Shown: piece by piece, positions 1 through 64,000 of the stretch
How positions within the stretch are numbered: position 1 is the stretch's first letter
How the letters are laid out: each line of letters starts with the position of its first letter
Source: Flavivirga jejuensis
GTDB lineage: Bacteria; Bacteroidota; Bacteroidia; Flavobacteriales; Flavobacteriaceae
Reading direction: 5' to 3'
NCBI RefSeq assembly: GCF_030540765.1
Contig: NZ_JAUOEL010000007.1
Span: 237,794-301,793 of the forward strand
DNA: 64,000 bases
Notes under the pieces: generated by a model
What the model was told of the DNA's origin: nothing
Seen by the model: the letters and a program-made list of their open reading frames with translations, nothing else
Databases searched by the model: none
Translations under genes and position numbers: made by a program

Positions 1-541
1 CATTAGTACTATGTATGTTTTCGAGTAATGCTATGACTCGATTTTTAGCCAAGGCAAAACCATCTTCGTTCATTTGATTGGCACCAAAATGAATAATACC
101 TGCATACTCATCTCCAGCCTCAACGGTGACACAGGACGTAAAGTGCCCATTTTCAATACAACTCGTCCAGTTTGCAGAGGCACTTGATTCATCTAGTGAC
201 CCTTTATCAAAATAGATAAAAAGTGCCACAGGTGTGTTATAGCTTCTCAACCTCTCAATGACTTGCTGTTGAAAATCGACACCGGATTCAGGAATAAATA
301 TTTCCCTAATCAATTGTTGTGCGATATCCATCTCTGGATTATTTCCAAATAATAACTCTCCAGATATGATTTCATTTGGATTTAACAATCTATACTGATC
401 AGATGATGGCTCTTCCACATAATAAACCTTAAGATGATCTACTATATACGACTCTACACTAGAATCTTGACCTATTGACACCTTAGAATTCAATACAATT
501 ATCAGAAGGCATATAAGCCTTAAATGTTTGGATACTTTCAT
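1..541 (-). CDS. Secreted caspase-like protein paralogue, partial (C-terminus outside window)
   Basis: The reading frame opens with ATG at 539-541 and stays open to the window edge, giving 180 N-terminal residues. A signal peptide ends near Ile-Gly-Gln (about residue 24). The rest aligns over its whole length with the N-terminal part of the gene at 682-2074: shared blocks include SDQY.LLNP.EII, ALFIYFD, ANWT, GHFT.C and the HFGANQ/HYGANQ pair. That paralogue carries its His/Cys dyad further downstream, so the catalytic part here would lie outside the window. The gene is the last visible member of the minus-strand secreted-protein operon and arose by a local tandem duplication (see relic at 553-645). 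Existence of the frame is seen; protease activity is only inferred from the paralogue. Confidence 0.8.
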   Translation of the reverse strand, partial: MKVSKHLRLICLLIIVLNSKVSIGQDSSVESYIVDHLKVYYVEEPSSDQYRLLNPNEIISGELLFGNNPEMDIAQQLIREIFIPESGVDFQQQVIERLRSYNTPVALFIYFDKGSLDESSASANWTSCIENGHFTSCVTVEAGDEYAGIIHFGANQMNEDGFALAKNRVIALLENIHSTN

Positions 542-552
542 AATTTTGAATT

Positions 553-645
553 TTAAAATTGTCCTATGTTAATGAGATGAATTATTTCATCTGTGAACGA
601 TTTACGTTCTTCAAAAATAGACTTACTTCTGTCCTTATAGCCACT
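553..645 (-). pseudogene. Relic of the 3' end of the 656-residue operon gene (duplication scar)
   Basis: Read on the minus strand this stretch encodes a peptide containing FEERKSFTDEIIHLINIGQF and then a stop. This matches the C-terminus of the protein at 2132-4102, which reads VEERKSSTDETIYLINSGQF and then a stop. There is no start and no further upstream similarity. It sits directly upstream of the partial paralogue at 1-541, as the intact gene end sits upstream of 682-2074. It is therefore the truncated left edge of a duplicated segment, not a functional gene. Confidence 0.8.
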
Positions 646-681
646 AGTAAAATACAAGCGTTAGCGGGGTTGATTTTTAAT

Positions 682-2074
682 CTATTCTTGATTTATTTTC
701 TTTGTAGTTGAGTTATTAAGTCTTTTTCTAAAAATTTCTATCCCTTTTTCAAGTCTAATTTTTGATTCTTTATTTAACCTTAAATAATCAAGATTTTGGT
801 CTTCACCGTTAAGTATGTCCCAAAAATTATCAAACCCTATAACTCCAATTTCTCTAAAAAGTATGTGTATGTTACCTCTGGTAGAAGATTCTTCTTTCGT
901 TAATTGAGTATCTCCATTCTTATCCTTGTATGTCTCTGAAAAAATTACAACTTGCATTTTTGTTTTTAGCATCCTTATCTGGGATGCTAAAATCACTTTT
1001 AAGTTTATACATAATAAACTTAGGCAATTTTTCCCCCGAAGACATACTTCTAATTTGCGAATTTCTAACCCCATCTCCCGAAACAATATTTCCATAAATA
1101 TCCAAAGAAGGTAACGCTTCTGAAACTTTTTGCAAGACACCATTAGTAGCCCCACTAGAGCAGTGATGAAAAATAATCTTAGTTCCAGGATCAAGATTTG
1201 CTTCTCTAAGAACCTCTATTAACTCATTACTATAATATCCTTTACGCCATGTTCTTGTACCTATAGCAACACGATCATTCCAACCGTGGCCAAAACTATG
1301 AATTATTTTAGGCTTAGATTCCAATAATTTTTGCAAACTCTTTTTTGTGGGTGCGTAAGCTCGTTTTACTTTATGATCTTTAGCTGCTTTTTTAGCATAC
1401 CCCTCAGAATTAGGATTAGAGGAGTCGTAAAGAAATAGAGGTTCTGGAATTATCGGGTCTTCTTTTACATCTATCCTATAATGCACCATTCTCCTTTCCG
1501 CTTGCTCCCCACTAATATCTGTATTACTCTCGGGAGACGTAAAACCTGATCCATTTAATAATTCTACTAGGCGATTTTGAGATGTTTCGAGACAATCTAT
1601 ATTGAGTTGATTGGCGCCATAATGCACCGCACTGGCATAGTCATCATTTTCTTCTCGTGTTAAACAAGGAGTAAAATGACCGCTCTCAATATAATCAGTC
1701 CAGTTGGCAGCTGCAATAACCTCATCTACAGGTTCACTATCAAAATAAATAAAAAGTGCTGATGGATCATCATTGTCGCGTAATGCACGCACAATACTTT
1801 CTTGAAAGTCCCCGTCTGAATTGGTATTATATATACTTCTTACTAGGCTTTGAGCTACTTGCATTTCAGCATTTCCACCAAAAAGTTCTCCACCATCAAT
1901 TATTTCATCGGGATTCAATAAAGTATATTGATCGGATTCTGGATCCTGCACATAATATACCATAAGGTTATCTCTCAGAAATGAACTCGTAGTCGATTCT
2001 TGCCCCCAAGTATTTATAGCAAAAAAGGCAAATATTATTAGGTGTGTGTGTTTTATATATAGTTGTGTTTTCAT
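682..2074 (-). pseudogene. Secreted caspase-like (clan CD) peptidase candidate, frameshifted
   Basis: The main frame (ATG at 2072-2074) encodes a signal peptide ending TWGQ (about residue 25), a conserved N-terminal region shared with the partial paralogue, and a block with HSFGHG (His263-Gly264) followed by IIFHHCSSG (Cys305). A hydrophobic strand before His-Gly and another before Cys is the hallmark of clan CD (caspase/gingipain/CHAT-like) peptidases. The frame stops at 920, but a second frame carries on with a plausible C-terminal segment ending at 682. The switch maps to two five-T runs at 957-967, where one extra base would explain it, giving about 464 residues if repaired. It is either a real frameshift or a homopolymer sequencing error. 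Family assignment is by motif only. Confidence 0.65.
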
Positions 2075-2131
2075 GATTATTGTTTTTAACTAATACTTAG
2101 TATATGAGTTATACATATCAAGCAGAAAATT

Positions 2132-4102
2132 TTAAAATTGCCCAGAATTAATAAGATATATTGTTTCGTCTGTGGACGATTTACGTTCTTCTACAATAGG
2201 GTCTTGGCCTTTTAATATCCATTTTATCTGATAGTCATACTCCAATATATCTTCCTCTAGTATGATACTGACCCGCTGTGATAGATCGTCTTTACTGAAG
2301 TCTACTCTAATCGATTTTCTCTTTTCCTTATCACCTTGTTTATAAAAGACCTTAACCTCAGCAAAGCGGACTAGATTATCGTCTACAATACTCTCATCTA
2401 CATTAATATATATATCCTTTTTCTTAAATGGCGGGGCTAGTGTAATGGCTCCAGCTTCACGAGTAGTCCAAGGCGTGCTTACCTCATGACCTCCATGAAA
2501 ACTCCATGTGGCCTTATACTCGTATTCCAACCACTTGCTGCGGTTATTATCTCCCTTCCAGCCATATGGCTCAAATTTGAAATTGTTACCTCGGTTAAAG
2601 TTTTTTCTATCTATTCGAATCTCTCGCTGAGTAACGTTTCCACTTTGGTGCTTTTTCTTAAGCAAAACACTAATGTAATTAATGAATTGCCCAAAATCAC
2701 TAAGATTTGCTCCATCAATAAAGGCAATAATCTCGCGCTGTTTGTATAAAGGATCATCCATATTGAACATCCTGAAACAGTCTTTACAATTAACAACACC
2801 TATATTACCTCCAAAATTCTGAGGTTGATTTCGCATGATAGATTTCTCCATATTAATCGTGACACTACCTGATTTCTTTTCTTTCTTAAATTGAAATGCT
2901 GCGGCAATGGCAATTACAGGCGCTGAGGAGGCACTATCGGTATTAGATGAAGAAGGTTCGTAAGGAGGAACCGTTGAAGGTTCATCACTTGGACTTGCCC
3001 TGCGAACAGCCACTCCTGCCGTAGGAGTAGTCGAATCACTAGTTGATGCTGTATCGTTTTCATCATTATCCCTATCAGACGAAGTTGATGGCGAATTTCG
3101 TGTTGAAGGCACAGAAGTCCTAACTGGACGATTTGCCCTGCTACGATCTCGTTCATGATCACGTCGCTGTTGACTCAACATGGTACTTGCTCTATCCAAC
3201 ATACTAGGTCTTCCATTAGCATTGGAAGTTAATTGCGATAATGAAGGAGCAGATGTGTTTTCTTGAGATTCAAAAATACCAGTCTGGATCATCTCCATGA
3301 CCACGTTACGAATCTGATCAAAATCTTCATCCTCTCCAACCTCAGTGATTTTAATAACACGATTACTTATCATTTCGCTAACTGCTACATCAACTTCGGC
3401 AGCCAGAACAGGTGTTGCGATTCCTCCTTGAAAATTATTATGCTTATATATTTCTTCCCACTTAAAACTGACATTGGCAGATATAGGCGCGTTATATCCT
3501 TCAATTTCCATATTGAATGTAAAACTGAGATCTGCAATATTGGCTTTAAATGACTCCCAAAGTGTTTTCGCTCCTTTTCTAGTCAGAAGCATGGAAACAG
3601 GGATTTTCTGCCCTTCCAATACTGGAGCTGCTCCCATACCAAGAACTTGCTTTGTAAATTCTTCATTACCGGCGTTAAATGTGGAAACCAGTGCCACGGT
3701 ACCTCCCCTATACATAACTGGGCCTTTAATTTTTCCTTTGGGATTGATTCTGCGTAGTTCTTGTTGGGCCTCCATTTTTTGTTCATCAGAAACACTCAGT
3801 TCGATGAGCGCTGTAACAATGCCACCGCCAGCACCTTCTGTATCCTTATATGATTCTTCATTATCGTCGGTACTTACATTTTCTACCCATCGGATAAAAG
3901 AGAATTCGGGTTTTCCGTTTTCTCCTCGTGCAAGGCGTACTTTGTCTGCCAGATAATAATACTCGTTCTTATTATAAATATTTGGAAATAGTTTTAAATC
4001 TCCAGCTTCTACTAAATCGTCTAGAACTATCGCTTGAGCAACTATTGATTCAGAAGTGAAAGCATCCAAAATTATTAGGCCTATTAAAATTATTTTTTTC
4101 AT
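2132..4102 (-). CDS. Secreted protein of the two-domain beta-rich family (656 aa)
   Basis: Full-length member of a paralogous family that fills this operon. After a signal peptide (cleavage near VAQA, residue 23) comes an N-terminal domain with the family signatures NEYYYLADKVRLA, GKPEFSFIRWVEN, AGGGIVTALIELS, KIKGPV and APVLEGQKIPVSMLL. A Ser/Thr/Arg/Asp-rich linker follows (about residues 290-395), longer than in any paralogue. The C-terminal domain carries the blocks CKDCFRMFNMDDPLYKQREI, KKKHQSGNVTQREI, WLEYEYKATWSFHGG and LAPPFKKKDIYI. No enzyme motif or T9SS sorting domain was recognised, so a periplasmic or surface role is inferred only from the signal peptide. It lies 57 bp upstream of the caspase-like gene and 24 bp downstream of the 224-residue paralogue. 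Confidence 0.85.
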   Translation of the reverse strand: MKKIILIGLIILDAFTSESIVAQAIVLDDLVEAGDLKLFPNIYNKNEYYYLADKVRLARGENGKPEFSFIRWVENVSTDDNEESYKDTEGAGGGIVTALIELSVSDEQKMEAQQELRRINPKGKIKGPVMYRGGTVALVSTFNAGNEEFTKQVLGMGAAPVLEGQKIPVSMLLTRKGAKTLWESFKANIADLSFTFNMEIEGYNAPISANVSFKWEEIYKHNNFQGGIATPVLAAEVDVAVSEMISNRVIKITEVGEDEDFDQIRNVVMEMIQTGIFESQENTSAPSLSQLTSNANGRPSMLDRASTMLSQQRRDHERDRSRANRPVRTSVPSTRNSPSTSSDRDNDENDTASTSDSTTPTAGVAVRRASPSDEPSTVPPYEPSSSNTDSASSAPVIAIAAAFQFKKEKKSGSVTINMEKSIMRNQPQNFGGNIGVVNCKDCFRMFNMDDPLYKQREIIAFIDGANLSDFGQFINYISVLLKKKHQSGNVTQREIRIDRKNFNRGNNFKFEPYGWKGDNNRSKWLEYEYKATWSFHGGHEVSTPWTTREAGAITLAPPFKKKDIYINVDESIVDDNLVRFAEVKVFYKQGDKEKRKSIRVDFSKDDLSQRVSIILEEDILEYDYQIKWILKGQDPIVEERKSSTDETIYLINSGQF

Positions 4103-4126
4103 GATTTCTGTTTTTTATTGATTCTG

Positions 4127-4792
4127 TTAATTCGATCTTTGGAAAGACTCTATTACTTTTCTTGAATCGTCTTTTTTGTATTCCTTTGCTAACTTTTTAG
4201 CCCTTTTATGAATTTCAGATTTTGGATTCGCAAGACCTTCTGGTGCATTTATATAGATGAAATTATCACGGACCAAAGATTTCCAAGGAAGCATAAGATT
4301 TCCATGATCTTTATGTACAAAAACCAAACGATATACATATTGAGAAGCATCGCGATCAGTATAAATTTTACGTTCAATGTAGGGTCTAGTACCTTCCTCT
4401 ACATTTAGGACCATAATAGCTTCATTTTCTTTCCCAAATTGCATATATCGTAAAGCGACATAAACCATGAAAAACCCGTTATCTTTTAGATTCTTAATAT
4501 CTCCTTCTACCCCAATAGTTTTACTAAATATTGGCGGAACAACGGGCAGACTTGGATTTTTTTTAGAATTAAACAATAGTGCATCCGAAGTATAAGTATT
4601 GCCATTTTTAAGTCTCCATTCTTGATAATAATTATAGTGATTCGATACTTCTGATTTTTTTATAATGATCCTGACTTCGTCAATGATTTCATTCAACAAG
4701 TCACGATCGTACTGATCAAAATGAAAAACCTGACCTTCTGCCGCCCAAAGATTAGCGAAGATTATTAAAGCTGTTATTATTAGATGTTTCAT
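4127..4792 (-). CDS. Secreted C-terminal-domain-only paralogue
   Basis: A short member of the operon family that contains only the last domain of its larger relatives. Residues about 80-200 align with the end of the 638-residue neighbour: shared patterns include DI..LK..G...V...Y.QF.KE, I..KI..D.D...YVYRL...HK, LPW..LV.DN.IY...PE.L, and a Lys-rich helix at the end. The start chosen is ATG 4790-4792, because nearly every gene in the operon begins with a similar ATCATGAAA context and a signal peptide (cleavage near AAEGQ) follows. ATG 4799-4801, three codons earlier, overlaps the upstream stop codon and is equally possible. Function unknown. Confidence 0.8.
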   Translation of the reverse strand: MKHLIITALIIFANLWAAEGQVFHFDQYDRDLLNEIIDEVRIIIKKSEVSNHYNYYQEWRLKNGNTYTSDALLFNSKKNPSLPVVPPIFSKTIGVEGDIKNLKDNGFFMVYVALRYMQFGKENEAIMVLNVEEGTRPYIERKIYTDRDASQYVYRLVFVHKDHGNLMLPWKSLVRDNFIYINAPEGLANPKSEIHKRAKKLAKEYKKDDSRKVIESFQRSN

Positions 4793-4800
4793 GATTTCCA

Positions 4801-6717
4801 TTAATTACTTTTAAATAATTCTTCAAATTTATCGAGGACCTTTTCACTTGCTTTCTTTACAATGTCCTCACCTGTTTTCTTGGCAATCTTGAACACTTCA
4901 GATTCCGTATCCATTAAATCCTCAGGAATAACCGCGTAGATATAATTATCGTTGACCATAGGTTCCCACGGAAGTACTAGCTTCTTTTCTTTTTTATGGT
5001 TTATAATCAAGCGGTATACATAACCATTGGTGTCTTTATCAACAAAAATCTTCTTGTTTATAATAGGCTCTCCTTTTTGTGTAGATAATTGAATATTCGA
5101 ACGAACCTCTTTATCAAATTGTTTGTAGGCTATTTGCGCGGTTATTCTTGTAATACCACTGTTCTTCAATTCGTCTATGTCTGCCTCCAATTCTACAGTT
5201 CTAGGAGTTACAGGAGGTTCAAGGGTGACGCCTTCCCAAGCCCCTGTTTGCCATCTTGGATTTTTTGGGTAAATATTACCACCGCTGAGGCTCCACTGAG
5301 CTTGATATTCGTAAGCTGACGAATCAGTGTCTTCGCCACGTGCATATGTTTTCACTCCTGTGATTCCATTCTTCTCAATAAAGACTTTATCTATGGTGAG
5401 ATGATCTTCATAATCATTACCCGAACTTCGTTTCTTACGAACGTTTACGGTAACATAGTTAATCGCCTCATCAAACATTTCTTTGGCCTCTAGATCCAAG
5501 ACAAAACGGATATCTCGATGCTTAAAGAAGGGATCATTCAAATTTACACTGTAAATACATTTTGGATTATCCTTTACTTGATCATACCAACTGGCCAAAT
5601 TACCTACGATCTGATGTGGTTGCTTAACGGCTAGTCTCACTTCCCTGAGATCAATGACTTTTGTTTTTCTTTTGATAGAGGTCTTGGAAAGCGACGTTTT
5701 ATAAGTATAACTATTTCCTTTTCTAATATCAGGAACAGCCAGTGTATCGGCTAATGTCATAGCACCAGTGGCTTCATCACTATTAGAGTCGCCTAGATCC
5801 GTAAATGCGTTCAAAAAATATTGAAAAAAGGCTTCACGTATAACGGTAACACGCTCATCATTAAGCATTTCTTCCCATTCAAAACGTATCACCTCACTTT
5901 CACGTAGAAAGTCAAAGTGTGACCTTACTTCGTCGTAGGATTGTTTTTCATTATGTTTCCAAAACCAATGCCCATTATGACTTTCCTTGTATTCAGCCGA
6001 AATTTTATCATACTGAGTCGCAAGTTTAGTCCAGTCAAAAACAATTTTCCCTTTTACCGCTGGCGTCTGAAGCGTAAAATAATAGTCTAATACAACTGAA
6101 AGATCAGTGATAGAGTTGGCTTTTTCGAAAGTGGATGCCAATAGCTGTGCTCCATATTTATCCAGTTGTGACGCTGCCGCAGCCTTACCACCTTCAATAA
6201 GAGGTGCCTTTCCAGAGGTGACTAAACTTGAAGTTCTCTTATTGTCGGACATTGTAGCCGATATAATTCGAAATGAATCTGCTTTATCATCTAAACTCAT
6301 AGGAATCGCTCCCATAAATTTTGCGCCTTTTTTCTTTGCCGCTAATTTCCGCTCCAACTCTACTTTCTGTTCTGGTGTCAGCCCCCATTCCATTAAAAAA
6401 TGCATAATAGCTCCTCCTATTCCACCTTGAACCTCGCGCTCTTCCGTAGTAAATTTCGCAAATAGAAACTCTGGAGTACCATCTGGTTTTGACCCAATCT
6501 TCAACCCTGTGGGCAGCATATAATATTTATTAGTTTTTTGTCCTATGACCTTTGAACTTTGCCCATATAATATGACCGTAGTACCATCGTCCAGTTTGAT
6601 GTCTATTTTATTCATCGCATCCATATTCTGCCCAAGCATCGTCAGTGGCAGTATGAGTAAGGCCAAAATGAGCATATTCCGTAATATTTTTAGTGTTGTT
6701 CTACTTTGTTGTTTCAT
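4801..6717 (-). CDS. Secreted protein of the two-domain beta-rich family (638 aa)
   Basis: Full-length paralogue. A long basic N-region precedes the signal peptide core (cleavage near MLGQ, about residue 30). The N-terminal domain shows KYYMLPTGLKIG, GTPEFLFAKFTTEE, GGIGGAIMHFLMEWGLTPEQ and SGKAPLIEGGKAAAASQL. The C-terminal domain shows the family blocks DPFFKHRDIRFVLDLEAKEM, VNVRKKRSSGNDYEDH, YEYQAQWSLSGGNIY and EGVTLEPPVTPR, then a Lys/Glu-rich terminal helix shared with the 224-residue neighbour. The stop codon overlaps the possible upstream start of that neighbour by one base, indicating co-translation. No catalytic motif is visible. Function unknown. Confidence 0.85.
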   Translation of the reverse strand: MKQQSRTTLKILRNMLILALLILPLTMLGQNMDAMNKIDIKLDDGTTVILYGQSSKVIGQKTNKYYMLPTGLKIGSKPDGTPEFLFAKFTTEEREVQGGIGGAIMHFLMEWGLTPEQKVELERKLAAKKKGAKFMGAIPMSLDDKADSFRIISATMSDNKRTSSLVTSGKAPLIEGGKAAAASQLDKYGAQLLASTFEKANSITDLSVVLDYYFTLQTPAVKGKIVFDWTKLATQYDKISAEYKESHNGHWFWKHNEKQSYDEVRSHFDFLRESEVIRFEWEEMLNDERVTVIREAFFQYFLNAFTDLGDSNSDEATGAMTLADTLAVPDIRKGNSYTYKTSLSKTSIKRKTKVIDLREVRLAVKQPHQIVGNLASWYDQVKDNPKCIYSVNLNDPFFKHRDIRFVLDLEAKEMFDEAINYVTVNVRKKRSSGNDYEDHLTIDKVFIEKNGITGVKTYARGEDTDSSAYEYQAQWSLSGGNIYPKNPRWQTGAWEGVTLEPPVTPRTVELEADIDELKNSGITRITAQIAYKQFDKEVRSNIQLSTQKGEPIINKKIFVDKDTNGYVYRLIINHKKEKKLVLPWEPMVNDNYIYAVIPEDLMDTESEVFKIAKKTGEDIVKKASEKVLDKFEELFKSN

Positions 6718-6752
6718 GATCTCTAATCTTTTTGTAATTAATTATCTTTTGT

Positions 6753-8498
6753 TTATTGATTTGGGATATCATCAACGAATATGATTCCCGATGTATCGAC
6801 CCTGCTCTTACTTAATTGCTTGTTTTCCTTACCAATCCAAGTGAGAGTATATTTATATTGTCTGTCATTTAATGGAAGAGTTACCTTAAAAGCTTCATTA
6901 CTCAATACATCGCTGGGTTGAAAGATTCTTTGTGGAGTCATCATTTTTCCAAAAAAATCATATTCGAGGCTCACAGCAACTGCTTTATACCCCTTATCAA
7001 CTAGTTCTTGCATATCTCCAGCTATTTGGATATCTGTTCTCTTGAAAGGTGAGAAAAGATTAATCATGGATGCTGAGGCATTTTGCCAATCCGTTTTATA
7101 ATTTGCACCTCCTTGAAATTGCCAAATGGTCTGGTACTCATAATCCAGCCATTCAAAACGATTATGATCTCCTTTAGACCCGTAACTAATCGTTAAAGGT
7201 TCGGCATCGTTTTGATCGAACTGAGATTTGTTCACGATGAGAGAACGTATGGTTTCTTCTCCATTTTGATGTTTTTTACGAACGATGACCGTAACATTAT
7301 TTACCATCTTATCAAACTCTTCGTACAACTCACCATCAATACCAATATTAACTTCACGTAGTTGAAAATCATCATCTTCTATAGATGTCGTCTTGAAGAT
7401 GGCTTCATCCTCCTTATATTTTTTGTAGAGATTTCCAATGTTAAAAGTGATGAAATGATGACGCTCTACTGGCAATCTTGAATTAAATGAAACTCTGCTT
7501 TTCCCACTTCTTTTAATTTCCTTGTAGTGATAGGAAGCCTTAAAACCAAAACCAGAAGTCTTGTAACCTGGTTGATTTCCTTGATTGGCGCTTCCCATTA
7601 GATCAGATATCATTTCTGTTATTGGGTTCTCATTTTCAGGGACATCATCTGAAACAGGGTTGAATAACATATCCAACAGTTTCTCCATGACTGTATTCAT
7701 TAAACCATCCATTTGGTCATTTTCACCATTGGAGGTAAGAGTGATTGCCTGGTTTTTCATTAATTCGTCAATTTCCAATCCTGCCTCAGCTCCAATAAAC
7801 ATATAGCTCCCTCCAACACTTGCCTCATGTCGTTTTTGTACTTCAGACCAATCAACCTCAAGTGTTGCATCATAAGCATTACTTAGTCCTTCAAAGGCAA
7901 GATCAAAAACCAAGGAAATATCTGGCGTCGCCATTTTAAAGCTTTCAAATAAGAGTTTAGAGTCTTTAGAATCCAGTTCGAACGAGAGCGCAATTTTATT
8001 ACCTTCCAGTACTGGGGCCCGTCCTTTTACCATGAGTTTGCGGCGTTGTCCCCCTTTTTCTGGGTCAATAATTGAGGACACCAACGCATATGTGCCTTCT
8101 TTAAAAATAATTGGGCCTTTCAATTTGGCTTTGTTATCCCTGGTCACATAACTCAACTCGTCTCGTGCAGTTTCTAATTGCTCTTCGGAAGTATCATAAA
8201 GCACCACGAAGTGTAATAATCCACCACCTTTAGCCTCTAGAATACTATTACCTGCTTTGCTGGTTTCTGCCTCCATATCCACATACCGCATATAGGAAAA
8301 CTGAGGTTTATTTCCCTTTTTCCCTAGGCGTGCATCGGCGGGAAGATAATAATAGATGGATGGCTCATCTTTCGATGGAAAGCACCATAATCCCTCAACC
8401 CTTACTCCCTGATCCATCAATATTTGGGCTTTTATTACCCCCGAGAAACCAGTGAGAATGAGAAGCAAAAAGAAAATGTTAAATTTTGTTTTTTTCAT
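6753..8498 (-). CDS. Secreted protein of the two-domain beta-rich family (581 aa)
   Basis: Full-length paralogue with a clean signal peptide (cleavage near IKAQ, residue 25). N-terminal family signatures are EPSIYYYLPADARLG, GNKPQFSYMRYVDME, KGGGLLHFVVLYDTSEEQ, KLKGPIIFKEGTYALVSS, GRAPVLEGNKIALSF and LLFESFKMATPDISLVF. C-terminal signatures are FQLREVNIGIDGELYEEFDK, VIVRKKHQNGEETIRS, SYGSKGDHNRFEWLDYEYQT and FSPFKRTDIQIAGDM. It is the clearest reference member because nothing is inserted or lost. The gap to the next gene downstream is 35 bp. The regularly alternating hydrophobic pattern suggests mainly beta structure. Function unknown. Confidence 0.85.
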   Translation of the reverse strand: MKKTKFNIFFLLLILTGFSGVIKAQILMDQGVRVEGLWCFPSKDEPSIYYYLPADARLGKKGNKPQFSYMRYVDMEAETSKAGNSILEAKGGGLLHFVVLYDTSEEQLETARDELSYVTRDNKAKLKGPIIFKEGTYALVSSIIDPEKGGQRRKLMVKGRAPVLEGNKIALSFELDSKDSKLLFESFKMATPDISLVFDLAFEGLSNAYDATLEVDWSEVQKRHEASVGGSYMFIGAEAGLEIDELMKNQAITLTSNGENDQMDGLMNTVMEKLLDMLFNPVSDDVPENENPITEMISDLMGSANQGNQPGYKTSGFGFKASYHYKEIKRSGKSRVSFNSRLPVERHHFITFNIGNLYKKYKEDEAIFKTTSIEDDDFQLREVNIGIDGELYEEFDKMVNNVTVIVRKKHQNGEETIRSLIVNKSQFDQNDAEPLTISYGSKGDHNRFEWLDYEYQTIWQFQGGANYKTDWQNASASMINLFSPFKRTDIQIAGDMQELVDKGYKAVAVSLEYDFFGKMMTPQRIFQPSDVLSNEAFKVTLPLNDRQYKYTLTWIGKENKQLSKSRVDTSGIIFVDDIPNQ

Positions 8499-8508
8499 GT
8501 TCTTATAT

Positions 8509-10287
8509 TTAATCGTTTATATCATTTTGTTTTGATGGTGGCGTAAGGAAGAGATAGCCTCGTTCAAGAGGTTTATGCGGAAGCTTTATTTCGTCACCGT
8601 TCTTAGCATACCATACAGTACGATAAACAACCTCACCCTGGTGGTCATAAAAAATACTCGCAACTTTATTGTTCTCTTGCCCCGATGCACGTAAGGTTAC
8701 CGATTTTACTAGTCTTGTTTTCCCAAGGAAATCTGCTGCAAAATCAATAGCGACAGTAGCAATCTCGTTTTCAATAAGGAGTTGCTTGTCCAAATCTATG
8801 GCCACTTCAATTTTCTTGAATGGTGGTGCAATTACAATAGCTTTATCTCGCGCTTTTATCCAAGTATTCTTTTTCCCTACAAAATCTGATTCTCCACGAA
8901 TACTCCATGATATCTGATATTCATATTCCTGCCAATTGTTATCTGAGATTCCTAGCCTTGGAAAAGAAATGGATTTATAGAATTTACCGGCCTTTATATC
9001 TTCTGAATTAAAATATAACTGATGGGTAAAATCGTCTCTTTCTTTATCATATTTTTTTCTAAAATTGACACTTACGAAGTTGACGAGATCTTCAAAGGAT
9101 TCAACAAATTCACCGTCTAATTGAAATATCACTTCTTGTTTTTCGAAGTCACTGCTTTCAAGATCTACTACCCTGAAATATTTTGGATCGTTGCGGAAAC
9201 TATCGTAGAGACCACCTAGATTTCCAGCAGTATGGAAAGGGACTTTAATCGTTGTGGATTCACTGAGATCTAATCTGAATCTACGCGCTTTGATATCTTT
9301 CCTTTTCTTTACTATATGTTGAATATCTGGAATGAACATACTGGCTGGTCCAAAGGCAAATCCACTGAGAACTCCTTTCCCACTTTTATCCTTAGTTTCG
9401 GCAGGCGTTTGCATTTCTGGTTCGGCAGACCATCCTGTTTCTGTATCGAACATAAGATTGATGAGCTTGTCCGACACAATTTGTAAAATGTTTTTTAGGT
9501 CACTTTTTACACCAAGGCCTTTGGTTCGGTCTAAAGTTTCAATTTTAATGACGCCACTGCTGTATAAGCTATCGATGGCATTACTCACTTCATCATGGGT
9601 AAATAAGGTTTCTGTCTTGGAAACATTACTAAAATGATCATAAACCATATCCATTTCAGCTGTTACCACAGCATTGTATGCCTGTACAACTCCTTCGTAG
9701 TAACCACTAACAGCTACAGACACATCAGAGGCAGCACCATTGAATGTTTTCCATAATAGGGTCGAACCTTCTTGGCTTAGTTTCGCGGCAAGTACCGCTT
9801 TAGAGCCAGGAGTAAAAGGAGCTCTACCGCTTGTTATAAGGTTTTGAGTAAAAGGGTTTTCAGCCAGGGTATCTGTTAGTATAGATGATATGACCCTGAA
9901 ACTTCCAAGGGATGGCTCACCATCTTTCATAGTCTCTAATAAAGGAACAGGACCTTTAATCTTTGCATCTTTAATCTTGGCTTGAAGTTGCTTTTCCAGT
10001 TTTTTCAGCTTCTTCTCTTCCATGCTAAACTCGAACAGCGCATGAAATAAACCACCATTATCCTTTTCTTCTTTCCCCACATATTTCATACACAAGAACT
10101 CGAAATCACCTTTCTCGTTAATTGCTAGTCTTGGATGTTGGGGAATGTAGTAGTAAGCTAATGAATCTTTATAGTCCTGTAAGAGTTGTACTTTATCTAC
10201 GGTAATTCTACCTTGATCGTATTTTACTTGTCCTAAAATAGTATTGGAAAAGACACATATACATAGTATATAAATTATATTTCTCAT
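8509..10287 (-). CDS. Secreted protein of the two-domain beta-rich family (592 aa)
   Basis: Full-length paralogue. The signal peptide ends near ILGQ (residue 20). The N-terminal domain shows SLAYYYIPQHPRLAINEKGD, FEFLCMKYV, GGLFHALFEFSMEEKKLKKL, KIKGPVPL and SGRAPFTPGSKAVLAAKLSQ. The C-terminal domain shows SSDFEKQEVIFQLDGEFVES, VNFRKKYDKERDDFTHQLYF, NNWQEYEYQISWSIRGE and APPFKKIEVAIDLDKQLL. In place of the segment rich in charged residues seen in the 656-residue paralogue there is a short Gly/Phe linker near residue 310. It is separated from the neighbours by 10 bp and 5 bp, so co-transcription is very likely. Function unknown. Confidence 0.85.
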   Translation of the reverse strand: MRNIIYILCICVFSNTILGQVKYDQGRITVDKVQLLQDYKDSLAYYYIPQHPRLAINEKGDFEFLCMKYVGKEEKDNGGLFHALFEFSMEEKKLKKLEKQLQAKIKDAKIKGPVPLLETMKDGEPSLGSFRVISSILTDTLAENPFTQNLITSGRAPFTPGSKAVLAAKLSQEGSTLLWKTFNGAASDVSVAVSGYYEGVVQAYNAVVTAEMDMVYDHFSNVSKTETLFTHDEVSNAIDSLYSSGVIKIETLDRTKGLGVKSDLKNILQIVSDKLINLMFDTETGWSAEPEMQTPAETKDKSGKGVLSGFAFGPASMFIPDIQHIVKKRKDIKARRFRLDLSESTTIKVPFHTAGNLGGLYDSFRNDPKYFRVVDLESSDFEKQEVIFQLDGEFVESFEDLVNFVSVNFRKKYDKERDDFTHQLYFNSEDIKAGKFYKSISFPRLGISDNNWQEYEYQISWSIRGESDFVGKKNTWIKARDKAIVIAPPFKKIEVAIDLDKQLLIENEIATVAIDFAADFLGKTRLVKSVTLRASGQENNKVASIFYDHQGEVVYRTVWYAKNGDEIKLPHKPLERGYLFLTPPSKQNDIND

Positions 10288-10292
10288 TGTTT

Positions 10293-11426
10293 CTAATTTT
10301 TAATTACACTTACGAACTCTTTTTGAGAACTTACATCTATTATGCTTGACCATTTTATTTTGGTTTGCCAAACTCCAGTAATTACTTCGCCAGCCTCGGT
10401 CATTTCAATAACTCGGTAATAAAAAGGTTTGTCGAGCCTGACGGCATATTCAAATTTTAAGGCATGTGCTACAGTATATGGTGCACTTTTCATAAATTCC
10501 ACTTCCGTCTTTACAAACCCTACACCCGCTGCATGTGCCTTAAATTCGACAATCTTTCCAATGAGATCAGAACGAATATTGTCGCTAAAATCATGACAAT
10601 AAATATCGATAAGCCCGTATCGTGGAGACAAAGTGCTGCCTAAATCTATCTCTTTAAGAAGGTCGGGCCACTTTTCTAAATCTAGGCTTACTGGAAAAGC
10701 ATCGGCAACTATTAATGTTTCACTTGGTGTCACTTGAGTAGAATCTCTTGAGGCATTTAGGTTCTTAAATAGAGCCTCTAACTCTTTTGAGCCATTATAC
10801 TTGTACGATACGCTATCAGTATATTTTCCTTTTGCCCATATAGCGTAGGCCACAGTCAATAGGGCCTTATCTTTTTCAAAACCATCCCAGAGTATTTCAG
10901 AGGTATGCTTATTTGGCCTGATCGTAAATGTTTTGGTTGACCAACGACCTTCTTTTTTATCCTGTTCAGTATTATGATATTTATTCTTTAAAACCTCAAT
11001 AGTGTCTGCATCAATGCTAGTGTAAACAAGATTTGCTTGAACCCTACTTAAAGGAATAGGAACTAATTTCGGCCTACATTGACTACATAAACGTTTTCTT
11101 AAGATGTTTTTTATTTCTCTAAGTATTTGCGGGCTTACCTGCTTCATACTTACCGTGAACTGAACCATATTAGTTTGCTTCCAGTTTTCATTGCCTTTCG
11201 CTCTACTTGGTATATAGGTCATTCGTGCAAAGGAAAAATTTGGCTTTCCGTCTGTGTCGACCACTAATTCTATGCCTTGAGGCGCAAAATAGAATTTGTC
11301 GGATTGTTTTTGATGTGCATAAATCGCCACTCCCTTTATCACCTCTCTTGATGATAAGTCGGGCTGTGCTTTTGTTTGGAAACAAAAACTCAAAAAGCAA
11401 AACAATATGATAACAAATCTTTTCAT
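10293..11426 (-). CDS. Secreted N-terminal-domain-like paralogue (377 aa)
   Basis: After a signal peptide (cleavage near TKAQ, residue 21) the protein resembles the first domain of its larger neighbours: KFYFAPQGIELVVDTDGKPN, FSFARMTYIP, a conserved strand-helix unit with MVQFTVSMKQ and Q.LREIKNILRK, then LWDGFEKDKALLTVAYAIWA. The second family domain is replaced by a divergent shorter end with a YRVIEMTEAGEVITGVWQTK block, which may be an eroded copy of the terminal strands. Cys95 and Cys98 (CSQC) are an unusual pair for the family. Together with the 224-residue gene it shows that the two domains can be encoded separately. Function unknown. Confidence 0.8.
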   Translation of the reverse strand: MKRFVIILFCFLSFCFQTKAQPDLSSREVIKGVAIYAHQKQSDKFYFAPQGIELVVDTDGKPNFSFARMTYIPSRAKGNENWKQTNMVQFTVSMKQVSPQILREIKNILRKRLCSQCRPKLVPIPLSRVQANLVYTSIDADTIEVLKNKYHNTEQDKKEGRWSTKTFTIRPNKHTSEILWDGFEKDKALLTVAYAIWAKGKYTDSVSYKYNGSKELEALFKNLNASRDSTQVTPSETLIVADAFPVSLDLEKWPDLLKEIDLGSTLSPRYGLIDIYCHDFSDNIRSDLIGKIVEFKAHAAGVGFVKTEVEFMKSAPYTVAHALKFEYAVRLDKPFYYRVIEMTEAGEVITGVWQTKIKWSSIIDVSSQKEFVSVIKN

Positions 11427-11453
11427 AATGAACTTCTTATTGGTGTCAATTTG

Positions 11454-13886
11454 TTAGTTATCGTCATCATTCTCATTCTCAGATTCCATTTCTTCGGCTT
11501 TTGGCCAAGTGTCAAAATGGCTCTTTAAATTAATTTCTGTAAGAAACACCTTGAGCTTATCACCTCTAATCCAAGTATTGGATTCGTACAATTTTCCATC
11601 CTCCATCATCAGTCCTACTTTATACTTAAAATCTGGTTGTTCGCCGTTTAGTAAATAGAATTTAGGAGACTTCGCTTCACTTCCGTCTTCATTAATCTCA
11701 ATAGGCTCGTATGTTTCTACTTCTCTCTGTTTACCTGGATCCAATTGATGTGATTTCATATAAATCAATACCGTTTCTGCACCTGTGCTTCTCAATAGAT
11801 TAATTGTCTTAAACTTTACCTCTTGTTTTGTAGCAGATGTTATACCTCCCGTTAGACCATTAATAATTTTTTGTGTGCAAGGTTCACATGGAAGCAGTCG
11901 GTATTCAACAAAAGCGCGCAAGGGTTTATCTTTAGCAGGCAATCTGAAACCAGATGGTTTATTAAATTTCAGAATATCATTCGGCTGAATGGTCTTATCA
12001 CCTAGCTCAAAAGAATATATATAAGGGATGATTTCGGAATTTTCACCTTTAGCGGTAAGCACATGTAAGTATTTTACTATAATTGGAAATGGCGCTAGAT
12101 TCTTTACATTTTGAAGTGTTGGTAATTCTACATCAAAAATCCCATAAGATTGTTCATCCTTGATACTGATATCTGCGGGAATATCATAAGTTTGCTCGTT
12201 ATCGACACTAGAATTAAAATGTAAGATAAAAGACATTTTATTTTGTAGTTCTCCATTTTTCATGGCATCAATATTGTCATCGGAAGTTGTAAAACTCATC
12301 TCAATGTCTTCTCCAAAATCAGAAAATGCCACAATAGTTATCTGATCTCCATTAATATCAAAACCTCCGCCTTGAAATTCTATTCGTGGACTTTCAACAG
12401 GCAATGGTCTTAACTCTATTGGGATGTTTTTAAATGGCGTATTCTTCCTCATTTCATCTAGCATGTTTTCCATAAACTTGATTTCGGAAACCATAATTCC
12501 TGAAGAAAGCGTTGCGCTTACACGTGTGCTTTTATCCGCTCTTCCATCGGTGTTTCTGCTGTAATTTATTCTCAACTTGTGCTTGTCTAAATCACTATCC
12601 CAACTCAAATGGTAAGAATTTGGCACATAATAAAAGACACCAGAATTTGGTTCCTTATCAGGTATAAGATTAGCATCTAATCTTGAAAATTTTGAAGTCA
12701 CATAATGCCTAAAGCGATTAGTGAGCTCTCCATCTAAGTTGCTGAAAACAGCTTTAGCCCCTTCTTCAAAATCTGGTCCTTTAGGGCTTTTCTTTTTTAT
12801 GTTTGCTGGTGATATTGTAGCCACGTTAGCCAAGTACGAATACATAGTACTTGAGTTGAGGAGCAATGGCGTTTTAATAACAGATGTACCAGTTGCGGCA
12901 GGCACCTCGTTAAGCTTCCAGCGTTGAGCGTTTCCACGATTAAGAGGATACATCCATATAGGCGTACCGTCGGTAGACACTCCTCCCTTGACGTCTAAAT
13001 ATGTACCCTTTTTAGAACGGATATAATGATAACCATTAGGTGCTTTTATAAACTGCCATTTGGTCTGATCACCTCCTTTACCTGTCCATAAATGGGCCAG
13101 AACTCTAGGTTGATTTGACGCACCTTGTACATGTAAATATTTTCCAAGAACAGATTTAATATAAAAATACCCTGACCCGGCATTTTCAAATATAAATTTT
13201 TGGGCATTGCCGCCATTGTAACGCCACAAATGAATGGGTGTGCCATTGGCTGTACCAGCCATTTTAACATCCATATACTTTGCACCAATAGCCGATTGTA
13301 TATAATAGGTTTTACCCACTTTTACATTCTTGTTTACATTTGATCCAGATACAACAACCGCTGTAGAAGCTCCATTACTACTCTGCGTATAAGATGCCTT
13401 TTTAAGCTTCCAACGCTGTGCGTTTCCTTTATTAAGTACGTACATCCAGATAGGTGTACCGTCTGCAGATTGACCACCTTTGACATCCAAGTAAGTGCCT
13501 TTTTTAGATTGAATATAAAAGTAGCCGTTAGGGGCAGTTATGAATCTCCATTTAGAATTATCATTACTTTTGCCCTCCCATAAATGTGCTAGCACCCGAG
13601 GTTGATTAGATCCATGTTGTACATGTAGATATTTACCGAGTCGAAACTTTATATGAAAGTAGCCACCTCCAGCATCTTCTAAGGTGAATTTTTGGGCATT
13701 ACCACCATTATAACGCCAAAGATGAAGCGGTGTACCATTGGCAGTCTGGTTATTCTGCACGTCCAAATATTTGCCTGCAATAGCAGATTGTATATAATAA
13801 GTTTCTCCCACTCGTTGGGCGTTCAAGTCTTTACATACGAATACAAGTATGAAAAGGAAGATGATGTATTTAAAATGATGTCTCAT
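11454..13886 (-). CDS. Secreted protein with two ricin-B-like lectin domains fused to the operon family domain (810 aa)
   Basis: The signal peptide ends near LNAQ (residue 24). Two tandem copies of about 140 residues follow (roughly 25-165 and 188-332), each beginning with GxTYYIQSAI and containing YLDV/YMDV, HLWRYNGGNAQKF, KYLHVQ, W.FI.APNG and GNAQRWKL. These repeated Q-x-W/F triads are typical of ricin-B/R-type lectin beta-trefoils, which bind carbohydrate. The remaining 450 residues resemble the operon family, for example GVFYYVPNSYHLSWDSD, GIMVSEIKFMENMLDEM and a final strand-rich part ending in an acidic Glu/Asp/Asn tail. In this family context the lectin part would target a glycan surface, which is inference. 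The gene lies 27 bp upstream of the 377-residue paralogue. Confidence 0.85.
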   Translation of the reverse strand: MRHHFKYIIFLFILVFVCKDLNAQRVGETYYIQSAIAGKYLDVQNNQTANGTPLHLWRYNGGNAQKFTLEDAGGGYFHIKFRLGKYLHVQHGSNQPRVLAHLWEGKSNDNSKWRFITAPNGYFYIQSKKGTYLDVKGGQSADGTPIWMYVLNKGNAQRWKLKKASYTQSSNGASTAVVVSGSNVNKNVKVGKTYYIQSAIGAKYMDVKMAGTANGTPIHLWRYNGGNAQKFIFENAGSGYFYIKSVLGKYLHVQGASNQPRVLAHLWTGKGGDQTKWQFIKAPNGYHYIRSKKGTYLDVKGGVSTDGTPIWMYPLNRGNAQRWKLNEVPAATGTSVIKTPLLLNSSTMYSYLANVATISPANIKKKSPKGPDFEEGAKAVFSNLDGELTNRFRHYVTSKFSRLDANLIPDKEPNSGVFYYVPNSYHLSWDSDLDKHKLRINYSRNTDGRADKSTRVSATLSSGIMVSEIKFMENMLDEMRKNTPFKNIPIELRPLPVESPRIEFQGGGFDINGDQITIVAFSDFGEDIEMSFTTSDDNIDAMKNGELQNKMSFILHFNSSVDNEQTYDIPADISIKDEQSYGIFDVELPTLQNVKNLAPFPIIVKYLHVLTAKGENSEIIPYIYSFELGDKTIQPNDILKFNKPSGFRLPAKDKPLRAFVEYRLLPCEPCTQKIINGLTGGITSATKQEVKFKTINLLRSTGAETVLIYMKSHQLDPGKQREVETYEPIEINEDGSEAKSPKFYLLNGEQPDFKYKVGLMMEDGKLYESNTWIRGDKLKVFLTEINLKSHFDTWPKAEEMESENENDDDN

Positions 13887-13903
13887 GATATTTGTTTTTA
13901 ATA

Positions 13904-14464
13904 TTATTGATTGAAGAACCGACGTGCAGTTCCAACAGGTTTTAGTTCTAATACTATCGTTCGACTTGGGCGGTTAGCCAATGATGAAGAATCTTGGCCA
14001 GCATCAGAACCTTTGGGGCTCCATTGTTTTTTGAATTCGTACACATACGAGATTCCCTTTAATCTAAAGATGCCATTGGTTATGACTACTTCGATGAAAT
14101 CTGAATTCTTTTGATTGTCTCCTGATAGGTTTAATCGTGCTTTGATTGTTTTTTTTCCAGAAGACACTTTTTTCACAAAAGGTGTAATAGGCATAACTAT
14201 TCGCGTTCCAGATTTACTTAGAGCAAATACTTTTATCTGTTTCCCATCATAACCCTCTTGATGAATATTGATTTCTACGCTATGGTCCTTTTGACTAAGA
14301 ATTGTCACTTTTTCAACAGTCCCATCCATACCCTCTAATTGTTTGGATTTGGTGCCTTTTTTCTTGGCGCTCATTTCTGGTATATATGTAAGTTCTTCTT
14401 GCCCTGCGATATTAATACTGAAACTAATCAGTAAAAGAAATAGTAATAGATGTCGATTTTTCAT
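13904..14464 (-). CDS. Small secreted protein, first gene of the secreted-protein operon (186 aa)
   Basis: First gene behind the divergent promoter region. A signal peptide (cleavage near IAGQ, residue 22) is followed by about 160 residues of strand-rich sequence with EKVTILSQKDHSVEINIHQE, IVMPITPFVKK and YVYEFKKQWSPKGSDA. The YEFKKQWSPKG motif recalls the YEYQxxWSxxG block near the end of the large paralogues, so this may be a reduced relative of their C-terminal domain. No enzymatic motif is visible. The next gene starts only 17 bp downstream. It was not recognised as any named family. Confidence 0.75.
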   Translation of the reverse strand: MKNRHLLLFLLLISFSINIAGQEELTYIPEMSAKKKGTKSKQLEGMDGTVEKVTILSQKDHSVEINIHQEGYDGKQIKVFALSKSGTRIVMPITPFVKKVSSGKKTIKARLNLSGDNQKNSDFIEVVITNGIFRLKGISYVYEFKKQWSPKGSDAGQDSSSLANRPSRTIVLELKPVGTARRFFNQ

Positions 14465-14487
14465 GTGAATATGTTTTGATTACGGTT

Positions 14488-14517
14488 TTTTATGTTATCA
14501 CATCAAAAAGGTTAACA
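14488..14517 (-). promoter_or_regulatory. Candidate ECF promoter of the secreted-protein operon
   Basis: On the minus strand GTTAAC (14516-14511) is followed by CTTTTT and, after exactly 17 bases, by ATAAAAAA (from 14493). The same arrangement, GTTAAC, five T, N17 in total, ATAAAAAA, occurs before the subtilase gene at 16036. It lies about 24 bp before the start codon at 14464. The spacing fits a -35/-10 pair for an extracytoplasmic-function sigma factor, whose gene is divergent here. Assignment to that sigma factor is inference. Confidence 0.6.
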
Positions 14518-14531
14518 TCAAATTTTTTTAT

Positions 14532-14553
14532 TACATTTGAGTGTTAACTTTTT
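14532..14553 (+). promoter_or_regulatory. Sigma-gene promoter region with a third TGTTAACTTTTT element
   Basis: TACATTTG at 14532-14539 fits the Bacteroidota -7 consensus TAnnTTTG, though no clear -33 TTG lies at the expected distance. It is directly followed by TGTTAACTTTTT (14542-14553), the same element found at the two candidate ECF promoters. Here the element ends only 18 bp before the sigma-factor ATG, so as a -35 box it would give an almost leaderless transcript. It may instead act as a binding site overlapping the start of transcription. Confidence 0.4.
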
Positions 14554-14571
14554 TGCTATAAATGACATTAA

Positions 14572-15147
14572 ATGACTGAGCACTCGGATCAATTACTTTT
14601 TAATTCCTTAAAAGAAGGGTCTGATGATGATTTTAAAAAAGTATATAATGACAATAGACCCATGTTTTTAAATTTCGCTAAGAAATATGGCATTGCTGAA
14701 GAGGATATTTTGGATATCTATCAGGATGCTTATATCGTTTTTTATGAGAACATTCAAACTGGTAAGCTAGCTGAACTAAGGAGTTCTTTAGCGACATATT
14801 TGATGAGCATTGGAAAATATATGATACTAGATAAACTGAGGAAAAACAAAAAAAAAGTAGATGGTTATCAAATTTTAGAACGCGTAGAAGAGGTGGATTT
14901 AGAATTAGATTTTTTTGATATTATACAACCAAAGTTAAGTAAGGAACAAGTATTATTAAAAGACTATTTTGATAAACTTGGAGAGAGATGCCAACAAATA
15001 TTAACCTGGTTTTATTATAAGAAATATAACATCAAAGAAATTATGTCTGCAGGAAACTATAAAAGTGAGAACGTGGTAAAAAGCCAGAAGTCACGTTGCC
15101 TAAAAACATTAAAAGAATCCATGATTCAAAATATTAACCAGTCGTAA
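14572..15147 (+). CDS. ECF-type RNA polymerase sigma factor (191 aa)
   Basis: Sigma-70 family factor of the extracytoplasmic-function type, about the usual length (170-200). Region 2 spans roughly residues 20-95, with the DILDIYQDAYIVFYENI segment typical of region 2 core binding. Region 4 spans roughly 130-185, with LGERCQQILTWFYYKKYNIK and a second helix around SENVVKSQKSRCLKTL. The next gene starts inside its stop codon (TAATG), a one-base overlap that fits a sigma/anti-sigma pair. It is divergent from the secreted-protein operon. The shared GTTAAC-N17-ATAAAAAA elements suggest that it drives both that operon and the peptidase operon downstream, although this is inference. Confidence 0.9.
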   Translation: MTEHSDQLLFNSLKEGSDDDFKKVYNDNRPMFLNFAKKYGIAEEDILDIYQDAYIVFYENIQTGKLAELRSSLATYLMSIGKYMILDKLRKNKKKVDGYQILERVEEVDLELDFFDIIQPKLSKEQVLLKDYFDKLGERCQQILTWFYYKKYNIKEIMSAGNYKSENVVKSQKSRCLKTLKESMIQNINQS

Positions 15148-15881
15148 TGGAAAACGAGGAACTCATAAAGAAATATTTTTTAGACGAACTTAGTGACGTT
15201 GAGACTTCTTTGTTTCAGCGCCTTCTATTAGATGATTCCGTGTTCAGGAAGCAATTCGAGTTCGAAAAGAATCTACAACAGGTTATTAAGTCTAAAGAAA
15301 GAGCACGATTAAAAAGTAAATTAAGGGGACTCGAAAAAGAGCGAAAACAACAAGTTGTAAAAGTGTTTCCGAGATTGAAACTAATAGGAATTGCTGCTAC
15401 TCTTACCCTTCTTTTGGGGTTTGGATGGTACACGTTTATGAAGACCGATAGTATCAATCCGCAAGAACTTTACGCATCTAACTTCGAACTCTATCCCAAT
15501 ACTGTATATCCGATAACACGAGGCCAAGGTGATGACACTATTGAGCACCAGGCTTTTATGGCTTATGAATCTGACCAGCACGAAGAAGCCATTACGTATT
15601 TCAAGACATTAAAACAAGGTGCCCCTCCGAATTATATAGACTTCTATATGGGGCTATCCTATCTAAAAACAGGTAATCACGAAAATGCTATAAAACGCTT
15701 TACTGAAGTTATTGAGCAAAAGGGAAATTTTGACCATGAGGCTCGATGGTATTTAGCCCTATCATATTTAGCAAATAAGGATATTGACCAAGCTAAAGAT
15801 GTCTTAGAAATTTTGACCAAAAAAGGGTCTTACAAAAATGAAGAAGCCAACATAATTCTCCGAGCATTAGAACGACGTTAA
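15147..15881 (+). CDS. Membrane TPR protein, probable anti-sigma factor (244 aa)
   Basis: Residues 1-70 form a cytoplasmic helical part starting ENEELIKKYFLDELSD, a pattern common in Bacteroidota anti-sigma factors (short acidic N-terminus, then FE.NLQ.VIK). One membrane helix lies at about residues 76-94 (IGIAATLTLLLGFGWYTF). The outer part (about 110-244) has at least three tetratricopeptide-like repeats, for example A.MAYESDQHEEAITYFKTL and MGLSYLKTGNHENAIKRFTE. The TPRs would sit in the periplasm and could sense a partner while the inner part holds the sigma factor. No zinc-binding His/Cys motif is visible, so the anti-sigma role rests on position, topology and the overlap with the sigma gene. 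Confidence 0.8.
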   Translation: MENEELIKKYFLDELSDVETSLFQRLLLDDSVFRKQFEFEKNLQQVIKSKERARLKSKLRGLEKERKQQVVKVFPRLKLIGIAATLTLLLGFGWYTFMKTDSINPQELYASNFELYPNTVYPITRGQGDDTIEHQAFMAYESDQHEEAITYFKTLKQGAPPNYIDFYMGLSYLKTGNHENAIKRFTEVIEQKGNFDHEARWYLALSYLANKDIDQAKDVLEILTKKGSYKNEEANIILRALERR

Positions 15882-16035
15882 TATCTCACTTTCCTATTCT
15901 GATCGCAACCCCGATTTCGCCATATTTTCTAGAAACCACAATGACCCTGAGCGTTGAGCTATCAATAAAATACTTATCCATAACACTAAATATCAATTAG
16001 AGACACATGTGCTAATCTAAATTTTAGTACCTTTT

Positions 16036-16066
16036 GTTAACTTTTTCTGTCAATTCGCATAAAAAA
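16036..16066 (+). promoter_or_regulatory. Candidate ECF promoter of the subtilase/CHAT operon
   Basis: GTTAAC (16036-16041) is followed by TTTTTC and, after 17 bases, by ATAAAAAA (16059-16066), matching the element before the divergent secreted-protein operon in both sequence and spacing. The subtilase ATG lies 31 bp further on. The rest of the gap 15882-16035 shows no gene. Confidence 0.6.
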
Positions 16067-16097
16067 GTAAGTCAACCAATCATAAAAATTAATCACT

Positions 16098-17396
16098 ATG
16101 AAAAGAACAATAACAATTCTAACTCTAATACTCAATCTTTCATTATATAACTGTAGCATAACATACAACAACATAATGGTAGATGAAGGAGCTAACACAA
16201 ATGAGAGTAGCTTGAAATTGTCAAACAATCAAATTGTGGTACGCTTGAAATCCAATATCACTACTGCTCGATTGAATCATTTAAAGGATACATTACATGT
16301 GTTGGATACCGAAGTAAAATATTGCTCTTGTGGTGATCAGAGCTTGCAATTATGGACCATTGATACTCGTTTAATAAAAATAGAAGAAGCTGTTAGTAGC
16401 CTTAAGAGAGAGAGTGAAAGTGAGGATGATGTAGAAGGAGGAGATCGTCAATTCACTTTTGGGCTTATGGATTTAGGAAATTATGCGCAAGAAAATGAAC
16501 CAGGTGGTTCGAATACATGGGTAGACCTGAGTTCTGATGCAAAGGTTAATATCGCCGTTCTTGACACTGGCTTAGACTATTACAGGACTGCTAGTGAAAA
16601 ACCTTATTTATTAAATACAGAGGGGTTGGACAACTGTTCGGATGGAGTGTCTACGGACAATAGAGTTTCTGGTTGGAATTTTATTAACGACTCATCAGAT
16701 TTCTTGGATGATCAAGGACATGGCACTTACGTTACCAACATTATAACATCAACATTAGATTCAATAAATGTCGGGTATCGTATACTACCATTAAAAGTAT
16801 TTAACAACGAAGGTCGAGGTTCGTATTGGGATATTGTCTGCGCTATGGATTATGTGCGCTGGATTAATGAGAAAGGAGCCAACATTAACATTGTGAATGC
16901 TAGTTTTGGAAGCGAGATGCCACAAAGGATCTCAGAGAGTCATAAGATTCTTGGAAAAATAATTAAAGACATGGCAAATGAGGTGTTATTTATTACATCT
17001 GCTGGAAACAGAGCCCTAAATACGGATGCCCCTGACATTGGACACTTTCCATCGGGTTATGAGTATGATAATATATTAGCCATTGGCGGGCACCGAATTG
17101 AAATAGAAAAGGCAGTGCTTCATCCACACTCTAATTATGGGAGATTTAGTATAGATGCTACAGCATCATATGCTAATTACAGCCTGATTTTGGACACTAG
17201 AGACACATATGTGAAGGATAAAGTTGAATTAGCAGGAACATCTTATGGAACAGCTTACATAACAGCTTTAGCAGCAAAATTTCATCAAGATAATGGCTCT
17301 CCAACTCCTATAATTATAAAAAGTGGTTTGTTGGACAAAGCTAGTCCGTCCCCTTTCCTCATTGGTAAAATATGGAATGGAAAATATTTTAAATAA
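16098..17396 (+). CDS. Subtilisin-family (S8) serine peptidase, exported
   Basis: The catalytic triad is complete: Asp156 in NIAVLDTGLD, His208 in GHGTYVTNI and Ser382 in GTSYGTAYITALAA, with Asn304 of SAGN forming the oxyanion hole. The N-terminus is a signal sequence with a possible lipobox (LYNC, Cys19), so it may be an outer- or inner-membrane lipoprotein. Residues 30-120 look like an inhibitory propeptide (IVVRLKSN...LKDTLHVL). The length, 432 residues, is normal for a compact subtilase. It is the first gene behind the shared GTTAAC promoter and lies just upstream of the mini-protein and the CHAT gene. A role in processing the secreted proteins of the divergent operon is an inference. 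Confidence 0.9.
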   Translation: MKRTITILTLILNLSLYNCSITYNNIMVDEGANTNESSLKLSNNQIVVRLKSNITTARLNHLKDTLHVLDTEVKYCSCGDQSLQLWTIDTRLIKIEEAVSSLKRESESEDDVEGGDRQFTFGLMDLGNYAQENEPGGSNTWVDLSSDAKVNIAVLDTGLDYYRTASEKPYLLNTEGLDNCSDGVSTDNRVSGWNFINDSSDFLDDQGHGTYVTNIITSTLDSINVGYRILPLKVFNNEGRGSYWDIVCAMDYVRWINEKGANINIVNASFGSEMPQRISESHKILGKIIKDMANEVLFITSAGNRALNTDAPDIGHFPSGYEYDNILAIGGHRIEIEKAVLHPHSNYGRFSIDATASYANYSLILDTRDTYVKDKVELAGTSYGTAYITALAAKFHQDNGSPTPIIIKSGLLDKASPSPFLIGKIWNGKYFK

Positions 17397-17404
17397 AAAA
17401 CACA

Positions 17405-17509
17405 ATGGCTAAAAAGCAAATTATGCGCTTGTTATTGAGAACTCGCGCCATACTTTTGAGCCTGCTACTCTATATGTTGCTATGTCTATTGACTATCTTT
17501 ATAATATGA
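17405..17509 (+). CDS. 34-residue single-pass membrane mini-protein
   Basis: An ATG 8 bp after the subtilase stop opens a 34-codon frame starting MAKKQIMRLLLRTR and continuing into about 20 hydrophobic residues (ILLSLLLYMLLCLLTIFII). A basic N-terminus plus one strong membrane helix is a typical small bacterial membrane protein. Its TGA overlaps the ATG of the CHAT gene (ATGA at 17506-17509), the usual arrangement for coupled translation, which supports both this frame and the chosen CHAT start. No family recognised. Whether it is a membrane-active effector, an anchor or a leader peptide cannot be read from sequence alone. Confidence 0.6.
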   Translation: MAKKQIMRLLLRTRAILLSLLLYMLLCLLTIFII

Positions 17510-20304
17510 AACAGCGTTTTACAATCTGCTTTTTTATTAGCTTAAGCACTCTCTCTCTTTGCTATGGGCAGCACGAAAATCTATTGAAAATATTAGCATC
17601 TGATGCTAGTACTCCATTAAAACAACAACAAATAGATTCGTTTTTGTTGACCCACGAGAAAACAATACCCAAAAAAATCTTGGCTGATTGCTATCACGAT
17701 CTAGGGAGCAAATGGTATTATAGAAACTGGAGAAAAGACAAAAACAAAGAAAATTTAGAAGCTGCTATTCTCGTCACTGACAAGGCATTCAACATTAAAA
17801 AAAATGAAGAGAAGCTAGTAAAAGGATCCTTGGAAAAAACACTTTATAACTTAGGGTATTTCAACTCTAAGAACGATGCTATTTATGAAGCAATAAGTGC
17901 GTATTCATATCTGATTGAAAAGGGTAAAGACAATGGCAAAATACTAAGTGCCAATCGTGAACTTGGAAAGCTCTATGCATTGACGGGCGATTTTTACAAG
18001 GCTTTAAATAGATTTGATGCTTACACTTCATCTCATTCGACCAAAGACACCCTAAGTAGGAAACAAATACTAGGATTACTCGAAATAAACCTTTCCAAAG
18101 CAGAAACCTACGCAATCATGGGATTTGAGGAATTCTCGAATGAAATTGATTCGCATTTAAAAAGTGCAGATTCATTATTGAAGAATGTTAGTGATGCAAA
18201 TAATGAATTTAGGAATAGTATAGACCAATTATATGGCAACAGATTGCTAAAAGCAAGAAACTATAAAGAAGCCATATATTATCATAAACTCGTTATTAAA
18301 GATTCATTACAGTTAGAACCTAATAATTTGGCAAGGGTATACAATAGTTTAGCATATTCACAAATCAAACGAAAAGATCTAGATTCTGCATTGGTTAATT
18401 TGAATAAAGCAATCACACTTGATCCTGATTATACGGACCCATACGAGAATATGGGAGATCTGTATATCTCTAAGAACAAATTTGAAAAAGGTCTGTCTTT
18501 TTATCAAAAAGCAATAGTTCTAGGCACCTCCAGAAGTGATGGTTTTCGTTATGACAATCTAGTCTCCATCCAAAATCTCGAAGTATCTGCTAACAAAGTA
18601 GTAATCTTACAAAACATTATCACCAAAGCAAATGGATGGTTGAAGTACTATCAGTATGACTCTAATAAAGAACATCTTATCCAAGCATTGAAAACGTTTT
18701 CTTTAGCTGATAAACTTGTGGATTTAATACGGTCTGAAAGCACTGAATATCAATCAAAACTATTCTGGAGAGAGCAGAGTGCCGAATTATATATGAAAGC
18801 TGTAGAAGTTTGTTTTCTGCTCGAGAAACCTAAGGAAGCTTACTATTTCATGGAACGAAACAAGGCTTTATTATTATTAGAAGACATTACAAGCGAAAAC
18901 GCCAAGGAAATTTCAAAATTACCAAATGTCATTGCAAAGCGAGAATTTGAATTAAAAAGATCCATATTTCTTTCCGAAAACGAGTTGCAGAATATGAGCA
19001 CTACATTAACAGCTAAGAAACAGATATTAAAAGAAAAAATCTATGAGAACAAACATGAATATTCAAAATTCATGGATTCTATCTCCATCTCCTTTCCAGA
19101 ATACTCTAGGCTTAAAGGTAAATTGAACATACTTCCTTATCAATATTTAGTAGATAATTATGTTTCCGAAGAAGATTATGTACTGCAATATATATTGAAT
19201 AATGAACAAGGCTATGGCTTGCTAACCCTAAAAGAGGGACCTTTTTTCTTTAAGTTAGATGGAGGAACAGAACTTATTGATGAAATACTTCAACTCTTTA
19301 ATCTTTTGAGAACATTGGTTTCCGACCGAGAAAAAAATGCCAATTACAACAATGTATCCTACGGTCTTTTTAAAAAGCTCATACCAGAAACAGTATATAA
19401 TAAATTAAAAGGCAAAAAACTATTAATCATTGCAGATTATGTATTGCAGCAAATCCCATTCGAAGCCTTGGTAGTAAATAACACTAATAATACTGTAAGA
19501 TATTTAATAGAGGACACAGAAATCAGATATGCTTATTCCATGTCGTACCTAAGTGCTAAAAAGCAAATTATTAGGAATCCTAAAAAAAGTATATTAGGGG
19601 TGGCTCCTGGTGAATTCAATATCAAGAATTTACCCAAACTTAATTTTAGTACCGAAGAGGTCAATCAAGCTGCAAGAATATATAATGGAGATGTTTTCTT
19701 GAATAAAGATGCTACAAAATCTAATTTGCTGGATAATATATACGACCACAAAGTCATTCATCTTTCTACCCACGCAGATATTGGGAAGAATGGAAATCAC
19801 TGGATTGCATTTAGTGACAAAAAGTTATTCTTAAATGAAATCTATATTACAAAAAACCAAGCGGAGATGGTGGTTTTGAGTGCTTGTAATACATCTTCAG
19901 GAGAGTTGAAAAAAGGAGAAGGCATCATGAGTTTGGCTCGCGGATTCTTTCACTCGGGTGCAAAGAGTGTCGTTTCTTCCTTATGGACTATTGATGATAA
20001 AATCAGTAAGGACATTATTATTGAATTCTACAGAGGATTAGATAAAGGACTTACTAAATCGGCATCACTCCGTGAGGCCAAACTAAAAATCATTCAAAAA
20101 TATCGTAATACTGCAGTAAGTCCATCATATTGGGGAGCTCTCATCGTCATTGGCGATAATACCCCAATCCAAAATTATGGATTCTTCAAAAGGAATTGGT
20201 TGTACTTGTCTTTTGGAACTTTTATGTTTGGTCTCCTTATTTTTTTCCTAAATAATCGTCTTAAAAAAATTGTTATGCGTTTAAATATTATTTTTAATCT
20301 TTAG
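17506..20304 (+). CDS. TPR-CHAT caspase-like protease, exported and membrane-anchored (932 aa)
   Basis: The start at 17506 is preferred over the ATG at 17482 because it begins a good signal peptide (MKQRFTICFF..., cleavage near CYGQ) and overlaps the mini-protein stop. Residues about 50-400 hold several TPR units, for example LARVYNSLAYSQIKRKDLDS and YENMGDLYISKNKFEKGLSF. The C-terminal third is a CHAT domain (about 600-890) with His756 in HLSTHA and Cys794 in LSACNTSSGE, followed by GIMSLARGFFHSGAKSVVSS. CHAT domains are clan CD peptidases. A membrane helix near residues 902-920 and a basic tail close the protein, so the protease should lie in the periplasm, anchored at its C-terminus. Placement with an S8 peptidase and a mini-protein suggests a proteolytic activation cascade, which is an inference. 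Confidence 0.9.
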   Translation: MKQRFTICFFISLSTLSLCYGQHENLLKILASDASTPLKQQQIDSFLLTHEKTIPKKILADCYHDLGSKWYYRNWRKDKNKENLEAAILVTDKAFNIKKNEEKLVKGSLEKTLYNLGYFNSKNDAIYEAISAYSYLIEKGKDNGKILSANRELGKLYALTGDFYKALNRFDAYTSSHSTKDTLSRKQILGLLEINLSKAETYAIMGFEEFSNEIDSHLKSADSLLKNVSDANNEFRNSIDQLYGNRLLKARNYKEAIYYHKLVIKDSLQLEPNNLARVYNSLAYSQIKRKDLDSALVNLNKAITLDPDYTDPYENMGDLYISKNKFEKGLSFYQKAIVLGTSRSDGFRYDNLVSIQNLEVSANKVVILQNIITKANGWLKYYQYDSNKEHLIQALKTFSLADKLVDLIRSESTEYQSKLFWREQSAELYMKAVEVCFLLEKPKEAYYFMERNKALLLLEDITSENAKEISKLPNVIAKREFELKRSIFLSENELQNMSTTLTAKKQILKEKIYENKHEYSKFMDSISISFPEYSRLKGKLNILPYQYLVDNYVSEEDYVLQYILNNEQGYGLLTLKEGPFFFKLDGGTELIDEILQLFNLLRTLVSDREKNANYNNVSYGLFKKLIPETVYNKLKGKKLLIIADYVLQQIPFEALVVNNTNNTVRYLIEDTEIRYAYSMSYLSAKKQIIRNPKKSILGVAPGEFNIKNLPKLNFSTEEVNQAARIYNGDVFLNKDATKSNLLDNIYDHKVIHLSTHADIGKNGNHWIAFSDKKLFLNEIYITKNQAEMVVLSACNTSSGELKKGEGIMSLARGFFHSGAKSVVSSLWTIDDKISKDIIIEFYRGLDKGLTKSASLREAKLKIIQKYRNTAVSPSYWGALIVIGDNTPIQNYGFFKRNWLYLSFGTFMFGLLIFFLNNRLKKIVMRLNIIFNL

Positions 20305-20506
20305 AATTAGTTTTATCAATCAAATTATTCACTTGGTATATAGGTTTTAAATTTTTATCAAAAAATTTGACTTCTGTCCTGTTAGCTGTACAATAAACTC
20401 TTATTAATGGATTCGGATACATAAAGTACCTACCTCTTATTCATAGATGTTTAAATAAAAATGGTACAAATACGGAACAATTATTTTTACCAACCGACTA
20501 TTCACC

Positions 20507-20622
20507 GATACAATATGTAATTATCCTTGATACACGTTACTTTAGAGGTTGCGAGGTGTAAATATGGTGTAATACTATGTTTTCCTTTGGTATTACTATA
20601 GCATCTATGTTACAAATTTTTA
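20507..20622 (+). repeat. Dispersed repeat, copy A
   Basis: About 115 bp resemble 28847-28965: shared blocks include GAGGTGTAAATATGGT, TAATACT and TGTTTTC.TTTG.TATTA, with scattered differences. The segment contains GGTGTAAA at 20555-20562 and GGTGTAAT at 20566-20573, one helical turn apart. The same pair occurs beside the tyrosine recombinase at 55971-55989. It holds no open frame. The rest of 20305-20678 shows no gene. Confidence 0.6.
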
Positions 20623-20678
20623 ACATCAATTTATTTAAATCATCAAAAGTAACTCAAAAAAGGAACCACAAACCTATA

Positions 20679-20839
20679 ATACCAATTTAGGTGTAAAATG
20701 CCGCATGTCGACTCGTTCTTTTTAAATCTAAATGCCTTGTTCATAAATTCCGTAACGATGCTATGCAATCTAATCACAGCGTTTTTAGATTTTAAAATAA
20801 CATTGGCTTTAATACGGCATTTTACACCTAAATTGGTAT
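20679..20839. repeat. Palindromic element with perfect 25-bp inverted ends
   Basis: The left arm 20679-20703 (starting ATACCAATTTAGG) and the right arm 20815-20839 are perfect inverted complements of 25 bp, enclosing 111 bp without a gene; the similarity continues imperfectly inward. The size and structure resemble a miniature inverted-repeat element or a repetitive palindrome. A diverged relative appears at 52308-52520. No target-site duplication is obvious. Confidence 0.65.
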
Positions 20840-20857
20840 AACTCTTTGTTTAATTAA

Positions 20858-21017
20858 TTACCGCCTTAGCAGTAATACAATGCTTTTTTTGTCTTTTCAT
20901 TCTTAAAACTTATGAATCCTCTTTTATTTACTGCTATAGCAGTAATAAAATACAATTTTATACAAAAAATGTATCTTTACATATTTAAATTGCGTATTTT
21001 TACCGCTTAAACAGTAT
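20858..21017. promoter_or_regulatory. Three palindromic operators upstream of the HipBST-like operon
   Basis: Three 18-bp sites share the pattern TTACYGC-N4-RCAGTAW: TTACCGC-CTTA-GCAGTAA (20858-20875), the perfect palindrome TTACTGC-TATA-GCAGTAA (20928-20945), and TTACCGC-TTAA-ACAGTAT (21000-21017). They are spaced by 70 and 72 bp and the last ends three bases before the hipB start. Multiple operators bound and looped by the HTH antitoxin are the rule in hip systems, so these are most likely autoregulatory HipB sites. Confidence 0.75.
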
Positions 21018-21020
21018 AAA

Positions 21021-21230
21021 ATGAATGATTTTGATTTAGGTGCTTTGATAAAAGATCATCGAAAAAAAGCAGGACTTACCCAACTTGAACTAGCTAATCT
21101 AGCAGGCGTTGGTAAAACAACTGTTTTTGATATTGAAAAGAATAAAGAAACGGTGCGATTAAATAATCTATTTGCAGTACTCCAAGTACTCAACATTAAA
21201 GTAGAATTCAAAAGTCCATTAACTAAATAA
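21021..21230 (+). CDS. hipB: HipB-like HTH antitoxin (69 aa)
   Basis: Small XRE-type DNA-binding protein, nearly all of it one helix-turn-helix domain: LGALIKDHRKKAGLTQLELA, then LAGVGKTTVFDIEKNKETVR. In hip systems it represses its own operon and takes part in neutralising the kinase toxin. It begins directly behind the third operator palindrome and ends two bases before the next gene, so the three genes form one transcript. Its short C-terminus (…VEFKSPLTK) lacks an extra domain, as usual for HipB. Confidence 0.85.
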   Translation: MNDFDLGALIKDHRKKAGLTQLELANLAGVGKTTVFDIEKNKETVRLNNLFAVLQVLNIKVEFKSPLTK

Positions 21231-21232
21231 TT

Positions 21233-21547
21233 ATGAGACAGGCCATTATATTAACTCACGGAAAAAGAGCTGGAATTTTAACAGAAGTAGCTACTAACGA
21301 TTATAATTTTGAGTACGATCAAAATTATGAAGGTGAAGCGGTATCATTAACTATGCCCACTAACCATAAAAAATATGATTACAAATCCTTCCCTCCTTTT
21401 TTCGAAGGGTTATTACCTGAAGGTGTCATGTTAGAAGGCTTATTGCGCATTGCCAAAATTGACAAAAAAGATTATTTCTCTCAACTAATTGCTACAGGAA
21501 ATGATTTAGTAGGATCTGTAACAGTTCAATTATTGGAAAATGAATAG
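21233..21547 (+). CDS. HipS-like protein (separate HipA N-terminal subdomain, 104 aa)
   Basis: The sequence corresponds to the N-subdomain-1 that is fused to the kinase in ordinary HipA: GKRAGILTE, FEYDQNY, FPPFFEGLLPEGVMLEGLL, then DKKDYFSQLIATGNDLVGSV. Here it is a separate gene overlapping the kinase gene by 8 bp. The tripartite HipBST systems first described in enteropathogenic E. coli have this arrangement, and there the small HipS protein acts as the antitoxin. By analogy this protein, rather than HipB alone, may restrain the toxin. Confidence 0.8.
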   Translation: MRQAIILTHGKRAGILTEVATNDYNFEYDQNYEGEAVSLTMPTNHKKYDYKSFPPFFEGLLPEGVMLEGLLRIAKIDKKDYFSQLIATGNDLVGSVTVQLLENE

Positions 21548-22466
21548 ATGTCCCATTACATACGAATTATGCGGTACGAATAAGTATAGCGAAAAAGGAA
21601 TACGGATGATTGCGCCTAAATTAACGCACTTAAAAGATTTACCATACACAGCGGTAGAACTACGTCAAGAAGCGGCTAATAGGGCGAAAAAGCTGTCTAT
21701 TCAAGGAGTTCAACCAAAGCTTAGTGCATCTGTTTCTATAGTGAATCAAGAATTTAAAATTGTTGATCAATTTGGAACGTATATCATCAAACCTCAAAAT
21801 GATTTGTTTCCACAATTACCAGAAAACGAAGATGTAACCATGCGAATGGCAAAAGCATTTGGTTTAGAAGTTCCCTTTCACGGAATGCTTTATGGTAAAG
21901 ATGGTAGTTTATCATATTTTATCAAACGTTTTGACCGCTATGGTAAAGGAAAAAAATGGGCAACAGAAGATTTTGCTCAATTAACTGGAAATACTAGAGA
22001 TACAAAATACCGTTTTACAATGGAGAAGCTCATTCCTGTACTTGACGAATATTGTTCATTCCCTGCTATCGAAAAAGCTGATTTTTTCAAAAGAATACTT
22101 TTTTGTTATGTTAGTGGGAATGAAGATATGCACTTAAAAAACTTTTCATTGATTACTAAAAATGGTAAAACAACGCTCTCGCCTATTTATGATTTTCTAA
22201 ACTCTACTATAGCTATTAAAAATCCCGATGAAGAAATAGCGCTAACCATGAAAGGGAAAAAAAGTAATTTGAAAGCAACTGATTTTATTGACTATTACGC
22301 CAAAGAAAGGCTACAACTCAACGAAAAAACAATAACTATAATTCTTGAAAAAATGAAAAAAGCAATTCCTGCATGGAAAGAATTACTTGAAATTTCTTTT
22401 CTTTCTGATGAAATGAAATTAAAATATTTAAAGCTATTGGAAACTAGAATTGGAATGTTTGAGTAA
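21540..22466 (+). CDS. HipT-like serine/threonine kinase toxin (308 aa)
   Basis: HipA-type kinase lacking the N-subdomain. It has the loop LSIQGVQPKLSASVS (about 52-66), a Lys in TYIIKPQ, the catalytic block GNEDMHLKN (Asp196, Asn201) and the metal-binding block IYDFLN (Asp218). HipA/HipT kinases phosphorylate aminoacyl-tRNA synthetases (GltX, TrpS) and stop growth. All residues needed for activity appear present, so the toxin is probably functional. It is the last gene of the operon; the region behind it to 22734 holds nothing recognisable. Confidence 0.85.
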   Translation: MNRCPITYELCGTNKYSEKGIRMIAPKLTHLKDLPYTAVELRQEAANRAKKLSIQGVQPKLSASVSIVNQEFKIVDQFGTYIIKPQNDLFPQLPENEDVTMRMAKAFGLEVPFHGMLYGKDGSLSYFIKRFDRYGKGKKWATEDFAQLTGNTRDTKYRFTMEKLIPVLDEYCSFPAIEKADFFKRILFCYVSGNEDMHLKNFSLITKNGKTTLSPIYDFLNSTIAIKNPDEEIALTMKGKKSNLKATDFIDYYAKERLQLNEKTITIILEKMKKAIPAWKELLEISFLSDEMKLKYLKLLETRIGMFE

Positions 22467-22734
22467 TTAGAAATTACTGTAATTAATAAAAAAAATATCA
22501 GATTAATTTTTAACCTGAGATTTTAAAACTTACACAGTCAATGGGATACTACTTTGATTTTTAAGATCGGTTTATTGAATTGTTATTATAAAAATTTAAT
22601 TAAATCTTTTGCTCCATAAAGGACTCTTACAATGCGTAATATGTGTTTTATACATTCTGTAAAATATAATATGGGATTCATAAAGGAAGCTTATTAGTTT
22701 TATTTTAACTTCATCCCTATTTTTTCAACTTCCT

Positions 22735-22980
22735 TTAACCACCACCATATAATTCTTCGATATCATCATCTCTTAATGCTTTTTTTAGTGATTTAATCTC
22801 CTGCTATTGAGGACTTAATTCTTTCCTTGCCGTAAAACCTCCTGATTTAGATTCTCGATTCCATCTAGTTATATTGCTGTATTCTACATTATATTCATCA
22901 CTTAGTTCTCTTGCTGTCCTCCCTGCTCTCAACAGGTCAACTATCATTTACTTAAAGTCAGTATCATATTTAGTTCCCAT
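22735..22980 (-). pseudogene. IS3-family transposase OrfA remnant
   Basis: Read from ATG 22978-22980, the frame gives MGTKYDTDFK, stop, MIVDLLRAGRTARELSDEYN, then NITRWNRESKSGGF and KSLKKALRD, ending at 22735. This is the HTH transposase subunit (OrfA) of IS3-type elements, with in-frame stops at codon 11 and again near codon 60. No OrfB or terminal repeats remain, so it is a dead fragment. It abuts the group II intron fragment on its right. Confidence 0.75.
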
Positions 22981-23060
22981 AATTCAAATTTATTAATTAT
23001 GAGCTTAAGTTTAATGTCTCATCAAAAGTAGACATTCCACTAATTAATAGTCATTATAAT

Positions 23061-23420
23061 TAGTACTATGGGTTCGGCTGACTTCTCACAGTAAATCTTG
23101 TTTCAACCTTTATTAACTTAGCGTAAATAATGTCTGTGAGATCTCCCGAGGTAAGATTAATAACTTTCATTCCATGTAACCGCATCATTTACACCTTGAT
23201 ATTCCGTGTAGTTTTTGGACTTTGTTTTGTTGTGTAAACTCATCCTTATCAAATCTGCCTGATGATATTCGTGTTCCTCGGTTCGGAATTTTGCCTTAAG
23301 CTTCCTTCAGATTCGTAGTCACCTACGACACCCTTGCTCTTAGCTCATGGTTGGAAACTACAGTCACCCATAATGGACTTGCACCATCTAGTTATTACCA
23401 TTAGTTATTTACAATTCTGC
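23061..23420 (-). mobile_element. Group II intron fragment (5' ribozyme part)
   Basis: On the minus strand the stretch carries conserved group II intron phrases in the right order: ATGGTGCAAGTCC, GTGACTGTAG, AGCTAAGAGCAAGGGTGTCG, GAATCTGAAGGAAGC, CCGAGGAACACGAAT and finally GTGAGAAGTCAGC, the piece that precedes the intron-encoded reverse transcriptase. The reverse transcriptase, domains V/VI and the 3' end are absent. The element is therefore truncated on the 22980 side, next to the IS3 remnant. Boundaries are approximate. Confidence 0.7.
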
Positions 23421-23626
23421 AATTATTAGGGTCAAATACCTAAAATTTATAAAATTTTATAAAATTGATATTCAATGTGTTAAATAAAAAAATTTAAAAA
23501 AAAAACAGATGAAGTATTTCAATAAACGGATGAAATATGTATTATTGGAGTCAATTAACACAGATGAGTTAATTATCTTCTCAAAATTTGGGTCGAAAAA
23601 AGGCTACATCTATTTAAAAGACCCCA

Positions 23627-24100
23627 ATGAAAAAAACTGTTATCGCAGCATGTATGCTATGTGCTGTATTCACAATTCAAGCACAACAAACTATTCCAGC
23701 ATCAGGAAACAAAGCCACAGGTAGTGGAGGTTCTTCAAGTTATTCTGTTGGTCAGTTAGTGTACACAACTAATTCTGATAGTGATGGTACTGTTACGCAA
23801 GGTGTGCAACAAAGTATCGAGTTATTTACCTTAAGCAATCCAGAGATTACATCAATCAATTTATCAGCTGTAACCTTCCCGAATCCAACGTCTGATTATA
23901 TAGTACTGAAAATTTCGGACAGTGCTCTGAATAACTTAAATTATGAGCTCTATGACATCAATGGAAAAGCCATGGCTATTGGTAAGATTACCAATTCAGA
24001 CACACAAATAAATATGCTACAATTAGCTATTGGTATGTATGTCCTTAAAATAAACCAAAATAACCAAGAATTAAAAACATTTAAAATCATTAAAAAATAA
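23627..24100 (+). CDS. Small secreted protein with T9SS type A sorting domain (157 aa)
   Basis: The signal peptide ends near IQAQ (residue 19). A low-complexity Gly/Ser segment and QQTIPASGNKATGSGGSSSY follow, then SVGQLVYT. The last 80 residues form a typical type IX secretion C-terminal domain: ISAVTFPNPT-like start (NLSAVTFPNPTSDYIVLKI), LYDINGKAM, TQINMLQLAIGMYVLKI, and the final TFKIIKK. Such domains direct export across the outer membrane and are usually cleaved. It lies 11 bp before the next gene and both look co-transcribed. The passenger part is very short, so the role is unknown. Confidence 0.85.
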   Translation: MKKTVIAACMLCAVFTIQAQQTIPASGNKATGSGGSSSYSVGQLVYTTNSDSDGTVTQGVQQSIELFTLSNPEITSINLSAVTFPNPTSDYIVLKISDSALNNLNYELYDINGKAMAIGKITNSDTQINMLQLAIGMYVLKINQNNQELKTFKIIKK

Positions 24101-24111
24101 CCCTATTTACT

Positions 24112-25188
24112 ATGAGAAAACTATACACAATTTTAGCGGCCTTATTAATTACTGTAAGTACTTTTGCCCAAGCACCGGAAAAGATGAGTTACCAAGCTGT
24201 TGTAAGAGACAGCGGCGATAATTTAGTAGTAAGCCAACCTATTGGCATGCAAATAAGTATACTACAATCTACAGCTACGGGCACAACAGTGTATGTAGAA
24301 ACCCAAACCCCAACAACGAATGCTAATGGATTGGTTACTTTAGAAATAGGTACAGGTAGTGTTGTGAGTGGCGATTTCACGATCATTGATTGGTCTACAG
24401 GACCTTATTTTATAAAAACAGAAACCGACCCTACAGGCGGTGTAAATTATACCATTACAGGTACAAGCCAATTGTTGAGTGTGCCTTATGCTCTACATTC
24501 AAAAATGGCTGAAAGTATTGTGGGAGGTATTACCGAAAATCAAGATTTAAATAATGTTTTGACCCAAGGTAACGATGCCGCTGGAAATAACGTGTTAAAC
24601 CTTGGTATTCTTGCCATTGGCACAGCTAATCCAAGAGCAGGTGCTGCATTGGAGATAAACTCTACAACTGGTTCTGTTTTACTGCCGAGAATTACAACAT
24701 CTCAAAGAAATGTAATTCCCGCAACAGGAGGAATGATAATTTATAATTCTACAACATCTACCGTTCAAGCCTATTCAGAAGAAGGAGAGTCAATTGATCA
24801 ACAACACTTTACCGGTTTTGCAAATTTGGCTGCTGCAGGTCAATCCTTTACAGCAGGTATTACTGGACAACTTTCAAAGATAGAAGTAAATAGTTTGTCT
24901 ATACAATCAGGAACCATAAATATTTATGCTGGAGAAGGTACAGGTGGAACTCTTTTATTGACTCAGGCAATAAATCTTGAAGTTGGATTTAATACAATTA
25001 CTTTAAGCAGCTCAATACCTGTCACTAATGGTCAGGTATATACTTTTAGCACCAACGTTGATTTGAAATACTCATCAAATTCTGGTTCATATCCTGGAGG
25101 TATAGCATACTCAAATGGGGTTGCTTTTCTGGGAGACCTAGATTTTAAAACTCACGTATCAAATGGTAGTTGGATTGACCTTCACTAA
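24112..25188 (+). CDS. Secreted flavobacterial surface protein (358 aa)
   Basis: Begins with a signal peptide (cleavage near TFAQ, residue 20) and the block APEKMSYQAVVRDSGDNLVV, a conserved opening of a large family of flavobacterial exported proteins whose N-terminal domain ends in LLSVPYALHSKMAE (about residue 130). A short linker with GSVLLPRITTSQRN follows, as in tail-fibre- or collagen-like relatives. The last 130 residues form a separate beta-sandwich-like domain (QSFTAGITGQLSKIEV, INIYAGEGTGGTLL, VTNGQVYTFSTN). No T9SS sorting domain was seen; its upstream neighbour has one. Role probably surface-associated, not known. Confidence 0.75.
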   Translation: MRKLYTILAALLITVSTFAQAPEKMSYQAVVRDSGDNLVVSQPIGMQISILQSTATGTTVYVETQTPTTNANGLVTLEIGTGSVVSGDFTIIDWSTGPYFIKTETDPTGGVNYTITGTSQLLSVPYALHSKMAESIVGGITENQDLNNVLTQGNDAAGNNVLNLGILAIGTANPRAGAALEINSTTGSVLLPRITTSQRNVIPATGGMIIYNSTTSTVQAYSEEGESIDQQHFTGFANLAAAGQSFTAGITGQLSKIEVNSLSIQSGTINIYAGEGTGGTLLLTQAINLEVGFNTITLSSSIPVTNGQVYTFSTNVDLKYSSNSGSYPGGIAYSNGVAFLGDLDFKTHVSNGSWIDLH

Positions 25189-25349
25189 TAATAATTAAAT
25201 TCTGCCTCGTCATTTTTTTCAGATGGGGCTAAATTTGCCTAAAAAACACAGGAACATATTTTCTTTTTTTACTTTAGGTTATAAAATTCGGATTGATTTT
25301 TTTTGTAATTAATGGTAAATAAATATTTTTTAATAGAATTTACTTATAA

Positions 25350-25396
25350 CGGGTAATATATTGCCCGAAAACAGCATATTTGTGTAATATATTACA
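25350..25396. promoter_or_regulatory. Paired operator palindromes, copy 1
   Basis: CGGGTAATATATTGCCCG (25350-25367, one mismatch) and TGTAATATATTACA (25383-25396) lie just before the truncated HipB-like gene. The same two palindromes occur with identical spacing at 31805-31851. They look like antitoxin binding sites. Confidence 0.6.
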
Positions 25397-25400
25397 AGTT

Positions 25401-25559
25401 ATGTCTAAAAATAATTCGATATTATTACCAAAACTAGAGCGCTTATTAGAAGAAATGGTGCATCAAATAAAGCTAGCGCGTCTAAGAAGAAGATTAAGTG
25501 CCGAACAAGTAGCAGAGCACTTTTGTTTGGGTTTCAAATTGCGTTGTATTGGTCATTAA
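25401..25559 (+). pseudogene. Truncated HipB-like HTH antitoxin, copy 1
   Basis: A 52-codon frame starts MSKNNSILLPKLERLLEE and runs into IKLARLRRRLSAEQVAEHF, the first half of the HTH of a Bacteroidota HipB-like repressor. It then breaks off into an unrelated tail, FKLRCIGH. The rest of the HTH and any toxin gene are missing. The operators are intact, so a short peptide may still be made. A near-identical copy is at 31856-32014. The other part of this gap, 25189-25349, shows nothing. Confidence 0.6.
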
Positions 25560-25573
25560 TATTTAATTCCTTT

Positions 25574-26560
25574 TTAATTGATTCTATTTCTGTTTAACAC
25601 GCTAATCACCAACCTTGTTACTGTTTGCATTTCTTCTGGTTTACTTGATGCTATAAACAACGTTAAACTTGCTAAAGTATCGTTACTAATTATGGGGTGT
25701 TGCTCACTATTAAAAAGCATATTGTTCTGCTGCAAAAATTTAAGAAAGCAAGCAGCAGCAATACGTTTGTTTCCATCTACAAACGAATGATTTTTTACAA
25801 CAAAATATAAGAGCATGGTTGCTTTTTCTTCTAGGGTTGGGTAAAAATCATCTTTTCCAAATCCTTTTTCAATCTGAGCAATAGAACTTTGAAAACCTTT
25901 ATCTTTTTCTTTACCAAAAACATCAGAATCAAACTCAGTTAGCATTTGATTAATTAACGTTTGATAGTCTTCTATACTTGGATAATCTACTTCTTTTATT
26001 GTTAATCCTTTTGTATCTAATTGTTCGTGATCGTAATCATCTAACAAGCTCAAACCTTTAGCAAAAACTGAAAGCCATTGATTGTCTTCTGTTTTTTCTT
26101 CAATAGCTCGACTTAAAATTTGGATACCATTTTTTAAGACTTGTACTTCTTGTTCTTTTTGTTCTAAACGTTTTTGGTTAATAGCATACCCTTTAACTAA
26201 ATACGCTTTTAAAATACCGTTTGCCCATATTCTAAACTGCGTACCTTGTTTTGATTTCACTCTATAACCAACAGATATAATGACATCTAAATTGTATAAA
26301 TTTACATTTGTAATTTGTGTTTTACCAACAATGGCACCATGTTGACTGGTTGACTGGGATTTCCGGACAACCACTTTTTCTTCAAGTTCTCCTTCCTTAA
26401 AAACATTTCTAATATGCTCAGAAATAGTTCGTTTATTTTTATCAAATAATTGTCCCATTTGTGCTTGTGTAAGCCAAACTGTATCTTGCTCCAAATACAC
26501 ATTAATTTGAGTAGTACCATCGATAGCTTGATAAATTTCTATTTGATTTTTTTCTTTCAT
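25574..26560 (-). CDS. rhuM: RhuM-type protein with C-terminal Fic/Doc domain (328 aa), N-terminal variant 1
   Basis: The N-terminus matches the RhuM family: TVWLTQAQMGQLFDKNKRTI, EHIRNVFKEGEL, VNLYNLDVIISVGYRVKS, a probable nucleic-acid-binding part. The C-terminal half holds a Fic/Doc motif HSFVDGNKRIAA (His258, Asp262, Asn264, Lys265, Arg266). HxFx(D/N)GNKR is the Doc-like form; Doc is a kinase that modifies EF-Tu, while Fic proteins transfer AMP. RhuM was named from Salmonella pathogenicity island 3, where its function is unresolved. From about residue 108 onward it is nearly identical to the protein at 32029-33006, but the first 100 residues differ strongly. Confidence 0.85.
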   Translation of the reverse strand: MKEKNQIEIYQAIDGTTQINVYLEQDTVWLTQAQMGQLFDKNKRTISEHIRNVFKEGELEEKVVVRKSQSTSQHGAIVGKTQITNVNLYNLDVIISVGYRVKSKQGTQFRIWANGILKAYLVKGYAINQKRLEQKEQEVQVLKNGIQILSRAIEEKTEDNQWLSVFAKGLSLLDDYDHEQLDTKGLTIKEVDYPSIEDYQTLINQMLTEFDSDVFGKEKDKGFQSSIAQIEKGFGKDDFYPTLEEKATMLLYFVVKNHSFVDGNKRIAAACFLKFLQQNNMLFNSEQHPIISNDTLASLTLFIASSKPEEMQTVTRLVISVLNRNRIN

Positions 26561-26621
26561 TTCATCTTTTACTTTTCAACTGTCTCATATTTTGAGACCG
26601 TTGTTTTTACTTTTTTAAATT

Positions 26622-26676
26622 AAGCAACGTAACCGTTATATTCATTCATATACCCCACTCCGCATTCTATGTTATA
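26622..26676. repeat. Repeat flanking the RhuM gene, copy 1
   Basis: About 55 bp (AAGCAACGTAACCGTTATAT... through CCGCATTCTATGTTA) recur at 33047-33101 upstream of the second RhuM gene with a few changes. With the matching downstream parts, it brackets the stretch where the two copies differ. Confidence 0.65.
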
Positions 26677-26686
26677 AATACTTTTT

Positions 26687-26739
26687 AGTAAAAATGCGAG
26701 ATTATTACCAAAAATCACTAACTATCTCGCATTTTTACT
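26687..26739. repeat. Inverted repeat with 16-bp arms
   Basis: AGTAAAAATGCGAGAT (26687-26702) and its exact complement (26724-26739) flank a 21-base spacer. It could be an operator or a hairpin. It lies 119 bp before the stop codon of the convergently placed AbiEii gene and upstream of rhuM. A single arm, AGTAAAAATGCGA, recurs at about 28976 next to repeat B. No gene lies in 26561-26857. Confidence 0.55.
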
Positions 26740-26857
26740 AAAGTTGACAAGGCTTTTTTTACTTAACACATGAAGAATATTCTCTTACGCGAATAGCTTA
26801 ATAAAAAGTGACTCTTATTTTGATTCGCTAAGCTTCTCCTTCACTGACTTTTATATT

Positions 26858-27820
26858 TCACTCAATCCCTATAAGCCTACTAGCAATTTCTTTAATAGAT
26901 TTTAGAATGACATCTTCATCTGGCAACTCTCCATATACTAAGTTTTTAAAATTGTTTAGATAGGTACTACGTAATTGTTTCCAAACTGTATCAGGGTCTT
27001 TAAAAATTAGTGCTTCGGTTGGATGTAATTCAAGCCATTTGTTATCACTTTTAAAACTAAAAACATCATCTTTAGCTACTTTTAAAAGCATGGTTTCAAA
27101 TTCATTGGATAAAAAGAAAGCTTTAACTTCCTCTATTGACAAAAGTTTATGTATATCATAGAGGTGACGAATTTTATTATTCAAATCTGTTATTGGGTCG
27201 TTAGTATGAGAGAATCTTACTATACTCATTATTTTTTCACATAGTGTTCTCCTAACATCTAATACAATGACATCAAAATGTGCCATTTCATATTCCTCAG
27301 CTAATTTTTCTTGCTTAGTAGCCACCATCATTTCAAAAATATAACTCGCTATTTGTTTTGTTGAATAGGGTTCAAAATGACCTAACCAAGATGCTTCTAC
27401 TATAATATGATCTCTTACCTGTCCAAAATTACCTTCAAATGCTTTAGGGTAATTATATGCCACCTTTCTTATCATTCCCATTTTATTGGTTACCCCCTCC
27501 ATATCAACTTCAATAAATGGATTAGTTAACACCTTTGTAACTTTTTTAAGTTTAGATTTTAATTGATTTCCTGTTTCATCTCCTGTTCTTAGAAGTACTA
27601 AATCTATATCTTCTGAAAAACGTTCAATAATATCAAAACATTTAGACAAGGCCGTGCCTCCCTTAAAAATCACATCATTCTTTTGAGCACTACTATAAAT
27701 GAGTTTTAATGCATAGCATACCCAATAGTCTTTTTCTATATAAATGTCCAAAATGTCCATACGCTGTGCTGTTGCACGTATGGCTTGGTTAAAAAGATCT
27801 TTGTTTTCGTGAAGCTTCAT
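26858..27820 (-). CDS. AbiEii/AbiGii-type nucleotidyltransferase toxin (320 aa)
   Basis: The conserved nucleotidyltransferase motif is present: IFKGGTALSKCFDIIERFSE then DIDLVLL, i.e. GGT.L..C plus the D-x-D pair, the signature of AbiEii toxins of the DNA polymerase beta-like superfamily. These toxins modify RNA substrates (some add bases to tRNA acceptor stems) and block phage growth by stopping the cell. Its start overlaps the end of the antitoxin gene by four bases. The length agrees with the family. Partner placement, antitoxin first, is standard for AbiE systems. Confidence 0.85.
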   Translation of the reverse strand: MKLHENKDLFNQAIRATAQRMDILDIYIEKDYWVCYALKLIYSSAQKNDVIFKGGTALSKCFDIIERFSEDIDLVLLRTGDETGNQLKSKLKKVTKVLTNPFIEVDMEGVTNKMGMIRKVAYNYPKAFEGNFGQVRDHIIVEASWLGHFEPYSTKQIASYIFEMMVATKQEKLAEEYEMAHFDVIVLDVRRTLCEKIMSIVRFSHTNDPITDLNNKIRHLYDIHKLLSIEEVKAFFLSNEFETMLLKVAKDDVFSFKSDNKWLELHPTEALIFKDPDTVWKQLRSTYLNNFKNLVYGELPDEDVILKSIKEIASRLIGIE

Positions 27821-28548
27821 GTAATATACCAGTATTTAGAGGTTGGCAACACATCTTTTGAAACAGGAATACTGTAGGTCGTAATTGGGTTTAGAGATTC
27901 AAAAAGTTCATTAAGCCATCCCTCTTCTTTAATTTCAATAGTAGAGAGTAAAGCCCCTAACAAGGCTCTTGTTCCTGGTGAATATTTAAAAGCTAGCTTT
28001 ATAATCTGCACTTGTTCGTCATTACTCAGCCCATTTAATAGTACTAAAAGACGCTTACAGCTCCTATTCACTGTAGTATCTGGTATTCTCTTTATAAGTC
28101 TAATAACATCTAGCAACCTTAATAAAGGAATGTTTTCTTTATTTATGGTGTTTTTTTGTTTAATAAAAGAAATAATAAACCGCCCACGTTTTAGTTTAGG
28201 GCGGGTTTGTTGTTTGCCTATCTGAATCGTATTACTCACTTGAGTTGTTAGTCCTAAATTATTATACACACTATAACCAGTAATATATCCAATACGTTTT
28301 CCATCTTCCTCCAAAAGATCTTTTACAATTTGATACTGTTCTGGTAATAAGATACCAAATACACTTTCTTGAGGTTTATAATATTTTCCTTTAGAAAGCT
28401 TATTAATCTTACCAGATTGTACCATTCTGTTAAGATGCTTTATAATAGCTTCTCTTTTGTTCACCTCTGTTAAAAAATCTGTATAGGTGAATACATAATT
28501 TTTAGGAAGTCTATTTATCTTATCCTCTATGTAATGTGATGTTTTCAA
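27817..28548 (-). CDS. AbiEi-like antitoxin (DUF6088 type, 243 aa)
   Basis: An N-terminal winged-helix part (YVFTYTDFLTEVNKREAIIK, LNRMVQSGKINKLSKGKYYK) is followed by a longer domain with GYITGYSVYNNLGLTTQVS and NTIQIG, the pattern of AbiEi-type antitoxins that bind their own promoter. It is the first gene of the pair and overlaps the toxin gene (ATGA). AbiEi proteins act by repressing the operon and antagonising AbiEii without stable complex formation (type IV). The frame starts right at a clear ATG behind an AT-rich leader. Confidence 0.8.
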   Translation of the reverse strand: MKTSHYIEDKINRLPKNYVFTYTDFLTEVNKREAIIKHLNRMVQSGKINKLSKGKYYKPQESVFGILLPEQYQIVKDLLEEDGKRIGYITGYSVYNNLGLTTQVSNTIQIGKQQTRPKLKRGRFIISFIKQKNTINKENIPLLRLLDVIRLIKRIPDTTVNRSCKRLLVLLNGLSNDEQVQIIKLAFKYSPGTRALLGALLSTIEIKEEGWLNELFESLNPITTYSIPVSKDVLPTSKYWYIT

Positions 28549-28846
28549 CTAATTTATCTTTAGTCAAAGATATAAAAAGTCCAGTTTATTAACTAATAAA
28601 CTGGACAAGTTTTTATAAAACCCCGTTACTTAATTTGTTTTATTATCTAGGACAAGTATGTTATTATAATGATACTCGGTTTGTATTAGGAAAACGTTCT
28701 GTTAAACCATGATGATGCAACGCTAACCAATAAGCAATTGTGCTATTAGAACTTATATAAGTTACCAGTACATTCACATTGTTACAATTGGGTTTGGCGT
28801 ATACCCTACGTTATATAAGGTTTAACAGGTCTTTTTGGTACACATT

Positions 28847-28965
28847 CCCTACCAACTCTGACATATGTAACTATACTTGACACACCCTACTTTGGAGGTC
28901 ACGAGGTGTAAATATGGTCTAATACTTTGTTTTCTTTTGATATTATTTTGGTATCTATGCTATAA
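28847..28965 (+). repeat. Dispersed repeat, copy B
   Basis: Counterpart of the segment at 20507-20622. It has GGTGTAAA at 28905-28912 and a degenerate partner GGTCTAAT eleven bases on. A single copy of AGTAAAAATGCGA follows at about 28976. The sequence between the AbiEi start and this repeat (28549-28846) shows no gene. Confidence 0.55.
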
Positions 28966-28997
28966 ATACTTTTTAGTAAAAATGCGAAATTATTTGG

Positions 28998-30325
28998 ATA
29001 GGGCTAGTCAATGTGAGCCATCTTCAGCCGATAAAAGTGAGCATAACAATAAATAATTATTGCAAGTCCTTTTATCGCTTAGGTTAGAATGAGTTTTTAA
29101 GTAGCTCAAAAGTTTATATTAGAATTTCAATTGCATCCATATTGGTCTATGGTCTGATATGTAATACTTCATATAAGATTTGAATTTTGATTTACTTTCA
29201 ATCCATAGGTCAGGAAATAATGAGTTATCAAAATCAAATATTCCATTAGCTTTTATCTTCTTCTTTATTGATGGTAAAAAAGAGATTTGGTCATACATTT
29301 TATCATTAGTTATGTTAGAATATACTTTGGATGAATGCTTAGGTAATTCCAATCCTCGTTTCATCAATGCTTGATATATTAAATCTCCTTTTTCGACAAT
29401 TGGTAAATTAAAATCTCCTAGTGCAATGATATTTTTAGAAAATGCCCATTTAGATTTCCCATTTAAATCAGCATACCTACTTATTGCATAAGTTTCTAAT
29501 GCTCTTCTTTCCATATCTGCTTTACTATTGCTTCCAAAAAAAGAATGTACATTAATTAAAACTAAATTAGTATTTCTCCATTGAAAAGATGTTAAATATG
29601 GGTTTCGGTCGAAACCATTAAACTTCTTTTGAACATTAGGAAGTTTAATATAGCGATGGTCTTTAGGAGGTACAGCTACCTCTCCCACTAATTCCATTAA
29701 CTTTGTTTTACGACTATCGTAAGCAAAAGCAAATCGTTCATTATTTCCTGCTTTATCAGAAAATATGAGGTCATAATGCGATGGTAACTCAGATTCTAAT
29801 TGACGCAAACCTTGTAAATTATAATTTACTTCTTGAATTGCGATAATATCAAACCAACTAATAATTTCAGATATCAATTGAGCATGCTGTTGCCATCTTT
29901 TTTGGAGTCCAAGATTAGCAATATTCCACGAAGCTATTAAAAGTTCTTCATCTGACTTGTTAGGAATTAGACGCTTTTTTTTATGAGACTCTAATAATCC
30001 TATTTGTTCTTGTAAATCAAATTGATAAACAAATTTTGGTTTTGGAAACGCAGGCATTTGATATAATTTTAATTATTAATAAGTATAAATTGTTGACCTA
30101 GATCGATGCATATTGCTAGTAATCTAAGGAAGCTATTAATAATTAAAATGGAGATTACTAAATTAAGAATTCTTTTAAAGAATACAAAATCAAATGTTTA
30201 AGTACTAAAACACTTGAAATTTTGATAACATGAAAATTGTTTTGCTATTCATTAATTATTTGAAAGAACTCTGATATTTTAATCTCACAAGCTTCACATA
30301 TTTTTTAAAGTGTCCTAACTGGTAT
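28998..30325. repeat. 1.3-kb tandem repeat, copy 1 (nuclease unit)
   Basis: This segment recurs at 30437-31768 with an offset of 1439 bp. The nuclease frames are identical at protein level, and only scattered changes are visible outside the gene. Each unit starts with GGGC..GTCAATGTGAGCCATC, which could be the end of a lost insertion sequence. Each ends within a wrecked HTH gene. Confidence 0.85.
29119..30057 (-). CDS. Endonuclease/exonuclease/phosphatase-family protein, copy 1 (312 aa)
   Basis: All hallmark motifs of the EEP (DNase I-like) fold are present: LLIASWNIANLG (Asn45), IIAIQEVN (Glu76), LINVHSFFG (His171), ALGDFNLP (Asp215, Asn217) and the final SDHRPIW (Asp302, His303). It should therefore be an active metal-dependent phosphodiesterase or nuclease; the substrate is unknown. 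It has no signal peptide. A broken HTH gene lies directly upstream (30245-30430), and the protein is identical to copy 2 at 30558-31496. The unit may descend from a regulator-nuclease pair. Confidence 0.85.
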   Translation of the reverse strand: MPAFPKPKFVYQFDLQEQIGLLESHKKKRLIPNKSDEELLIASWNIANLGLQKRWQQHAQLISEIISWFDIIAIQEVNYNLQGLRQLESELPSHYDLIFSDKAGNNERFAFAYDSRKTKLMELVGEVAVPPKDHRYIKLPNVQKKFNGFDRNPYLTSFQWRNTNLVLINVHSFFGSNSKADMERRALETYAISRYADLNGKSKWAFSKNIIALGDFNLPIVEKGDLIYQALMKRGLELPKHSSKVYSNITNDKMYDQISFLPSIKKKIKANGIFDFDNSLFPDLWIESKSKFKSYMKYYISDHRPIWMQLKF

Positions 30326-30430
30326 ACGATAACCATCTTTTTCTTTTACAATTTTGCGAACAGTTTTCTCATCAATATTATGATTAATAGCAAATTTACT
30401 TTTTGATTTAGCTTTTGATATCCATTCATT
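30245..30430 (-). pseudogene. Broken XRE-type HTH gene upstream of nuclease copy 1
   Basis: The frame reads ANEWISKAKSKSKFAINHNI, then DEKTVRKIVKEKDGYRIPVR and TL, then a stop, then KICEACEIKISEFFQIINE. This is a typical helix-turn-helix repressor with an in-frame stop and no proper start. It sits where an antitoxin or regulator gene would be expected before the nuclease. Only its 3' part is kept in the second unit. Confidence 0.65.
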
Positions 30431-30436
30431 AGCTGG

Positions 30437-31768
30437 ATAGGGCGGGTCAATGTGAGCCATCTTCAGCGGATAAAAGTGAGCATAACAATAAATAATTATT
30501 GCAAGTCCTTTTATCGCTTAGGTTAGAATGAGTTTTTAAGTAGCTCAAAAGTTTATATTAGAATTTCAATTGCATCCATATTGGTCTATGGTCTGATATG
30601 TAATACTTCATATAAGATTTGAATTTTGATTTACTTTCAATCCATAGGTCAGGAAATAATGAGTTATCAAAATCAAATATTCCATTAGCTTTTATCTTCT
30701 TCTTTATTGATGGTAAAAAAGAGATTTGGTCATACATTTTATCATTAGTTATGTTAGAATATACTTTGGATGAATGCTTAGGTAATTCCAATCCTCGTTT
30801 CATCAATGCTTGATATATTAAATCTCCTTTTTCGACAATTGGTAAATTAAAATCTCCTAGTGCAATGATATTTTTAGAAAATGCCCATTTAGATTTCCCA
30901 TTTAAATCAGCATACCTACTTATTGCATAAGTTTCTAATGCTCTTCTTTCCATATCTGCTTTACTATTGCTTCCAAAAAAAGAATGTACATTAATTAAAA
31001 CTAAATTAGTATTTCTCCATTGAAAAGATGTTAAATATGGGTTTCGGTCGAAACCATTAAACTTCTTTTGAACATTAGGAAGTTTAATATAGCGATGGTC
31101 TTTAGGAGGTACAGCTACCTCTCCCACTAATTCCATTAACTTTGTTTTACGACTATCGTAAGCAAAAGCAAATCGTTCATTATTTCCTGCTTTATCAGAA
31201 AATATGAGGTCATAATGCGATGGTAACTCAGATTCTAATTGACGCAAACCTTGTAAATTATAATTTACTTCTTGAATTGCGATAATATCAAACCAACTAA
31301 TAATTTCAGATATCAATTGAGCATGCTGTTGCCATCTTTTTTGGAGTCCAAGATTAGCAATATTCCACGAAGCTATTAAAAGTTCTTCATCTGACTTGTT
31401 AGGAATTAGACGCTTTTTTTTATGAGACTCTAATAATCCTATTTGTTCTTGTAAATCAAATTGATAAACAAATTTTGGTTTTGGAAACGCAGGCATTTGA
31501 TATAAATTTTAATTATTAAAAAGTATAAATTGTTGACCTAGTAGATTGATGCATATTGCTAGTAACCTAAGGAAGCTATTAATAATTAAAATAGGAGATT
31601 ACTAAATTAAGAATTATTTCAAAGAATACAAAATCAGATATTTAAGCACTAAAACACTTGAAATTTTGATAACATGAAAATTGTTTTGCTATTCATTAAT
31701 TATTTGAAAGAACTCTGATATTTTAATCTCACAAGCTTCACATATTTTTTAAAGTGTCCTAACTGGTA
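30437..31768. repeat. 1.3-kb tandem repeat, copy 2 (nuclease unit)
   Basis: Second copy of the unit at 28998-30325, separated from it by 111 bp that belong to the wrecked HTH gene. The low divergence shows a recent duplication. Confidence 0.85.
30558..31496 (-). CDS. Endonuclease/exonuclease/phosphatase-family protein, copy 2 (312 aa)
   Basis: The protein is identical to that at 29119-30057, with the same EEP motifs (Asn45, Glu76, Asp215/Asn217, Asp302/His303). Identity along the whole frame points to a recent tandem duplication or gene conversion. The upstream HTH relic is shorter here, so each copy lost its regulator separately or the duplication cut through it. Both copies could be expressed; whether the dosage matters is unknown. 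Confidence 0.85.
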   Translation of the reverse strand: MPAFPKPKFVYQFDLQEQIGLLESHKKKRLIPNKSDEELLIASWNIANLGLQKRWQQHAQLISEIISWFDIIAIQEVNYNLQGLRQLESELPSHYDLIFSDKAGNNERFAFAYDSRKTKLMELVGEVAVPPKDHRYIKLPNVQKKFNGFDRNPYLTSFQWRNTNLVLINVHSFFGSNSKADMERRALETYAISRYADLNGKSKWAFSKNIIALGDFNLPIVEKGDLIYQALMKRGLELPKHSSKVYSNITNDKMYDQISFLPSIKKKIKANGIFDFDNSLFPDLWIESKSKFKSYMKYYISDHRPIWMQLKF

Positions 31769-31771
31769 ATA
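31689..31771 (-). pseudogene. 3' relic of the XRE-type HTH gene upstream of nuclease copy 2
   Basis: Only the tail of the HTH gene remains: VRTL, stop, KICEACEIKISEFFQIINE. The upstream part is replaced by the sequence leading to the second truncated HipB-like gene. Confidence 0.6.
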
Positions 31772-31804
31772 AATCAAATGTTTTTTAATGGAATTGATCT
31801 ATAA

Positions 31805-31851
31805 CGGGTAATATATTACCCGAAAACAGCATATTTATGTAATATATTACA
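31805..31851. promoter_or_regulatory. Paired operator palindromes, copy 2
   Basis: CGGGTAATATATTACCCG (31805-31822, perfect palindrome) and TGTAATATATTACA (31838-31851, perfect) precede the truncated HipB-like gene copy 2, as at 25350-25396. Confidence 0.65.
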
Positions 31852-31855
31852 AGTT

Positions 31856-32014
31856 ATGTCTAAAAATAATTCGATATTATTACCAAAACTAGAGCGCTTA
31901 TTGGAAGAAATGGGTGAGCAAATAAAGCTAGCACGTCTAAGAAGAAAATTAAGTGCCGAACAAGTAGCAGAGCACTTTAGTTTGGGTTTCAAATTGCGTT
32001 GTATTGGTCATTAA
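31856..32014 (+). pseudogene. Truncated HipB-like HTH antitoxin, copy 2
   Basis: The 52-codon frame differs from copy 1 at only a few positions (EEMGEQIKLARLRRKLSAEQ instead of EEMVHQIKLARLRRRLSAEQ) and ends in the same foreign tail FKLRCIGH. The HTH is cut after its first helices. Identical truncation in both copies shows that the break came before the duplication. Confidence 0.6.
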
Positions 32015-32028
32015 TATTTAATTCCTTT

Positions 32029-33006
32029 TTAATTGATTCTATTTCTGTTTAACACGCTAATCACCAACCTTGTTACTGTTTGCATTTCTTCTGGTTTACT
32101 AGACGCTATAAACAACGTTAAACTTGCTAAAGTATCGTTACTAATTAAGGGGTGTTGCTCGCTATTAAAAAGCATGTTGTTCTGCTGCAAAAATTTAAGA
32201 AAACAAGCAGCAGCAATACGTTTGTTTCCATCTACAAACGAATGATTTTTTACAACAAAATATAAGAGCATGGTTGCTTTTTCTTCAAGGGTTGGGTAAA
32301 AATCATCTTTTCCAAAACCTTTTTCAATCTGAGCAATAGAACTTTGAAAACCTTTATCTTTTTCTTTACCAAAAACATCAGAATCAAATTCAGTTAGCAT
32401 TTGATTAATTAACGTTTGATAGTCTTCTATACTTGGATAATCTACTTCTTTTATTGTTAATCCTTTTGTATCTAATTGTTCGTGATCGTAATCATCTAAC
32501 AAGCTCAAACCTTTAGCAAAAATTGAAAGCCATTGATTATCTTCTGTTTTTTCTTCAATAGCTCGACTTAAAATTTGGATACCATTTTTTAAGACTTGTA
32601 CTTCTTGTTCTTTTTGTTCTAAACGTTTTTGGTTAATAGTATACCCTTTAACTAAATACGCTTTTAAAATACCGTTTGCCCATATTCTAAAAGCAGTTCC
32701 TTTTTTAGAACTTACTCTATAACCTACAGATAGAATAGCATCAAGATTATAAACATTTATATTTCTTTTAACTTCTCTACCTCCTTCTTGTTGAACTTGT
32801 GCAATTTTTGCACTAGTTGTATTTTCATCTAATTCACTAGATTTATAAATATTTCTTAAATGACGTCCAATAGAAGTTCTATCTGTATCAAAAAGAGCTT
32901 CAAGTTGATATTGGTCTAACCAAACTGTTTCTCCATCTAGTTTTACATCTACTGTAATTCCAGATTCTTTATCTTGATAGATTTCTATTTTATTTTTTAT
33001 TTCCAT
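32029..33006 (-). CDS. rhuM: RhuM-type protein with C-terminal Fic/Doc domain (325 aa), N-terminal variant 2
   Basis: Same architecture as the protein at 25574-26560. Residues from about 105 to the end differ at only a handful of places and include HSFVDGNKRIAA. The N-terminal 100 residues are different: TVWLDQYQLEALFDTDRTSI, RHLRNIYKSSELDENTT, QQEGGREVKRNINVYNLDAI. Flanking DNA on both sides is again shared with the first copy. The pair therefore looks like one Fic-type body carrying two different recognition or DNA-binding heads, a domain swap. Confidence 0.85.
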   Translation of the reverse strand: MEIKNKIEIYQDKESGITVDVKLDGETVWLDQYQLEALFDTDRTSIGRHLRNIYKSSELDENTTSAKIAQVQQEGGREVKRNINVYNLDAILSVGYRVSSKKGTAFRIWANGILKAYLVKGYTINQKRLEQKEQEVQVLKNGIQILSRAIEEKTEDNQWLSIFAKGLSLLDDYDHEQLDTKGLTIKEVDYPSIEDYQTLINQMLTEFDSDVFGKEKDKGFQSSIAQIEKGFGKDDFYPTLEEKATMLLYFVVKNHSFVDGNKRIAAACFLKFLQQNNMLFNSEQHPLISNDTLASLTLFIASSKPEEMQTVTRLVISVLNRNRIN

Positions 33007-33046
33007 TTATTTTTAAACAATTAAGTATTTCGCGTTAATTCAGTTA

Positions 33047-33101
33047 AGCAACATAACCGTTGTATTCATTCATATACCCCGCTCCGCATTCCATGTTAGT
33101 T
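33047..33101. repeat. Repeat flanking the RhuM gene, copy 2
   Basis: Counterpart of 26622-26676 (AAGCAACATAACCGTTGTAT... to CCGCATTCCATGTTA). It directly abuts the end of the restriction-modification operon, so the junction between the two accessory modules lies near 33100. Confidence 0.65.
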
Positions 33102-33103
33102 AT

Positions 33104-33814
33104 TTAGTTCAAAGTGTTCTCCAATCTTTCTTTCCATTTTTTCCAGTCTGGCATAATGCTTTCCTGTAGTTCATAAAATGCTTTTGTATGGTTATGATGG
33201 ATCAAATGACAGAGTTCATGTATGATCACATATTCTATGCTTCCTTTTGGTGCTTTTATCAGCTCTGGATTGAGTATTACTTTGCCTTTTGTGGTACAAC
33301 TTCCCCAACGGGTAGCCATGTGCCTGATTTGAAGCTCAGGCTCTGAAATATCATATCTTGCAAATAGAGGTAATACCTTTTTCAAAGTGTCTTCAAAATG
33401 AATGGCTGCTTTTTCTCTGTACCAATCGGTTAGTAAATTCTTAGGTGATGTGTTCTCTTTCTTCAATACCAACAACCGTCCTTTGAATAGTTTTACTTCA
33501 TTGGCTGCTGCCTTTTCAATTCTTAGTTTGTATTGCCTACCTAAATAGAGATGTGTTTCACCATTCACATATTTACGAGGTGGCGTTAAGGGATGATAGG
33601 AAAGAAAATCAAGTTGTTGTTTGATGATCCAAGGTGCTTTTTCCCTGAGCTTACTGTAAAGCTTTTCATCAGGTGTATCAAAGGGTGCAATCACTTTCAC
33701 CTTACAATTAGGATATACTCGGATACCCAATGTTTTCCTGTCCTGAAAGGAGAGTTCATAATTGATCTCTTTTGAGCCAAAGGCGAAAGATTGTATGGTA
33801 GTGGTCTCAGACAT
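33104..33814 (-). CDS. YgjP/M48-like metallopeptidase (236 aa)
   Basis: Zinc-metallopeptidase of the YgjP (DUF45, WSS1/SprT-like) group. It carries HELCHLIHHNH (His199, Glu200, His203), preceded by RWGSCTTKGKVILNPELI, a conserved block of the family. Genes of this family are regularly found beside type I restriction genes, and this one is the last gene of such an operon, overlapping hsdR by 8 bp. Its role there is not established; processing DNA-protein complexes or restriction subunits is a guess. Confidence 0.85.
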   Translation of the reverse strand: MSETTTIQSFAFGSKEINYELSFQDRKTLGIRVYPNCKVKVIAPFDTPDEKLYSKLREKAPWIIKQQLDFLSYHPLTPPRKYVNGETHLYLGRQYKLRIEKAAANEVKLFKGRLLVLKKENTSPKNLLTDWYREKAAIHFEDTLKKVLPLFARYDISEPELQIRHMATRWGSCTTKGKVILNPELIKAPKGSIEYVIIHELCHLIHHNHTKAFYELQESIMPDWKKWKERLENTLN

Positions 33815-36800
33815 ATTTCAGCTTAGCTACTTTTAATCCTTCTTCTACTAATTCATCTATCAAGTCAAAGGGCAATTCAATGTCTTGTTGTGTTTTTAGT
33901 TCATAGAGGTAGTCATCAATGGCAATTCTAATCTTTCCTTCAATGTCTGATTTGTTGCCCCAATCAATAATTGGTTTGCCGTTTTCAAAGACAATGGATT
34001 TGATCACATTGTCTATTCCTTCAGCCATTACGGCTCCTGTATTTTTACCATCTTCAGAGCGTTTTAGATGCCCTTTGAATATCTCGTTTACCAAGTTGTA
34101 TATGGCAATTCCTGTATCATTACCAACTAAGTTCTCAGGAATATTGTCTTGTCTTCCACTATGGAATTGATCCTCAAATCCTTTTGCTTTATTGAGATAG
34201 TCCACTTCCGAAATTCGGTGTTGGTGGTAGTCATCAATCGTGTCTTTAATCAGTCGTGATAGCTTTTTGAAGTAGACTAGATCTTCATTCATCCTGACAT
34301 TAATTGCCTTGATGGTTCTGCTGGCAATATGATCTGCTTTGGCTGCCTTACTGGTAATTTTCTCTACTTCACGGTCTCTCTCTGCCTTGTCGAAAATGTT
34401 AACCATTTCTGTAATGCGCAAAATTTCACCCTCTGTAGTAATGTGCTTATCAATCAACTTCTGAACCTGTGGCTCATATTCCTTGTATTCCAAATCATCA
34501 AAATACCTCCGCTTCACAGAAATCCTTAATCCCAAAAAGAATTTAGCATCCTGTTTGTACTTGTTGATTTGTTGCTCCGTTGTATTGCTGATAAACTCAA
34601 AGCTTGATAATGCGAGTTTTAACAACCGAGCAAAGGCAGATACTTTTTCATAGAAGATGTGTCTGATGGCCTCATCCTGCAGCAACTCTTCATAAGCAGG
34701 TTCATCATACTTGTTCTTGATCTCTTTGAAAATATCCCATACCTCAGATTGAGCTTGTGGCAACTTCTTAATTTCCTCACTGATATTGGTCAGTGTTCCT
34801 TCTAAGTCAATGGCATCATAATTATTTGCACCACTGTATGTTTCTAAAGCAGAATCTAGGTTTTCAAGGTTTCCATAGTAATCAATGATCAAACCATGTT
34901 CTTTACCTGGAGCTAATCGGTTGACTCGTGCAATGGCTTGTAATAAAGTATGTTCTTTAAGCTGACGAGTGAGGTACAACACATAGTTGTTAGGCGCATC
35001 AAAACCAGTCAAAAGTTTATCCACCACAATGATGATTTCGGGATGATCTTGTTTCTTGAACGAGTTGATTAATGATTTCTCATAGTTTTCTGAGCTGCCG
35101 TATTTGTCCATCATGGCTTTCCAGAATTTCAATATCAAGTCATCACTCTCCTCAAATGCATCATCATAGTTTTCTCTTACATCAGGAGCGGAGATCAATA
35201 CTTCACAACTTACTTTGCTAATCTGCTTGATGAACTCTCTATATCTAATAGCAGTCGTTTTGTTTGGGGCTACTAACTGACCTTTTGCCTTCAATCCACC
35301 AAATAGAATGTCTTGTACATTTTGCTCGTAGTGATCAGAAATGTCCCATGCTCTGGCATAGATAATTTCCTCCGCTTTGTTGAGTTGATTGGTGGAGCTG
35401 AACTTTCGTTTCAAAGCAGCTTTCCCGTAAGGGGTAAGCGGTTCGGATACTCTATCAAAATAGTTATCTAATGGCTTTTCATTGACCTCTATCAAATTGT
35501 GTCTTCCTTCATAGAGTAAAGGAACTACTGCACCATCTTCTACCGCATCTGTGATAGAATACACATCAATTAAGCCTCCAAATCGGTTGGCAGTACTCTT
35601 TTCTTTTTTCATCAAAGGCGTACCCGTAAATGCTATAAAACATCCTTTAGGAAACACCTTTTGCATTTTGATGTTGAATGTACCGTATTGACTTCTGTGT
35701 CCTTCATCTACCAGTACAAAAATGTCGGGTGAATCAAAGCCTTCTTTTGCTCGGTTGACTGCTGCCTCAAACTTGTGAATAATGGTAGTGATAACTGTAT
35801 CACCTGTACCAGAAAGCAGTTCTACTAAGTGTTTACCTGTCTGGGCATTTTCTACAGGTATCTGACATTTCTTGAATGTCTCTGTAATCTGATCGTCCAG
35901 ATCAATACGATCAGTGACCAGTATAATTTTTGGATTCTTGATGTCGGGATGCGTAGCAATGAGTTGTGCCAGCATGACCATGGTTAAGGATTTTCCACTT
36001 CCTTGTGTATGCCAAATAACACCACCAGTTCGTAATCCTTGGCCATCTGTTTTAGCTACCTTGTTCAGTGTATTGTGTACAGCAAAATACTGTTGATAAC
36101 GGGTCACTTTCTTTACACCAGCATCATACACAATGAAATTAAAGAAGAGGTCTAGCAGGCGTTCGGGTTGACAAAAGCTGTACAAGAGTTTGTCTTGTTC
36201 TGTAATAGTTTGCTCTTCTTTTTCTAAGTTCTTAAAGTATGTCCATACGTTCTTGTACCTGTCCTGAAATAATGTGGTTTGCTCGTTGGTCGGTAATGGC
36301 TGATCTTTTATTGCTTGCAGCTTATCTTGCCAAGCCGTTTCTTCTGCTTTGGTTTTAAAAAGTTCTTTCCAAACACTCCAAAACTCTTTTTCTGTAGCAG
36401 TAGTAGCATATTTGGCTTCATGGGTTGATAAACCCATTACCAGATTAGAATATTGATACAAGGAACGAATGCCGTCTTCTTGTTGGTTTCTTAAATGCTG
36501 TTCAATAGACTTTTCAATAGGGTCTTTGATTTTTGGGCTTTTACACTCAATCACCACTACAGGAATACCATTGATAAAGAGAACAATATCTGGACGATAA
36601 TGCTCACTACTTCCCGTTCTTAAAACACTAAATTCTTCGGAGACATGAAATACATTATTCTCTGGATGTTTCCAGTCAATATATTGGAATGAGAAACTCT
36701 TTTTGTCTCCTAAAACCGATTGTTCAAAGCTTCTACCTAAAGTAATGAATTCATAAAAGGCTTTATTGGAAGCGATAAAGCCATCCTGTATAGGAAGATC

Positions 36801-37046
36801 ACGAATGGATAAAATGGCATTGTTTACATTGATCTCAGAGAAAGTAAACTCCTTGCCTTTGTACTCTATGGTATTGATGCTTTGGAGCTGCTCTTTTAAG
36901 ATCGTTTCCAGCAACACATTAGAGGTTCTACCCCCACGAGCTTCTAATGCTTGCTCAGGAGTGAAGTATTTCCAACCCATATTCATGAGTAGCTTCAATG
37001 CTGGAAGCTGAGATATATGATCTTCTTTAAATGATGGTACTGCCAT
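33807..37046 (-). CDS. hsdR: Type I restriction enzyme R subunit (1079 aa)
   Basis: The motor and nuclease subunit of a type I restriction system. The N-terminal nuclease has the PD-(D/E)xK residues Asp153 and Glu167-x-Lys169 in RPDIVLF and VVIECKSPK. The superfamily 2 helicase follows with Walker A HTQGSGKSLTM (about 346-356) and DEGHRSQYG (447-455), later FTGTPLM and the LLTGFDAP and AIARVNRL blocks. The length is typical. All motifs needed for translocation and cleavage are intact. It starts 10 bp after the large SEC-C protein gene. Confidence 0.95.
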   Translation of the reverse strand: MAVPSFKEDHISQLPALKLLMNMGWKYFTPEQALEARGGRTSNVLLETILKEQLQSINTIEYKGKEFTFSEINVNNAILSIRDLPIQDGFIASNKAFYEFITLGRSFEQSVLGDKKSFSFQYIDWKHPENNVFHVSEEFSVLRTGSSEHYRPDIVLFINGIPVVVIECKSPKIKDPIEKSIEQHLRNQQEDGIRSLYQYSNLVMGLSTHEAKYATTATEKEFWSVWKELFKTKAEETAWQDKLQAIKDQPLPTNEQTTLFQDRYKNVWTYFKNLEKEEQTITEQDKLLYSFCQPERLLDLFFNFIVYDAGVKKVTRYQQYFAVHNTLNKVAKTDGQGLRTGGVIWHTQGSGKSLTMVMLAQLIATHPDIKNPKIILVTDRIDLDDQITETFKKCQIPVENAQTGKHLVELLSGTGDTVITTIIHKFEAAVNRAKEGFDSPDIFVLVDEGHRSQYGTFNIKMQKVFPKGCFIAFTGTPLMKKEKSTANRFGGLIDVYSITDAVEDGAVVPLLYEGRHNLIEVNEKPLDNYFDRVSEPLTPYGKAALKRKFSSTNQLNKAEEIIYARAWDISDHYEQNVQDILFGGLKAKGQLVAPNKTTAIRYREFIKQISKVSCEVLISAPDVRENYDDAFEESDDLILKFWKAMMDKYGSSENYEKSLINSFKKQDHPEIIIVVDKLLTGFDAPNNYVLYLTRQLKEHTLLQAIARVNRLAPGKEHGLIIDYYGNLENLDSALETYSGANNYDAIDLEGTLTNISEEIKKLPQAQSEVWDIFKEIKNKYDEPAYEELLQDEAIRHIFYEKVSAFARLLKLALSSFEFISNTTEQQINKYKQDAKFFLGLRISVKRRYFDDLEYKEYEPQVQKLIDKHITTEGEILRITEMVNIFDKAERDREVEKITSKAAKADHIASRTIKAINVRMNEDLVYFKKLSRLIKDTIDDYHQHRISEVDYLNKAKGFEDQFHSGRQDNIPENLVGNDTGIAIYNLVNEIFKGHLKRSEDGKNTGAVMAEGIDNVIKSIVFENGKPIIDWGNKSDIEGKIRIAIDDYLYELKTQQDIELPFDLIDELVEEGLKVAKLKYV

Positions 37047-37056
37047 AATTTTATAT

Positions 37057-40000
37057 TTATACTAATGCGTCCATTCCCTTTTCTTTCAAATTGGGTAGTG
37101 ATACAAAAGGTATTTTCAAGTGTCTTGTTGTTAAATATGGTGTCAGCATATCTTCCTGAGTTACGAAGAAAGATTTGACATTATATTGGGATAAATCCAA
37201 CTTATATTTCGTCCCCAATTGACCTAGATTCGCCTTTAGCCATTCGTCACGTCCAACATGTTTGTCAATCCATCCTTTTTTTGAATCGCTTCCAAACAAT
37301 TTGTTTACTTCCTCTACCATTTCTTTGATGTTTCTACTTGGAGCCATGCTTTTACATTCAAGGCTATATATCAATTGAGAGGACTTGTCAATAACCAAAA
37401 CATCAACATCACCAATGTCTTTGTCCGCTTTTAGCTCAGACTTGGTATTAATGAAAACTTCTGAATCAATAATCAATTGATCATTTTTCAATTCTTCTAA
37501 AACAGATTTCACCAAATTCTTTCCATTGACTTGAGTCAATTTCCCCAACGCTTTTTGAACCGCTCCTTTTTCAATGACTCTTAACCTATTTGTCATACAC
37601 TGGTCAAAGAGGTACATTCTGCTTGTTAACAATTGTCTGAACCCCCAATAAATAGTTGGATCTTCTGGCGTATCTATATTGGAGACTGAGACTAATGGCT
37701 TTCTCAATAAGGATAAGCGTCTGTTGAAACGCCAAGGAGAAATATCAATGCCATCAAATCCCTCTGGAATGTTTTTTACCTCACCTCTTTCAAATAGACA
37801 CAGATAATCTAATCCTTTATTAAACTCATCCTCAGTATAGGTGTGATCATGCTTGTTTATTTCAGTGAAGAGTTCACTCTTTAATATAGAAGCAAATGGT
37901 GTCGATTGCTGATAAGCAATGATGCCAAGATCATTGACCAATTCACAAATACGGGTAAATGTTAGCCCAAATTCGGATAAGAATGCATTTTCAAGATACT
38001 CAGGAGGATTTTTACTATCTAATTCAATATGCTGCGGAAAACACTGCTCAAAAGTATCGACCGCATTTTGTACGTTCTCCTTAGATTTTGAAGCATAGTA
38101 TGGATCGAAAATAGCATTATGTAATGTTTTTTCTGTACCAATTCTTCCTGAAGGTAATACTCCAAGATTGATGTCAAAGAGATCGTATTCTATCTGATCT
38201 CCAAGTGATCCCCAAGTAATTATTTCACTTTCAATTGCTAACAGTTCATCAATAGCAGCAGTGCTTACGATTTTGTTGCCAGTACTTGGCTCTGCTGCCA
38301 AATGCTCGATTAGACATCTTACAGCTATTGTAGTCCTATTTAGTTTAGAAAGACTGTCATGCAAGTCAGCTGTTTGCTCTTCAACTGAGACGAAACAAGC
38401 AATGCGTGTAGGCGTTTTTAATCTTAAGTCTTCTCTTTTTCGAATTAAGCTCTCATTCAATGCGATTAATCTCGTTAGAAGAGACTCATGTTGATATTGA
38501 CTGATTGTCCTGCTGAGTTTTGGTAGTAAAACTCGCATCACAATATTTCTTGTTAATCCTGTTTTATCTTTTTTTGCAGTTATATCACCAACTGCAGGGC
38601 ACAACTTCCCTAAGTCTGGTACGATATTATTGAGCACTACATTTATATCATAGCTTTGGATATACCTGTGCTTGCTCAAGTTAGATGGATCTATCAACAG
38701 ATTATCGCTAGTATCCAGTACAAAAACTTTCTTTTTAACACCCAATGGTGCTGCTGACTCTATGATTGCATCTATTCTGTCATTCTCAATAACAGGTTGT
38801 TGCTGTATAGCCAATAGTTGATTGAATCCTAACAGTATGTGCTTTAGCAAGACACGTTCCCCTTCATTATCTACTCCATACAAATAAGGAATGATGGAAC
38901 TAGGAATTGAAACATTGAGTGTATTATCTGTGACCGATACACTGAAATGATCCGAAAAAGCTGGGTCTCTTTCAAAATTTCTTTCAAATGGATCAAACGA
39001 TTCCTCTGGGTTAAGGTCAAATGTTACTGTTAAAGAAGTGTCACCTAATAGGGTTAAATCGTCATTGATTAGATCCTGACATTGCCAAAGCCAATAAGCA
39101 ATTGCGTCAGTCATTTCATAGTACAATCCCCTTGCAGTATCAGGAATATCACCTGTGCTTTTTAGAGGGGAAACCCATAAAGATTGGAAGAATCCCTCAA
39201 CTAATAATTTAAGTTCTATTCCTAAGTCAGAGGGAGAATAGTAGATGGGTGAAGACTCTTCCTTCCTAATAACAGGAACATTGACTAACCGACCATTGTA
39301 AAGACGTAATGCTGAATGCTCATCTGATAATAATTTTGCTTCCTGATACAAGTCGGTGGCATAGCCAGGCTCTACATGAAGTATGGTTTTCTCATGGTCA
39401 TCAGATACGTAAAAAGAATCATCATTCTCTTTGTACACCTTAAAAATATCTAAGAAGGAAGCACTAAACATTTTGCTGTCAGGGATTTGTTCTTCACGGG
39501 CAATGCTAAACTTCCATAAATCGAAAGCGGAATGATCTTTTAATTTGATAAGGGTATCAAAGTCATGGATCGGCATGCCGATACTTTTAGACTGATCAGT
39601 TCGACTGAACATAAAAAACAAGTCTTTTCCCATAGAGGAGACTAGCGTAATGTCCATGAACTCATGTTCTGCAAATTTAGAAGAAGCTAATGTTTCATTG
39701 ATAATGCGTTGCTTTCTTTCCTGAATATCTGCTCCACTACCCGTTACGTATTGTATATAGGCTAATTTATCATCATCAAAGCGATAGATTTTCTCTCTTA
39801 TTTGAGTGTCACCAATTTCTTCTAATAATGGACTCTCTATTGCACTAAACCCAAGTTGGCTTAAGTGCAACTGAGTATTGTTCCATATCATATTATGATA
39901 AGCATTTCCCACTTGCTCCATGTAGCCAGATAGATTGGCCTGAGAGGTAATGAACTCTGTTAAAGCATAACTAAGTGTAGCAGGTGATACAATGATGTAC

Positions 40001-40794
40001 TCTCCTTTATGAAATAGTATTGGTTTTACCAATAGTGGACTTTCCTGCATGTATTCATTCTGCAGGTCTGGATTGTTGATGTCAAGTAAGAACATCTCCA
40101 ATGCTTCTGGTGCAATGCCGTGTTCTATGAGTAACCCCTGAATTTCTTCTTGATTAAATGTCAGTGCATCTTGTAATGTGGTTAATTGGGTATGTGTTGG
40201 TATTCTAATCTGTTGTTCAGTTACATTTCCTTCCAAATATCTATTGTAGCCTAATCTTATTGCAATTGCATTTGATAGATTTAATATCAAAAGAGAAGCA
40301 TGCATGCAATTATTCTTGAACTGATCAGGAATGCCCGAATCTGGCCAATTGAAGACAGCAGTTAACAAATTGGATAATACATAGCTCCCTGCATCCGTAA
40401 TGCCTGGAAATATGAGATAGTCACCGCCATAAAAGGTGATCAGGTCAGTATATAGATTTGTCGGAATATCCTCTAAATGGTGAGTGGCATAATTAGCACT
40501 TAAATACGTTTGGAATTCTGCATGTGGGATGATTGCCGTCTCGGTATTGAAATTGAGAATTGACTTTTTTGTCAGTTCTTCCAATCTTACATTTTTGCCG
40601 TGATTTTCAGAAATCAAGGTGAGAGCCGCACACTTTTTTATAAGATCAATTGAATTGTACTGACTGAAAATAGATGGAGGTTGTGTCGCATTATCAGTAG
40701 CACTAAAGGTACGACCTGAACCCAAGCAACACTTTTTGTATTTCTTACCACTTCCACATGGACACTTATCATTTCTTCCTATTTTCTTGCTCAT
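37057..40794 (-). CDS. Large SEC-C protein with C-terminal PD-(D/E)xK-like motif, embedded in the type I RM operon (1245 aa)
   Basis: Residues 1-25 form an SEC-C zinc motif, GRNDKCPCGSGKKYKKCC. The C-terminal part holds DVDVLVID and YSLECKS, i.e. Asp1131 and Glu1146-x-Lys1148, spaced as in PD-(D/E)xK nucleases. The intervening 1,100 residues are mostly helical-looking and not recognised. It sits between hsdS and hsdR with gaps of 2 and 10 bp, so it is co-expressed with the restriction genes. Likely an accessory nuclease or defence effector, but a maintenance function cannot be excluded. SEC-C motifs also occur in many unrelated proteins. Confidence 0.75.
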   Translation of the reverse strand: MSKKIGRNDKCPCGSGKKYKKCCLGSGRTFSATDNATQPPSIFSQYNSIDLIKKCAALTLISENHGKNVRLEELTKKSILNFNTETAIIPHAEFQTYLSANYATHHLEDIPTNLYTDLITFYGGDYLIFPGITDAGSYVLSNLLTAVFNWPDSGIPDQFKNNCMHASLLILNLSNAIAIRLGYNRYLEGNVTEQQIRIPTHTQLTTLQDALTFNQEEIQGLLIEHGIAPEALEMFLLDINNPDLQNEYMQESPLLVKPILFHKGEYIIVSPATLSYALTEFITSQANLSGYMEQVGNAYHNMIWNNTQLHLSQLGFSAIESPLLEEIGDTQIREKIYRFDDDKLAYIQYVTGSGADIQERKQRIINETLASSKFAEHEFMDITLVSSMGKDLFFMFSRTDQSKSIGMPIHDFDTLIKLKDHSAFDLWKFSIAREEQIPDSKMFSASFLDIFKVYKENDDSFYVSDDHEKTILHVEPGYATDLYQEAKLLSDEHSALRLYNGRLVNVPVIRKEESSPIYYSPSDLGIELKLLVEGFFQSLWVSPLKSTGDIPDTARGLYYEMTDAIAYWLWQCQDLINDDLTLLGDTSLTVTFDLNPEESFDPFERNFERDPAFSDHFSVSVTDNTLNVSIPSSIIPYLYGVDNEGERVLLKHILLGFNQLLAIQQQPVIENDRIDAIIESAAPLGVKKKVFVLDTSDNLLIDPSNLSKHRYIQSYDINVVLNNIVPDLGKLCPAVGDITAKKDKTGLTRNIVMRVLLPKLSRTISQYQHESLLTRLIALNESLIRKREDLRLKTPTRIACFVSVEEQTADLHDSLSKLNRTTIAVRCLIEHLAAEPSTGNKIVSTAAIDELLAIESEIITWGSLGDQIEYDLFDINLGVLPSGRIGTEKTLHNAIFDPYYASKSKENVQNAVDTFEQCFPQHIELDSKNPPEYLENAFLSEFGLTFTRICELVNDLGIIAYQQSTPFASILKSELFTEINKHDHTYTEDEFNKGLDYLCLFERGEVKNIPEGFDGIDISPWRFNRRLSLLRKPLVSVSNIDTPEDPTIYWGFRQLLTSRMYLFDQCMTNRLRVIEKGAVQKALGKLTQVNGKNLVKSVLEELKNDQLIIDSEVFINTKSELKADKDIGDVDVLVIDKSSQLIYSLECKSMAPSRNIKEMVEEVNKLFGSDSKKGWIDKHVGRDEWLKANLGQLGTKYKLDLSQYNVKSFFVTQEDMLTPYLTTRHLKIPFVSLPNLKEKGMDALV

Positions 40795-40796
40795 AT

Positions 40797-42101
40797 CTAA
40801 TCCACTTTAACTCGTATTTCTCCCGTCAACAGCTTTTGCATTAAGCCTTTCTTCTGCTCTGTGAGGGTGGTAATGTTCTGTTTCAATAATTCTATTTCCT
40901 TGTCTGATTCAGACAGTACCGATACAATTCGTTTTTGCTCTTGCAATGACGGAACGGGTATTTTGAGTTTGGCAAATTCTGTTTGACCCAAGGTTTTGTT
41001 TCGTCCAGCTCCACCGGGAGAGGCAAGTCCTAAAAGATGTTTTCCTCTTGCTGTTTTGAAATAGTATAAGAGGTAGTCTAAATCTAAAATATCAGCCTTG
41101 GGCTTGTATAAAGGGAAGCGGTGTGATGCAATCATGCCAACCTCTGCTTCTGTGGTTTTGGCAATCGCATGTTCCCATGCAAATACTATGTTTACCACAA
41201 AACAGTCTGGTTGTATCCAGAACACAGATTTATTACCTAAACTTTCACCTGTTACTTCTTCTTTATGGAAAATTCCTTTGCAGTGAGAACGGATACCTAT
41301 TTCTCTGTAGAGTGTTTCTGGTTCAGGGTTTAGCTTTTCTTTGACTCTATCCACTATTTCGGTGATAGATTTTAATTCCCAATTCTTTGGAAGTATGCCG
41401 ACTTTGGTTTTTATCTTATCATTACTAATAACATGATCTTTAAATCGGATTTGACCTGAAAGTAATTGTTGTTCTAATCCTTTTCTATTGGTAATGTATT
41501 CACTTAGCAGAAGTTGATTATCTGTTATTGCTTTATCCCAAGCACTAAGTATTTTTGTTATTTTATTTTGTTCTGGGAGCGAGGGAAGAGTAACATTTAA
41601 TTTGTTTAAATCACGACTGTAAATGGCTGCAACGCTTGTAGTGCCAGTAGCAAATCTTCGTAACTGAGAAATGGCATAATCTGAGTTCATCACATAATTC
41701 ATGAAATAGTTAGAATGAACATGATTTTTGTCGAACTCAAGTCTTAATAAATTAGAATTATATAAGGCTTTTGGAAGCTCAGATCTCCATATCGCTACTT
41801 TTCCAACCAATTCCAAGGTATTCCTTGTGTTGAACAATAAGTCACCTTCTTTTAGAAAATCATTCTCATGGTGCTCACTTCCAACTGGAATGTATTGTAA
41901 ACTCTCTATGCTAACTTTTCCACGGAGGATATTGCCCATTTTGATTAGAGGCAATCCATAATCGCTTACAGAATTTTCATAATTACCACCCAACTTAGCA
42001 CTTGCCAGTATTCCTGATAAACGAAATATGTTCCAGTCAGTGGGGATCAATCCAACTTTAGATTTTTTGTAACCTGCTGGTATGTCGATTAATTCTCCCA
42101 T
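40797..42101 (-). CDS. hsdS: Type I restriction enzyme S (specificity) subunit (434 aa)
   Basis: The normal two-target-recognition-domain layout: the first half ends with LPSLPEQNKITKILSAWDKA and the second with VPSLQEQKRIVSVLSESDKE, each the start of a conserved coiled spacer. The two recognition domains (about 15-165 and 230-370) differ from each other, so an asymmetric bipartite target is expected. It overlaps the end of hsdM by one base (TAATG). Gene length is typical. Target sequence cannot be read from the protein. Confidence 0.9.
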   Translation of the reverse strand: MGELIDIPAGYKKSKVGLIPTDWNIFRLSGILASAKLGGNYENSVSDYGLPLIKMGNILRGKVSIESLQYIPVGSEHHENDFLKEGDLLFNTRNTLELVGKVAIWRSELPKALYNSNLLRLEFDKNHVHSNYFMNYVMNSDYAISQLRRFATGTTSVAAIYSRDLNKLNVTLPSLPEQNKITKILSAWDKAITDNQLLLSEYITNRKGLEQQLLSGQIRFKDHVISNDKIKTKVGILPKNWELKSITEIVDRVKEKLNPEPETLYREIGIRSHCKGIFHKEEVTGESLGNKSVFWIQPDCFVVNIVFAWEHAIAKTTEAEVGMIASHRFPLYKPKADILDLDYLLYYFKTARGKHLLGLASPGGAGRNKTLGQTEFAKLKIPVPSLQEQKRIVSVLSESDKEIELLKQNITTLTEQKKGLMQKLLTGEIRVKVD

Positions 42102-43630
42102 TAAAACCCTAATTCTTTTAAGAAATCGTCCATTTGCTTCTCGACAGTAGCTAATTCGTGTTTCAGGTTAACTATGTTCTTCTGAGTGGCAGCAATATCC
42201 ACAGGTTCTTCTTCTTCAAAAGTGTCTACATACCGAGGGATATTGAGGTTGTACTCGTTTTCTTCTATATCCTGAATAACTGCACGGAAAGCGAACTTTT
42301 CTTCTATTATTTCACCCTCCTTACTAGTCAGTGGATTGGCTTTCTGAAAGGATAAATAGGTTTCTACAACTTTATCAATATCAGCATCTCTCAATACATT
42401 TTGGTTTGTCCCTGATTCAAAACCTTGGCTGGCATCAATGAATAACACATCCTTATTGTTTCCTTTTGCTTTGTTGAAAATTAAGATTGTAGCAGGAATA
42501 CCCGTTCCGAAAAACAAGTTAGCAGGAAGTCCAACTACTGCTTCTAAGAGGTTTTCTTCAATGAGTTGCTTCCTAATTTTACCTTCACTGCTCCCTCTAA
42601 ACAATACTCCATGAGGCAAGATCACGCCTACACGACCAGTATCGTGATAAGTAGATTCGATCATGTGAGAGATAAATGCATAATCGCCTTTGCTCTTAGG
42701 TGGAATACCTCTGTGAAATCTGGTGAACTGATCGGAAATAGCATTGTCTGCTCCCCACTTGTCTAAAGAGAAGGGGGGATTGGCACCTACAATGTTTCCT
42801 TTGAGTAAGCTATCTTCTTCCAACAGCTTAGGATTGTTGAGCGTATCTCCCCATTCTATCGTAGCATCATCAATTTCATGCAAGAACATGTTCATTCTAG
42901 CCAATGCCCAAGTACTTCCATTGATTTCCTGTCCGTATAGTGAGAAGTTATTGCTGCCTACTTCCTTGGATAGTTTGATCAGTAACGAACCTGAACCGCA
43001 AGTAGGATCAATGATTCTATCTCCTGGTTGAGGATTCAATAGTTTGGCTAACAGCTTAGATACTTGCGCAGGTGTATAAAATTCACCTGCTTTCTTTCCT
43101 GCATCACTGGCAAATTTTTCAATCAAATACTCATAGGCATCACCAATTACATCATTATTTTCTAAGTGTGAAGGCTGTAAGTCAAGAGCAGAGAAATCTA
43201 CCAAGAGGTTTTTGAGTCTTCTGTTTCGGTCTTTGGTTTGACCTAAGTTGGCTTCTGAGTTGAAATCAATGTTTCGGAATACACGCTCCAACTTACTGCG
43301 GTTGGCGTCCTCCATATTTTCAAGAGCAGTATTGATTAACTCACCTACATTGGCTGCATTTCGATTCTCGAAGAGGTAATCAAATGTGCAGGTTTCAGGT
43401 ACTTGAAACCGTTCATTGTTTAACGCTCTTTGTACCCGCACTTCATCATTGTTGTATTTCTGAGCATAGAAGTCTTTTTTATCCTTCCATACGTCTGATA
43501 CATACTTTACAAACAGCATGGTTAGGATATAATCCTTGTATTGCGAGGGATCAATCACACCTCTAAAGGTGTCACAGGCTTTCCATACAATATTGTTGAT
43601 CTCGCTTTGAGTAATTGGTTTAGTCTTCAT
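42101..43630 (-). CDS. hsdM: Type I restriction enzyme M (methyltransferase) subunit (509 aa)
   Basis: N6-adenine methyltransferase. It has the S-adenosylmethionine motif DPTCGSGSLLIKLS (208-221) and the catalytic motif NPPF (284-287), the form used by type I M subunits. The N-terminal helical domain (NNIVWKACDTFRGVIDPSQY) belongs to the HsdM_N family. It forms a modifying complex with HsdS. Overlap of 11 bp with the upstream half-S gene and one base with hsdS shows tight co-translation. Confidence 0.95.
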   Translation of the reverse strand: MKTKPITQSEINNIVWKACDTFRGVIDPSQYKDYILTMLFVKYVSDVWKDKKDFYAQKYNNDEVRVQRALNNERFQVPETCTFDYLFENRNAANVGELINTALENMEDANRSKLERVFRNIDFNSEANLGQTKDRNRRLKNLLVDFSALDLQPSHLENNDVIGDAYEYLIEKFASDAGKKAGEFYTPAQVSKLLAKLLNPQPGDRIIDPTCGSGSLLIKLSKEVGSNNFSLYGQEINGSTWALARMNMFLHEIDDATIEWGDTLNNPKLLEEDSLLKGNIVGANPPFSLDKWGADNAISDQFTRFHRGIPPKSKGDYAFISHMIESTYHDTGRVGVILPHGVLFRGSSEGKIRKQLIEENLLEAVVGLPANLFFGTGIPATILIFNKAKGNNKDVLFIDASQGFESGTNQNVLRDADIDKVVETYLSFQKANPLTSKEGEIIEEKFAFRAVIQDIEENEYNLNIPRYVDTFEEEEPVDIAATQKNIVNLKHELATVEKQMDDFLKELGF

Positions 43631-44192
43631 GCTTCTGATAAATTATATTTTTAATGACTTCCTGATAGACTTTCTGTTTTTCAGAAAAGATCTGTCTGGA
43701 CAAGTCCATGTCTTTATAATGTAACTGCTTAATGGCAATTGTTTTTTCTTGTAATTCCAATGAAGGGAGTTTTACTGTAAATGCTTCCAGTTCAGATTTC
43801 CGAATAGAAGGAATAGAACTACCAGCTCCCAATGTTTGAAAATGTGCCTGTGTTTGAGGCATATTAAATAAGGTGGTTAGGAAGTCTGGTATTACTCTCG
43901 ATCTATCAGGTTTGATCACAAAGAAGATAGAAGAAGCCATTGCAGGGCCAAATGATTTGTGATATGTCCAGGCAAAATTCCGCATTCCTTTACCAACTAA
44001 AAGAATATCGCCTTCCTCTAATAAATGGGATTCACTCTTCTGGTCAATCTGAATGAAAGTATCTACCTTATTGGTTTGATTGCCCCAATCATCAAAATGC
44101 TTAGCCTGTAAATAGGCAGCATTTCCATTCTCGGTAGGCTTGCTATACAAGCCAAATTGAAGTTGCGCAATATTGCTGAGTTTTACCCTCAT
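43620..44192 (-). CDS. Half-length S-like subunit with one recognition domain (190 aa)
   Basis: Resembles one half of an HsdS protein: a single target-recognition domain starting VKLSNIAQLQFGLYSKPTEN, the LLEEGDILLVGKG block, then a short spacer IRKSELEAFTVKLPSLELQE and coiled helix. Half-S proteins can pair as dimers in some type I systems and give palindromic specificity. It is the first gene of the operon, 30 bp behind the predicted promoter -7 box. Its function beside a complete HsdS is unclear; it may be a second specificity component or a decayed relic, although the frame is intact and overlaps hsdM. Confidence 0.8.
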   Translation of the reverse strand: MRVKLSNIAQLQFGLYSKPTENGNAAYLQAKHFDDWGNQTNKVDTFIQIDQKSESHLLEEGDILLVGKGMRNFAWTYHKSFGPAMASSIFFVIKPDRSRVIPDFLTTLFNMPQTQAHFQTLGAGSSIPSIRKSELEAFTVKLPSLELQEKTIAIKQLHYKDMDLSRQIFSEKQKVYQEVIKNIIYQKHED

Positions 44193-44221
44193 TTATTTTG
44201 TAGATTCTTTCAAATATTAAA

Positions 44222-44251
44222 CAAAGATAAGAAAAAGATAATGAAAAGCAA
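44222..44251 (-). promoter_or_regulatory. Bacteroidota-type promoter of the restriction operon
   Basis: On the minus strand TTG (44251-44249), 19 bases, then TATCTTTG (44229-44222) match the -33/-7 consensus of Bacteroidota (TTG-N19/20-TAnnTTTG). The start codon of the first gene lies 29 bp further on. Confidence 0.7.
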
Positions 44252-44364
44252 CTAAATATCTTTGTAGAGTTTTTCAAATTAAAATTATTTAACTATTTAC
44301 TGACTTTCAGGATTTGAGGAAATAAAGGATATTAAGGAAATTAATCCTCCGTATCCTTAGAATC

Positions 44365-44758
44365 CTATGTTTCCTTATTAGGCTTTGTATAGGAGTCTTT
44401 TTCATCTCGATGAAGCAATCCACCTTTTACAAAATTGGTCATATAGCCTTGAGCTGTCTTATCCTTAATACCCAACTGCACCGCTAAATCCAGATAGCCT
44501 TGTCGGTTGAATTGGGCTGGTAAAGCTTCATAGAAGCGTTCCCGTTTGTTCAGCCTTTTTACGGGTTGTTCTGATTCAGGCAATTGATTGAAGATATAGC
44601 TGGCATGTATGATGAGTGTTTCTGCTATGGCAATGGCTGTCTTGAAACCTTGCTCTTCACAGATTAGCTTGCTTGGCATCTCTCCCGAATCCATTAATCG
44701 GAGTACCGATAATATCTATAAGTGCTTCGGTTTGTGTTTCAAATGGTTCTGTATTCAT
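44365..44758 (-). pseudogene. Frameshifted gene with winged-helix C-terminus
   Basis: ATG at 44756-44758 opens a frame (MNTEPFETQTEALIDIIGTP) that fails after about 37 codons. A different frame from 44694 carries DSGEMPSKLICEEQGFKTAI through a winged-helix-like end RQGYLDLAVQLGIKDKTAQG. The shift lies between 44690 and 44715. This type of winged-helix end is known from Bacteroidota primase-like proteins, but I cannot name the family. It is either a damaged gene or a sequencing error. Confidence 0.5.
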
Positions 44759-44776
44759 CATTGCTTTTTTAGAGGT

Positions 44777-45895
44777 TTATATGGTGGTAAACTTTCTAAA
44801 ATTTGCTCTATCAATTATAAATTCATTCGCCTGATATTCATTGACAAAAGTTTTAGGTAGTCTAAGTTTTTTCTTGGCATTCCACTTAAATTCAAATCCA
44901 GTAATTATGCCATTTTTTTCTTCAACCAAATCCACTTCTTGCTGTTGTTTGGTGCGCCAAAAATACATTTTGGCATTTGTGTTTTTGTAAGTATTTTGCT
45001 TTAAACGTTCAGATATTAAAAAGTTTTCCCATAAAGCACCTGTATCTTGACGAAGACTTAAAGGATTAAAGTTGCCAAGGATCATATTTCTAACACCATT
45101 GTCATAGAAATATATTTTTTTATTTTTTTTAATCTCATTTCGTAAATTTCTACTAAAGCTATTTAGTTTGAAAATAACGTAGCCTTTTTCTAGAATATCT
45201 ATGTAATTAGAAACCGTGTTTTTATCAATACCTATTATTTGCGCCAATTCATTATAATTTACTTCATTTCCTAATTGTAGCGCAAGGGCTTGCACAAGTT
45301 TTTCAAGTACTTCAGGTTTTCTAATATTAGAGTACGCTAAAATATCTCTATATAAATAGCTATTCACTAACTGTTTTAAAAGCTCTTTTTCTTCTCCAGA
45401 GTGATTTAAAATATCTGGATAAAAACCGAATAAAAGTCTATTTTCTAATTGTTGTTCTGCAACTAAAAACCCATGTTTGTCCTCAAACTCTTCCCAACTT
45501 ATTGGATATAATTCATATTCCCATTTTCTACCAGTTAAAGGTTCGTTAAGTGCGCTAGATAAATCGAAAGAAGACGAGCCACTTACAAACAATTGTACGT
45601 CTTTCAACTGATCTGTAATTATTTTTAACGTTAAACCAATGCCTTCTATTCTTTGTGCTTCATCAATAAAAACAATTTTATTGGATCCTATAATACTTTT
45701 AATTTGTTCTGTATTAGGGTTGTTAAGCACGTTTCTTACTGTAGGATCGTCTCCATCTAAAAACAGATGCTCTTTAGTCTTAATTATAGCTTTAATTAAG
45801 GTTGTTTTTCCAACTTGTCTAGGGCCTATTAAAATAATGGCTTTACCTTTATTTATCTTACTTTCTATAATATCTGATAATGTACGCTTAAACAT
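44777..45895 (-). CDS. AAA-type ATPase of the DUF4143 family (372 aa)
   Basis: The ATPase core has Walker A IGPRQVGKTTL (about 23-33), Walker B KIVFIDEAQRIEG (about 70-82) and a sensor-like FVSGSSSFDLSS. A winged-helix segment (NYNELAQIIGIDKNTVSNYI) follows, then the DUF4143 domain, including a nuclease-like signature EVDLVEEKNG...FEFKW. These ATPases are common in accessory regions of Bacteroidota; no firm function is known, though many sit beside toxin-antitoxin or defence genes. A symmetric TTCACTA...TAGTGAA site precedes it near 45935-45962. Confidence 0.85.
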   Translation of the reverse strand: MFKRTLSDIIESKINKGKAIILIGPRQVGKTTLIKAIIKTKEHLFLDGDDPTVRNVLNNPNTEQIKSIIGSNKIVFIDEAQRIEGIGLTLKIITDQLKDVQLFVSGSSSFDLSSALNEPLTGRKWEYELYPISWEEFEDKHGFLVAEQQLENRLLFGFYPDILNHSGEEKELLKQLVNSYLYRDILAYSNIRKPEVLEKLVQALALQLGNEVNYNELAQIIGIDKNTVSNYIDILEKGYVIFKLNSFSRNLRNEIKKNKKIYFYDNGVRNMILGNFNPLSLRQDTGALWENFLISERLKQNTYKNTNAKMYFWRTKQQQEVDLVEEKNGIITGFEFKWNAKKKLRLPKTFVNEYQANEFIIDRANFRKFTTI

Positions 45896-46107
45896 CTTCC
45901 ATATTTTAAGTCAAATATACAATTTTAAATCATATTCACTAATAGTTATGCTTTTTAGTGAATTAAATATTATAAAGTACTAACTAATAAACTAAGTAAC
46001 TTTTCTATTATATTCATTTATGTATTCTTTTTTATAATTGATTTTTTTTTTGATCGCTTTAACTCTCCTTTATTTAAAAAGTAGATAAGAGCTCAACGTT
46101 ACAGTAA

Positions 46108-46377
46108 CTATAACACAAACACCACCACCGCCCAATTAGGATAAATTTTAGCTTGGATAATTTTATTGTTAAATCGATTTTCAAAGCGTTCAATAGCCTT
46201 TAAATGAGATGCCATTTCTTTTTGGTGTGAAAAAATCATAGTTTTATATTCCGATAAATCCATCTTGATTTTGGTGTCATTTAATTGGTCATTGATTTTC
46301 TCTAGTTTCTCAATGCTATTTTTAAAATCATCAATTTCATTGACCAATAAGGCTGTTAATTCTTCAAGTTTTGCCAT
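46108..46377 (-). CDS. Small coiled-coil protein, probably truncated (DUF6730-like, 89 aa)
   Basis: Helical, coiled-coil-rich sequence: LTALLVNEIDDFKNSIEKLE then EKINDQLNDTKIKMDLSEYK, ending in PNWAVVVFVL just as a membrane helix would begin. Related small genes are found directly behind MobA genes on Bacteroidota mobilizable elements and usually continue into the membrane. The abrupt end suggests loss of a C-terminal membrane anchor. It starts 11 bp after the relaxase gene. Confidence 0.65.
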   Translation of the reverse strand: MAKLEELTALLVNEIDDFKNSIEKLEKINDQLNDTKIKMDLSEYKTMIFSHQKEMASHLKAIERFENRFNNKIIQAKIYPNWAVVVFVL

Positions 46378-46388
46378 AATATTTATAT

Positions 46389-47246
46389 TTAATAACCGAT
46401 TCCTTTGTCGATTGCTTTTTTAATAATAAACTTGGTTATTTTTAAAGCTAAATTTGGTGTCAAATCGACCATTTTCCCTGCCAGATTAACACTTACTGTA
46501 TTGCTTTCTAAAACCTTGGATCTTGGTACTCCTGCTATTTGTTTACCAATGTTACCCATCGACATATTCCGATGCACCTCACTACCTTTAAGGTTGTGCC
46601 CATCAAACTCAAATCGAAAACCTTGTAATTTATTCTGATTGTTTATCGTTGGAATCACTTTAACCCCATTAACTTGCATCGTCTTTACATAATCATCAAA
46701 GGATTTGGGTTTAAACTGCTTCATGGTCAAATCATGTCGACGTTTGATTTCTGAGCGTATTTCTTTTAGATTAAATTCCTTTTCAAATTGCACTTGTTTT
46801 ACGGTTGTCAATCCCATGTGTTCTGCTACTTTTTCGGCTGCTAACTGACTTCGTTTCCCAATAAAACTATCATTATAAGCAACGCCTTTAAAGTCGATAC
46901 GATTGACATATAAATGAATGTGCTTATGATCTTTATCTTGATGCACAAAAGCAATGGCTTGCCGCTCCCCTAGTTTCATTTCATGAATAAAACGTTTGGT
47001 TATGGCTTGTAGATCCTTTGCTGCTAATCGTTTTCCATCTTCAATCGTTGGACTTATTACAAACGATAAGGTGTTCTTTGTACAATGGTAATTCTGATCC
47101 TGGAGCATTTTAAATTCTTGAGTGATTTCTGTAGGCGAATCTCCATGCAGAAATTCCTTTAATACAATTTCGGCATCCTTTTCCTGATTCCATCCATAAG
47201 ACATGGAAGCTCTGGTATGTGATATGCTTTTTCCTTTCCCAATCAT
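46389..47246 (-). CDS. mobA: MobA-type relaxase (285 aa)
   Basis: Relaxase that nicks oriT to start conjugative mobilization. It carries the metal-binding histidines of the HUH superfamily in FVHQDKDHKHIHLYVNRID (His102, His107, His109, His111) and an N-terminal SISHTRASMSYGW segment. It overlaps the MobC-like gene by four bases. A length of 285 is short but complete for a Bacteroidota mobilizable-element relaxase. No type IV secretion genes are in the window, so transfer would need a helper element unless they lie outside. Confidence 0.9.
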   Translation of the reverse strand: MIGKGKSISHTRASMSYGWNQEKDAEIVLKEFLHGDSPTEITQEFKMLQDQNYHCTKNTLSFVISPTIEDGKRLAAKDLQAITKRFIHEMKLGERQAIAFVHQDKDHKHIHLYVNRIDFKGVAYNDSFIGKRSQLAAEKVAEHMGLTTVKQVQFEKEFNLKEIRSEIKRRHDLTMKQFKPKSFDDYVKTMQVNGVKVIPTINNQNKLQGFRFEFDGHNLKGSEVHRNMSMGNIGKQIAGVPRSKVLESNTVSVNLAGKMVDLTPNLALKITKFIIKKAIDKGIGY

Positions 47247-47761
47247 TGTTGAAATTTTTTAAGATGTGCTTTGATTTCATTAGCTAAATCATATACTGTT
47301 TTAGTGAGTTTAGGATTTCGCTTTTTGTACATGTTACCAATGGACTTAAAATTGTTATGATATTTAATGAGCATTTTATAAAGTTCAATATGCTCATCTG
47401 TGAAACGTTCTGTAATTTCTTTTTCAAATAGACTTCGTCTTATATATTCACTCAGTGTTAATCCGCTCCTTTTTGCTTTAACTTTCAGAAGTTTCTTTTC
47501 ATAAGCAGAACATCGAAATTTAACGAGGTCTCCCTTCCCCTTAAACACTCTTTTTTTTTCTTTGCGACCAAGGGGAGCAAACGAGAATGTGTCCACAGAC
47601 ACACATCTCGAATTCCTACCCAAGAGTATTTTCGTTTTAGATGAAGTGTCGTTAAAATCCAATTCCACACTATCCAAATGATTTATTAAATCGGTAGGAA
47701 TCTTTACAGACTGCTCCTTTTTATCTTTTGATTTAAAATTAAATTTCTTTTCTTTTTTCAT
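47243..47761 (-). CDS. mobC: MobC-like mobilization accessory protein (172 aa)
   Basis: Relaxosome component of the MobC family. It has a basic N-terminal half and the conserved stretch VKFRCSAYEKKLLKVKAKRS, GLTLSEYIRRSLF (ribbon-helix-helix-like), then IGNMYKKRNPKLTKTVYDLA. It would bind oriT and help the relaxase, whose gene it overlaps by 4 bp. The origin of transfer should lie nearby, probably upstream in 47762-48800, but I could not identify a nick site. Confidence 0.85.
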   Translation of the reverse strand: MKKEKKFNFKSKDKKEQSVKIPTDLINHLDSVELDFNDTSSKTKILLGRNSRCVSVDTFSFAPLGRKEKKRVFKGKGDLVKFRCSAYEKKLLKVKAKRSGLTLSEYIRRSLFEKEITERFTDEHIELYKMLIKYHNNFKSIGNMYKKRNPKLTKTVYDLANEIKAHLKKFQQ

Positions 47762-48599
47762 GACTCAATAAATCGTTTAAATCTTTATAATTCTTGTAGC
47801 TTGAACTTTTGTCAATTCCATGTTCGTAATTATTAATTAAATATTGAGTTGCTTTTTGTCCAGAGGTATCATTATCCAAATACAGATAAACTAAGGCATA
47901 TTTCGAAATGTGTTTTTCAATATCATTTATAAAACTGATGGAATTTAAAACGAGGATATCTGAAGTTTTTAATAGATTACCATCTAATGTAGCAAGCGAT
48001 AACAAATCAAACATCCCTTCCAAAATGATTACTTGCTTTCTATTATTTTGGATGTAGGTATAAGATTTAGGGCTACTACTATTTTTAAAAATTTTATTGC
48101 GCAATTCCCAACCACCTTTATTATTCTTTAATCCAATGGCAAAAAACTGTTTGCCTTTATAAGTATACCAAATTTCATTACAATATATTTTTGCTATTGA
48201 AAGCGAAATACTTCTAAAATTTAGATATTGAATTAAAGCTGAATGAGTTATTTCTTGAACTTTAACAATGTTGATCCCTGTTTCTTTTTTACTGAAATGT
48301 TGCTGCTGTTGAAAAGAAAAACAAGACACACCTTCATTCAAAAACTCTAAAGTTTCTTTTATCGAGCACTTTAAAATCTTGCAAACTAAATCGATCACGT
48401 TTCCTCCAATACCTTCGCCGTGGTCGTACCATCGATTCTTGGTTTTAGATACTTTAAAAGAGGCTTGGGTTTCTGACCTAAAAGGACTTAGAAACCAAGC
48501 TTCTTTTTCCGTTGTCTTTTTAGGAAAGTATCCTAGCTTTTCTAGCGCCTTTACGATAGAAAAGCTACGAGCTGTTTCACAATTTATTTTTCTTTTCAT
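47739..48599 (-). CDS. Primase-like protein with toprim domain (286 aa)
   Basis: The N-terminal part resembles a primase zinc-binding region (EAWFLSPFRSETQASFKVSK, NRWYDHGEGIGGNVIDLVCK) without the usual cysteines. The C-terminal part is a toprim domain: VIILEGMFDLLSLATLDGN (Glu) and ALVYLYLDNDTSGQKA (Asp-x-Asp). Such proteins help replication of plasmids and integrative elements. It overlaps the MobC gene by 23 bp and is followed on the upstream side by the iteron-like repeats. Confidence 0.85.
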   Translation of the reverse strand: MKRKINCETARSFSIVKALEKLGYFPKKTTEKEAWFLSPFRSETQASFKVSKTKNRWYDHGEGIGGNVIDLVCKILKCSIKETLEFLNEGVSCFSFQQQQHFSKKETGINIVKVQEITHSALIQYLNFRSISLSIAKIYCNEIWYTYKGKQFFAIGLKNNKGGWELRNKIFKNSSSPKSYTYIQNNRKQVIILEGMFDLLSLATLDGNLLKTSDILVLNSISFINDIEKHISKYALVYLYLDNDTSGQKATQYLINNYEHGIDKSSSYKNYKDLNDLLSHEKRKEI

Positions 48600-48625
48600 A
48601 AGCCAATGTGTTTTATGTTGTTTTT

Positions 48626-48777
48626 TGATGATTTGATGACAGCATCCTCTAAAGCCTTTACCCTACTAGGTTTAACTCGTCATCGTTTTGTCATCACATC
48701 ATCATTCTTATATTTTTTCATCTCTAATCTGTCATCATTATTTTTTTTGATGACAAAATGATGACAGTTTGATGACA
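48626..48777. repeat. Iteron-like TGATGACA repeat cluster, candidate replication origin
   Basis: TGATGACA occurs at 48634-48641, 48748-48755, 48759-48766 and 48770-48777, the last three exactly 11 bp apart, and inverted (TGTCATCA) at 48689-48696 and 48730-48737. Near-copies TGATGA and GTCATCG lie between them. Placement between primase-like and helicase genes in a 205-bp AT-rich gap makes an origin with iterons the best reading. Confidence 0.6.
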
Positions 48778-48804
48778 GCCTTAGCCCTTGTAATCATTGG
48801 GCTA

Positions 48805-50013
48805 TTACAAATCCGTCATCGTATCATCAAAATTTTTGGTCAAGAAATCCTTTTCGACCGTAAAATACCGTCCCTTGCTATCGACTAAAGTCATATCGCC
48901 ATCTGTCCAAACCACAAATTTTTGATATTTGTTAGAGTTCTTCTGGTTACTTAATTTCCAATCCACTTTCAGCAACTTTCGCAGCTGTGTCAGATCCGTT
49001 TTCACTCTCGTCTTATTTAGCGACAACAAGGCATCCATTGGACAAAGGTGCACTGCCTCCAGATCAAACTTTTCAATCACACTCAGTAGAATACTTGCCA
49101 GTTCCTTTTCAACCCGATTACGGTTATTCTGCACCAATCTTGTTAAGGCTTTCGTTTTTATTTGTTGCGCTGTAAACCACATGCGTGTGATGTGTTTTGA
49201 ACTCAGCTTTCTATTTTCTAAAAAATGCATAAAGGCAGGGATTTCTTTAATCAGATTCTCCAGGAAGTGAGTCTCCTCTTTTTCTAATACAGGAACCTTA
49301 ATAACCCAGAACCGAGTTTCATTGGCATCAATTTTTATAAAGCTATCTTCATTATTGCTGCATAAGATGAACTTCCCAAAAAACTCAACTTCACGTTTAT
49401 CTTTTCCTTTAGCCTCTAGTTTATTGATATTGGTAGTACTTAGATATTTAATGCGCTCTGTGAGTTCTTCTTTATTGAACAACACTTCGTCAATACATAT
49501 TAAAAGCTTGTTTGCCCAATCTGCATTAAACTGACTGCTAAAGCTATCATTGGTTAAATAGGTAAGATTATTGTCGAAGATTTCTTTGAGCCATTTTAAA
49601 AAGGTGCTCTTTCCTGTGGAGCGTTCTTTAGACACCAAGCATAGAATGGGCAGTACTTGAATGGGTTTTAGATATAACAATTGTAGGTAATCCAATCCCA
49701 GTTTATAATGTTCTCCGAAAATATGTTTTACGAATTTTAGGGAATTTGAAATATCGCCTTCCTTTGGAAACTTTCCCAAAGGCGAATAAATATTGTAAAA
49801 CCCCAAGTATTCCTGCTGAAAGTTCAAGTGACTTGGAATACAGGTAAAACCATCATATTTAGAAATTTTACTTAAGTGATCTTTACCATGATCTTGTTTA
49901 ATGGTTTCTATATTCCAGTGCACCAAAATTTCATTAAAGTGTCCTGCTATGGTGGGGGCTTTAACGAGCTTGTAATAGGACGTGCCCACACGTATATAAG
50001 GTATCTGTTTCAT
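48805..50013 (-). CDS. Replication helicase (DUF5906-type, 402 aa)
   Basis: Helicase of the type used by small Bacteroidota mobile elements. Walker A is in LVSKERSTGKSTFLKWLKEI, Walker B in KLLICIDEVLF, with FILCSNNEDSFI behind it. The N-terminus MKQIPYIRVGTSYYKLVKAP matches what I remember as the usual start, so ATG 50013 is chosen; earlier ATGs at 50031 and 50067 would overlap or abut the excisionase-type gene. Together with the primase and the repeats it forms a replication module. Confidence 0.85.
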   Translation of the reverse strand: MKQIPYIRVGTSYYKLVKAPTIAGHFNEILVHWNIETIKQDHGKDHLSKISKYDGFTCIPSHLNFQQEYLGFYNIYSPLGKFPKEGDISNSLKFVKHIFGEHYKLGLDYLQLLYLKPIQVLPILCLVSKERSTGKSTFLKWLKEIFDNNLTYLTNDSFSSQFNADWANKLLICIDEVLFNKEELTERIKYLSTTNINKLEAKGKDKREVEFFGKFILCSNNEDSFIKIDANETRFWVIKVPVLEKEETHFLENLIKEIPAFMHFLENRKLSSKHITRMWFTAQQIKTKALTRLVQNNRNRVEKELASILLSVIEKFDLEAVHLCPMDALLSLNKTRVKTDLTQLRKLLKVDWKLSNQKNSNKYQKFVVWTDGDMTLVDSKGRYFTVEKDFLTKNFDDTMTDL

Positions 50014-50041
50014 GAGAATTGTTTTTAACATGGGAGTTCCC

Positions 50042-50329
50042 CTATCGTACTTTATGATGCATGGCATAAGTCAAAGCTTCTGCTTCGATTTCGTGTTTTG
50101 ATTTGCGCTTATTCTGAAGTAACCAATCCACAAGCTTCGTTTTCTCAAAAAAGAGCATTTTACCATTGGGTTTGGAGTGTGGAATTCTTCCTGAGGCGGT
50201 CAATTTATAAAGGTAACTTCTAGAAATACCTGTATAATCACAGGCTTCATCAAAGGTTAATACCTCTTTACTGCCTATAAGTAGTTTTTCTAAACGATCT
50301 AGTCGTTCAAGGATTAAAAGATTGTCCAT
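50042..50329 (-). CDS. Excisionase-type helix-turn-helix protein (95 aa)
   Basis: A MerR/excisionase-like winged HTH: LTFDEACDYTGISRSYLYKL, then TASGRIPHSKPNGKMLFFEK and LVDWLLQNK. Such proteins bind att or origin DNA and regulate excision or replication on Bacteroidota elements. It is the first gene of the replication-mobilization transcript. The 577 bp upstream (50330-50906) hold no intact gene; minus-strand fragments such as SQGDTYYPPHVKDYESDIRK near 50710-50810 look like a decayed gene. Confidence 0.85.
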   Translation of the reverse strand: MDNLLILERLDRLEKLLIGSKEVLTFDEACDYTGISRSYLYKLTASGRIPHSKPNGKMLFFEKTKLVDWLLQNKRKSKHEIEAEALTYAMHHKVR

Positions 50330-50906
50330 TTTTATTGTTTTTAGATTTATAAAATGAACAAAAGCGCTTTTGTTTTCCCTTATGGGATGATGGAAATAAA
50401 AGTATAAAACGTGGTTATTGAAAGAAGAAAGAAGGCAAAATAGTTATTCACAAAATATTGATAAACAACACACTAATTCAAACAAAACTAAATAGAACTA
50501 AATTTTATGAAGCATTTTAGATTGCAATATTATATATACTTCTATGATACCAAATGGTACTATTTAAAATTTTGGTCAAATAGGTCTTTTTGAGCGATAT
50601 TGTAAGTTATTAACAATAAAAAAGAGCATGGACGGCTAAAAAAGAATTTAAAAACGCTAGTTTTAAGATTTCTGTATAAAAAGTTTATAGGCTTCATCTA
50701 AAAACCCAACTTCTTCAGGCGGGTAAAAGTTGGTTTGCTAATTCTAAATTTTTGCGAATATCTGATTCATAATCTTTAACATGTGGTGGATAATAAGTGT
50801 CTCCTTGGCTAGCTAATATGCATACGTTTATTAAAGGATTCAATCAATGGTAGTAAACAAATCCAAGTAGCCGTCAAATTGCAAGAACGATGGTTTTAAT
50901 TTAGAA

Positions 50907-51386
50907 TTATTTGTTAGTATAAAGATTTCTTTTTCCAATTTTCGTAATTCTTAAAACATTGTTTTTTGCAAATCTGCCTATAATTGCGGATACATTCTTA
51001 GATTCTACATCTATCTTATAATCTTCTTTAAGTTTTTTAACCACTTCATTAGTTTTTCGAGGTGTTTTAAAATATCCATTCTGTATATATGCTTTTATTC
51101 TAGAAGTTAATCTTGATTTTTCCATTCTGGAAGGTGAAAGTTCAAACCTAGGTTTTACAGTCAATTTAATATCCATTAATTCCTTAGGATGAATTCCTAA
51201 AGCAAAACATACTTCAATAAAATATGAAAAATAAGTTTCAGCTCCACTCTCAATATTAGTGATCGTGTTATAAGTAAAACCAGTCATTTCAGATACATCT
51301 TCAATTTCTAAGTTTTCTTTGATTCTTTGGCTCTTAATCTTTGCTCCAATAATCTTTAGTACGGTTGTATTCTTATATCTCGCCAT
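50907..51386 (-). CDS. XRE-family regulator with extra winged-helix part (159 aa)
   Basis: The N-terminal HTH (IGAKIKSQRIKENLEIEDVS, EMTGFTYNTITNIESGAETY) is of the XRE type. The C-terminal part (TSRIKAYIQNGYFKTPRKTN, EVVKKLKEDYKIDVESKNVS, AIIGRFAKNNVLRITKIGKR) looks like a second, winged-helix-like DNA-binding unit. It is common as a control gene at element ends. Probable repressor of the mobility or replication genes, inferred from position. Confidence 0.8.
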   Translation of the reverse strand: MARYKNTTVLKIIGAKIKSQRIKENLEIEDVSEMTGFTYNTITNIESGAETYFSYFIEVCFALGIHPKELMDIKLTVKPRFELSPSRMEKSRLTSRIKAYIQNGYFKTPRKTNEVVKKLKEDYKIDVESKNVSAIIGRFAKNNVLRITKIGKRNLYTNK

Positions 51387-51554
51387 ATTTCAAATTGACA
51401 AATAGATATGACGACAAAAAATAGTTTTAAATGAAATTTTGTAGCTATATAAAATTTGTTTATATTTGGTTTTTAAAATATATTTGCGATTCTTCAAATA
51501 AAAATATTGAAGCATTCGCTTTGAATCTTGTATCAGAAAACTAGTAATTTTTAA

Positions 51555-51615
51555 GTACACAAGATGATAAGTAAGATGCTCACGTCTATGGGCGTGGGCT
51601 CGCTTATTCGTGTAC
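51555..51615 (+). ncRNA. Candidate structured RNA or regulatory stem-loop
   Basis: In plus-strand orientation three nested helices form: GTACAC (51555-51560) with GTGTAC (51610-51615), ATAAG (51567-51571) with CTTAT (51603-51607), and GCTCACG (51578-51584) with CGTGGGC (51593-51599) around a loop. The last is complete only if U.G pairing is allowed, which fits RNA in this direction. The block continues as a GC-rich patch to about 51670, unlike the AT-rich surroundings. An overlapping minus-strand frame (51390-51677) has no recognisable protein. Class unknown. Confidence 0.4.
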
Positions 51616-51903
51616 GGGTATACTAGTGCCTCTGATGCAATAAGTTGAGTTCCGCGCCTTTTTTTGTTTCCACACATTACAGGCTTTAATGGGTTTTTAT
51701 CTCATTTTTTGGCTACTTCAACATATAACATAGGTTCCACTTTTTAGTAAGATTAGCCTCGCTCAAAGTGGGACAGGTACAACGTGAAATTTAATCACTC
51801 ATAATACAAATCTATAATTCGTATTAGTATAAATACATACACTGGTTTAGTCAATATTCATAAAATGAAGGATAATCATTCTATCTAGAAAAAAATTAAT
51901 AAA

Positions 51904-51999
51904 ATGAAAAAAAACAGATTAAAAATTGAATTAAACCCAATGGGTCTTATTCTTTGGATTAAACAAATTTTCGACAGTTTTATAATTATGAGGGTGTAA
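51904..51999 (+). pseudogene. Short relic or variant of the 71-residue gene at 54102
   Basis: A 31-codon frame, MKKNRLKIELNPMGLILWIK, aligns with MKKTELKIELIATGFILWLA of the 54102 gene, then diverges and stops. The leader sequences are also alike. It is probably a truncated duplicate. Confidence 0.55.
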
Positions 52000-52048
52000 C
52001 TGAATACAAGGCAGCTATTTTTTTAAAAACACTTAAAGAGCAGATATT

Positions 52049-52309
52049 ATGATAACAAAAAAAGCACTCCAAAACATAGGGATGAGAGGTACAAAAATCG
52101 ATATGGTTCTTGTTTTACCTAATGGCAAAGGTTCGGAGTTACATGTTGGAAAAGAAATGCCAGGAGAGGATTGGAATATATCATTTACTAGTGGAAATAC
52201 AAATGGAGTACCAGGAAAAGATTATGATTATGTAGAGGTTGGTACTTCAAAAAGTATTGAGCAAATCAAACTATTAATTAATCTTTTAAAAAACATGTAT
52301 AATGAATAA
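52049..52309 (+). CDS. Hypothetical protein (86 aa)
   Basis: A short frame with plausible globular composition: IGMRGTKIDMVLVLPNGKGS, then GEDWNISFTSGNTNGVPGKD and a C-terminal helix SIEQIKLLINLLKNMY. It has no signal peptide or motif I recognise. It lies in the small-gene stretch between the XRE regulator and the ECF sigma gene of the element. Codon use looks like that of neighbouring real genes. Confidence 0.5.
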   Translation: MITKKALQNIGMRGTKIDMVLVLPNGKGSELHVGKEMPGEDWNISFTSGNTNGVPGKDYDYVEVGTSKSIEQIKLLINLLKNMYNE

Positions 52310-52520
52310 TACCAATTAAACATTAAAACACACCTTATAATTTGTTTAGTTCACTATCCTTTATTTTTTATATGAGAGTTCATGAATCTTCGATTTCTAG
52401 AGCACTCATATTTCACAAGAAAATGAAACCGTAGCTCATGCTATGCTTGAATTTCATTGTTCATCTGAGCACTATATAATTCAAATTATTTAAGTCGCAT
52501 TTTAAAATTTATTTGGTATA
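52308..52520. repeat. Diverged palindromic element, relative of 20679-20839
   Basis: The left end ATACCAATTAAACATTAAAA and right end (reverse complement TATACCAAATAAATTTTAAA, then ATGCGAC) resemble each other and the 25-bp ends of the first element. The interior shares phrases such as ATGCTATGC. No gene. Confidence 0.4.
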
Positions 52521-52538
52521 ACCCAACAACTGGAAATA

Positions 52539-52802
52539 ATGGATATAATAATTAAAAAACTTGTTGAGATTCAAACCCTCGGTTTTGACTGGGGAATAGA
52601 TCAACGCAATGGACAAATTACTTTTCGAATAATGAAACAAGATTGTAATGGAACTGTGATTGTTGAATATACTTCTACCGTTTTCTGTAAATATGCTTCA
52701 GACGATTCTGTTGAATATCGTTCTTACAGTTCCGATGCATATAATGCTGCCGTTTCCGATGAGTTTAAAGAAGTTCTAAGAGATAGGTATAAAAAAATTT
52801 AA
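52539..52802 (+). CDS. Hypothetical protein (87 aa)
   Basis: The sequence FDWGIDQRNGQITFRIMKQD, then GTVIVEYTSTVFCKYASDDS suggests a small alpha/beta protein. No family recognised. It begins directly behind the diverged palindromic element and may be read from the same transcript as the next small gene 70 bp downstream. Confidence 0.5.
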   Translation: MDIIIKKLVEIQTLGFDWGIDQRNGQITFRIMKQDCNGTVIVEYTSTVFCKYASDDSVEYRSYSSDAYNAAVSDEFKEVLRDRYKKI

Positions 52803-52872
52803 AAAATGGAAAGAAACCCACTTAATCTATTAACTCTGTTAGCACCCCTGAGTACTACACAAAATTAATACT

Positions 52873-53133
52873 ATGAATAAAACAGAACGAAAATTTAAGT
52901 GCATAGGCACGAAAGAAATAAAGGTTTCAGGCTGGAGTAGTGAATTTGTTGTTGGAGGTATTTATAATGAAGCTGTAAAATTAAATAATCCTAACCATTT
53001 ATCGCTAATAGATAATCCAGAAGATGGACAAAAACTACAATGGCTTGTAGATAAAAGTCAATTCGAATTAGTCAATGACTCTGATATTTTAGAAACAAAA
53101 CAGAAATTTGATTTGTATTTATACCGTGTCTAA
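52873..53133 (+). CDS. Hypothetical protein (86 aa)
   Basis: Strand-rich small protein: RKFKCIGTKEIKVSGWSSEF, VVGGIYNEAVKLNNPNHLSL, QLQ-like KLQWLVDKSQFELV. The pattern, a leading strand then VGGIY and a late FELV, recalls small phage-type SH3-like proteins of unknown function, but no firm match can be claimed. No motif, no signal peptide. Confidence 0.5.
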   Translation: MNKTERKFKCIGTKEIKVSGWSSEFVVGGIYNEAVKLNNPNHLSLIDNPEDGQKLQWLVDKSQFELVNDSDILETKQKFDLYLYRV

Positions 53134-53213
53134 AAATGTAGAATCCTACATTGAAACCAATGAGATCATAAATAATCTATAGAATAAAGCCGAAAACACC
53201 TTAATTTAAAATC

Positions 53214-53399
53214 ATGAGAGGGAAGAGAAAAGAATTTAAGCTAAATAATAAGAGTTACAAACAGCTTTTCGAGAGTTACACCCCCAATTATGTGTGTTTG
53301 CATACAAGTACCTTAGCGATTTAGATATCGCAATAGATTTTGTCTAGGAAGTATTTGTTAAAGTCTGGGAAGATAAAATTGCTTTTCAAAATGAAAAGC
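53214..53399 (+). pseudogene. Truncated duplicate of the element's ECF sigma gene
   Basis: From about 53177 to 53399 the sequence matches the leader and first 60 codons of the sigma gene at 53540 (RGKRKEFKLNNKSYKQLFES, then FAYKYLSDLDIA), with a missing base near 53277 and a TAG at about 53345. It is a dead partial copy, offset 326-337 bp upstream of the intact gene. Confidence 0.8.
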
Positions 53400-53539
53400 C
53401 CCCTCTTAATCTATCAATCCTGAGCTTATCGAAGCAATAAAAGTGACTTACTCAAATAAGTTGGTCTAATAAAAAGTATTGAATCTCAGGGTAACCCTAA
53501 ACCCAGAGGATAAAGCCGAAAACACTTTAATTTAAAATC

Positions 53540-54073
53540 ATGAGAGGGAAAAGAAAAGAATTTAAGCTTAATAATAAGAGTTATAAACAGCTTTTCGAGA
53601 GTTTATACCCAGAACTATGTGTGTTTGCATACAAGTACCTTAGCGATTTAGATATCGCAAAAGATGTCGTTCAGGAAGTATTTGTTAAAGTCTGGGAAGA
53701 TGACATTGCTTTTCATAATGAAAACCATGCCACAGGTTTTTTTTATAAAGCTGTTAAAAATAAATGTCTCAATTATTTAAAAAGTAAACAGTATAGAGTA
53801 ACAGAACGTTATGAGCCTGCAAATCTGGAAGCCTATGAAACGGGCCAATTTTATATGTCTGAAGGTGTCGTTATAGAAACCACCACTGTTATAAATAAAG
53901 CCATTAGTAAGCTGCCAGAAAAAGCGGCCCAGGTTATTAGATTGAGTATTGAAGATTATTCCAATAATGAGATAGCAGATCAATTATCCATATCCATCAA
54001 TACGGTCAAGGATCATAAAAAAGCAGCCTATCGAAAATTAAGAGGTTTTCTTGGCTTTTTAAACATGGGGTAA
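53540..54073 (+). CDS. ECF-type RNA polymerase sigma factor of the mobile element (177 aa)
   Basis: Region 2 (about 15-85) has LYPELCVFAYKYLSDLDIAK and VVQEVFVKVWED. Region 4 (about 120-172) has KLPEKAAQVIRLSIEDYSNN, EIADQLSISINTVKDHKKAA. The sequence is of the FecI-like type found widely in Bacteroidota. No anti-sigma gene lies next to it; it is followed by a 71-codon gene and the integrase end. A role in controlling the mobile element is plausible, since it sits within it. Confidence 0.9.
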   Translation: MRGKRKEFKLNNKSYKQLFESLYPELCVFAYKYLSDLDIAKDVVQEVFVKVWEDDIAFHNENHATGFFYKAVKNKCLNYLKSKQYRVTERYEPANLEAYETGQFYMSEGVVIETTTVINKAISKLPEKAAQVIRLSIEDYSNNEIADQLSISINTVKDHKKAAYRKLRGFLGFLNMG

Positions 54074-54101
54074 CTTCTTATAACATCAAAAAATAAACAA
54101 A

Positions 54102-54317
54102 ATGAAAAAAACCGAGTTAAAAATTGAATTAATCGCAACGGGTTTTATTCTTTGGTTAGCACAGACAGAGGAAACAGGAGCCTTAAAAAAAAACAAGCTT
54201 ATGAAAGCTAAACTATCTAAAGACGGCTCAAAGATGGATAAGATTGACTTTTTTATACATCCTGAAATAGTAAAACTAATCATCATCACCAGTACGTATC
54301 TGGAAGAAATAGAATAA
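54102..54317 (+). CDS. Small protein downstream of the sigma gene (71 aa)
   Basis: Begins KKTELKIELIATGFILWLAQ, a short hydrophobic N-terminal part, followed by a Lys-rich stretch and IVKLIIITSTYLEEIE. It lies 28 bp behind the ECF sigma gene and could be a companion. A degraded relative lies at 51904-51999, so the gene has been duplicated with its leader. Function unknown. Confidence 0.55.
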   Translation: MKKTELKIELIATGFILWLAQTEETGALKKNKLMKAKLSKDGSKMDKIDFFIHPEIVKLIIITSTYLEEIE

Positions 54318-54339
54318 TCTGTTAATGCTGTTGGATGGA

Positions 54340-55476
54340 TTAATCTTTAGAAATTTTTAAGACTGGAATACTGTTAGCTGCTTCTTTCATTTTGACATCA
54401 ATTATTTTAGCATAAATTTGAGTCGTTCTTATCTCTTTATGTCCAAGTCGTTTTGAAACCGTATAAATATCTGCGCCATTTTCTAATAACAATACAGCAT
54501 TTGTATGTCTAGCACTATGAAATGTTATGTGCTTCGAAATTCCTGCACGCATACACCATTTGATTATCTCAGCATTAAAATGGGCACCATATTTTAGTCC
54601 CTTGAAAACTTTATCGTTGGTATTACCTCTATCCCCTAATAACTCTCTAGCTTGCTGTGAAATATAGAGGTACTCAAGACCTTCTGTTTTCTTCTGTCTA
54701 AAAATCACCCTGTAATCTTCTTCCTCTTCTCTTACTTCAGCCCATTTTAGTTTATTGATATCACTCCAACGAAGCCCTGTAAGACAGCTAAATATAAAAG
54801 CTCTTTTTAAAACAATATGTTTACAAGAAGTTTCACTTAAAGCTTGCAGTTCAGAATGTGTAAGATATTCTCTTTTTGATTCCCCATGATTAAATCCCTT
54901 AACAGATTTAACCACATCTATATTCAAATACCCTTCAGCATAAGCTTCCCTAAGTACAGCACGTAATTTATTGAAGTAAGTATATTTTGTGTTTTGAGAT
55001 AATGGTGTATCTCCATTGGTTTTAGCATCCTTATGAAGATATTTTTTATAACCCTTTAAAAAATTCTCATCTATATCTTTAATACTTAGATTTGCTGGAC
55101 AATAGCGCTCTAAATGCTTGAAAGCTGCTTCCCAATTATCGTAATTCCCTTTACTTTCGTACCGATCTTCTTTAAGTTTGTTATAGTAATCTAACAATAA
55201 AACCTTTCCTTTATTGTTATCCTCAATACTGAATTTTCCTTTTATTAAGTCTGCTTTTTTAAGTGTAAGTATGTTTTCTGCGAGTTGCAATGTTTCTTTG
55301 TTCTCATTCTTATCAGATGCGGTAATTGGATTACCGTGCAGATATAGCTTTAAATACTCAAAGCTTCTGTTGTGAGTTTTCTTTCCATTCTCATCTATGG
55401 AATACCCTTTATAGTACTCTAAATATAAACTATAACGTCCGCTAACAAGTTTCTTCTTTTTAAGACTTATTTTCAT
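54340..55476 (-). CDS. Tyrosine site-specific recombinase/integrase (378 aa)
   Basis: The catalytic residues are all in place: Arg236 (TGLRWSD), His320-x-x-Arg323 (FHSARHT), His346 (LGHKEIRTT) and Tyr355 (QIYAK). The N-terminal arm-binding and core-binding domains (about 1-90 and 100-190) complete a normal integrase. It stands beside the 3' end of mnmE, next to the cluster of GGTGTAAA sites at 55930-55989, so these are likely its recombination or arm sites. It overlaps nothing; the zinc-ribbon gene lies 18 bp upstream on the same strand. Confidence 0.9.
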   Translation of the reverse strand: MKISLKKKKLVSGRYSLYLEYYKGYSIDENGKKTHNRSFEYLKLYLHGNPITASDKNENKETLQLAENILTLKKADLIKGKFSIEDNNKGKVLLLDYYNKLKEDRYESKGNYDNWEAAFKHLERYCPANLSIKDIDENFLKGYKKYLHKDAKTNGDTPLSQNTKYTYFNKLRAVLREAYAEGYLNIDVVKSVKGFNHGESKREYLTHSELQALSETSCKHIVLKRAFIFSCLTGLRWSDINKLKWAEVREEEEDYRVIFRQKKTEGLEYLYISQQARELLGDRGNTNDKVFKGLKYGAHFNAEIIKWCMRAGISKHITFHSARHTNAVLLLENGADIYTVSKRLGHKEIRTTQIYAKIIDVKMKEAANSIPVLKISKD

Positions 55477-55494
55477 ATCTATGATTTGAATAAA

Positions 55495-55854
55495 TTATTT
55501 TTTACTAAACATCTCATCTAAAGATGACCGCTTTATTCTTATCAATCTTTGCCCCAAATTTACCACATCAATATTTCCATTATTAATAAAATTATAAACA
55601 CTTCTCCTTGAGCAACTGAGAAGTGTTGCAACTTCACTTACGGTTAAGAACTCTTTCGTTTTTAGTGCTTCTAATGGAAATATTACTTTCTCTTTAGTTT
55701 CTTTATTACTAGCTACAATTTTAACAACCTTCATTCTTTCCTTATAATGCTTGCTATTACATTTATGTGAACAATATCTTGTCTTGGTTGTTCTCGCAAT
55801 AAATGGATTGTTGCAATATTCACAAATTCTCTCTATTTGAATATTACTACTCAT
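55495..55854 (-). CDS. Zinc-ribbon plus excisionase-type HTH protein (119 aa)
   Basis: The N-terminus has a four-cysteine zinc ribbon, CEYCNNPFIARTTKTRYCSH, with KCNS following. The C-terminal part is an excisionase-like HTH: LTVSEVATLLSCSRRSVYNF and INNGNIDVVNLGQRLIRIKR. It lies immediately upstream of the integrase gene in the same direction, which suits a recombination directionality factor or regulator of it. Such Zn-HTH companions are typical of Bacteroidota integrative elements. Confidence 0.8.
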   Translation of the reverse strand: MSSNIQIERICEYCNNPFIARTTKTRYCSHKCNSKHYKERMKVVKIVASNKETKEKVIFPLEALKTKEFLTVSEVATLLSCSRRSVYNFINNGNIDVVNLGQRLIRIKRSSLDEMFSKK

Positions 55855-55929
55855 ACATTTAGTATCATTATATATGATTTAATGTTGTTAAGTGTCATTA
55901 AGCGCAAAATTTGGCGAAATTACCTAAAG

Positions 55930-55989
55930 AAGGTGTAAATTTTTACACCTTTTTCAAATTTAATAAAAAAGGTGTAAAAATGGTGTAAA
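55930..55989. repeat. Cluster of GGTGTAAA half-sites, candidate att/arm region
   Basis: GGTGTAAA-TT-TTTACACC is a perfect 18-bp palindrome (55932-55949, extendable by one base pair on each side). Direct copies follow at 55971-55978 and 55982-55989, 11 bp apart. Four half-sites between the integrase/HTH pair and the mnmE 3' end suggest binding sites for the recombinase or its accessory factor. The direct pair recurs at 20555 and, diverged, at 28905. The other bases from 55855 to 56107 show no gene. Confidence 0.55.
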
Positions 55990-56107
55990 AATATTGAAAT
56001 AATAAACCTACAAAAGAAAGAGAAGGAAAACGTGCGTTTTTATAAAATACTTATTTACAGCAATCTAAAACCAAAACGAATTAAACAGCATCAAATAAAA
56101 TGACTAT

Positions 56108-57532
56108 TTATTTCCCGATACAAAAATTAGAAAAAATATTCCCCAATAAATCATCATTAGTAATTTCTCCTGTAATTTCACCAAAATGGTATAATGCTTG
56201 ACGAATATCTATAGCCAATAAATCGCCTGATAAACCAGAATCTAATCCAAATTTAACTTTATCAATTTCTTCAAATGCTTTTAAGAGAGAATCATAATGA
56301 CGTGAATTAGTTACTATGGTATCATTATTCCTTAAAGCGCCTGTATTTACAAAGCTTGATAAGTGCGCTTTAAGCTCCTCGACTCCTACCCCCTGCTTTG
56401 CTGATAGTAACAGACTATGGATTTTCTCGCTAGCATTCGAAATGACAGAGAGCTCCTTATTTAAAACAGCAACAGTATTTTCTGAAAGTTTATCAATTTT
56501 ATTGGCAATAACAATTAAGGGCTTTTGTGGATATTTATTTTTAATCTTTTCTATCTCTATCTTAATACTTTGAGATTTCTCACTAGCGTTCGAAATGACA
56601 TCCGATTCAAAAAGATAAACAACAACTTGTGCTTGTTCTATTTTTTCAAAGGTTTTCTTTATCCCAATACTTTCAACAACATCTTTAGTATCTCTTATTC
56701 CTGCGGTATCTATAAACCTAAAACCAATACCTCCTATAGAAATTTCATCTTCAATAGTATCTCTGGTAGTTCCTGCTATCTCACTTACAATAGCACGTTC
56801 CTCATTTAAAAGTGCATTTAAAAGTGTAGACTTACCAACATTAGGTTCTCCTACTATCGCTACTGGAATACCATTTTTAATAACATTACCAACGGCAAAT
56901 GAATCTATAAGACGTTTAAGTACAAACGTAATACGTTCTATTAAATCTTTAAACTGGGTTCTGTCGGCAAACTCAACATCCTCTTCAGCAAAATCAAGTT
57001 CTAATTCTATTAAAGATGCAAAATTTAAAAGTTCTTCACGTAGTTTTGCTATTTCTGTAGAAAAACCACCTCGCATTTGTTGCATGGCTATTTGGTGCGA
57101 CGCTTCATTATCACTAGAAATTAAATCTGCCACTGCTTCTGCCTGACTTAAATCTAACTTACCATTTAAAAACGCTCGTAAAGTAAACTCGCCAGCTGTT
57201 GCCATTCTACATCCCTGACGTAAAAATAATTGAATAATTTCTTGTTGAATATAATTAGAACCATGGCATGAAATCTCAACAACATGCTCGCCAGTATAAG
57301 AATTAGGGTTTTTAAAAACCGATACTAATACTTCATCTATAGTTCTGTTACCATCTATAATATGTCCTAAATGAATGGTATGTGTGGCTTGTTTACTTAA
57401 TTGTTTTCCTGAAACCGATTTAAATTGACTCTCTGCAAAGTCTATGGCATCTTTTCCAGATAAGCGTATAATAGCAATAGCACCAGCTCCTGATGGTGTT
57501 GCTAAAGCAACTATGGTATCTTGATTAATCAT
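56108..57532 (-). CDS. mnmE: tRNA modification GTPase MnmE (474 aa)
   Basis: With MnmG it installs the 5-carboxymethylaminomethyl group on U34 of certain tRNAs. The N-terminal folate-binding domain (about 1-120), helical middle, and inserted GTPase domain with GEPNVGKST (G1), DTAGIRDT (G3) and NKIDKL (G4) are all visible. The C-terminal hallmark FCIGK ends the protein (478 is the usual length). The mobile element lies at its 3' end, as for other islands that use mnmE (trmE/thdF) as target, notably SGI1. The CIGK motif is intact, so the gene stays functional. A TATTTTTG box lies just before the ATG. Confidence 0.95.
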   Translation of the reverse strand: MINQDTIVALATPSGAGAIAIIRLSGKDAIDFAESQFKSVSGKQLSKQATHTIHLGHIIDGNRTIDEVLVSVFKNPNSYTGEHVVEISCHGSNYIQQEIIQLFLRQGCRMATAGEFTLRAFLNGKLDLSQAEAVADLISSDNEASHQIAMQQMRGGFSTEIAKLREELLNFASLIELELDFAEEDVEFADRTQFKDLIERITFVLKRLIDSFAVGNVIKNGIPVAIVGEPNVGKSTLLNALLNEERAIVSEIAGTTRDTIEDEISIGGIGFRFIDTAGIRDTKDVVESIGIKKTFEKIEQAQVVVYLFESDVISNASEKSQSIKIEIEKIKNKYPQKPLIVIANKIDKLSENTVAVLNKELSVISNASEKIHSLLLSAKQGVGVEELKAHLSSFVNTGALRNNDTIVTNSRHYDSLLKAFEEIDKVKFGLDSGLSGDLLAIDIRQALYHFGEITGEITNDDLLGNIFSNFCIGK

Positions 57533-57994
57533 TTGGCAAAAATACTAAATTTGAAATGCTAATACCTATAAGTTAAACTACATAAAATTAATCTTCAAAA
57601 TAAAAAGATATTAAACCTCAGGATAATCCCTGAGTCCTAAATAAGAATCGCTCCAAGAGTCGAGGTATTATACCTAGATCCCATTAAAAAATTAGGGTTA
57701 GTCTGCCACGACAAAGACGTAGTTCAACTTACAATTTTGAATGCGACTTTCAGACTTATATATTAAGCTCTCCACTCACGTAATAAACGTCAATGAATAA
57801 ATTAAAATATTTTTACATAAGTTTTTTCATACAAATAAGTATTATAATAAATTTTAAAGAACTGATTATTAACATTATAAAAACAAATAAAACACACTTA
57901 TCTGCAATGTTTATATGAAAAATCAACAAAAAACACAAGAGATTACGCAATATACTTAATTATTTGTAATTACGTAATTAACAGCTATTTAGGT

Positions 57995-58056
57995 TTGTAT
58001 ATATTATGCATACATAGTATATTTGCCCCCCTGTTTTTATAACTGTATAAAAACAG
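57995..58056 (+). promoter_or_regulatory. Promoter with 5' stem-loop leader of the 142-residue gene, copy 1
   Basis: TTG (57995-57997), 20 bases, and TATATTTG (58018-58025) match the Bacteroidota consensus very well. The transcript would begin near CTGTTTTTATA-ACTG-TATAAAAACAG (58031-58056), an 11-bp perfect hairpin, at or very near its 5' end. Such 5' hairpins often stabilise mRNA. The rest of 57533-57994 shows no gene. Confidence 0.65.
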
Positions 58057-58125
58057 AGACTATAACTTTCAACCATAACTAAACTAAAATAAAATAAATT
58101 GAAGTAAATAATAAAAGAGTACTAT

Positions 58126-58554
58126 ATGAAAATTATTGAATCAGATTTTTCTAATCATATAATAAAGTCAAAACAAAAAGAATTGGGAAATATATTCTTT
58201 TTTAATCACATAGCGGTAATAGAGTTTAACGAAGGCGTACACATTGATATAAACAATTCTTCAGAAATTTTTGATGAACTAAAAACCTATTTTGGTGATT
58301 CCAGACCATTTGGTGTAGTTGCTAATAGAGTAAATTCTTATTCTGTAAAGTTATTAGACGTAGACTTATTTAGAGAGAAGGTTAAAAATTTATGTAGTTA
58401 CGCTGTAGTTGGATATAATAAAGCAAGCAAAATGAATGCAGAGATTGAGAACAGCTTTTGTATTTCAGATAATATCAATTACGATAGTATTTATGAAGCT
58501 ATTGATAATGTTTACAGTAAAGTAAAAAAAGATATATTATTTTCTTTAAACTAA
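58126..58554 (+). CDS. 142-residue protein of unknown function, tandem copy 1
   Basis: Small, soluble, alternating alpha/beta protein: NIFFFNHIAVIEFNEGVHID, then RPFGVVANRVNSYSVKLLDV and YAVVGYNKASKMNAEIENSF. The order of strands and helices recalls SpoIIAA/STAS-like folds, though I cannot confirm this. It is about 70% identical to copy 2 by eye. It is divergent from mnmE and preceded by a strong promoter and hairpin leader. No motif for catalysis was found. Confidence 0.8.
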   Translation: MKIIESDFSNHIIKSKQKELGNIFFFNHIAVIEFNEGVHIDINNSSEIFDELKTYFGDSRPFGVVANRVNSYSVKLLDVDLFREKVKNLCSYAVVGYNKASKMNAEIENSFCISDNINYDSIYEAIDNVYSKVKKDILFSLN

Positions 58555-58615
58555 AAAAAAAACACAAACTATTACATACTAAAAGACAACAAGTTACACA
58601 TATTAACCTTAAGAT

Positions 58616-58710
58616 TTACTTCATAAGATCCCAAAACAAAGTATCAGCCCTTTTTTAAAATTTTTCTTATTCAATTGAAACGAATCTTCTATATCTAATT
58701 TATTTCTTAG
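58616..58710 (-). pseudogene. Relic of the 3' end of the S1-domain gene
   Basis: The stretch CAAAGTATCAGCCC and the following TTTTTCTTATTCAATTGAAA resemble the end of the S1-domain gene at 59553, around 59600-59660 (CAAAGTCCCAATGGC, TTTTTCTTGCTCATTTGAAG). The frame is broken. It marks the edge of the duplicated unit. Confidence 0.6.
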
Positions 58711-58795
58711 TCTTCTTTTTTTAGCAATCTATATTAATTAATTACTTTCCTAAAACCTATTTAAACTTATCTTCTCCAAAGTTTATAGCACCCCT

Positions 58796-58875
58796 TTCCA
58801 GATAAACATATTAATGACAATTTCATCTGTTCCTGGTGGAATTGCTAAAGCCACTATGGCATCTAAGTTGATCAT
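58796..58875 (-). pseudogene. Relic of the 5' end of mnmE
   Basis: Minus-strand reading gives MINLDAIVALAIPPGTDEIV, against MINQDTIVALATPSGAGAIA at the start of MnmE. The 40 bp before the ATG also match the real mnmE leader (to about 58923). It ends after about 26 codons. Together with the S1 relic it brackets the second copy of the 142-residue gene. Confidence 0.85.
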
Positions 58876-59132
58876 CTGACAAAAAACTAAATTTGAAACG
58901 TAGATACTATAAATTAAACTACAAAAACACAAACATTTACCATCTTTTTAGTTAAAAAAATAAAAAAAATATAACATATAAAGTATAATAGAGAATTATT
59001 CATAATAATATAACTGAAAACTATTTTATCTTGAATATGTTATGTCCTCATACTATATTTACATGTCTGTTTATATATGAGCAAACATTATAACTTCCAT
59101 TCTCTCAACTCTTAAAAGAAGTATATAATAAT

Positions 59133-59561
59133 ATGAAAATTGCTGAAACTGATTTCTCAAATCAAATTGTAGAATCTGTACACAAAGAATTAGGAAACAT
59201 ATTCTTTTTTAAACACATTGCCGTCATCGAATTTAACGAAGGTGTACATATTGATATAAATAATACTGTAGATTTTTTTGATGAACTAATAAGCTATTAT
59301 GGTCATTCCAGACCATTTGGAGTCATTGCTAACAGAGTAAACTCTTATTCTGTAAAGTTATTAGATGCAGACTTATTTAGGCAACGGGTTATAGACTTAT
59401 GTTATTATGCTGTAGTTGGACATAATATAACAAGCAAAATAAATGCTGAAATAGAGAATAGATTCTGTGATTCGAACAAAATAAATTACGACACTATTCA
59501 TGAAGCAATGGATAGCATTTACGGAAAAGTAAAAAAAGATATATTACTTTCTTTACACTAA
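59133..59561 (+). CDS. 142-residue protein of unknown function, tandem copy 2
   Basis: Paralogue of the protein at 58126 with the same length and layout (NIFFFKHIAVIEFNEGVHID, SRPFGVIANRVNSYSVKLLD, YAVVGHNITSKINAEIENRF). Both frames have stayed intact, so both copies are probably used. The leader is weakened relative to copy 1: TATATTTA in place of TATATTTG, and an imperfect hairpin (TGTTT...AAACA). It overlaps the convergent S1-domain gene by 9 bp. Confidence 0.8.
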   Translation: MKIAETDFSNQIVESVHKELGNIFFFKHIAVIEFNEGVHIDINNTVDFFDELISYYGHSRPFGVIANRVNSYSVKLLDADLFRQRVIDLCYYAVVGHNITSKINAEIENRFCDSNKINYDTIHEAMDSIYGKVKKDILLSLH

Positions 59562-60383
59562 ATATATACCATCTGTTTTTATTTCAATTTGGCGTTTCTT
59601 ATACAAAGTCCCAATGGCTTTTTTGAAGTTTTTCTTGCTCATTTGAAGCGTGTTTTTTATTGCTTCAGGACTTGATTTATCTGTAAGGTTTAAATAACCA
59701 CTATTATCATGAAGTTCATGCATAATACGTTCGGCATTAGGCTCTATATTTCTATAACCTATTTGTCCTAAGGTAATGTCTATCTTATTTCCTGGTCGTA
59801 TTTTCTTAACAAGACCTTTTAATTTATCACCAATACTTAGATCTGAAAAAATAGCGTCTTTATAAATAAGACCTGAATGTATTTTGTTTACAATAACATT
59901 CATTCCTAAGTCTGAAGGATGCGAGACAATTAAATCGACCTCATCAAATTCACTTACTGTAAGCTCCTTATTATCCAAAAATCGATTCGTTTTACTGGAA
60001 GCTACCAGCCTATTGGTCTTTTCATCTAAATAACAATGTACCAAATACCAACCGCCAGGTTTCATTTTAAAAGCTTGTTCTTGAAACGGGCAAAACAGTT
60101 CTTTAACCAATCCCCAATCTAAAAAAGCACCATAATCGGTTACTTGATTACAACGTAATAATGCAAAATCATCCCGTTTAATATAAGGCATATCTGTTGT
60201 GGCAACAGGGCGTTCTTCATTATCCAAATACACAAAAACTTCTAGTTTCTCCCAAATTTTAAAAGTCTTTGGTACATACCTATTTGGTAATAACACTTCG
60301 TTATCTTCACCATCAATTAAATACATACCATGATCTGTTTCACGAAGTATTTCTAATGTATTTATCTGTCCTAAATGTATCAT
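59553..60383 (-). CDS. S1-domain RNA-binding protein, CvfB family (276 aa)
   Basis: A chain of S1-like OB-folds with a C-terminal winged helix. Features are GQINTLEILRETDHGMYLID, LLPNRYVPKTFKIWEKLEVF, YGAFLDWGLVKELFCPFQEQ, and NTLQMSKKNFKKAIGTLYKK near the end. CvfB proteins bind RNA and influence gene expression; in Staphylococcus the homologue affects virulence genes. The length matches the family. The 3' end meets the second 142-residue gene head-on, with a 9-bp overlap. Confidence 0.9.
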   Translation of the reverse strand: MIHLGQINTLEILRETDHGMYLIDGEDNEVLLPNRYVPKTFKIWEKLEVFVYLDNEERPVATTDMPYIKRDDFALLRCNQVTDYGAFLDWGLVKELFCPFQEQAFKMKPGGWYLVHCYLDEKTNRLVASSKTNRFLDNKELTVSEFDEVDLIVSHPSDLGMNVIVNKIHSGLIYKDAIFSDLSIGDKLKGLVKKIRPGNKIDITLGQIGYRNIEPNAERIMHELHDNSGYLNLTDKSSPEAIKNTLQMSKKNFKKAIGTLYKKRQIEIKTDGIYLV

Positions 60384-60475
60384 GTGGCAAAGATAATGAT
60401 ATTAGGTTGAGTTTTTTTGCTTGAATTCAAACGATTTTGTAAATAAGTATGCGTATCCAAAATTAAGTCCAGAGC

Positions 60476-60504
60476 AAAAAAAAGCGCTACAATTATTGTA
60501 GCGC
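60476..60504 (-). terminator. Rho-independent terminator of the DUF2853 gene
   Basis: In minus-strand sense GCGCTACAA-TAA-TTGTAGCGC (60504-60484) forms a 9-bp GC-rich hairpin followed by eight T (60483-60476). It begins 30 bp behind the stop codon of the DUF2853 gene. Confidence 0.9.
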
Positions 60505-60533
60505 CCAAACTTAAATATCTATATGAAAATTTA

Positions 60534-60872
60534 CTAATAAACTGATTCTTTTTTGAAATGCTTAGTCAACAAATAATATACAACTGCTCTATACTTATTA
60601 CGGTTAGATTGGCCATATTTATCCATCACACTAGCGATACCTTTATCTAAATCAGCACTATCTTTTAACCCTAATTTTTTAATTAAAAAGTTATTCTTTA
60701 CTGTAGCTAATTCAGATTCGTCCGAACCAGAAACAGTTGAAGAATCGGCATTGTAAATTGAAGGGCCGCATCCAATAGTTACTTTCGTTAATAAATCCAT
60801 GTCTGCATTAACACCGCATTTGTCTTTTAAATCTGCAGCATACTTTGCAATAAGTTCATCTCTTTTACTCAT
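60534..60872 (-). CDS. DUF2853-family protein (112 aa)
   Basis: Small conserved helical protein: MSKRDELIAKYAADLKDKCG, LLTKVTIGCGPSIYNADSST, DLDKGIASVMDKYGQSNRNK YRAVVYYLLTKHF. The set VTIGCGPSIYN is characteristic of DUF2853, whose function is unknown. Location between the S1-domain gene and menD is common in flavobacteria as I recall. It is followed by a clear terminator, so it is the end of a transcript. Confidence 0.85.
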   Translation of the reverse strand: MSKRDELIAKYAADLKDKCGVNADMDLLTKVTIGCGPSIYNADSSTVSGSDESELATVKNNFLIKKLGLKDSADLDKGIASVMDKYGQSNRNKYRAVVYYLLTKHFKKESVY

Positions 60873-60972
60873 AATAATGTGTTTTAAATGTGTTTGTAAA
60901 ATACGTCTTTATAACTGTTTTAAAGGTAACTGTTTTTTAGACACAAAAAGTAAGAAAAAGTCACTAATTATT

Positions 60973-62730
60973 TTAGCCTATAAATTTGAAATAATTTAGA
61001 AGTACCTCATCGTTAAGGTTTTTCGGTGTAAAAATTTCTAATAATTTAGGTTGATCTCCTTCAGAATAAAATGAATGTAACGTTGTTTTTAATACCTTCT
61101 CATCTGAAACTGCTTCGTATTTAAAACCATACATTTTGCACAAATGTTCTGCTGTTAAATGATGATTCGTTTCAAAATAAGTATTAAAATTCTCGGTGTT
61201 TTTATGTCCAGGAAGAATTCTAAAAATCCCTCCTCCTTGATTATTAATAACAATAATTCTAAAGTTATTAGGAATGTAATTATTCCACAAGGCATTACTA
61301 TCGTATATAAAGCTTAAATCGCCTGTTATTAAAGTTGTTTGTTTAGTGTTTGCAACGGCACAACCAATGGCTGTAGACGTACAACCATCTATACCACTTG
61401 TGCCCCGATTACAAAACACGTTTAATGTTTTATTCAAATCGAATAATTGCGCATAACGAACGGTAGAACTATTCCCTAATTGTAAGACAGTATCGTTAGG
61501 TATGGCTCCTAATATAGCATCAAAAGCTTTTAAATCACTAAAAACAACCCCTTTTAAATAATTATTATGCTTAATACCCCTCGATTCTTTTACGCGTTTC
61601 CAATACGGATGATAATCACTTTTAACTGGTTTTATTTCTGGTAAAAATCTAGAAAAAAAGTGATTCGCAGTGGTTTCTATAACATTACTTAGACTAAAAA
61701 AAGTATCATTCGCTTTCTTTAAATCGATATGCCAATGTTGTTGTGGTTTATAAGTTCTTAAAAAAGCTTTTACTTTTTTTGAAACTATTAGACCTCCAAA
61801 TGTGAGTAAAATATCTGGTTGAAGCTTACTAAATGCTTCACCCTTTAAAGGTCCTATTAGTTTGTCTATACTTGGAAAAAAGGCCTCATGATGTAAGTTT
61901 GATGTTGTTTCTGTAAATACTATAACACTTTCATCTGTTGCTAAAGCGTCTAACCAACGCTGTTCTATCTGATTAGGTTGATTAACACCAACTACAATCA
62001 TTTTTTTTGAAGCGGCATTCCAGTCCTTTATACAATCTCCTAAAATAGCGTCCTCTATTTGCAGTGTCTTATTTTCTGGAATCGTTGGCTTTGGTTTTAC
62101 AGATAATTCATGTACCATATCATATAACGGTTCATCAAACGGAACATTAATATGCACAGGACCGTTTTTAAGAAGCGCCTTATTTATAGCTTTATCTATA
62201 ACTTCCTCATTGTATTCTTGAATGGTTTTCTTTATCCCAAGCAAGGTTTCAACCTTATTCTCTAAATTTTTGAAAATGGGTAATGCTTCTAAAACGTCAT
62301 TTGTATCATCATCTTTTAAGTCGAGTTTTAAATTAGCGGCATATAAAATATGGTTCTCAAAAACGTTTTTTTGATTAATGGTTTGTCCGTCACCAACACC
62401 AATTAAATGCTTTGGTCTGTCTGCCGAAAGTACAATTAAAGGGATATCACTATAAAAGGCTTCTGCAACTGCAGGATAATAATTTAAAAGCGCACTCCCT
62501 GAGGTACAAACAACTGCCGTTGGTTCTTGTAGCTGTTGAGCAATTCCTAAAGCAAAAAAAGCTGCACAGCGTTCATCTACGATACTATAACATTTAAAAT
62601 AATCGTCGTTTGAAAAACCAATAGTTAGTGGTGCATTTCTACTACCAGGAGAAATAATAATATGTTTAACACCTTTCGCTTTACATAACTGTATAACGGT
62701 TTGTGCTAGTGGGATTTTTGGATAAAGCAT
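60973..62730 (-). CDS. menD: 2-succinyl-5-enolpyruvyl-6-hydroxy-3-cyclohexene-1-carboxylate synthase (MenD, 585 aa)
   Basis: Thiamine-diphosphate enzyme that joins isochorismate and 2-oxoglutarate in menaquinone synthesis. Recognisable parts are the N-terminal KGVKHIIISPGSRNAPLTIG, DERCAAFFALGIA with the catalytic Glu, CTSGSALLNYYPAVAEA, and the cofactor-binding block ITGDLSFIYDSNAL...NNQGGGIFRILPG. The ATG at 62730 is chosen; a TTG start 21 bp earlier would lie within a probable TATTTTTG -7 box. The partner gene entC/menF lies upstream on the same strand. Confidence 0.95.
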   Translation of the reverse strand: MLYPKIPLAQTVIQLCKAKGVKHIIISPGSRNAPLTIGFSNDDYFKCYSIVDERCAAFFALGIAQQLQEPTAVVCTSGSALLNYYPAVAEAFYSDIPLIVLSADRPKHLIGVGDGQTINQKNVFENHILYAANLKLDLKDDDTNDVLEALPIFKNLENKVETLLGIKKTIQEYNEEVIDKAINKALLKNGPVHINVPFDEPLYDMVHELSVKPKPTIPENKTLQIEDAILGDCIKDWNAASKKMIVVGVNQPNQIEQRWLDALATDESVIVFTETTSNLHHEAFFPSIDKLIGPLKGEAFSKLQPDILLTFGGLIVSKKVKAFLRTYKPQQHWHIDLKKANDTFFSLSNVIETTANHFFSRFLPEIKPVKSDYHPYWKRVKESRGIKHNNYLKGVVFSDLKAFDAILGAIPNDTVLQLGNSSTVRYAQLFDLNKTLNVFCNRGTSGIDGCTSTAIGCAVANTKQTTLITGDLSFIYDSNALWNNYIPNNFRIIVINNQGGGIFRILPGHKNTENFNTYFETNHHLTAEHLCKMYGFKYEAVSDEKVLKTTLHSFYSEGDQPKLLEIFTPKNLNDEVLLNYFKFIG

Positions 62731-63044
62731 GTAGTAATGATCTAAGCGCAAAAATAAGAAATAGGAAGAAATATTAGCTACAAAACGTTTTTAATTACTC
62801 TTATTTCTGATTAAGTAGAAATCTGTAATCTCGTTCTAATAATTAAGAATAAACATATTCAGCAAGATTGGAAAAGTCTATCATTTATATAGCAGATACA
62901 TTTGTTCTACTATTTAATGTTGCCATGTTGAAACATCCATATCCCGAACATGTATAGAAATGACTGTTAAAATGACTCTAAGGTTCTGTAGATATTTATC
63001 ATTATCTGAAAAGTTTAAAATCATTTTGGAGGGTCTCCAACTAC

Positions 63045-63211
63045 ATAGTGTCTGGTCGGAAACACAGCAATATTAAATTTGTTTCTTTTCGCGCCTTTTT
63101 TATTTGTTTTTAATCGATTGATGCTAAGGCATCAACTCATAAAAAGTAAATAAAAATAGCATCAAAAATAATTCAAATTATAAAAATAGTCTGTTTACGA
63201 CCAGGCACTAT
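63045..63211. repeat. Small inverted-repeat element (MITE-like)
   Basis: ATAGTGTCTGGTCGGAAACA (63045-63064) and its near-complement (63192-63211) differ at two of 20 positions and enclose 127 bp. The middle holds a second palindrome TTGATGC-TAAG-GCATCAA (63118-63135). No gene is inside. It splits the otherwise compact entC-menD interval. The rest of 62731-63618 has no convincing gene; a 63-codon plus-strand frame at 63248 is not supported. Confidence 0.65.
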
Positions 63212-63618
63212 AGCGTAAAACAAATTATTCAAAATTAAAAAACGAGTATGATAGAAGTACCCCCCAGTAAAGATCACAGTAAAAATTTAAACCATATAAA
63301 ACCAAAAACTATAGATATTGATGACAAAAAAAACACCTATATGCGCATACAGAGAACGTATCTATTTCGTCCCCATTATATTCCTGGATGGATTTCTTTA
63401 GCCCAAGTATGGTTTCATTTTTATTTTCCAGATTTTTAAAAATTTTGGAAAAAACTTAGAAACTGTTTTAGTTTTGTTTTTGGTATAAGTTTGGGTGGAT
63501 TACGTTCTCTGTCAAGGCAAAACAAAGGCGAATAGCATCACTATTTAAATAAATTTTGCTTCAGAAGGACTTAAGACGACAAAAGAAACTAAAGGATAAA
63601 ATTTAAACTGTTTCTTTA

Positions 63619-64000
63619 CTATAACACGTTTTTAATAACTAAAGATTTAGAGACGGTTTCCTCCCATTCTCTTTCTAAGTTAGAATGTTTTGTAATACCT
63701 CCACCAACATAAATAATAACTTCTGTATCTTTTAATTGCATACATCGTAAATTTACATACAATCGGGTGCTTTTTCTATTGATGGTGTAAGCTCTATTTT
63801 CAATATTGCGTTTTGCAGATCTTGATTGTAATTTGGTTTCCATATTCAGTTCTCCTAAAAAGCCTGTGTAAAACGCTCTATTATAATGTTCATTTTCTAA
63901 AATAAACTGCTTGGCTTCACGTTTTGGCAAACCACAAACCGCTGGTGTTGGGTGTAATATTGAAATGACCTCTTTTAAATTCGATCCTGATTTTAATTGC
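63619..64000 (-). CDS. Isochorismate synthase (MenF/EntC), C-terminal part, partial
   Basis: Chorismate-utilising enzyme fold: the open frame enters from the right window edge with LHPTPAVCGLPKREAKQFI, YTGFLGELNMETK, and ends with YVGGGITKHSNLEREWEET. HPTPA.CG and GGGI are diagnostic motifs of the isochorismate/anthranilate synthase family, and the E of EREW.E is a conserved active-site element. It supplies isochorismate for MenD. The start lies outside the window; only 126 codons are visible. Confidence 0.9.
   Translation of the reverse strand, partial: QLKSGSNLKEVISILHPTPAVCGLPKREAKQFILENEHYNRAFYTGFLGELNMETKLQSRSAKRNIENRAYTINRKSTRLYVNLRCMQLKDTEVIIYVGGGITKHSNLEREWEETVSKSLVIKNVL

What the first reader, a model, noticed from the sequence alone, without database searches (positions are those of the whole stretch)
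1..20304. Candidate new secreted conflict or surface system: sigma, anti-sigma, subtilase, mini-protein, CHAT protease and a ten-gene secreted paralogue operon
Minus-strand genes 14464-1 encode secreted proteins only, most sharing one or both domains of one beta-rich family I cannot name, one fused to two ricin-type lectin domains. They end in caspase-like genes. Divergently, an ECF sigma/anti-sigma pair is followed by an S8 peptidase, a 34-residue membrane protein and a TPR-CHAT protease. Sequence shows the genes and motifs; known families are CHAT (clan CD), S8, ECF, ricin-B. That they form one regulated, proteolytically controlled system is my inference.
Basis: partly seen in the sequence, partly recalled or inferred. 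Interest (0 to 1): 0.85.

Follow-up and report, generated by a model that had tools for sequence, protein, structure and literature searches.

The report
Six-subunit secreted complex with enzyme cargo
A flavobacterium carries an operon for six related secreted proteins that match no catalogued family, followed by interchangeable, partly cell-wall-cutting enzymes; relatives of the set recur in distant bacteria, so it may be an undescribed bacterial machine for attack or digestion.

Summary
The minus-strand operon runs 2.4 kb past the window. It encodes six homologous secreted subunits (R810, A377, A592, A581, A638, A656), two small proteins, and three proteins that share an operon-specific N-terminal domain but end differently (Amidase_2; two without a family hit). 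The family and structure libraries searched give the core no identity. The same six subunits occur in seven secreted-type loci (Bacteroidota, one Planctomycetota MAG). About six relatives without clear leaders occur in six further loci (Bacteroidota, two alphaproteobacterial plasmids), several beside CHAP endolysin, caspases, phospholipase D, tyrosinase or trypsin. Five of five testable subunits form one clade each across loci. Sigma, anti-sigma and CHAT accompany only the 3 flavobacterial loci of 7, and such modules also exist alone. In the window a rare motif, TGTTAACYTTTT, precedes the operon, the sigma gene and the S8-CHAT unit, which supports one regulon there. Best reading: a hetero-oligomeric scaffold deploying swappable hydrolases, switched on in flavobacteria by a protease-gated ECF sigma. 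Assembly, docking, export route, target and proteolytic gating are inferred. The 34-residue protein and the plural caspase ending are not supported.

The parts
13904..14464 (-). S186, secreted 186-aa protein heading the operon; resembles the N-terminal part of the R subunit in three other loci
   Evidence: hhalign with the N-terminal part of three R proteins 88.9%, E 2.4e-6, against 0.2-1.1% for three control profiles
11454..13886 (-). R810, subunit 1: ricin-type lectin repeats plus a core domain distantly like A377
   Evidence: Pfam PF14200 3.8e-61; core part matched in the 6 other secreted loci; R vs A377 hhalign 79-86%
10293..11426 (-). A377, subunit 2 (N-terminal paralogue domain)
   Evidence: hhalign 96-98% to A581, A592, A638, A656; one clade across 7 loci, 100/99
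8509..10287 (-). A592, subunit 3 (both paralogue domains)
   Evidence: one clade 100/99 across 7 loci
6753..8498 (-). A581, subunit 4 (both paralogue domains; AlphaFold2 pLDDT 79)
   Evidence: one clade 100/99
4801..6717 (-). A638, subunit 5
   Evidence: one clade 100/100 across the 6 rows used
4127..4801 (-). A224, small secreted relative of the C-terminal part of A638 (not in all loci)
   Evidence: 35.5% identity to A638 466-632, E 1e-32
2132..4102 (-). A656, subunit 6, with a long low-complexity insert
   Evidence: one clade 91/99
920..2074 (-). X384, cargo 1: operon-specific N-domain (about 1-175) plus a C-terminal part with GHG and HHC motifs, no family hit
1..541 (-). X464, cargo 2 (cut by the window edge; whole gene L003:8941-10335). 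The operon goes on beyond the window to X505, cargo 3 (L003:7376-8893), which ends in Amidase_2
14572..15147 (+). ECF-type sigma factor
   Evidence: Sigma70_r2 8.1e-8
15147..15881 (+). probable anti-sigma factor: N-terminal part, membrane span near residues 77-97, TPRs behind it
   Evidence: TPR hits; hydrophobic stretch and gene position, read by eye; no anti-sigma family hit
16098..17396 (+). S8 subtilase with a lipobox-like leader (by eye) and D/H/S motifs
   Evidence: Peptidase_S8 1.4e-21; motifs
17482..20304 (+). TPR-CHAT protease; by eye a leader from an internal Met and a C-terminal membrane span; H760/C799
   Evidence: CHAT 4.2e-51
14506..14517 (-). motif TGTTAACCTTTT before the operon; CATAAAA 16 bases behind TGTTAAC
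14542..14553 (+). motif TGTTAACTTTTT before the sigma gene; ACATTAA 16 bases behind TGTTAAC
16035..16046 (+). motif TGTTAACTTTTT before the S8-CHAT unit; CATAAAA 16 bases behind TGTTAAC

Best explanation
It is a multi-subunit secreted scaffold with interchangeable hydrolase cargo. Six homologous, non-redundant subunits (R, A377, A592, A581, A638, A656) are made together, pass the inner membrane by Sec-type leaders and assemble, probably one of each, into a hetero-oligomer in the envelope or outside the cell. R carries a variable binding module (ricin lectin here) for attachment. Cargo proteins dock on the scaffold through their shared N-domain and bring different lytic ends (amidase, HExxH zincin, others not identified), so the particle degrades peptidoglycan or proteins of a competitor, prey or matrix. 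In flavobacteria it is silent until an ECF sigma factor is freed; the S8 lipoprotein and the periplasm-facing TPR-CHAT protease, made from the same regulon, are placed to cut the anti-sigma's outer part or to mature the cargo. Shown: genes, homology, six-subunit conservation, an N-domain found only in the operon, leaders, shared motif. Inferred: assembly, docking, export past the periplasm, target, proteolytic gating.
For: The same six subunits in each of 7 secreted loci, in nearly fixed order, and about six relatives in each of 6 leaderless loci. Five of five testable subunits form one clade each across loci (R not testable), so subunit identity is old and kept. The cargo N-domain was found in 2 of 299 family genomes, both with the operon, all 5 copies in the operon; 8 copies carry at least six C-terminal parts unlike each other by BLASTP. 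Enzymes at the cargo position or beside the leaderless sets: Amidase_2 1e-14, astacin 4e-40 plus C70 1e-28, HExxH in 3 of 4 proteins looked at, CHAP 1e-9 and PG_binding_1, two C14 caspases 9e-24 and 3e-19, tyrosinase 9e-38 and trypsin 3e-10. S186 looks fused to R elsewhere. Three motif sites in the window against 0.17 expected, 0 of 100 shuffles with as many. Higher G+C than the rest of the window (0.362 vs 0.327) and absence from the two other genomes of the genus in the draw suit an acquired accessory system.
Against: No experiment shows assembly or docking; six retained paralogues could also act apart. No clear immunity gene was seen, though short ORFs at the cargo genes leave this open. 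No T9SS sorting tail was found on the eleven operon proteins, while a nearby gene does hit one, so export beyond the periplasm is unproven. Two of the three cargo C-terminal parts of this genome have no family hit. The N-domain was not recovered in the Planctomycetota cargo nor in the Flavobacteriaceae MAG's astacin protein. Foldseek found no meaningful fold. The motif was noticed by inspection and then tested; genome-wide it is no commoner than its reversed control (14 vs 15 in G000), and it is absent before the sigma genes of G148, L055 and G224 and points away from the sigma gene in L063.
Confidence: 0.42

Rival explanations
1. Periplasmic envelope-stress module: the six proteins stay in the periplasm as chaperone- or cage-like scaffolds and the hydrolases remodel the cell's own wall or remove damaged proteins under an ECF stress response.
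For: Plain Sec-type leaders and no T9SS tail; ECF sigma with membrane anti-sigma and periplasm-facing proteases is the usual layout of an envelope-stress circuit (established knowledge).
Against: Very patchy presence (3 of 249 family genomes with the full set, the window's included; 1 of 395 in the phylum draw, the window's own), a lectin domain, unlike cargo from locus to locus, and leaderless relatives on plasmids do not suit a house-keeping role.
Confidence: 0.22
2. Nutritional digestion complex: an extracellular, cellulosome-like assembly that feeds on peptidoglycan and protein of dead cells.
For: Identified cargo is hydrolytic, no clear immunity genes were seen, the lectin could bind debris.
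Against: Tyrosinase, phospholipase D-like and caspase neighbours of the leaderless relatives, and the STAND-like/EAD1 genes beside one of them, fit conflict better than feeding.
Confidence: 0.18
3. No machine: an old tandem duplication of beta-rich secreted proteins of separate function, with a regulatory module and enzymes that drifted next to them.
For: No structural evidence of a complex; regulatory genes are separable; parts of the gene set vary (A224, the 229-236-aa genes of two MAGs).
Against: Same six subunits together in 7 of 7 secreted loci, each of five groups one clade; N-domain found only in operon genomes; likely S186-R fusion.
Confidence: 0.12

Closest known systems
Craspase / CASP-sigma of type III-E CRISPR (Csx29 TPR-CHAT, Csx30, ECF sigma)
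   Same: A TPR-CHAT protease encoded with an ECF-type sigma factor and its inhibitor; there the protease cuts the inhibitor, which is proposed to free the sigma factor (PMC10028731, passages seen).
   Different: Here the CHAT protease seems to have a leader and a membrane anchor, there is a membrane anti-sigma and an S8 lipoprotein, and the linked operon encodes secreted subunits. No CRISPR gene was recognised among the window ORFs looked at (1-24 kb). Cleavage not tested.
Polymorphic toxin / effector systems (N-terminal delivery domain, swapped C-terminal enzymes)
   Same: Cargo proteins share an N-domain and differ in the C-terminal part, a peptidoglycan amidase included.
   Different: No known delivery domain, no clear immunity gene, and a six-gene paralogue set instead of a known secretion device.
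EAD-linked conflict systems (PMC7159879, passages seen)
   Same: The Paracoccus relative of the core stands directly behind trypsin-EAD1, EAD1 and NTPase genes; constant core plus variable effectors.
   Different: The passages seen describe no six-paralogue core and no secreted version; the window proteins have no EAD hit.
Contractile injection systems and phage tails
   Same: Multi-gene set with lytic enzymes (CHAP plus peptidoglycan-binding beside a leaderless set).
   Different: Seven core or small proteins and three cargo proteins gave no PHROGs tail, sheath or baseplate hit; the only clear hits were lysis amidases for X505 (R810 not scanned). Subunits have Sec-type leaders; tblastn of A581 against 50,697 phage records gave none.
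DegS/RseA-type sigmaE control (recalled; also named in PMC10028731 passages)
   Same: Membrane anti-sigma with proteases facing the periplasm.
   Different: S8 and CHAT proteases in place of DegS and RseP; cleavage not shown.

Membership tests
Caspase/CHAT (clan CD) protease | CHAT domain with His and Cys catalytic motifs in the 940-aa protein | tested here: met
   PF12770 4.2e-51; HLSTHA 760, LSAC 799
Caspase/CHAT (clan CD) protease | caspase-type domain in the 384-aa cargo protein | tested here: inconclusive
   GHG 262 and HHC 303 present but no Pfam, NCBIfam or PDB hit; in 199 family genomes the only match is the gene itself
S8 subtilase | S8 domain with Asp, His, Ser motifs | tested here: met
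   PF00082 1.4e-21; DTG, HGT, GTSYGT
Polymorphic toxin system | shared N-terminal domain with swapped C-terminal part | tested here: met
Polymorphic toxin system | cognate immunity gene beside each effector | tested here: inconclusive
   no clear gene between the cargo genes, but an ORF in another frame (682-1194) covers most of the 378-base spacer behind X384 and a possible 77-aa ORF follows X505 (L003:7141-7374; its 5' end is where the stretch was cut)
T9SS cargo | C-terminal sorting domain | tested here: not met
   no Por_Secre_tail hit at E 0.1 in the eleven operon proteins; positive control window 23627-24100 hits PF18962 1.7e-11
Contractile injection system / tailocin | sheath, tube, baseplate families | tested here: not met
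   no such PHROGs or Pfam hit in the proteins scanned; R810 was not in the PHROGs scan
CASP-sigma circuit | CHAT protease cleaves the sigma inhibitor | not testable with these tools
   needs protein work; sigma, anti-sigma and CHAT adjacent in 3 flavobacterial operon loci and in L063 and L055
EAD-linked conflict system | EAD domain on core and effector | tested here: not met
   no EAD hit in the window proteins scanned; EAD1 found only in genes beside the Paracoccus relative
Known anti-phage defence system | PADLOC model hit | tested here: not met
   10 of the 15 locus proteins scanned, 0 hits at E 0.01 (A377, A592, A224, S186 and the anti-sigma not scanned)

The most novel reading that the evidence does not exclude
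A new class of bacterial nanomachine: an obligate hetero-hexamer (one copy each of six homologous subunits) that carries swappable lytic enzymes through a dedicated docking domain. It exists in a secreted form (Bacteroidota, Planctomycetota) and a cytosolic form (Bacteroidota, alphaproteobacterial plasmids), armed by protease-gated sigma factors in one lineage and placed beside STAND-like/EAD1 sensor genes in another.
Probability: 0.3. Interest if true: 0.92.

Novelty: categorically new. Interest (0 to 1): 0.72.

Why it matters
If the core is a real assembly, it adds an undescribed type of multi-subunit carrier of hydrolases to the bacterial arsenal, found in two phyla for certain and a third if the planctomycete bin is right, with no family model in the libraries searched. 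The flavobacterial version would also give a case apart from CRISPR in which a TPR-CHAT protease sits with an ECF sigma and a membrane anti-sigma, so the question what such proteases cut becomes directly testable.

Tried and rejected
Tried without result: PDB sequence searches with A581, X464, the alignment of 24 paralogues, the X384 C-terminal part, a zincin cargo and the amidase part; the four hits (E 0.3-0.8) are taken as noise. Foldseek with two AlphaFold2 models against PDB (both) and BFVD (the first): among the 50 rows shown each time TM on the query is 0.06-0.22, and the rows are unrelated folds, many Ig/FN3-like or phage structural proteins. tblastn against phages with A581 and with a Paracoccus subunit: none. 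A viral-contig scan: none. tRNA near the left end: none in L003 and L035. C-terminal parts of X384 and X464 in 199 family genomes each: only the genes themselves. Paper searches: no description of the set in the listings; the library lacks most subscription journals.

Rejected: phage tail or injection machine (no family hits); the 34-residue membrane protein as a component; an obligate link with sigma, S8 and CHAT. Considered and left open: TIM-barrel glycosidase for the X464 end and lysozyme-like end for the 486-aa Muriicola cargo; both are recalled resemblances without a Pfam hit. R subunit versus the leaderless 867- and 887-aa relatives: not shown by hhalign (0.2-0.3%), only by BLAST links among leaderless sets (Paracoccus 744 aa to G045 867 aa, 6e-16; Pararhizobium 817 aa to G351 887 aa, 9e-5).

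Full report
What is there. The window is part of a 6.0-Mb, 33-contig genome (C31:237794-301793). A genome of the same family, G231, has a contig of the length and content of Muriicola sp. Z0-33, so the window is from a flavobacterium (inference). On the minus strand from 14464 leftwards lie S186, R810, A377, A592, A581, A638, A224, A656, X384 and X464, with gaps of 57 bases or less up to X384 and 378 bases before X464. X464 is cut by the window edge. The contig continues with the rest of X464 and, 47 bases on, X505, so the operon has eleven genes and reaches 2.4 kb beyond the window. All eleven have a hydrophobic N-terminus (2.3-3.7 on an 11-residue scale). An ORF in another frame (682-1194) covers most of the spacer behind X384; whether it means anything was left open. 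On the plus strand from 14572 stand sigma, a probable anti-sigma, S8 and TPR-CHAT.

The core family. A581, A592, A638 and A656 are homologous over both halves, A224 matches the C-terminal part of A638 and A377 N-terminal parts. Profile comparison with two control profiles (CHAT, S8) gave 100% among the four, 96-98% for A377 against them, 79-86% between A377 and R, and at most 4.7% for any pair with a control; R against the four gave only 1-11%. Pfam gave no significant family for the core apart from R810's lectin, nor did NCBIfam and PHROGs (R810 not included) or PADLOC (of the core A656, A638, A581 and R810 only). AlphaFold2 on 24 sequences gave a moderate model (pLDDT 79, pTM 0.50): a mixed alpha/beta N-terminal half and a beta-rich C-terminal half. 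The N-terminal half alone gave pLDDT 75. Foldseek found nothing convincing.

Relatives, secreted type. One pattern-based scan of the collection of 84,980 named genomes found six loci: Muriicola sp. Z0-33, a Flavobacteriaceae MAG, a Segetibacter MAG, a Chitinophagaceae MAG, a Marinilabiliaceae MAG and a Sedimentisphaerales (Planctomycetota) MAG, whose binning I could not verify. With the window that makes seven. Each holds R, A377, A592, A581, A638 and A656; the order is the same except in the Flavobacteriaceae MAG, where R and A377 stand at the end. In Segetibacter A638 reads as two ORFs, and in Marinilabiliaceae the set lies on two contigs. The family is rare: the A581 protein hit 6 of 249 genomes of the window's family (3 with the full set, the window genome included, and 3 with distant relatives), and the A581 profile at E 1e-10 hit 1 of 395 in a phylum draw, the window genome itself. 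The two other genomes of the genus in the family draws lack it. G+C is 0.362 in 1-20304 and 0.327 in the rest of the window.

Relatives without leaders. Three family genomes (G045, G224, G195) have clusters of six proteins of about 750-900 aa, homologous to the core by hhalign (99.7%, E 1e-26) and by a core N-domain profile built without them (best 1e-21; 867-aa type not hit). A Bacteroidota genome of another family (G351) and two plasmids, Paracoccus sp. SMMA_5_TC pNSM5TCa (with a sister strain) and Pararhizobium qamdonense p2, hold further ones. Counting the R-like protein, linked only by BLAST among leaderless sets, Paracoccus has six (745, 767, 790, 818, 756, 744 aa) and Pararhizobium six (817, 600, 863, 897, 759, 828 aa). 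In G351 three are firm, and the 278-, 603- and 887-aa proteins are weak or unproven. None of the 24 leaderless proteins of G045, G224, G195 and G351 exceeds 1.8 on the scale used; the Paracoccus and Pararhizobium subunits reach 1.95, close to the lowest leader-bearing proteins (about 2), so the scale alone does not decide those. In a tree of 62 N-domains each of A581, A592, A638, A656 and A377 is one clade over its 6-7 rows (four starred, A656 91/99), and each of five leaderless groups of two or three rows is one clade; the split between the two types is weakly supported (70/91). So the subunits are old, distinct and co-inherited, not recent copies.

Cargo. X384, X464 and X505 align with each other only over their first 169-187 residues (46-61% identity). 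The same N-domain occurs in two proteins in Muriicola, one in Segetibacter and two in the Chitinophagaceae MAG, always at the end of the operon. A profile of it found 2 of 299 family genomes, both carrying the operon, and all five places lie in the operon (the profile contains these sequences, so the informative part is the 297 empty genomes). What follows the N-domain differs: of eight C-terminal parts only the Segetibacter one and one Chitinophagaceae one are alike by BLASTP (8e-82). X505 ends in Amidase_2 (1e-14); the Segetibacter and one Chitinophagaceae protein have HExxH; the others have no Pfam hit. The Planctomycetota cargo has HExxH and resembles these two over about 70 residues (1e-5) but has no recovered N-domain, and the Flavobacteriaceae MAG has astacin plus C70 domains without it. 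Two MAGs carry a 229-236-aa gene with NlpC/P60-like residues by eye (no Pfam hit). Beside the leaderless sets stand CHAP plus peptidoglycan-binding in G045 (a similar gene in G224), two C14 caspases in G351, and in Paracoccus a phospholipase D-like gene (record annotation), tyrosinase and trypsin. The Pararhizobium neighbours scanned had no Pfam hit, and the far side of the G195 set was not fetched.

Regulation. In the three flavobacterial operon loci sigma, anti-sigma and a CHAT gene stand next to the operon (the Muriicola one only 29% identical and turned round), S8 in two of them. The other four show no such genes in the DNA seen: about 22 and 8 kb of flank in the Chitinophagaceae MAG; about 22 and 13 kb in the Planctomycetota MAG, which has sigma-like genes 8-12 kb away and a 2,561-aa S8-containing protein about 1 kb downstream; about 11 and 1 kb in Marinilabiliaceae; 2-3 kb in Segetibacter. 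Whole-genome CHAT search found none in the Segetibacter, Planctomycetota and Marinilabiliaceae genomes and one on another contig of the Chitinophagaceae genome; these are MAGs and may be incomplete. Conversely Muriicola has a complete sigma/anti-sigma/CHAT/S8 module on another contig, and the Chitinophagaceae MAG a sigma/anti-sigma/CHAT one, without the core beside it. G224 has S8, sigma and anti-sigma-like genes about 4-8 kb from its leaderless set. So the regulatory arm is separable. Yet in the window TGTTAACYTTTT occurs exactly three times, at the starts of operon, sigma gene and S8-CHAT unit, against a shuffle mean of 0.17 and 0 of 100 shuffles with three; the shorter TGTTAACYTT gives the same three sites but 7 of 100 shuffles reach three. 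In the ranges I scanned, TGTTAACYT occurs at ten sites: three in the window, both directions of the Muriicola spacer, before S8 and before a divergent gene of the stand-alone Muriicola module, and before S8, the core operon and a 314-aa gene in the Flavobacteriaceae MAG. CATAAAA follows after exactly 16 bases in three of the ten and ACATTAA in two; the other five have neither. Genome-wide the 12-mer occurs 14 times in the window's genome against 15 for its reversed control. Of the 11 sites outside the locus I examined 7: five lie inside ORFs, two do not. The motif is missing before the sigma genes of the Flavobacteriaceae MAG, L055 and G224. I found it by inspection, so the numbers are post hoc; its recurrence at matching unit starts in other genomes is the stronger point.

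Mechanism. Old, co-inherited, non-redundant paralogues point to a hetero-oligomer, and an operon-exclusive N-domain on unlike C-terminal parts points to docking. The variable lectin insert on R (ricin repeats in the window and Muriicola, no ricin hit in the five other loci) points to binding. By eye S8 has a lipobox-like leader in 4 of 4 inspected, CHAT has a leader and a C-terminal membrane span, and the anti-sigma has a membrane span with TPRs behind it. The proteases are therefore placed to reach the anti-sigma's outer part. In Craspase a TPR-CHAT protease cuts the inhibitor of an ECF sigma, proposed to free it (PMC10028731; passages). That parallel is functional, not a membership claim.

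Novelty and limits. Eight paper searches (listings seen, passages read of PMC10028731 and PMC7159879) gave no description. I call the core categorically new because no library searched names it and its architecture matched nothing I could test; what it does remains inference. The largest gaps are the lack of any structural match, of proof of assembly and of a known export route.

Noticed in passing
window 21021-22466: HipB/HipA-like toxin-antitoxin genes next to the CHAT gene (HTH-like ORF, HipA N-terminal-like ORF by eye, HipA_C 1e-45).
   Followed up: no
L003:4343-4657 and window 22804-22947: Short ORFs that look, by eye, like remnants of a tyrosine recombinase and of a transposase on the two sides of the operon region; with the higher G+C they fit an acquired island.
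   Followed up: no
G000:C23 (L004:18-599, 4581-7241): A second CHAT protein of this genome (148 bits), with a sigma-like gene about 4 kb away, a retropepsin-like ORF (by eye) and a response-regulator-like ORF (by eye), without the paralogue set.
   Followed up: partly
window 682-1194: ORF in another frame overlapping the end of X384 and filling most of the spacer before X464; not interpreted.
   Followed up: no
L063:9575-15694: Stand-alone sigma/anti-sigma/CHAT/S8 module in Muriicola with a divergent 172-aa protein whose start carries a form of the motif; a simpler system in which to look for the protease substrate.
   Followed up: partly
L102:8390-13277: Trypsin-EAD1, EAD1 and STAND-like NTPase genes directly before the Paracoccus relative of the core: a possible sensor arm of the leaderless form.
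   Followed up: partly
L040:18413-21682 and on (G633:C29): Very large (2,561-aa) S8-containing protein, with a region that looks by eye like DUF4347, about 1 kb behind the Planctomycetota operon.
   Followed up: no
L039:6832-7776: 314-aa secreted protein of the Flavobacteriaceae MAG, no Pfam hit, with the motif upstream: possible further regulon member.
   Followed up: partly
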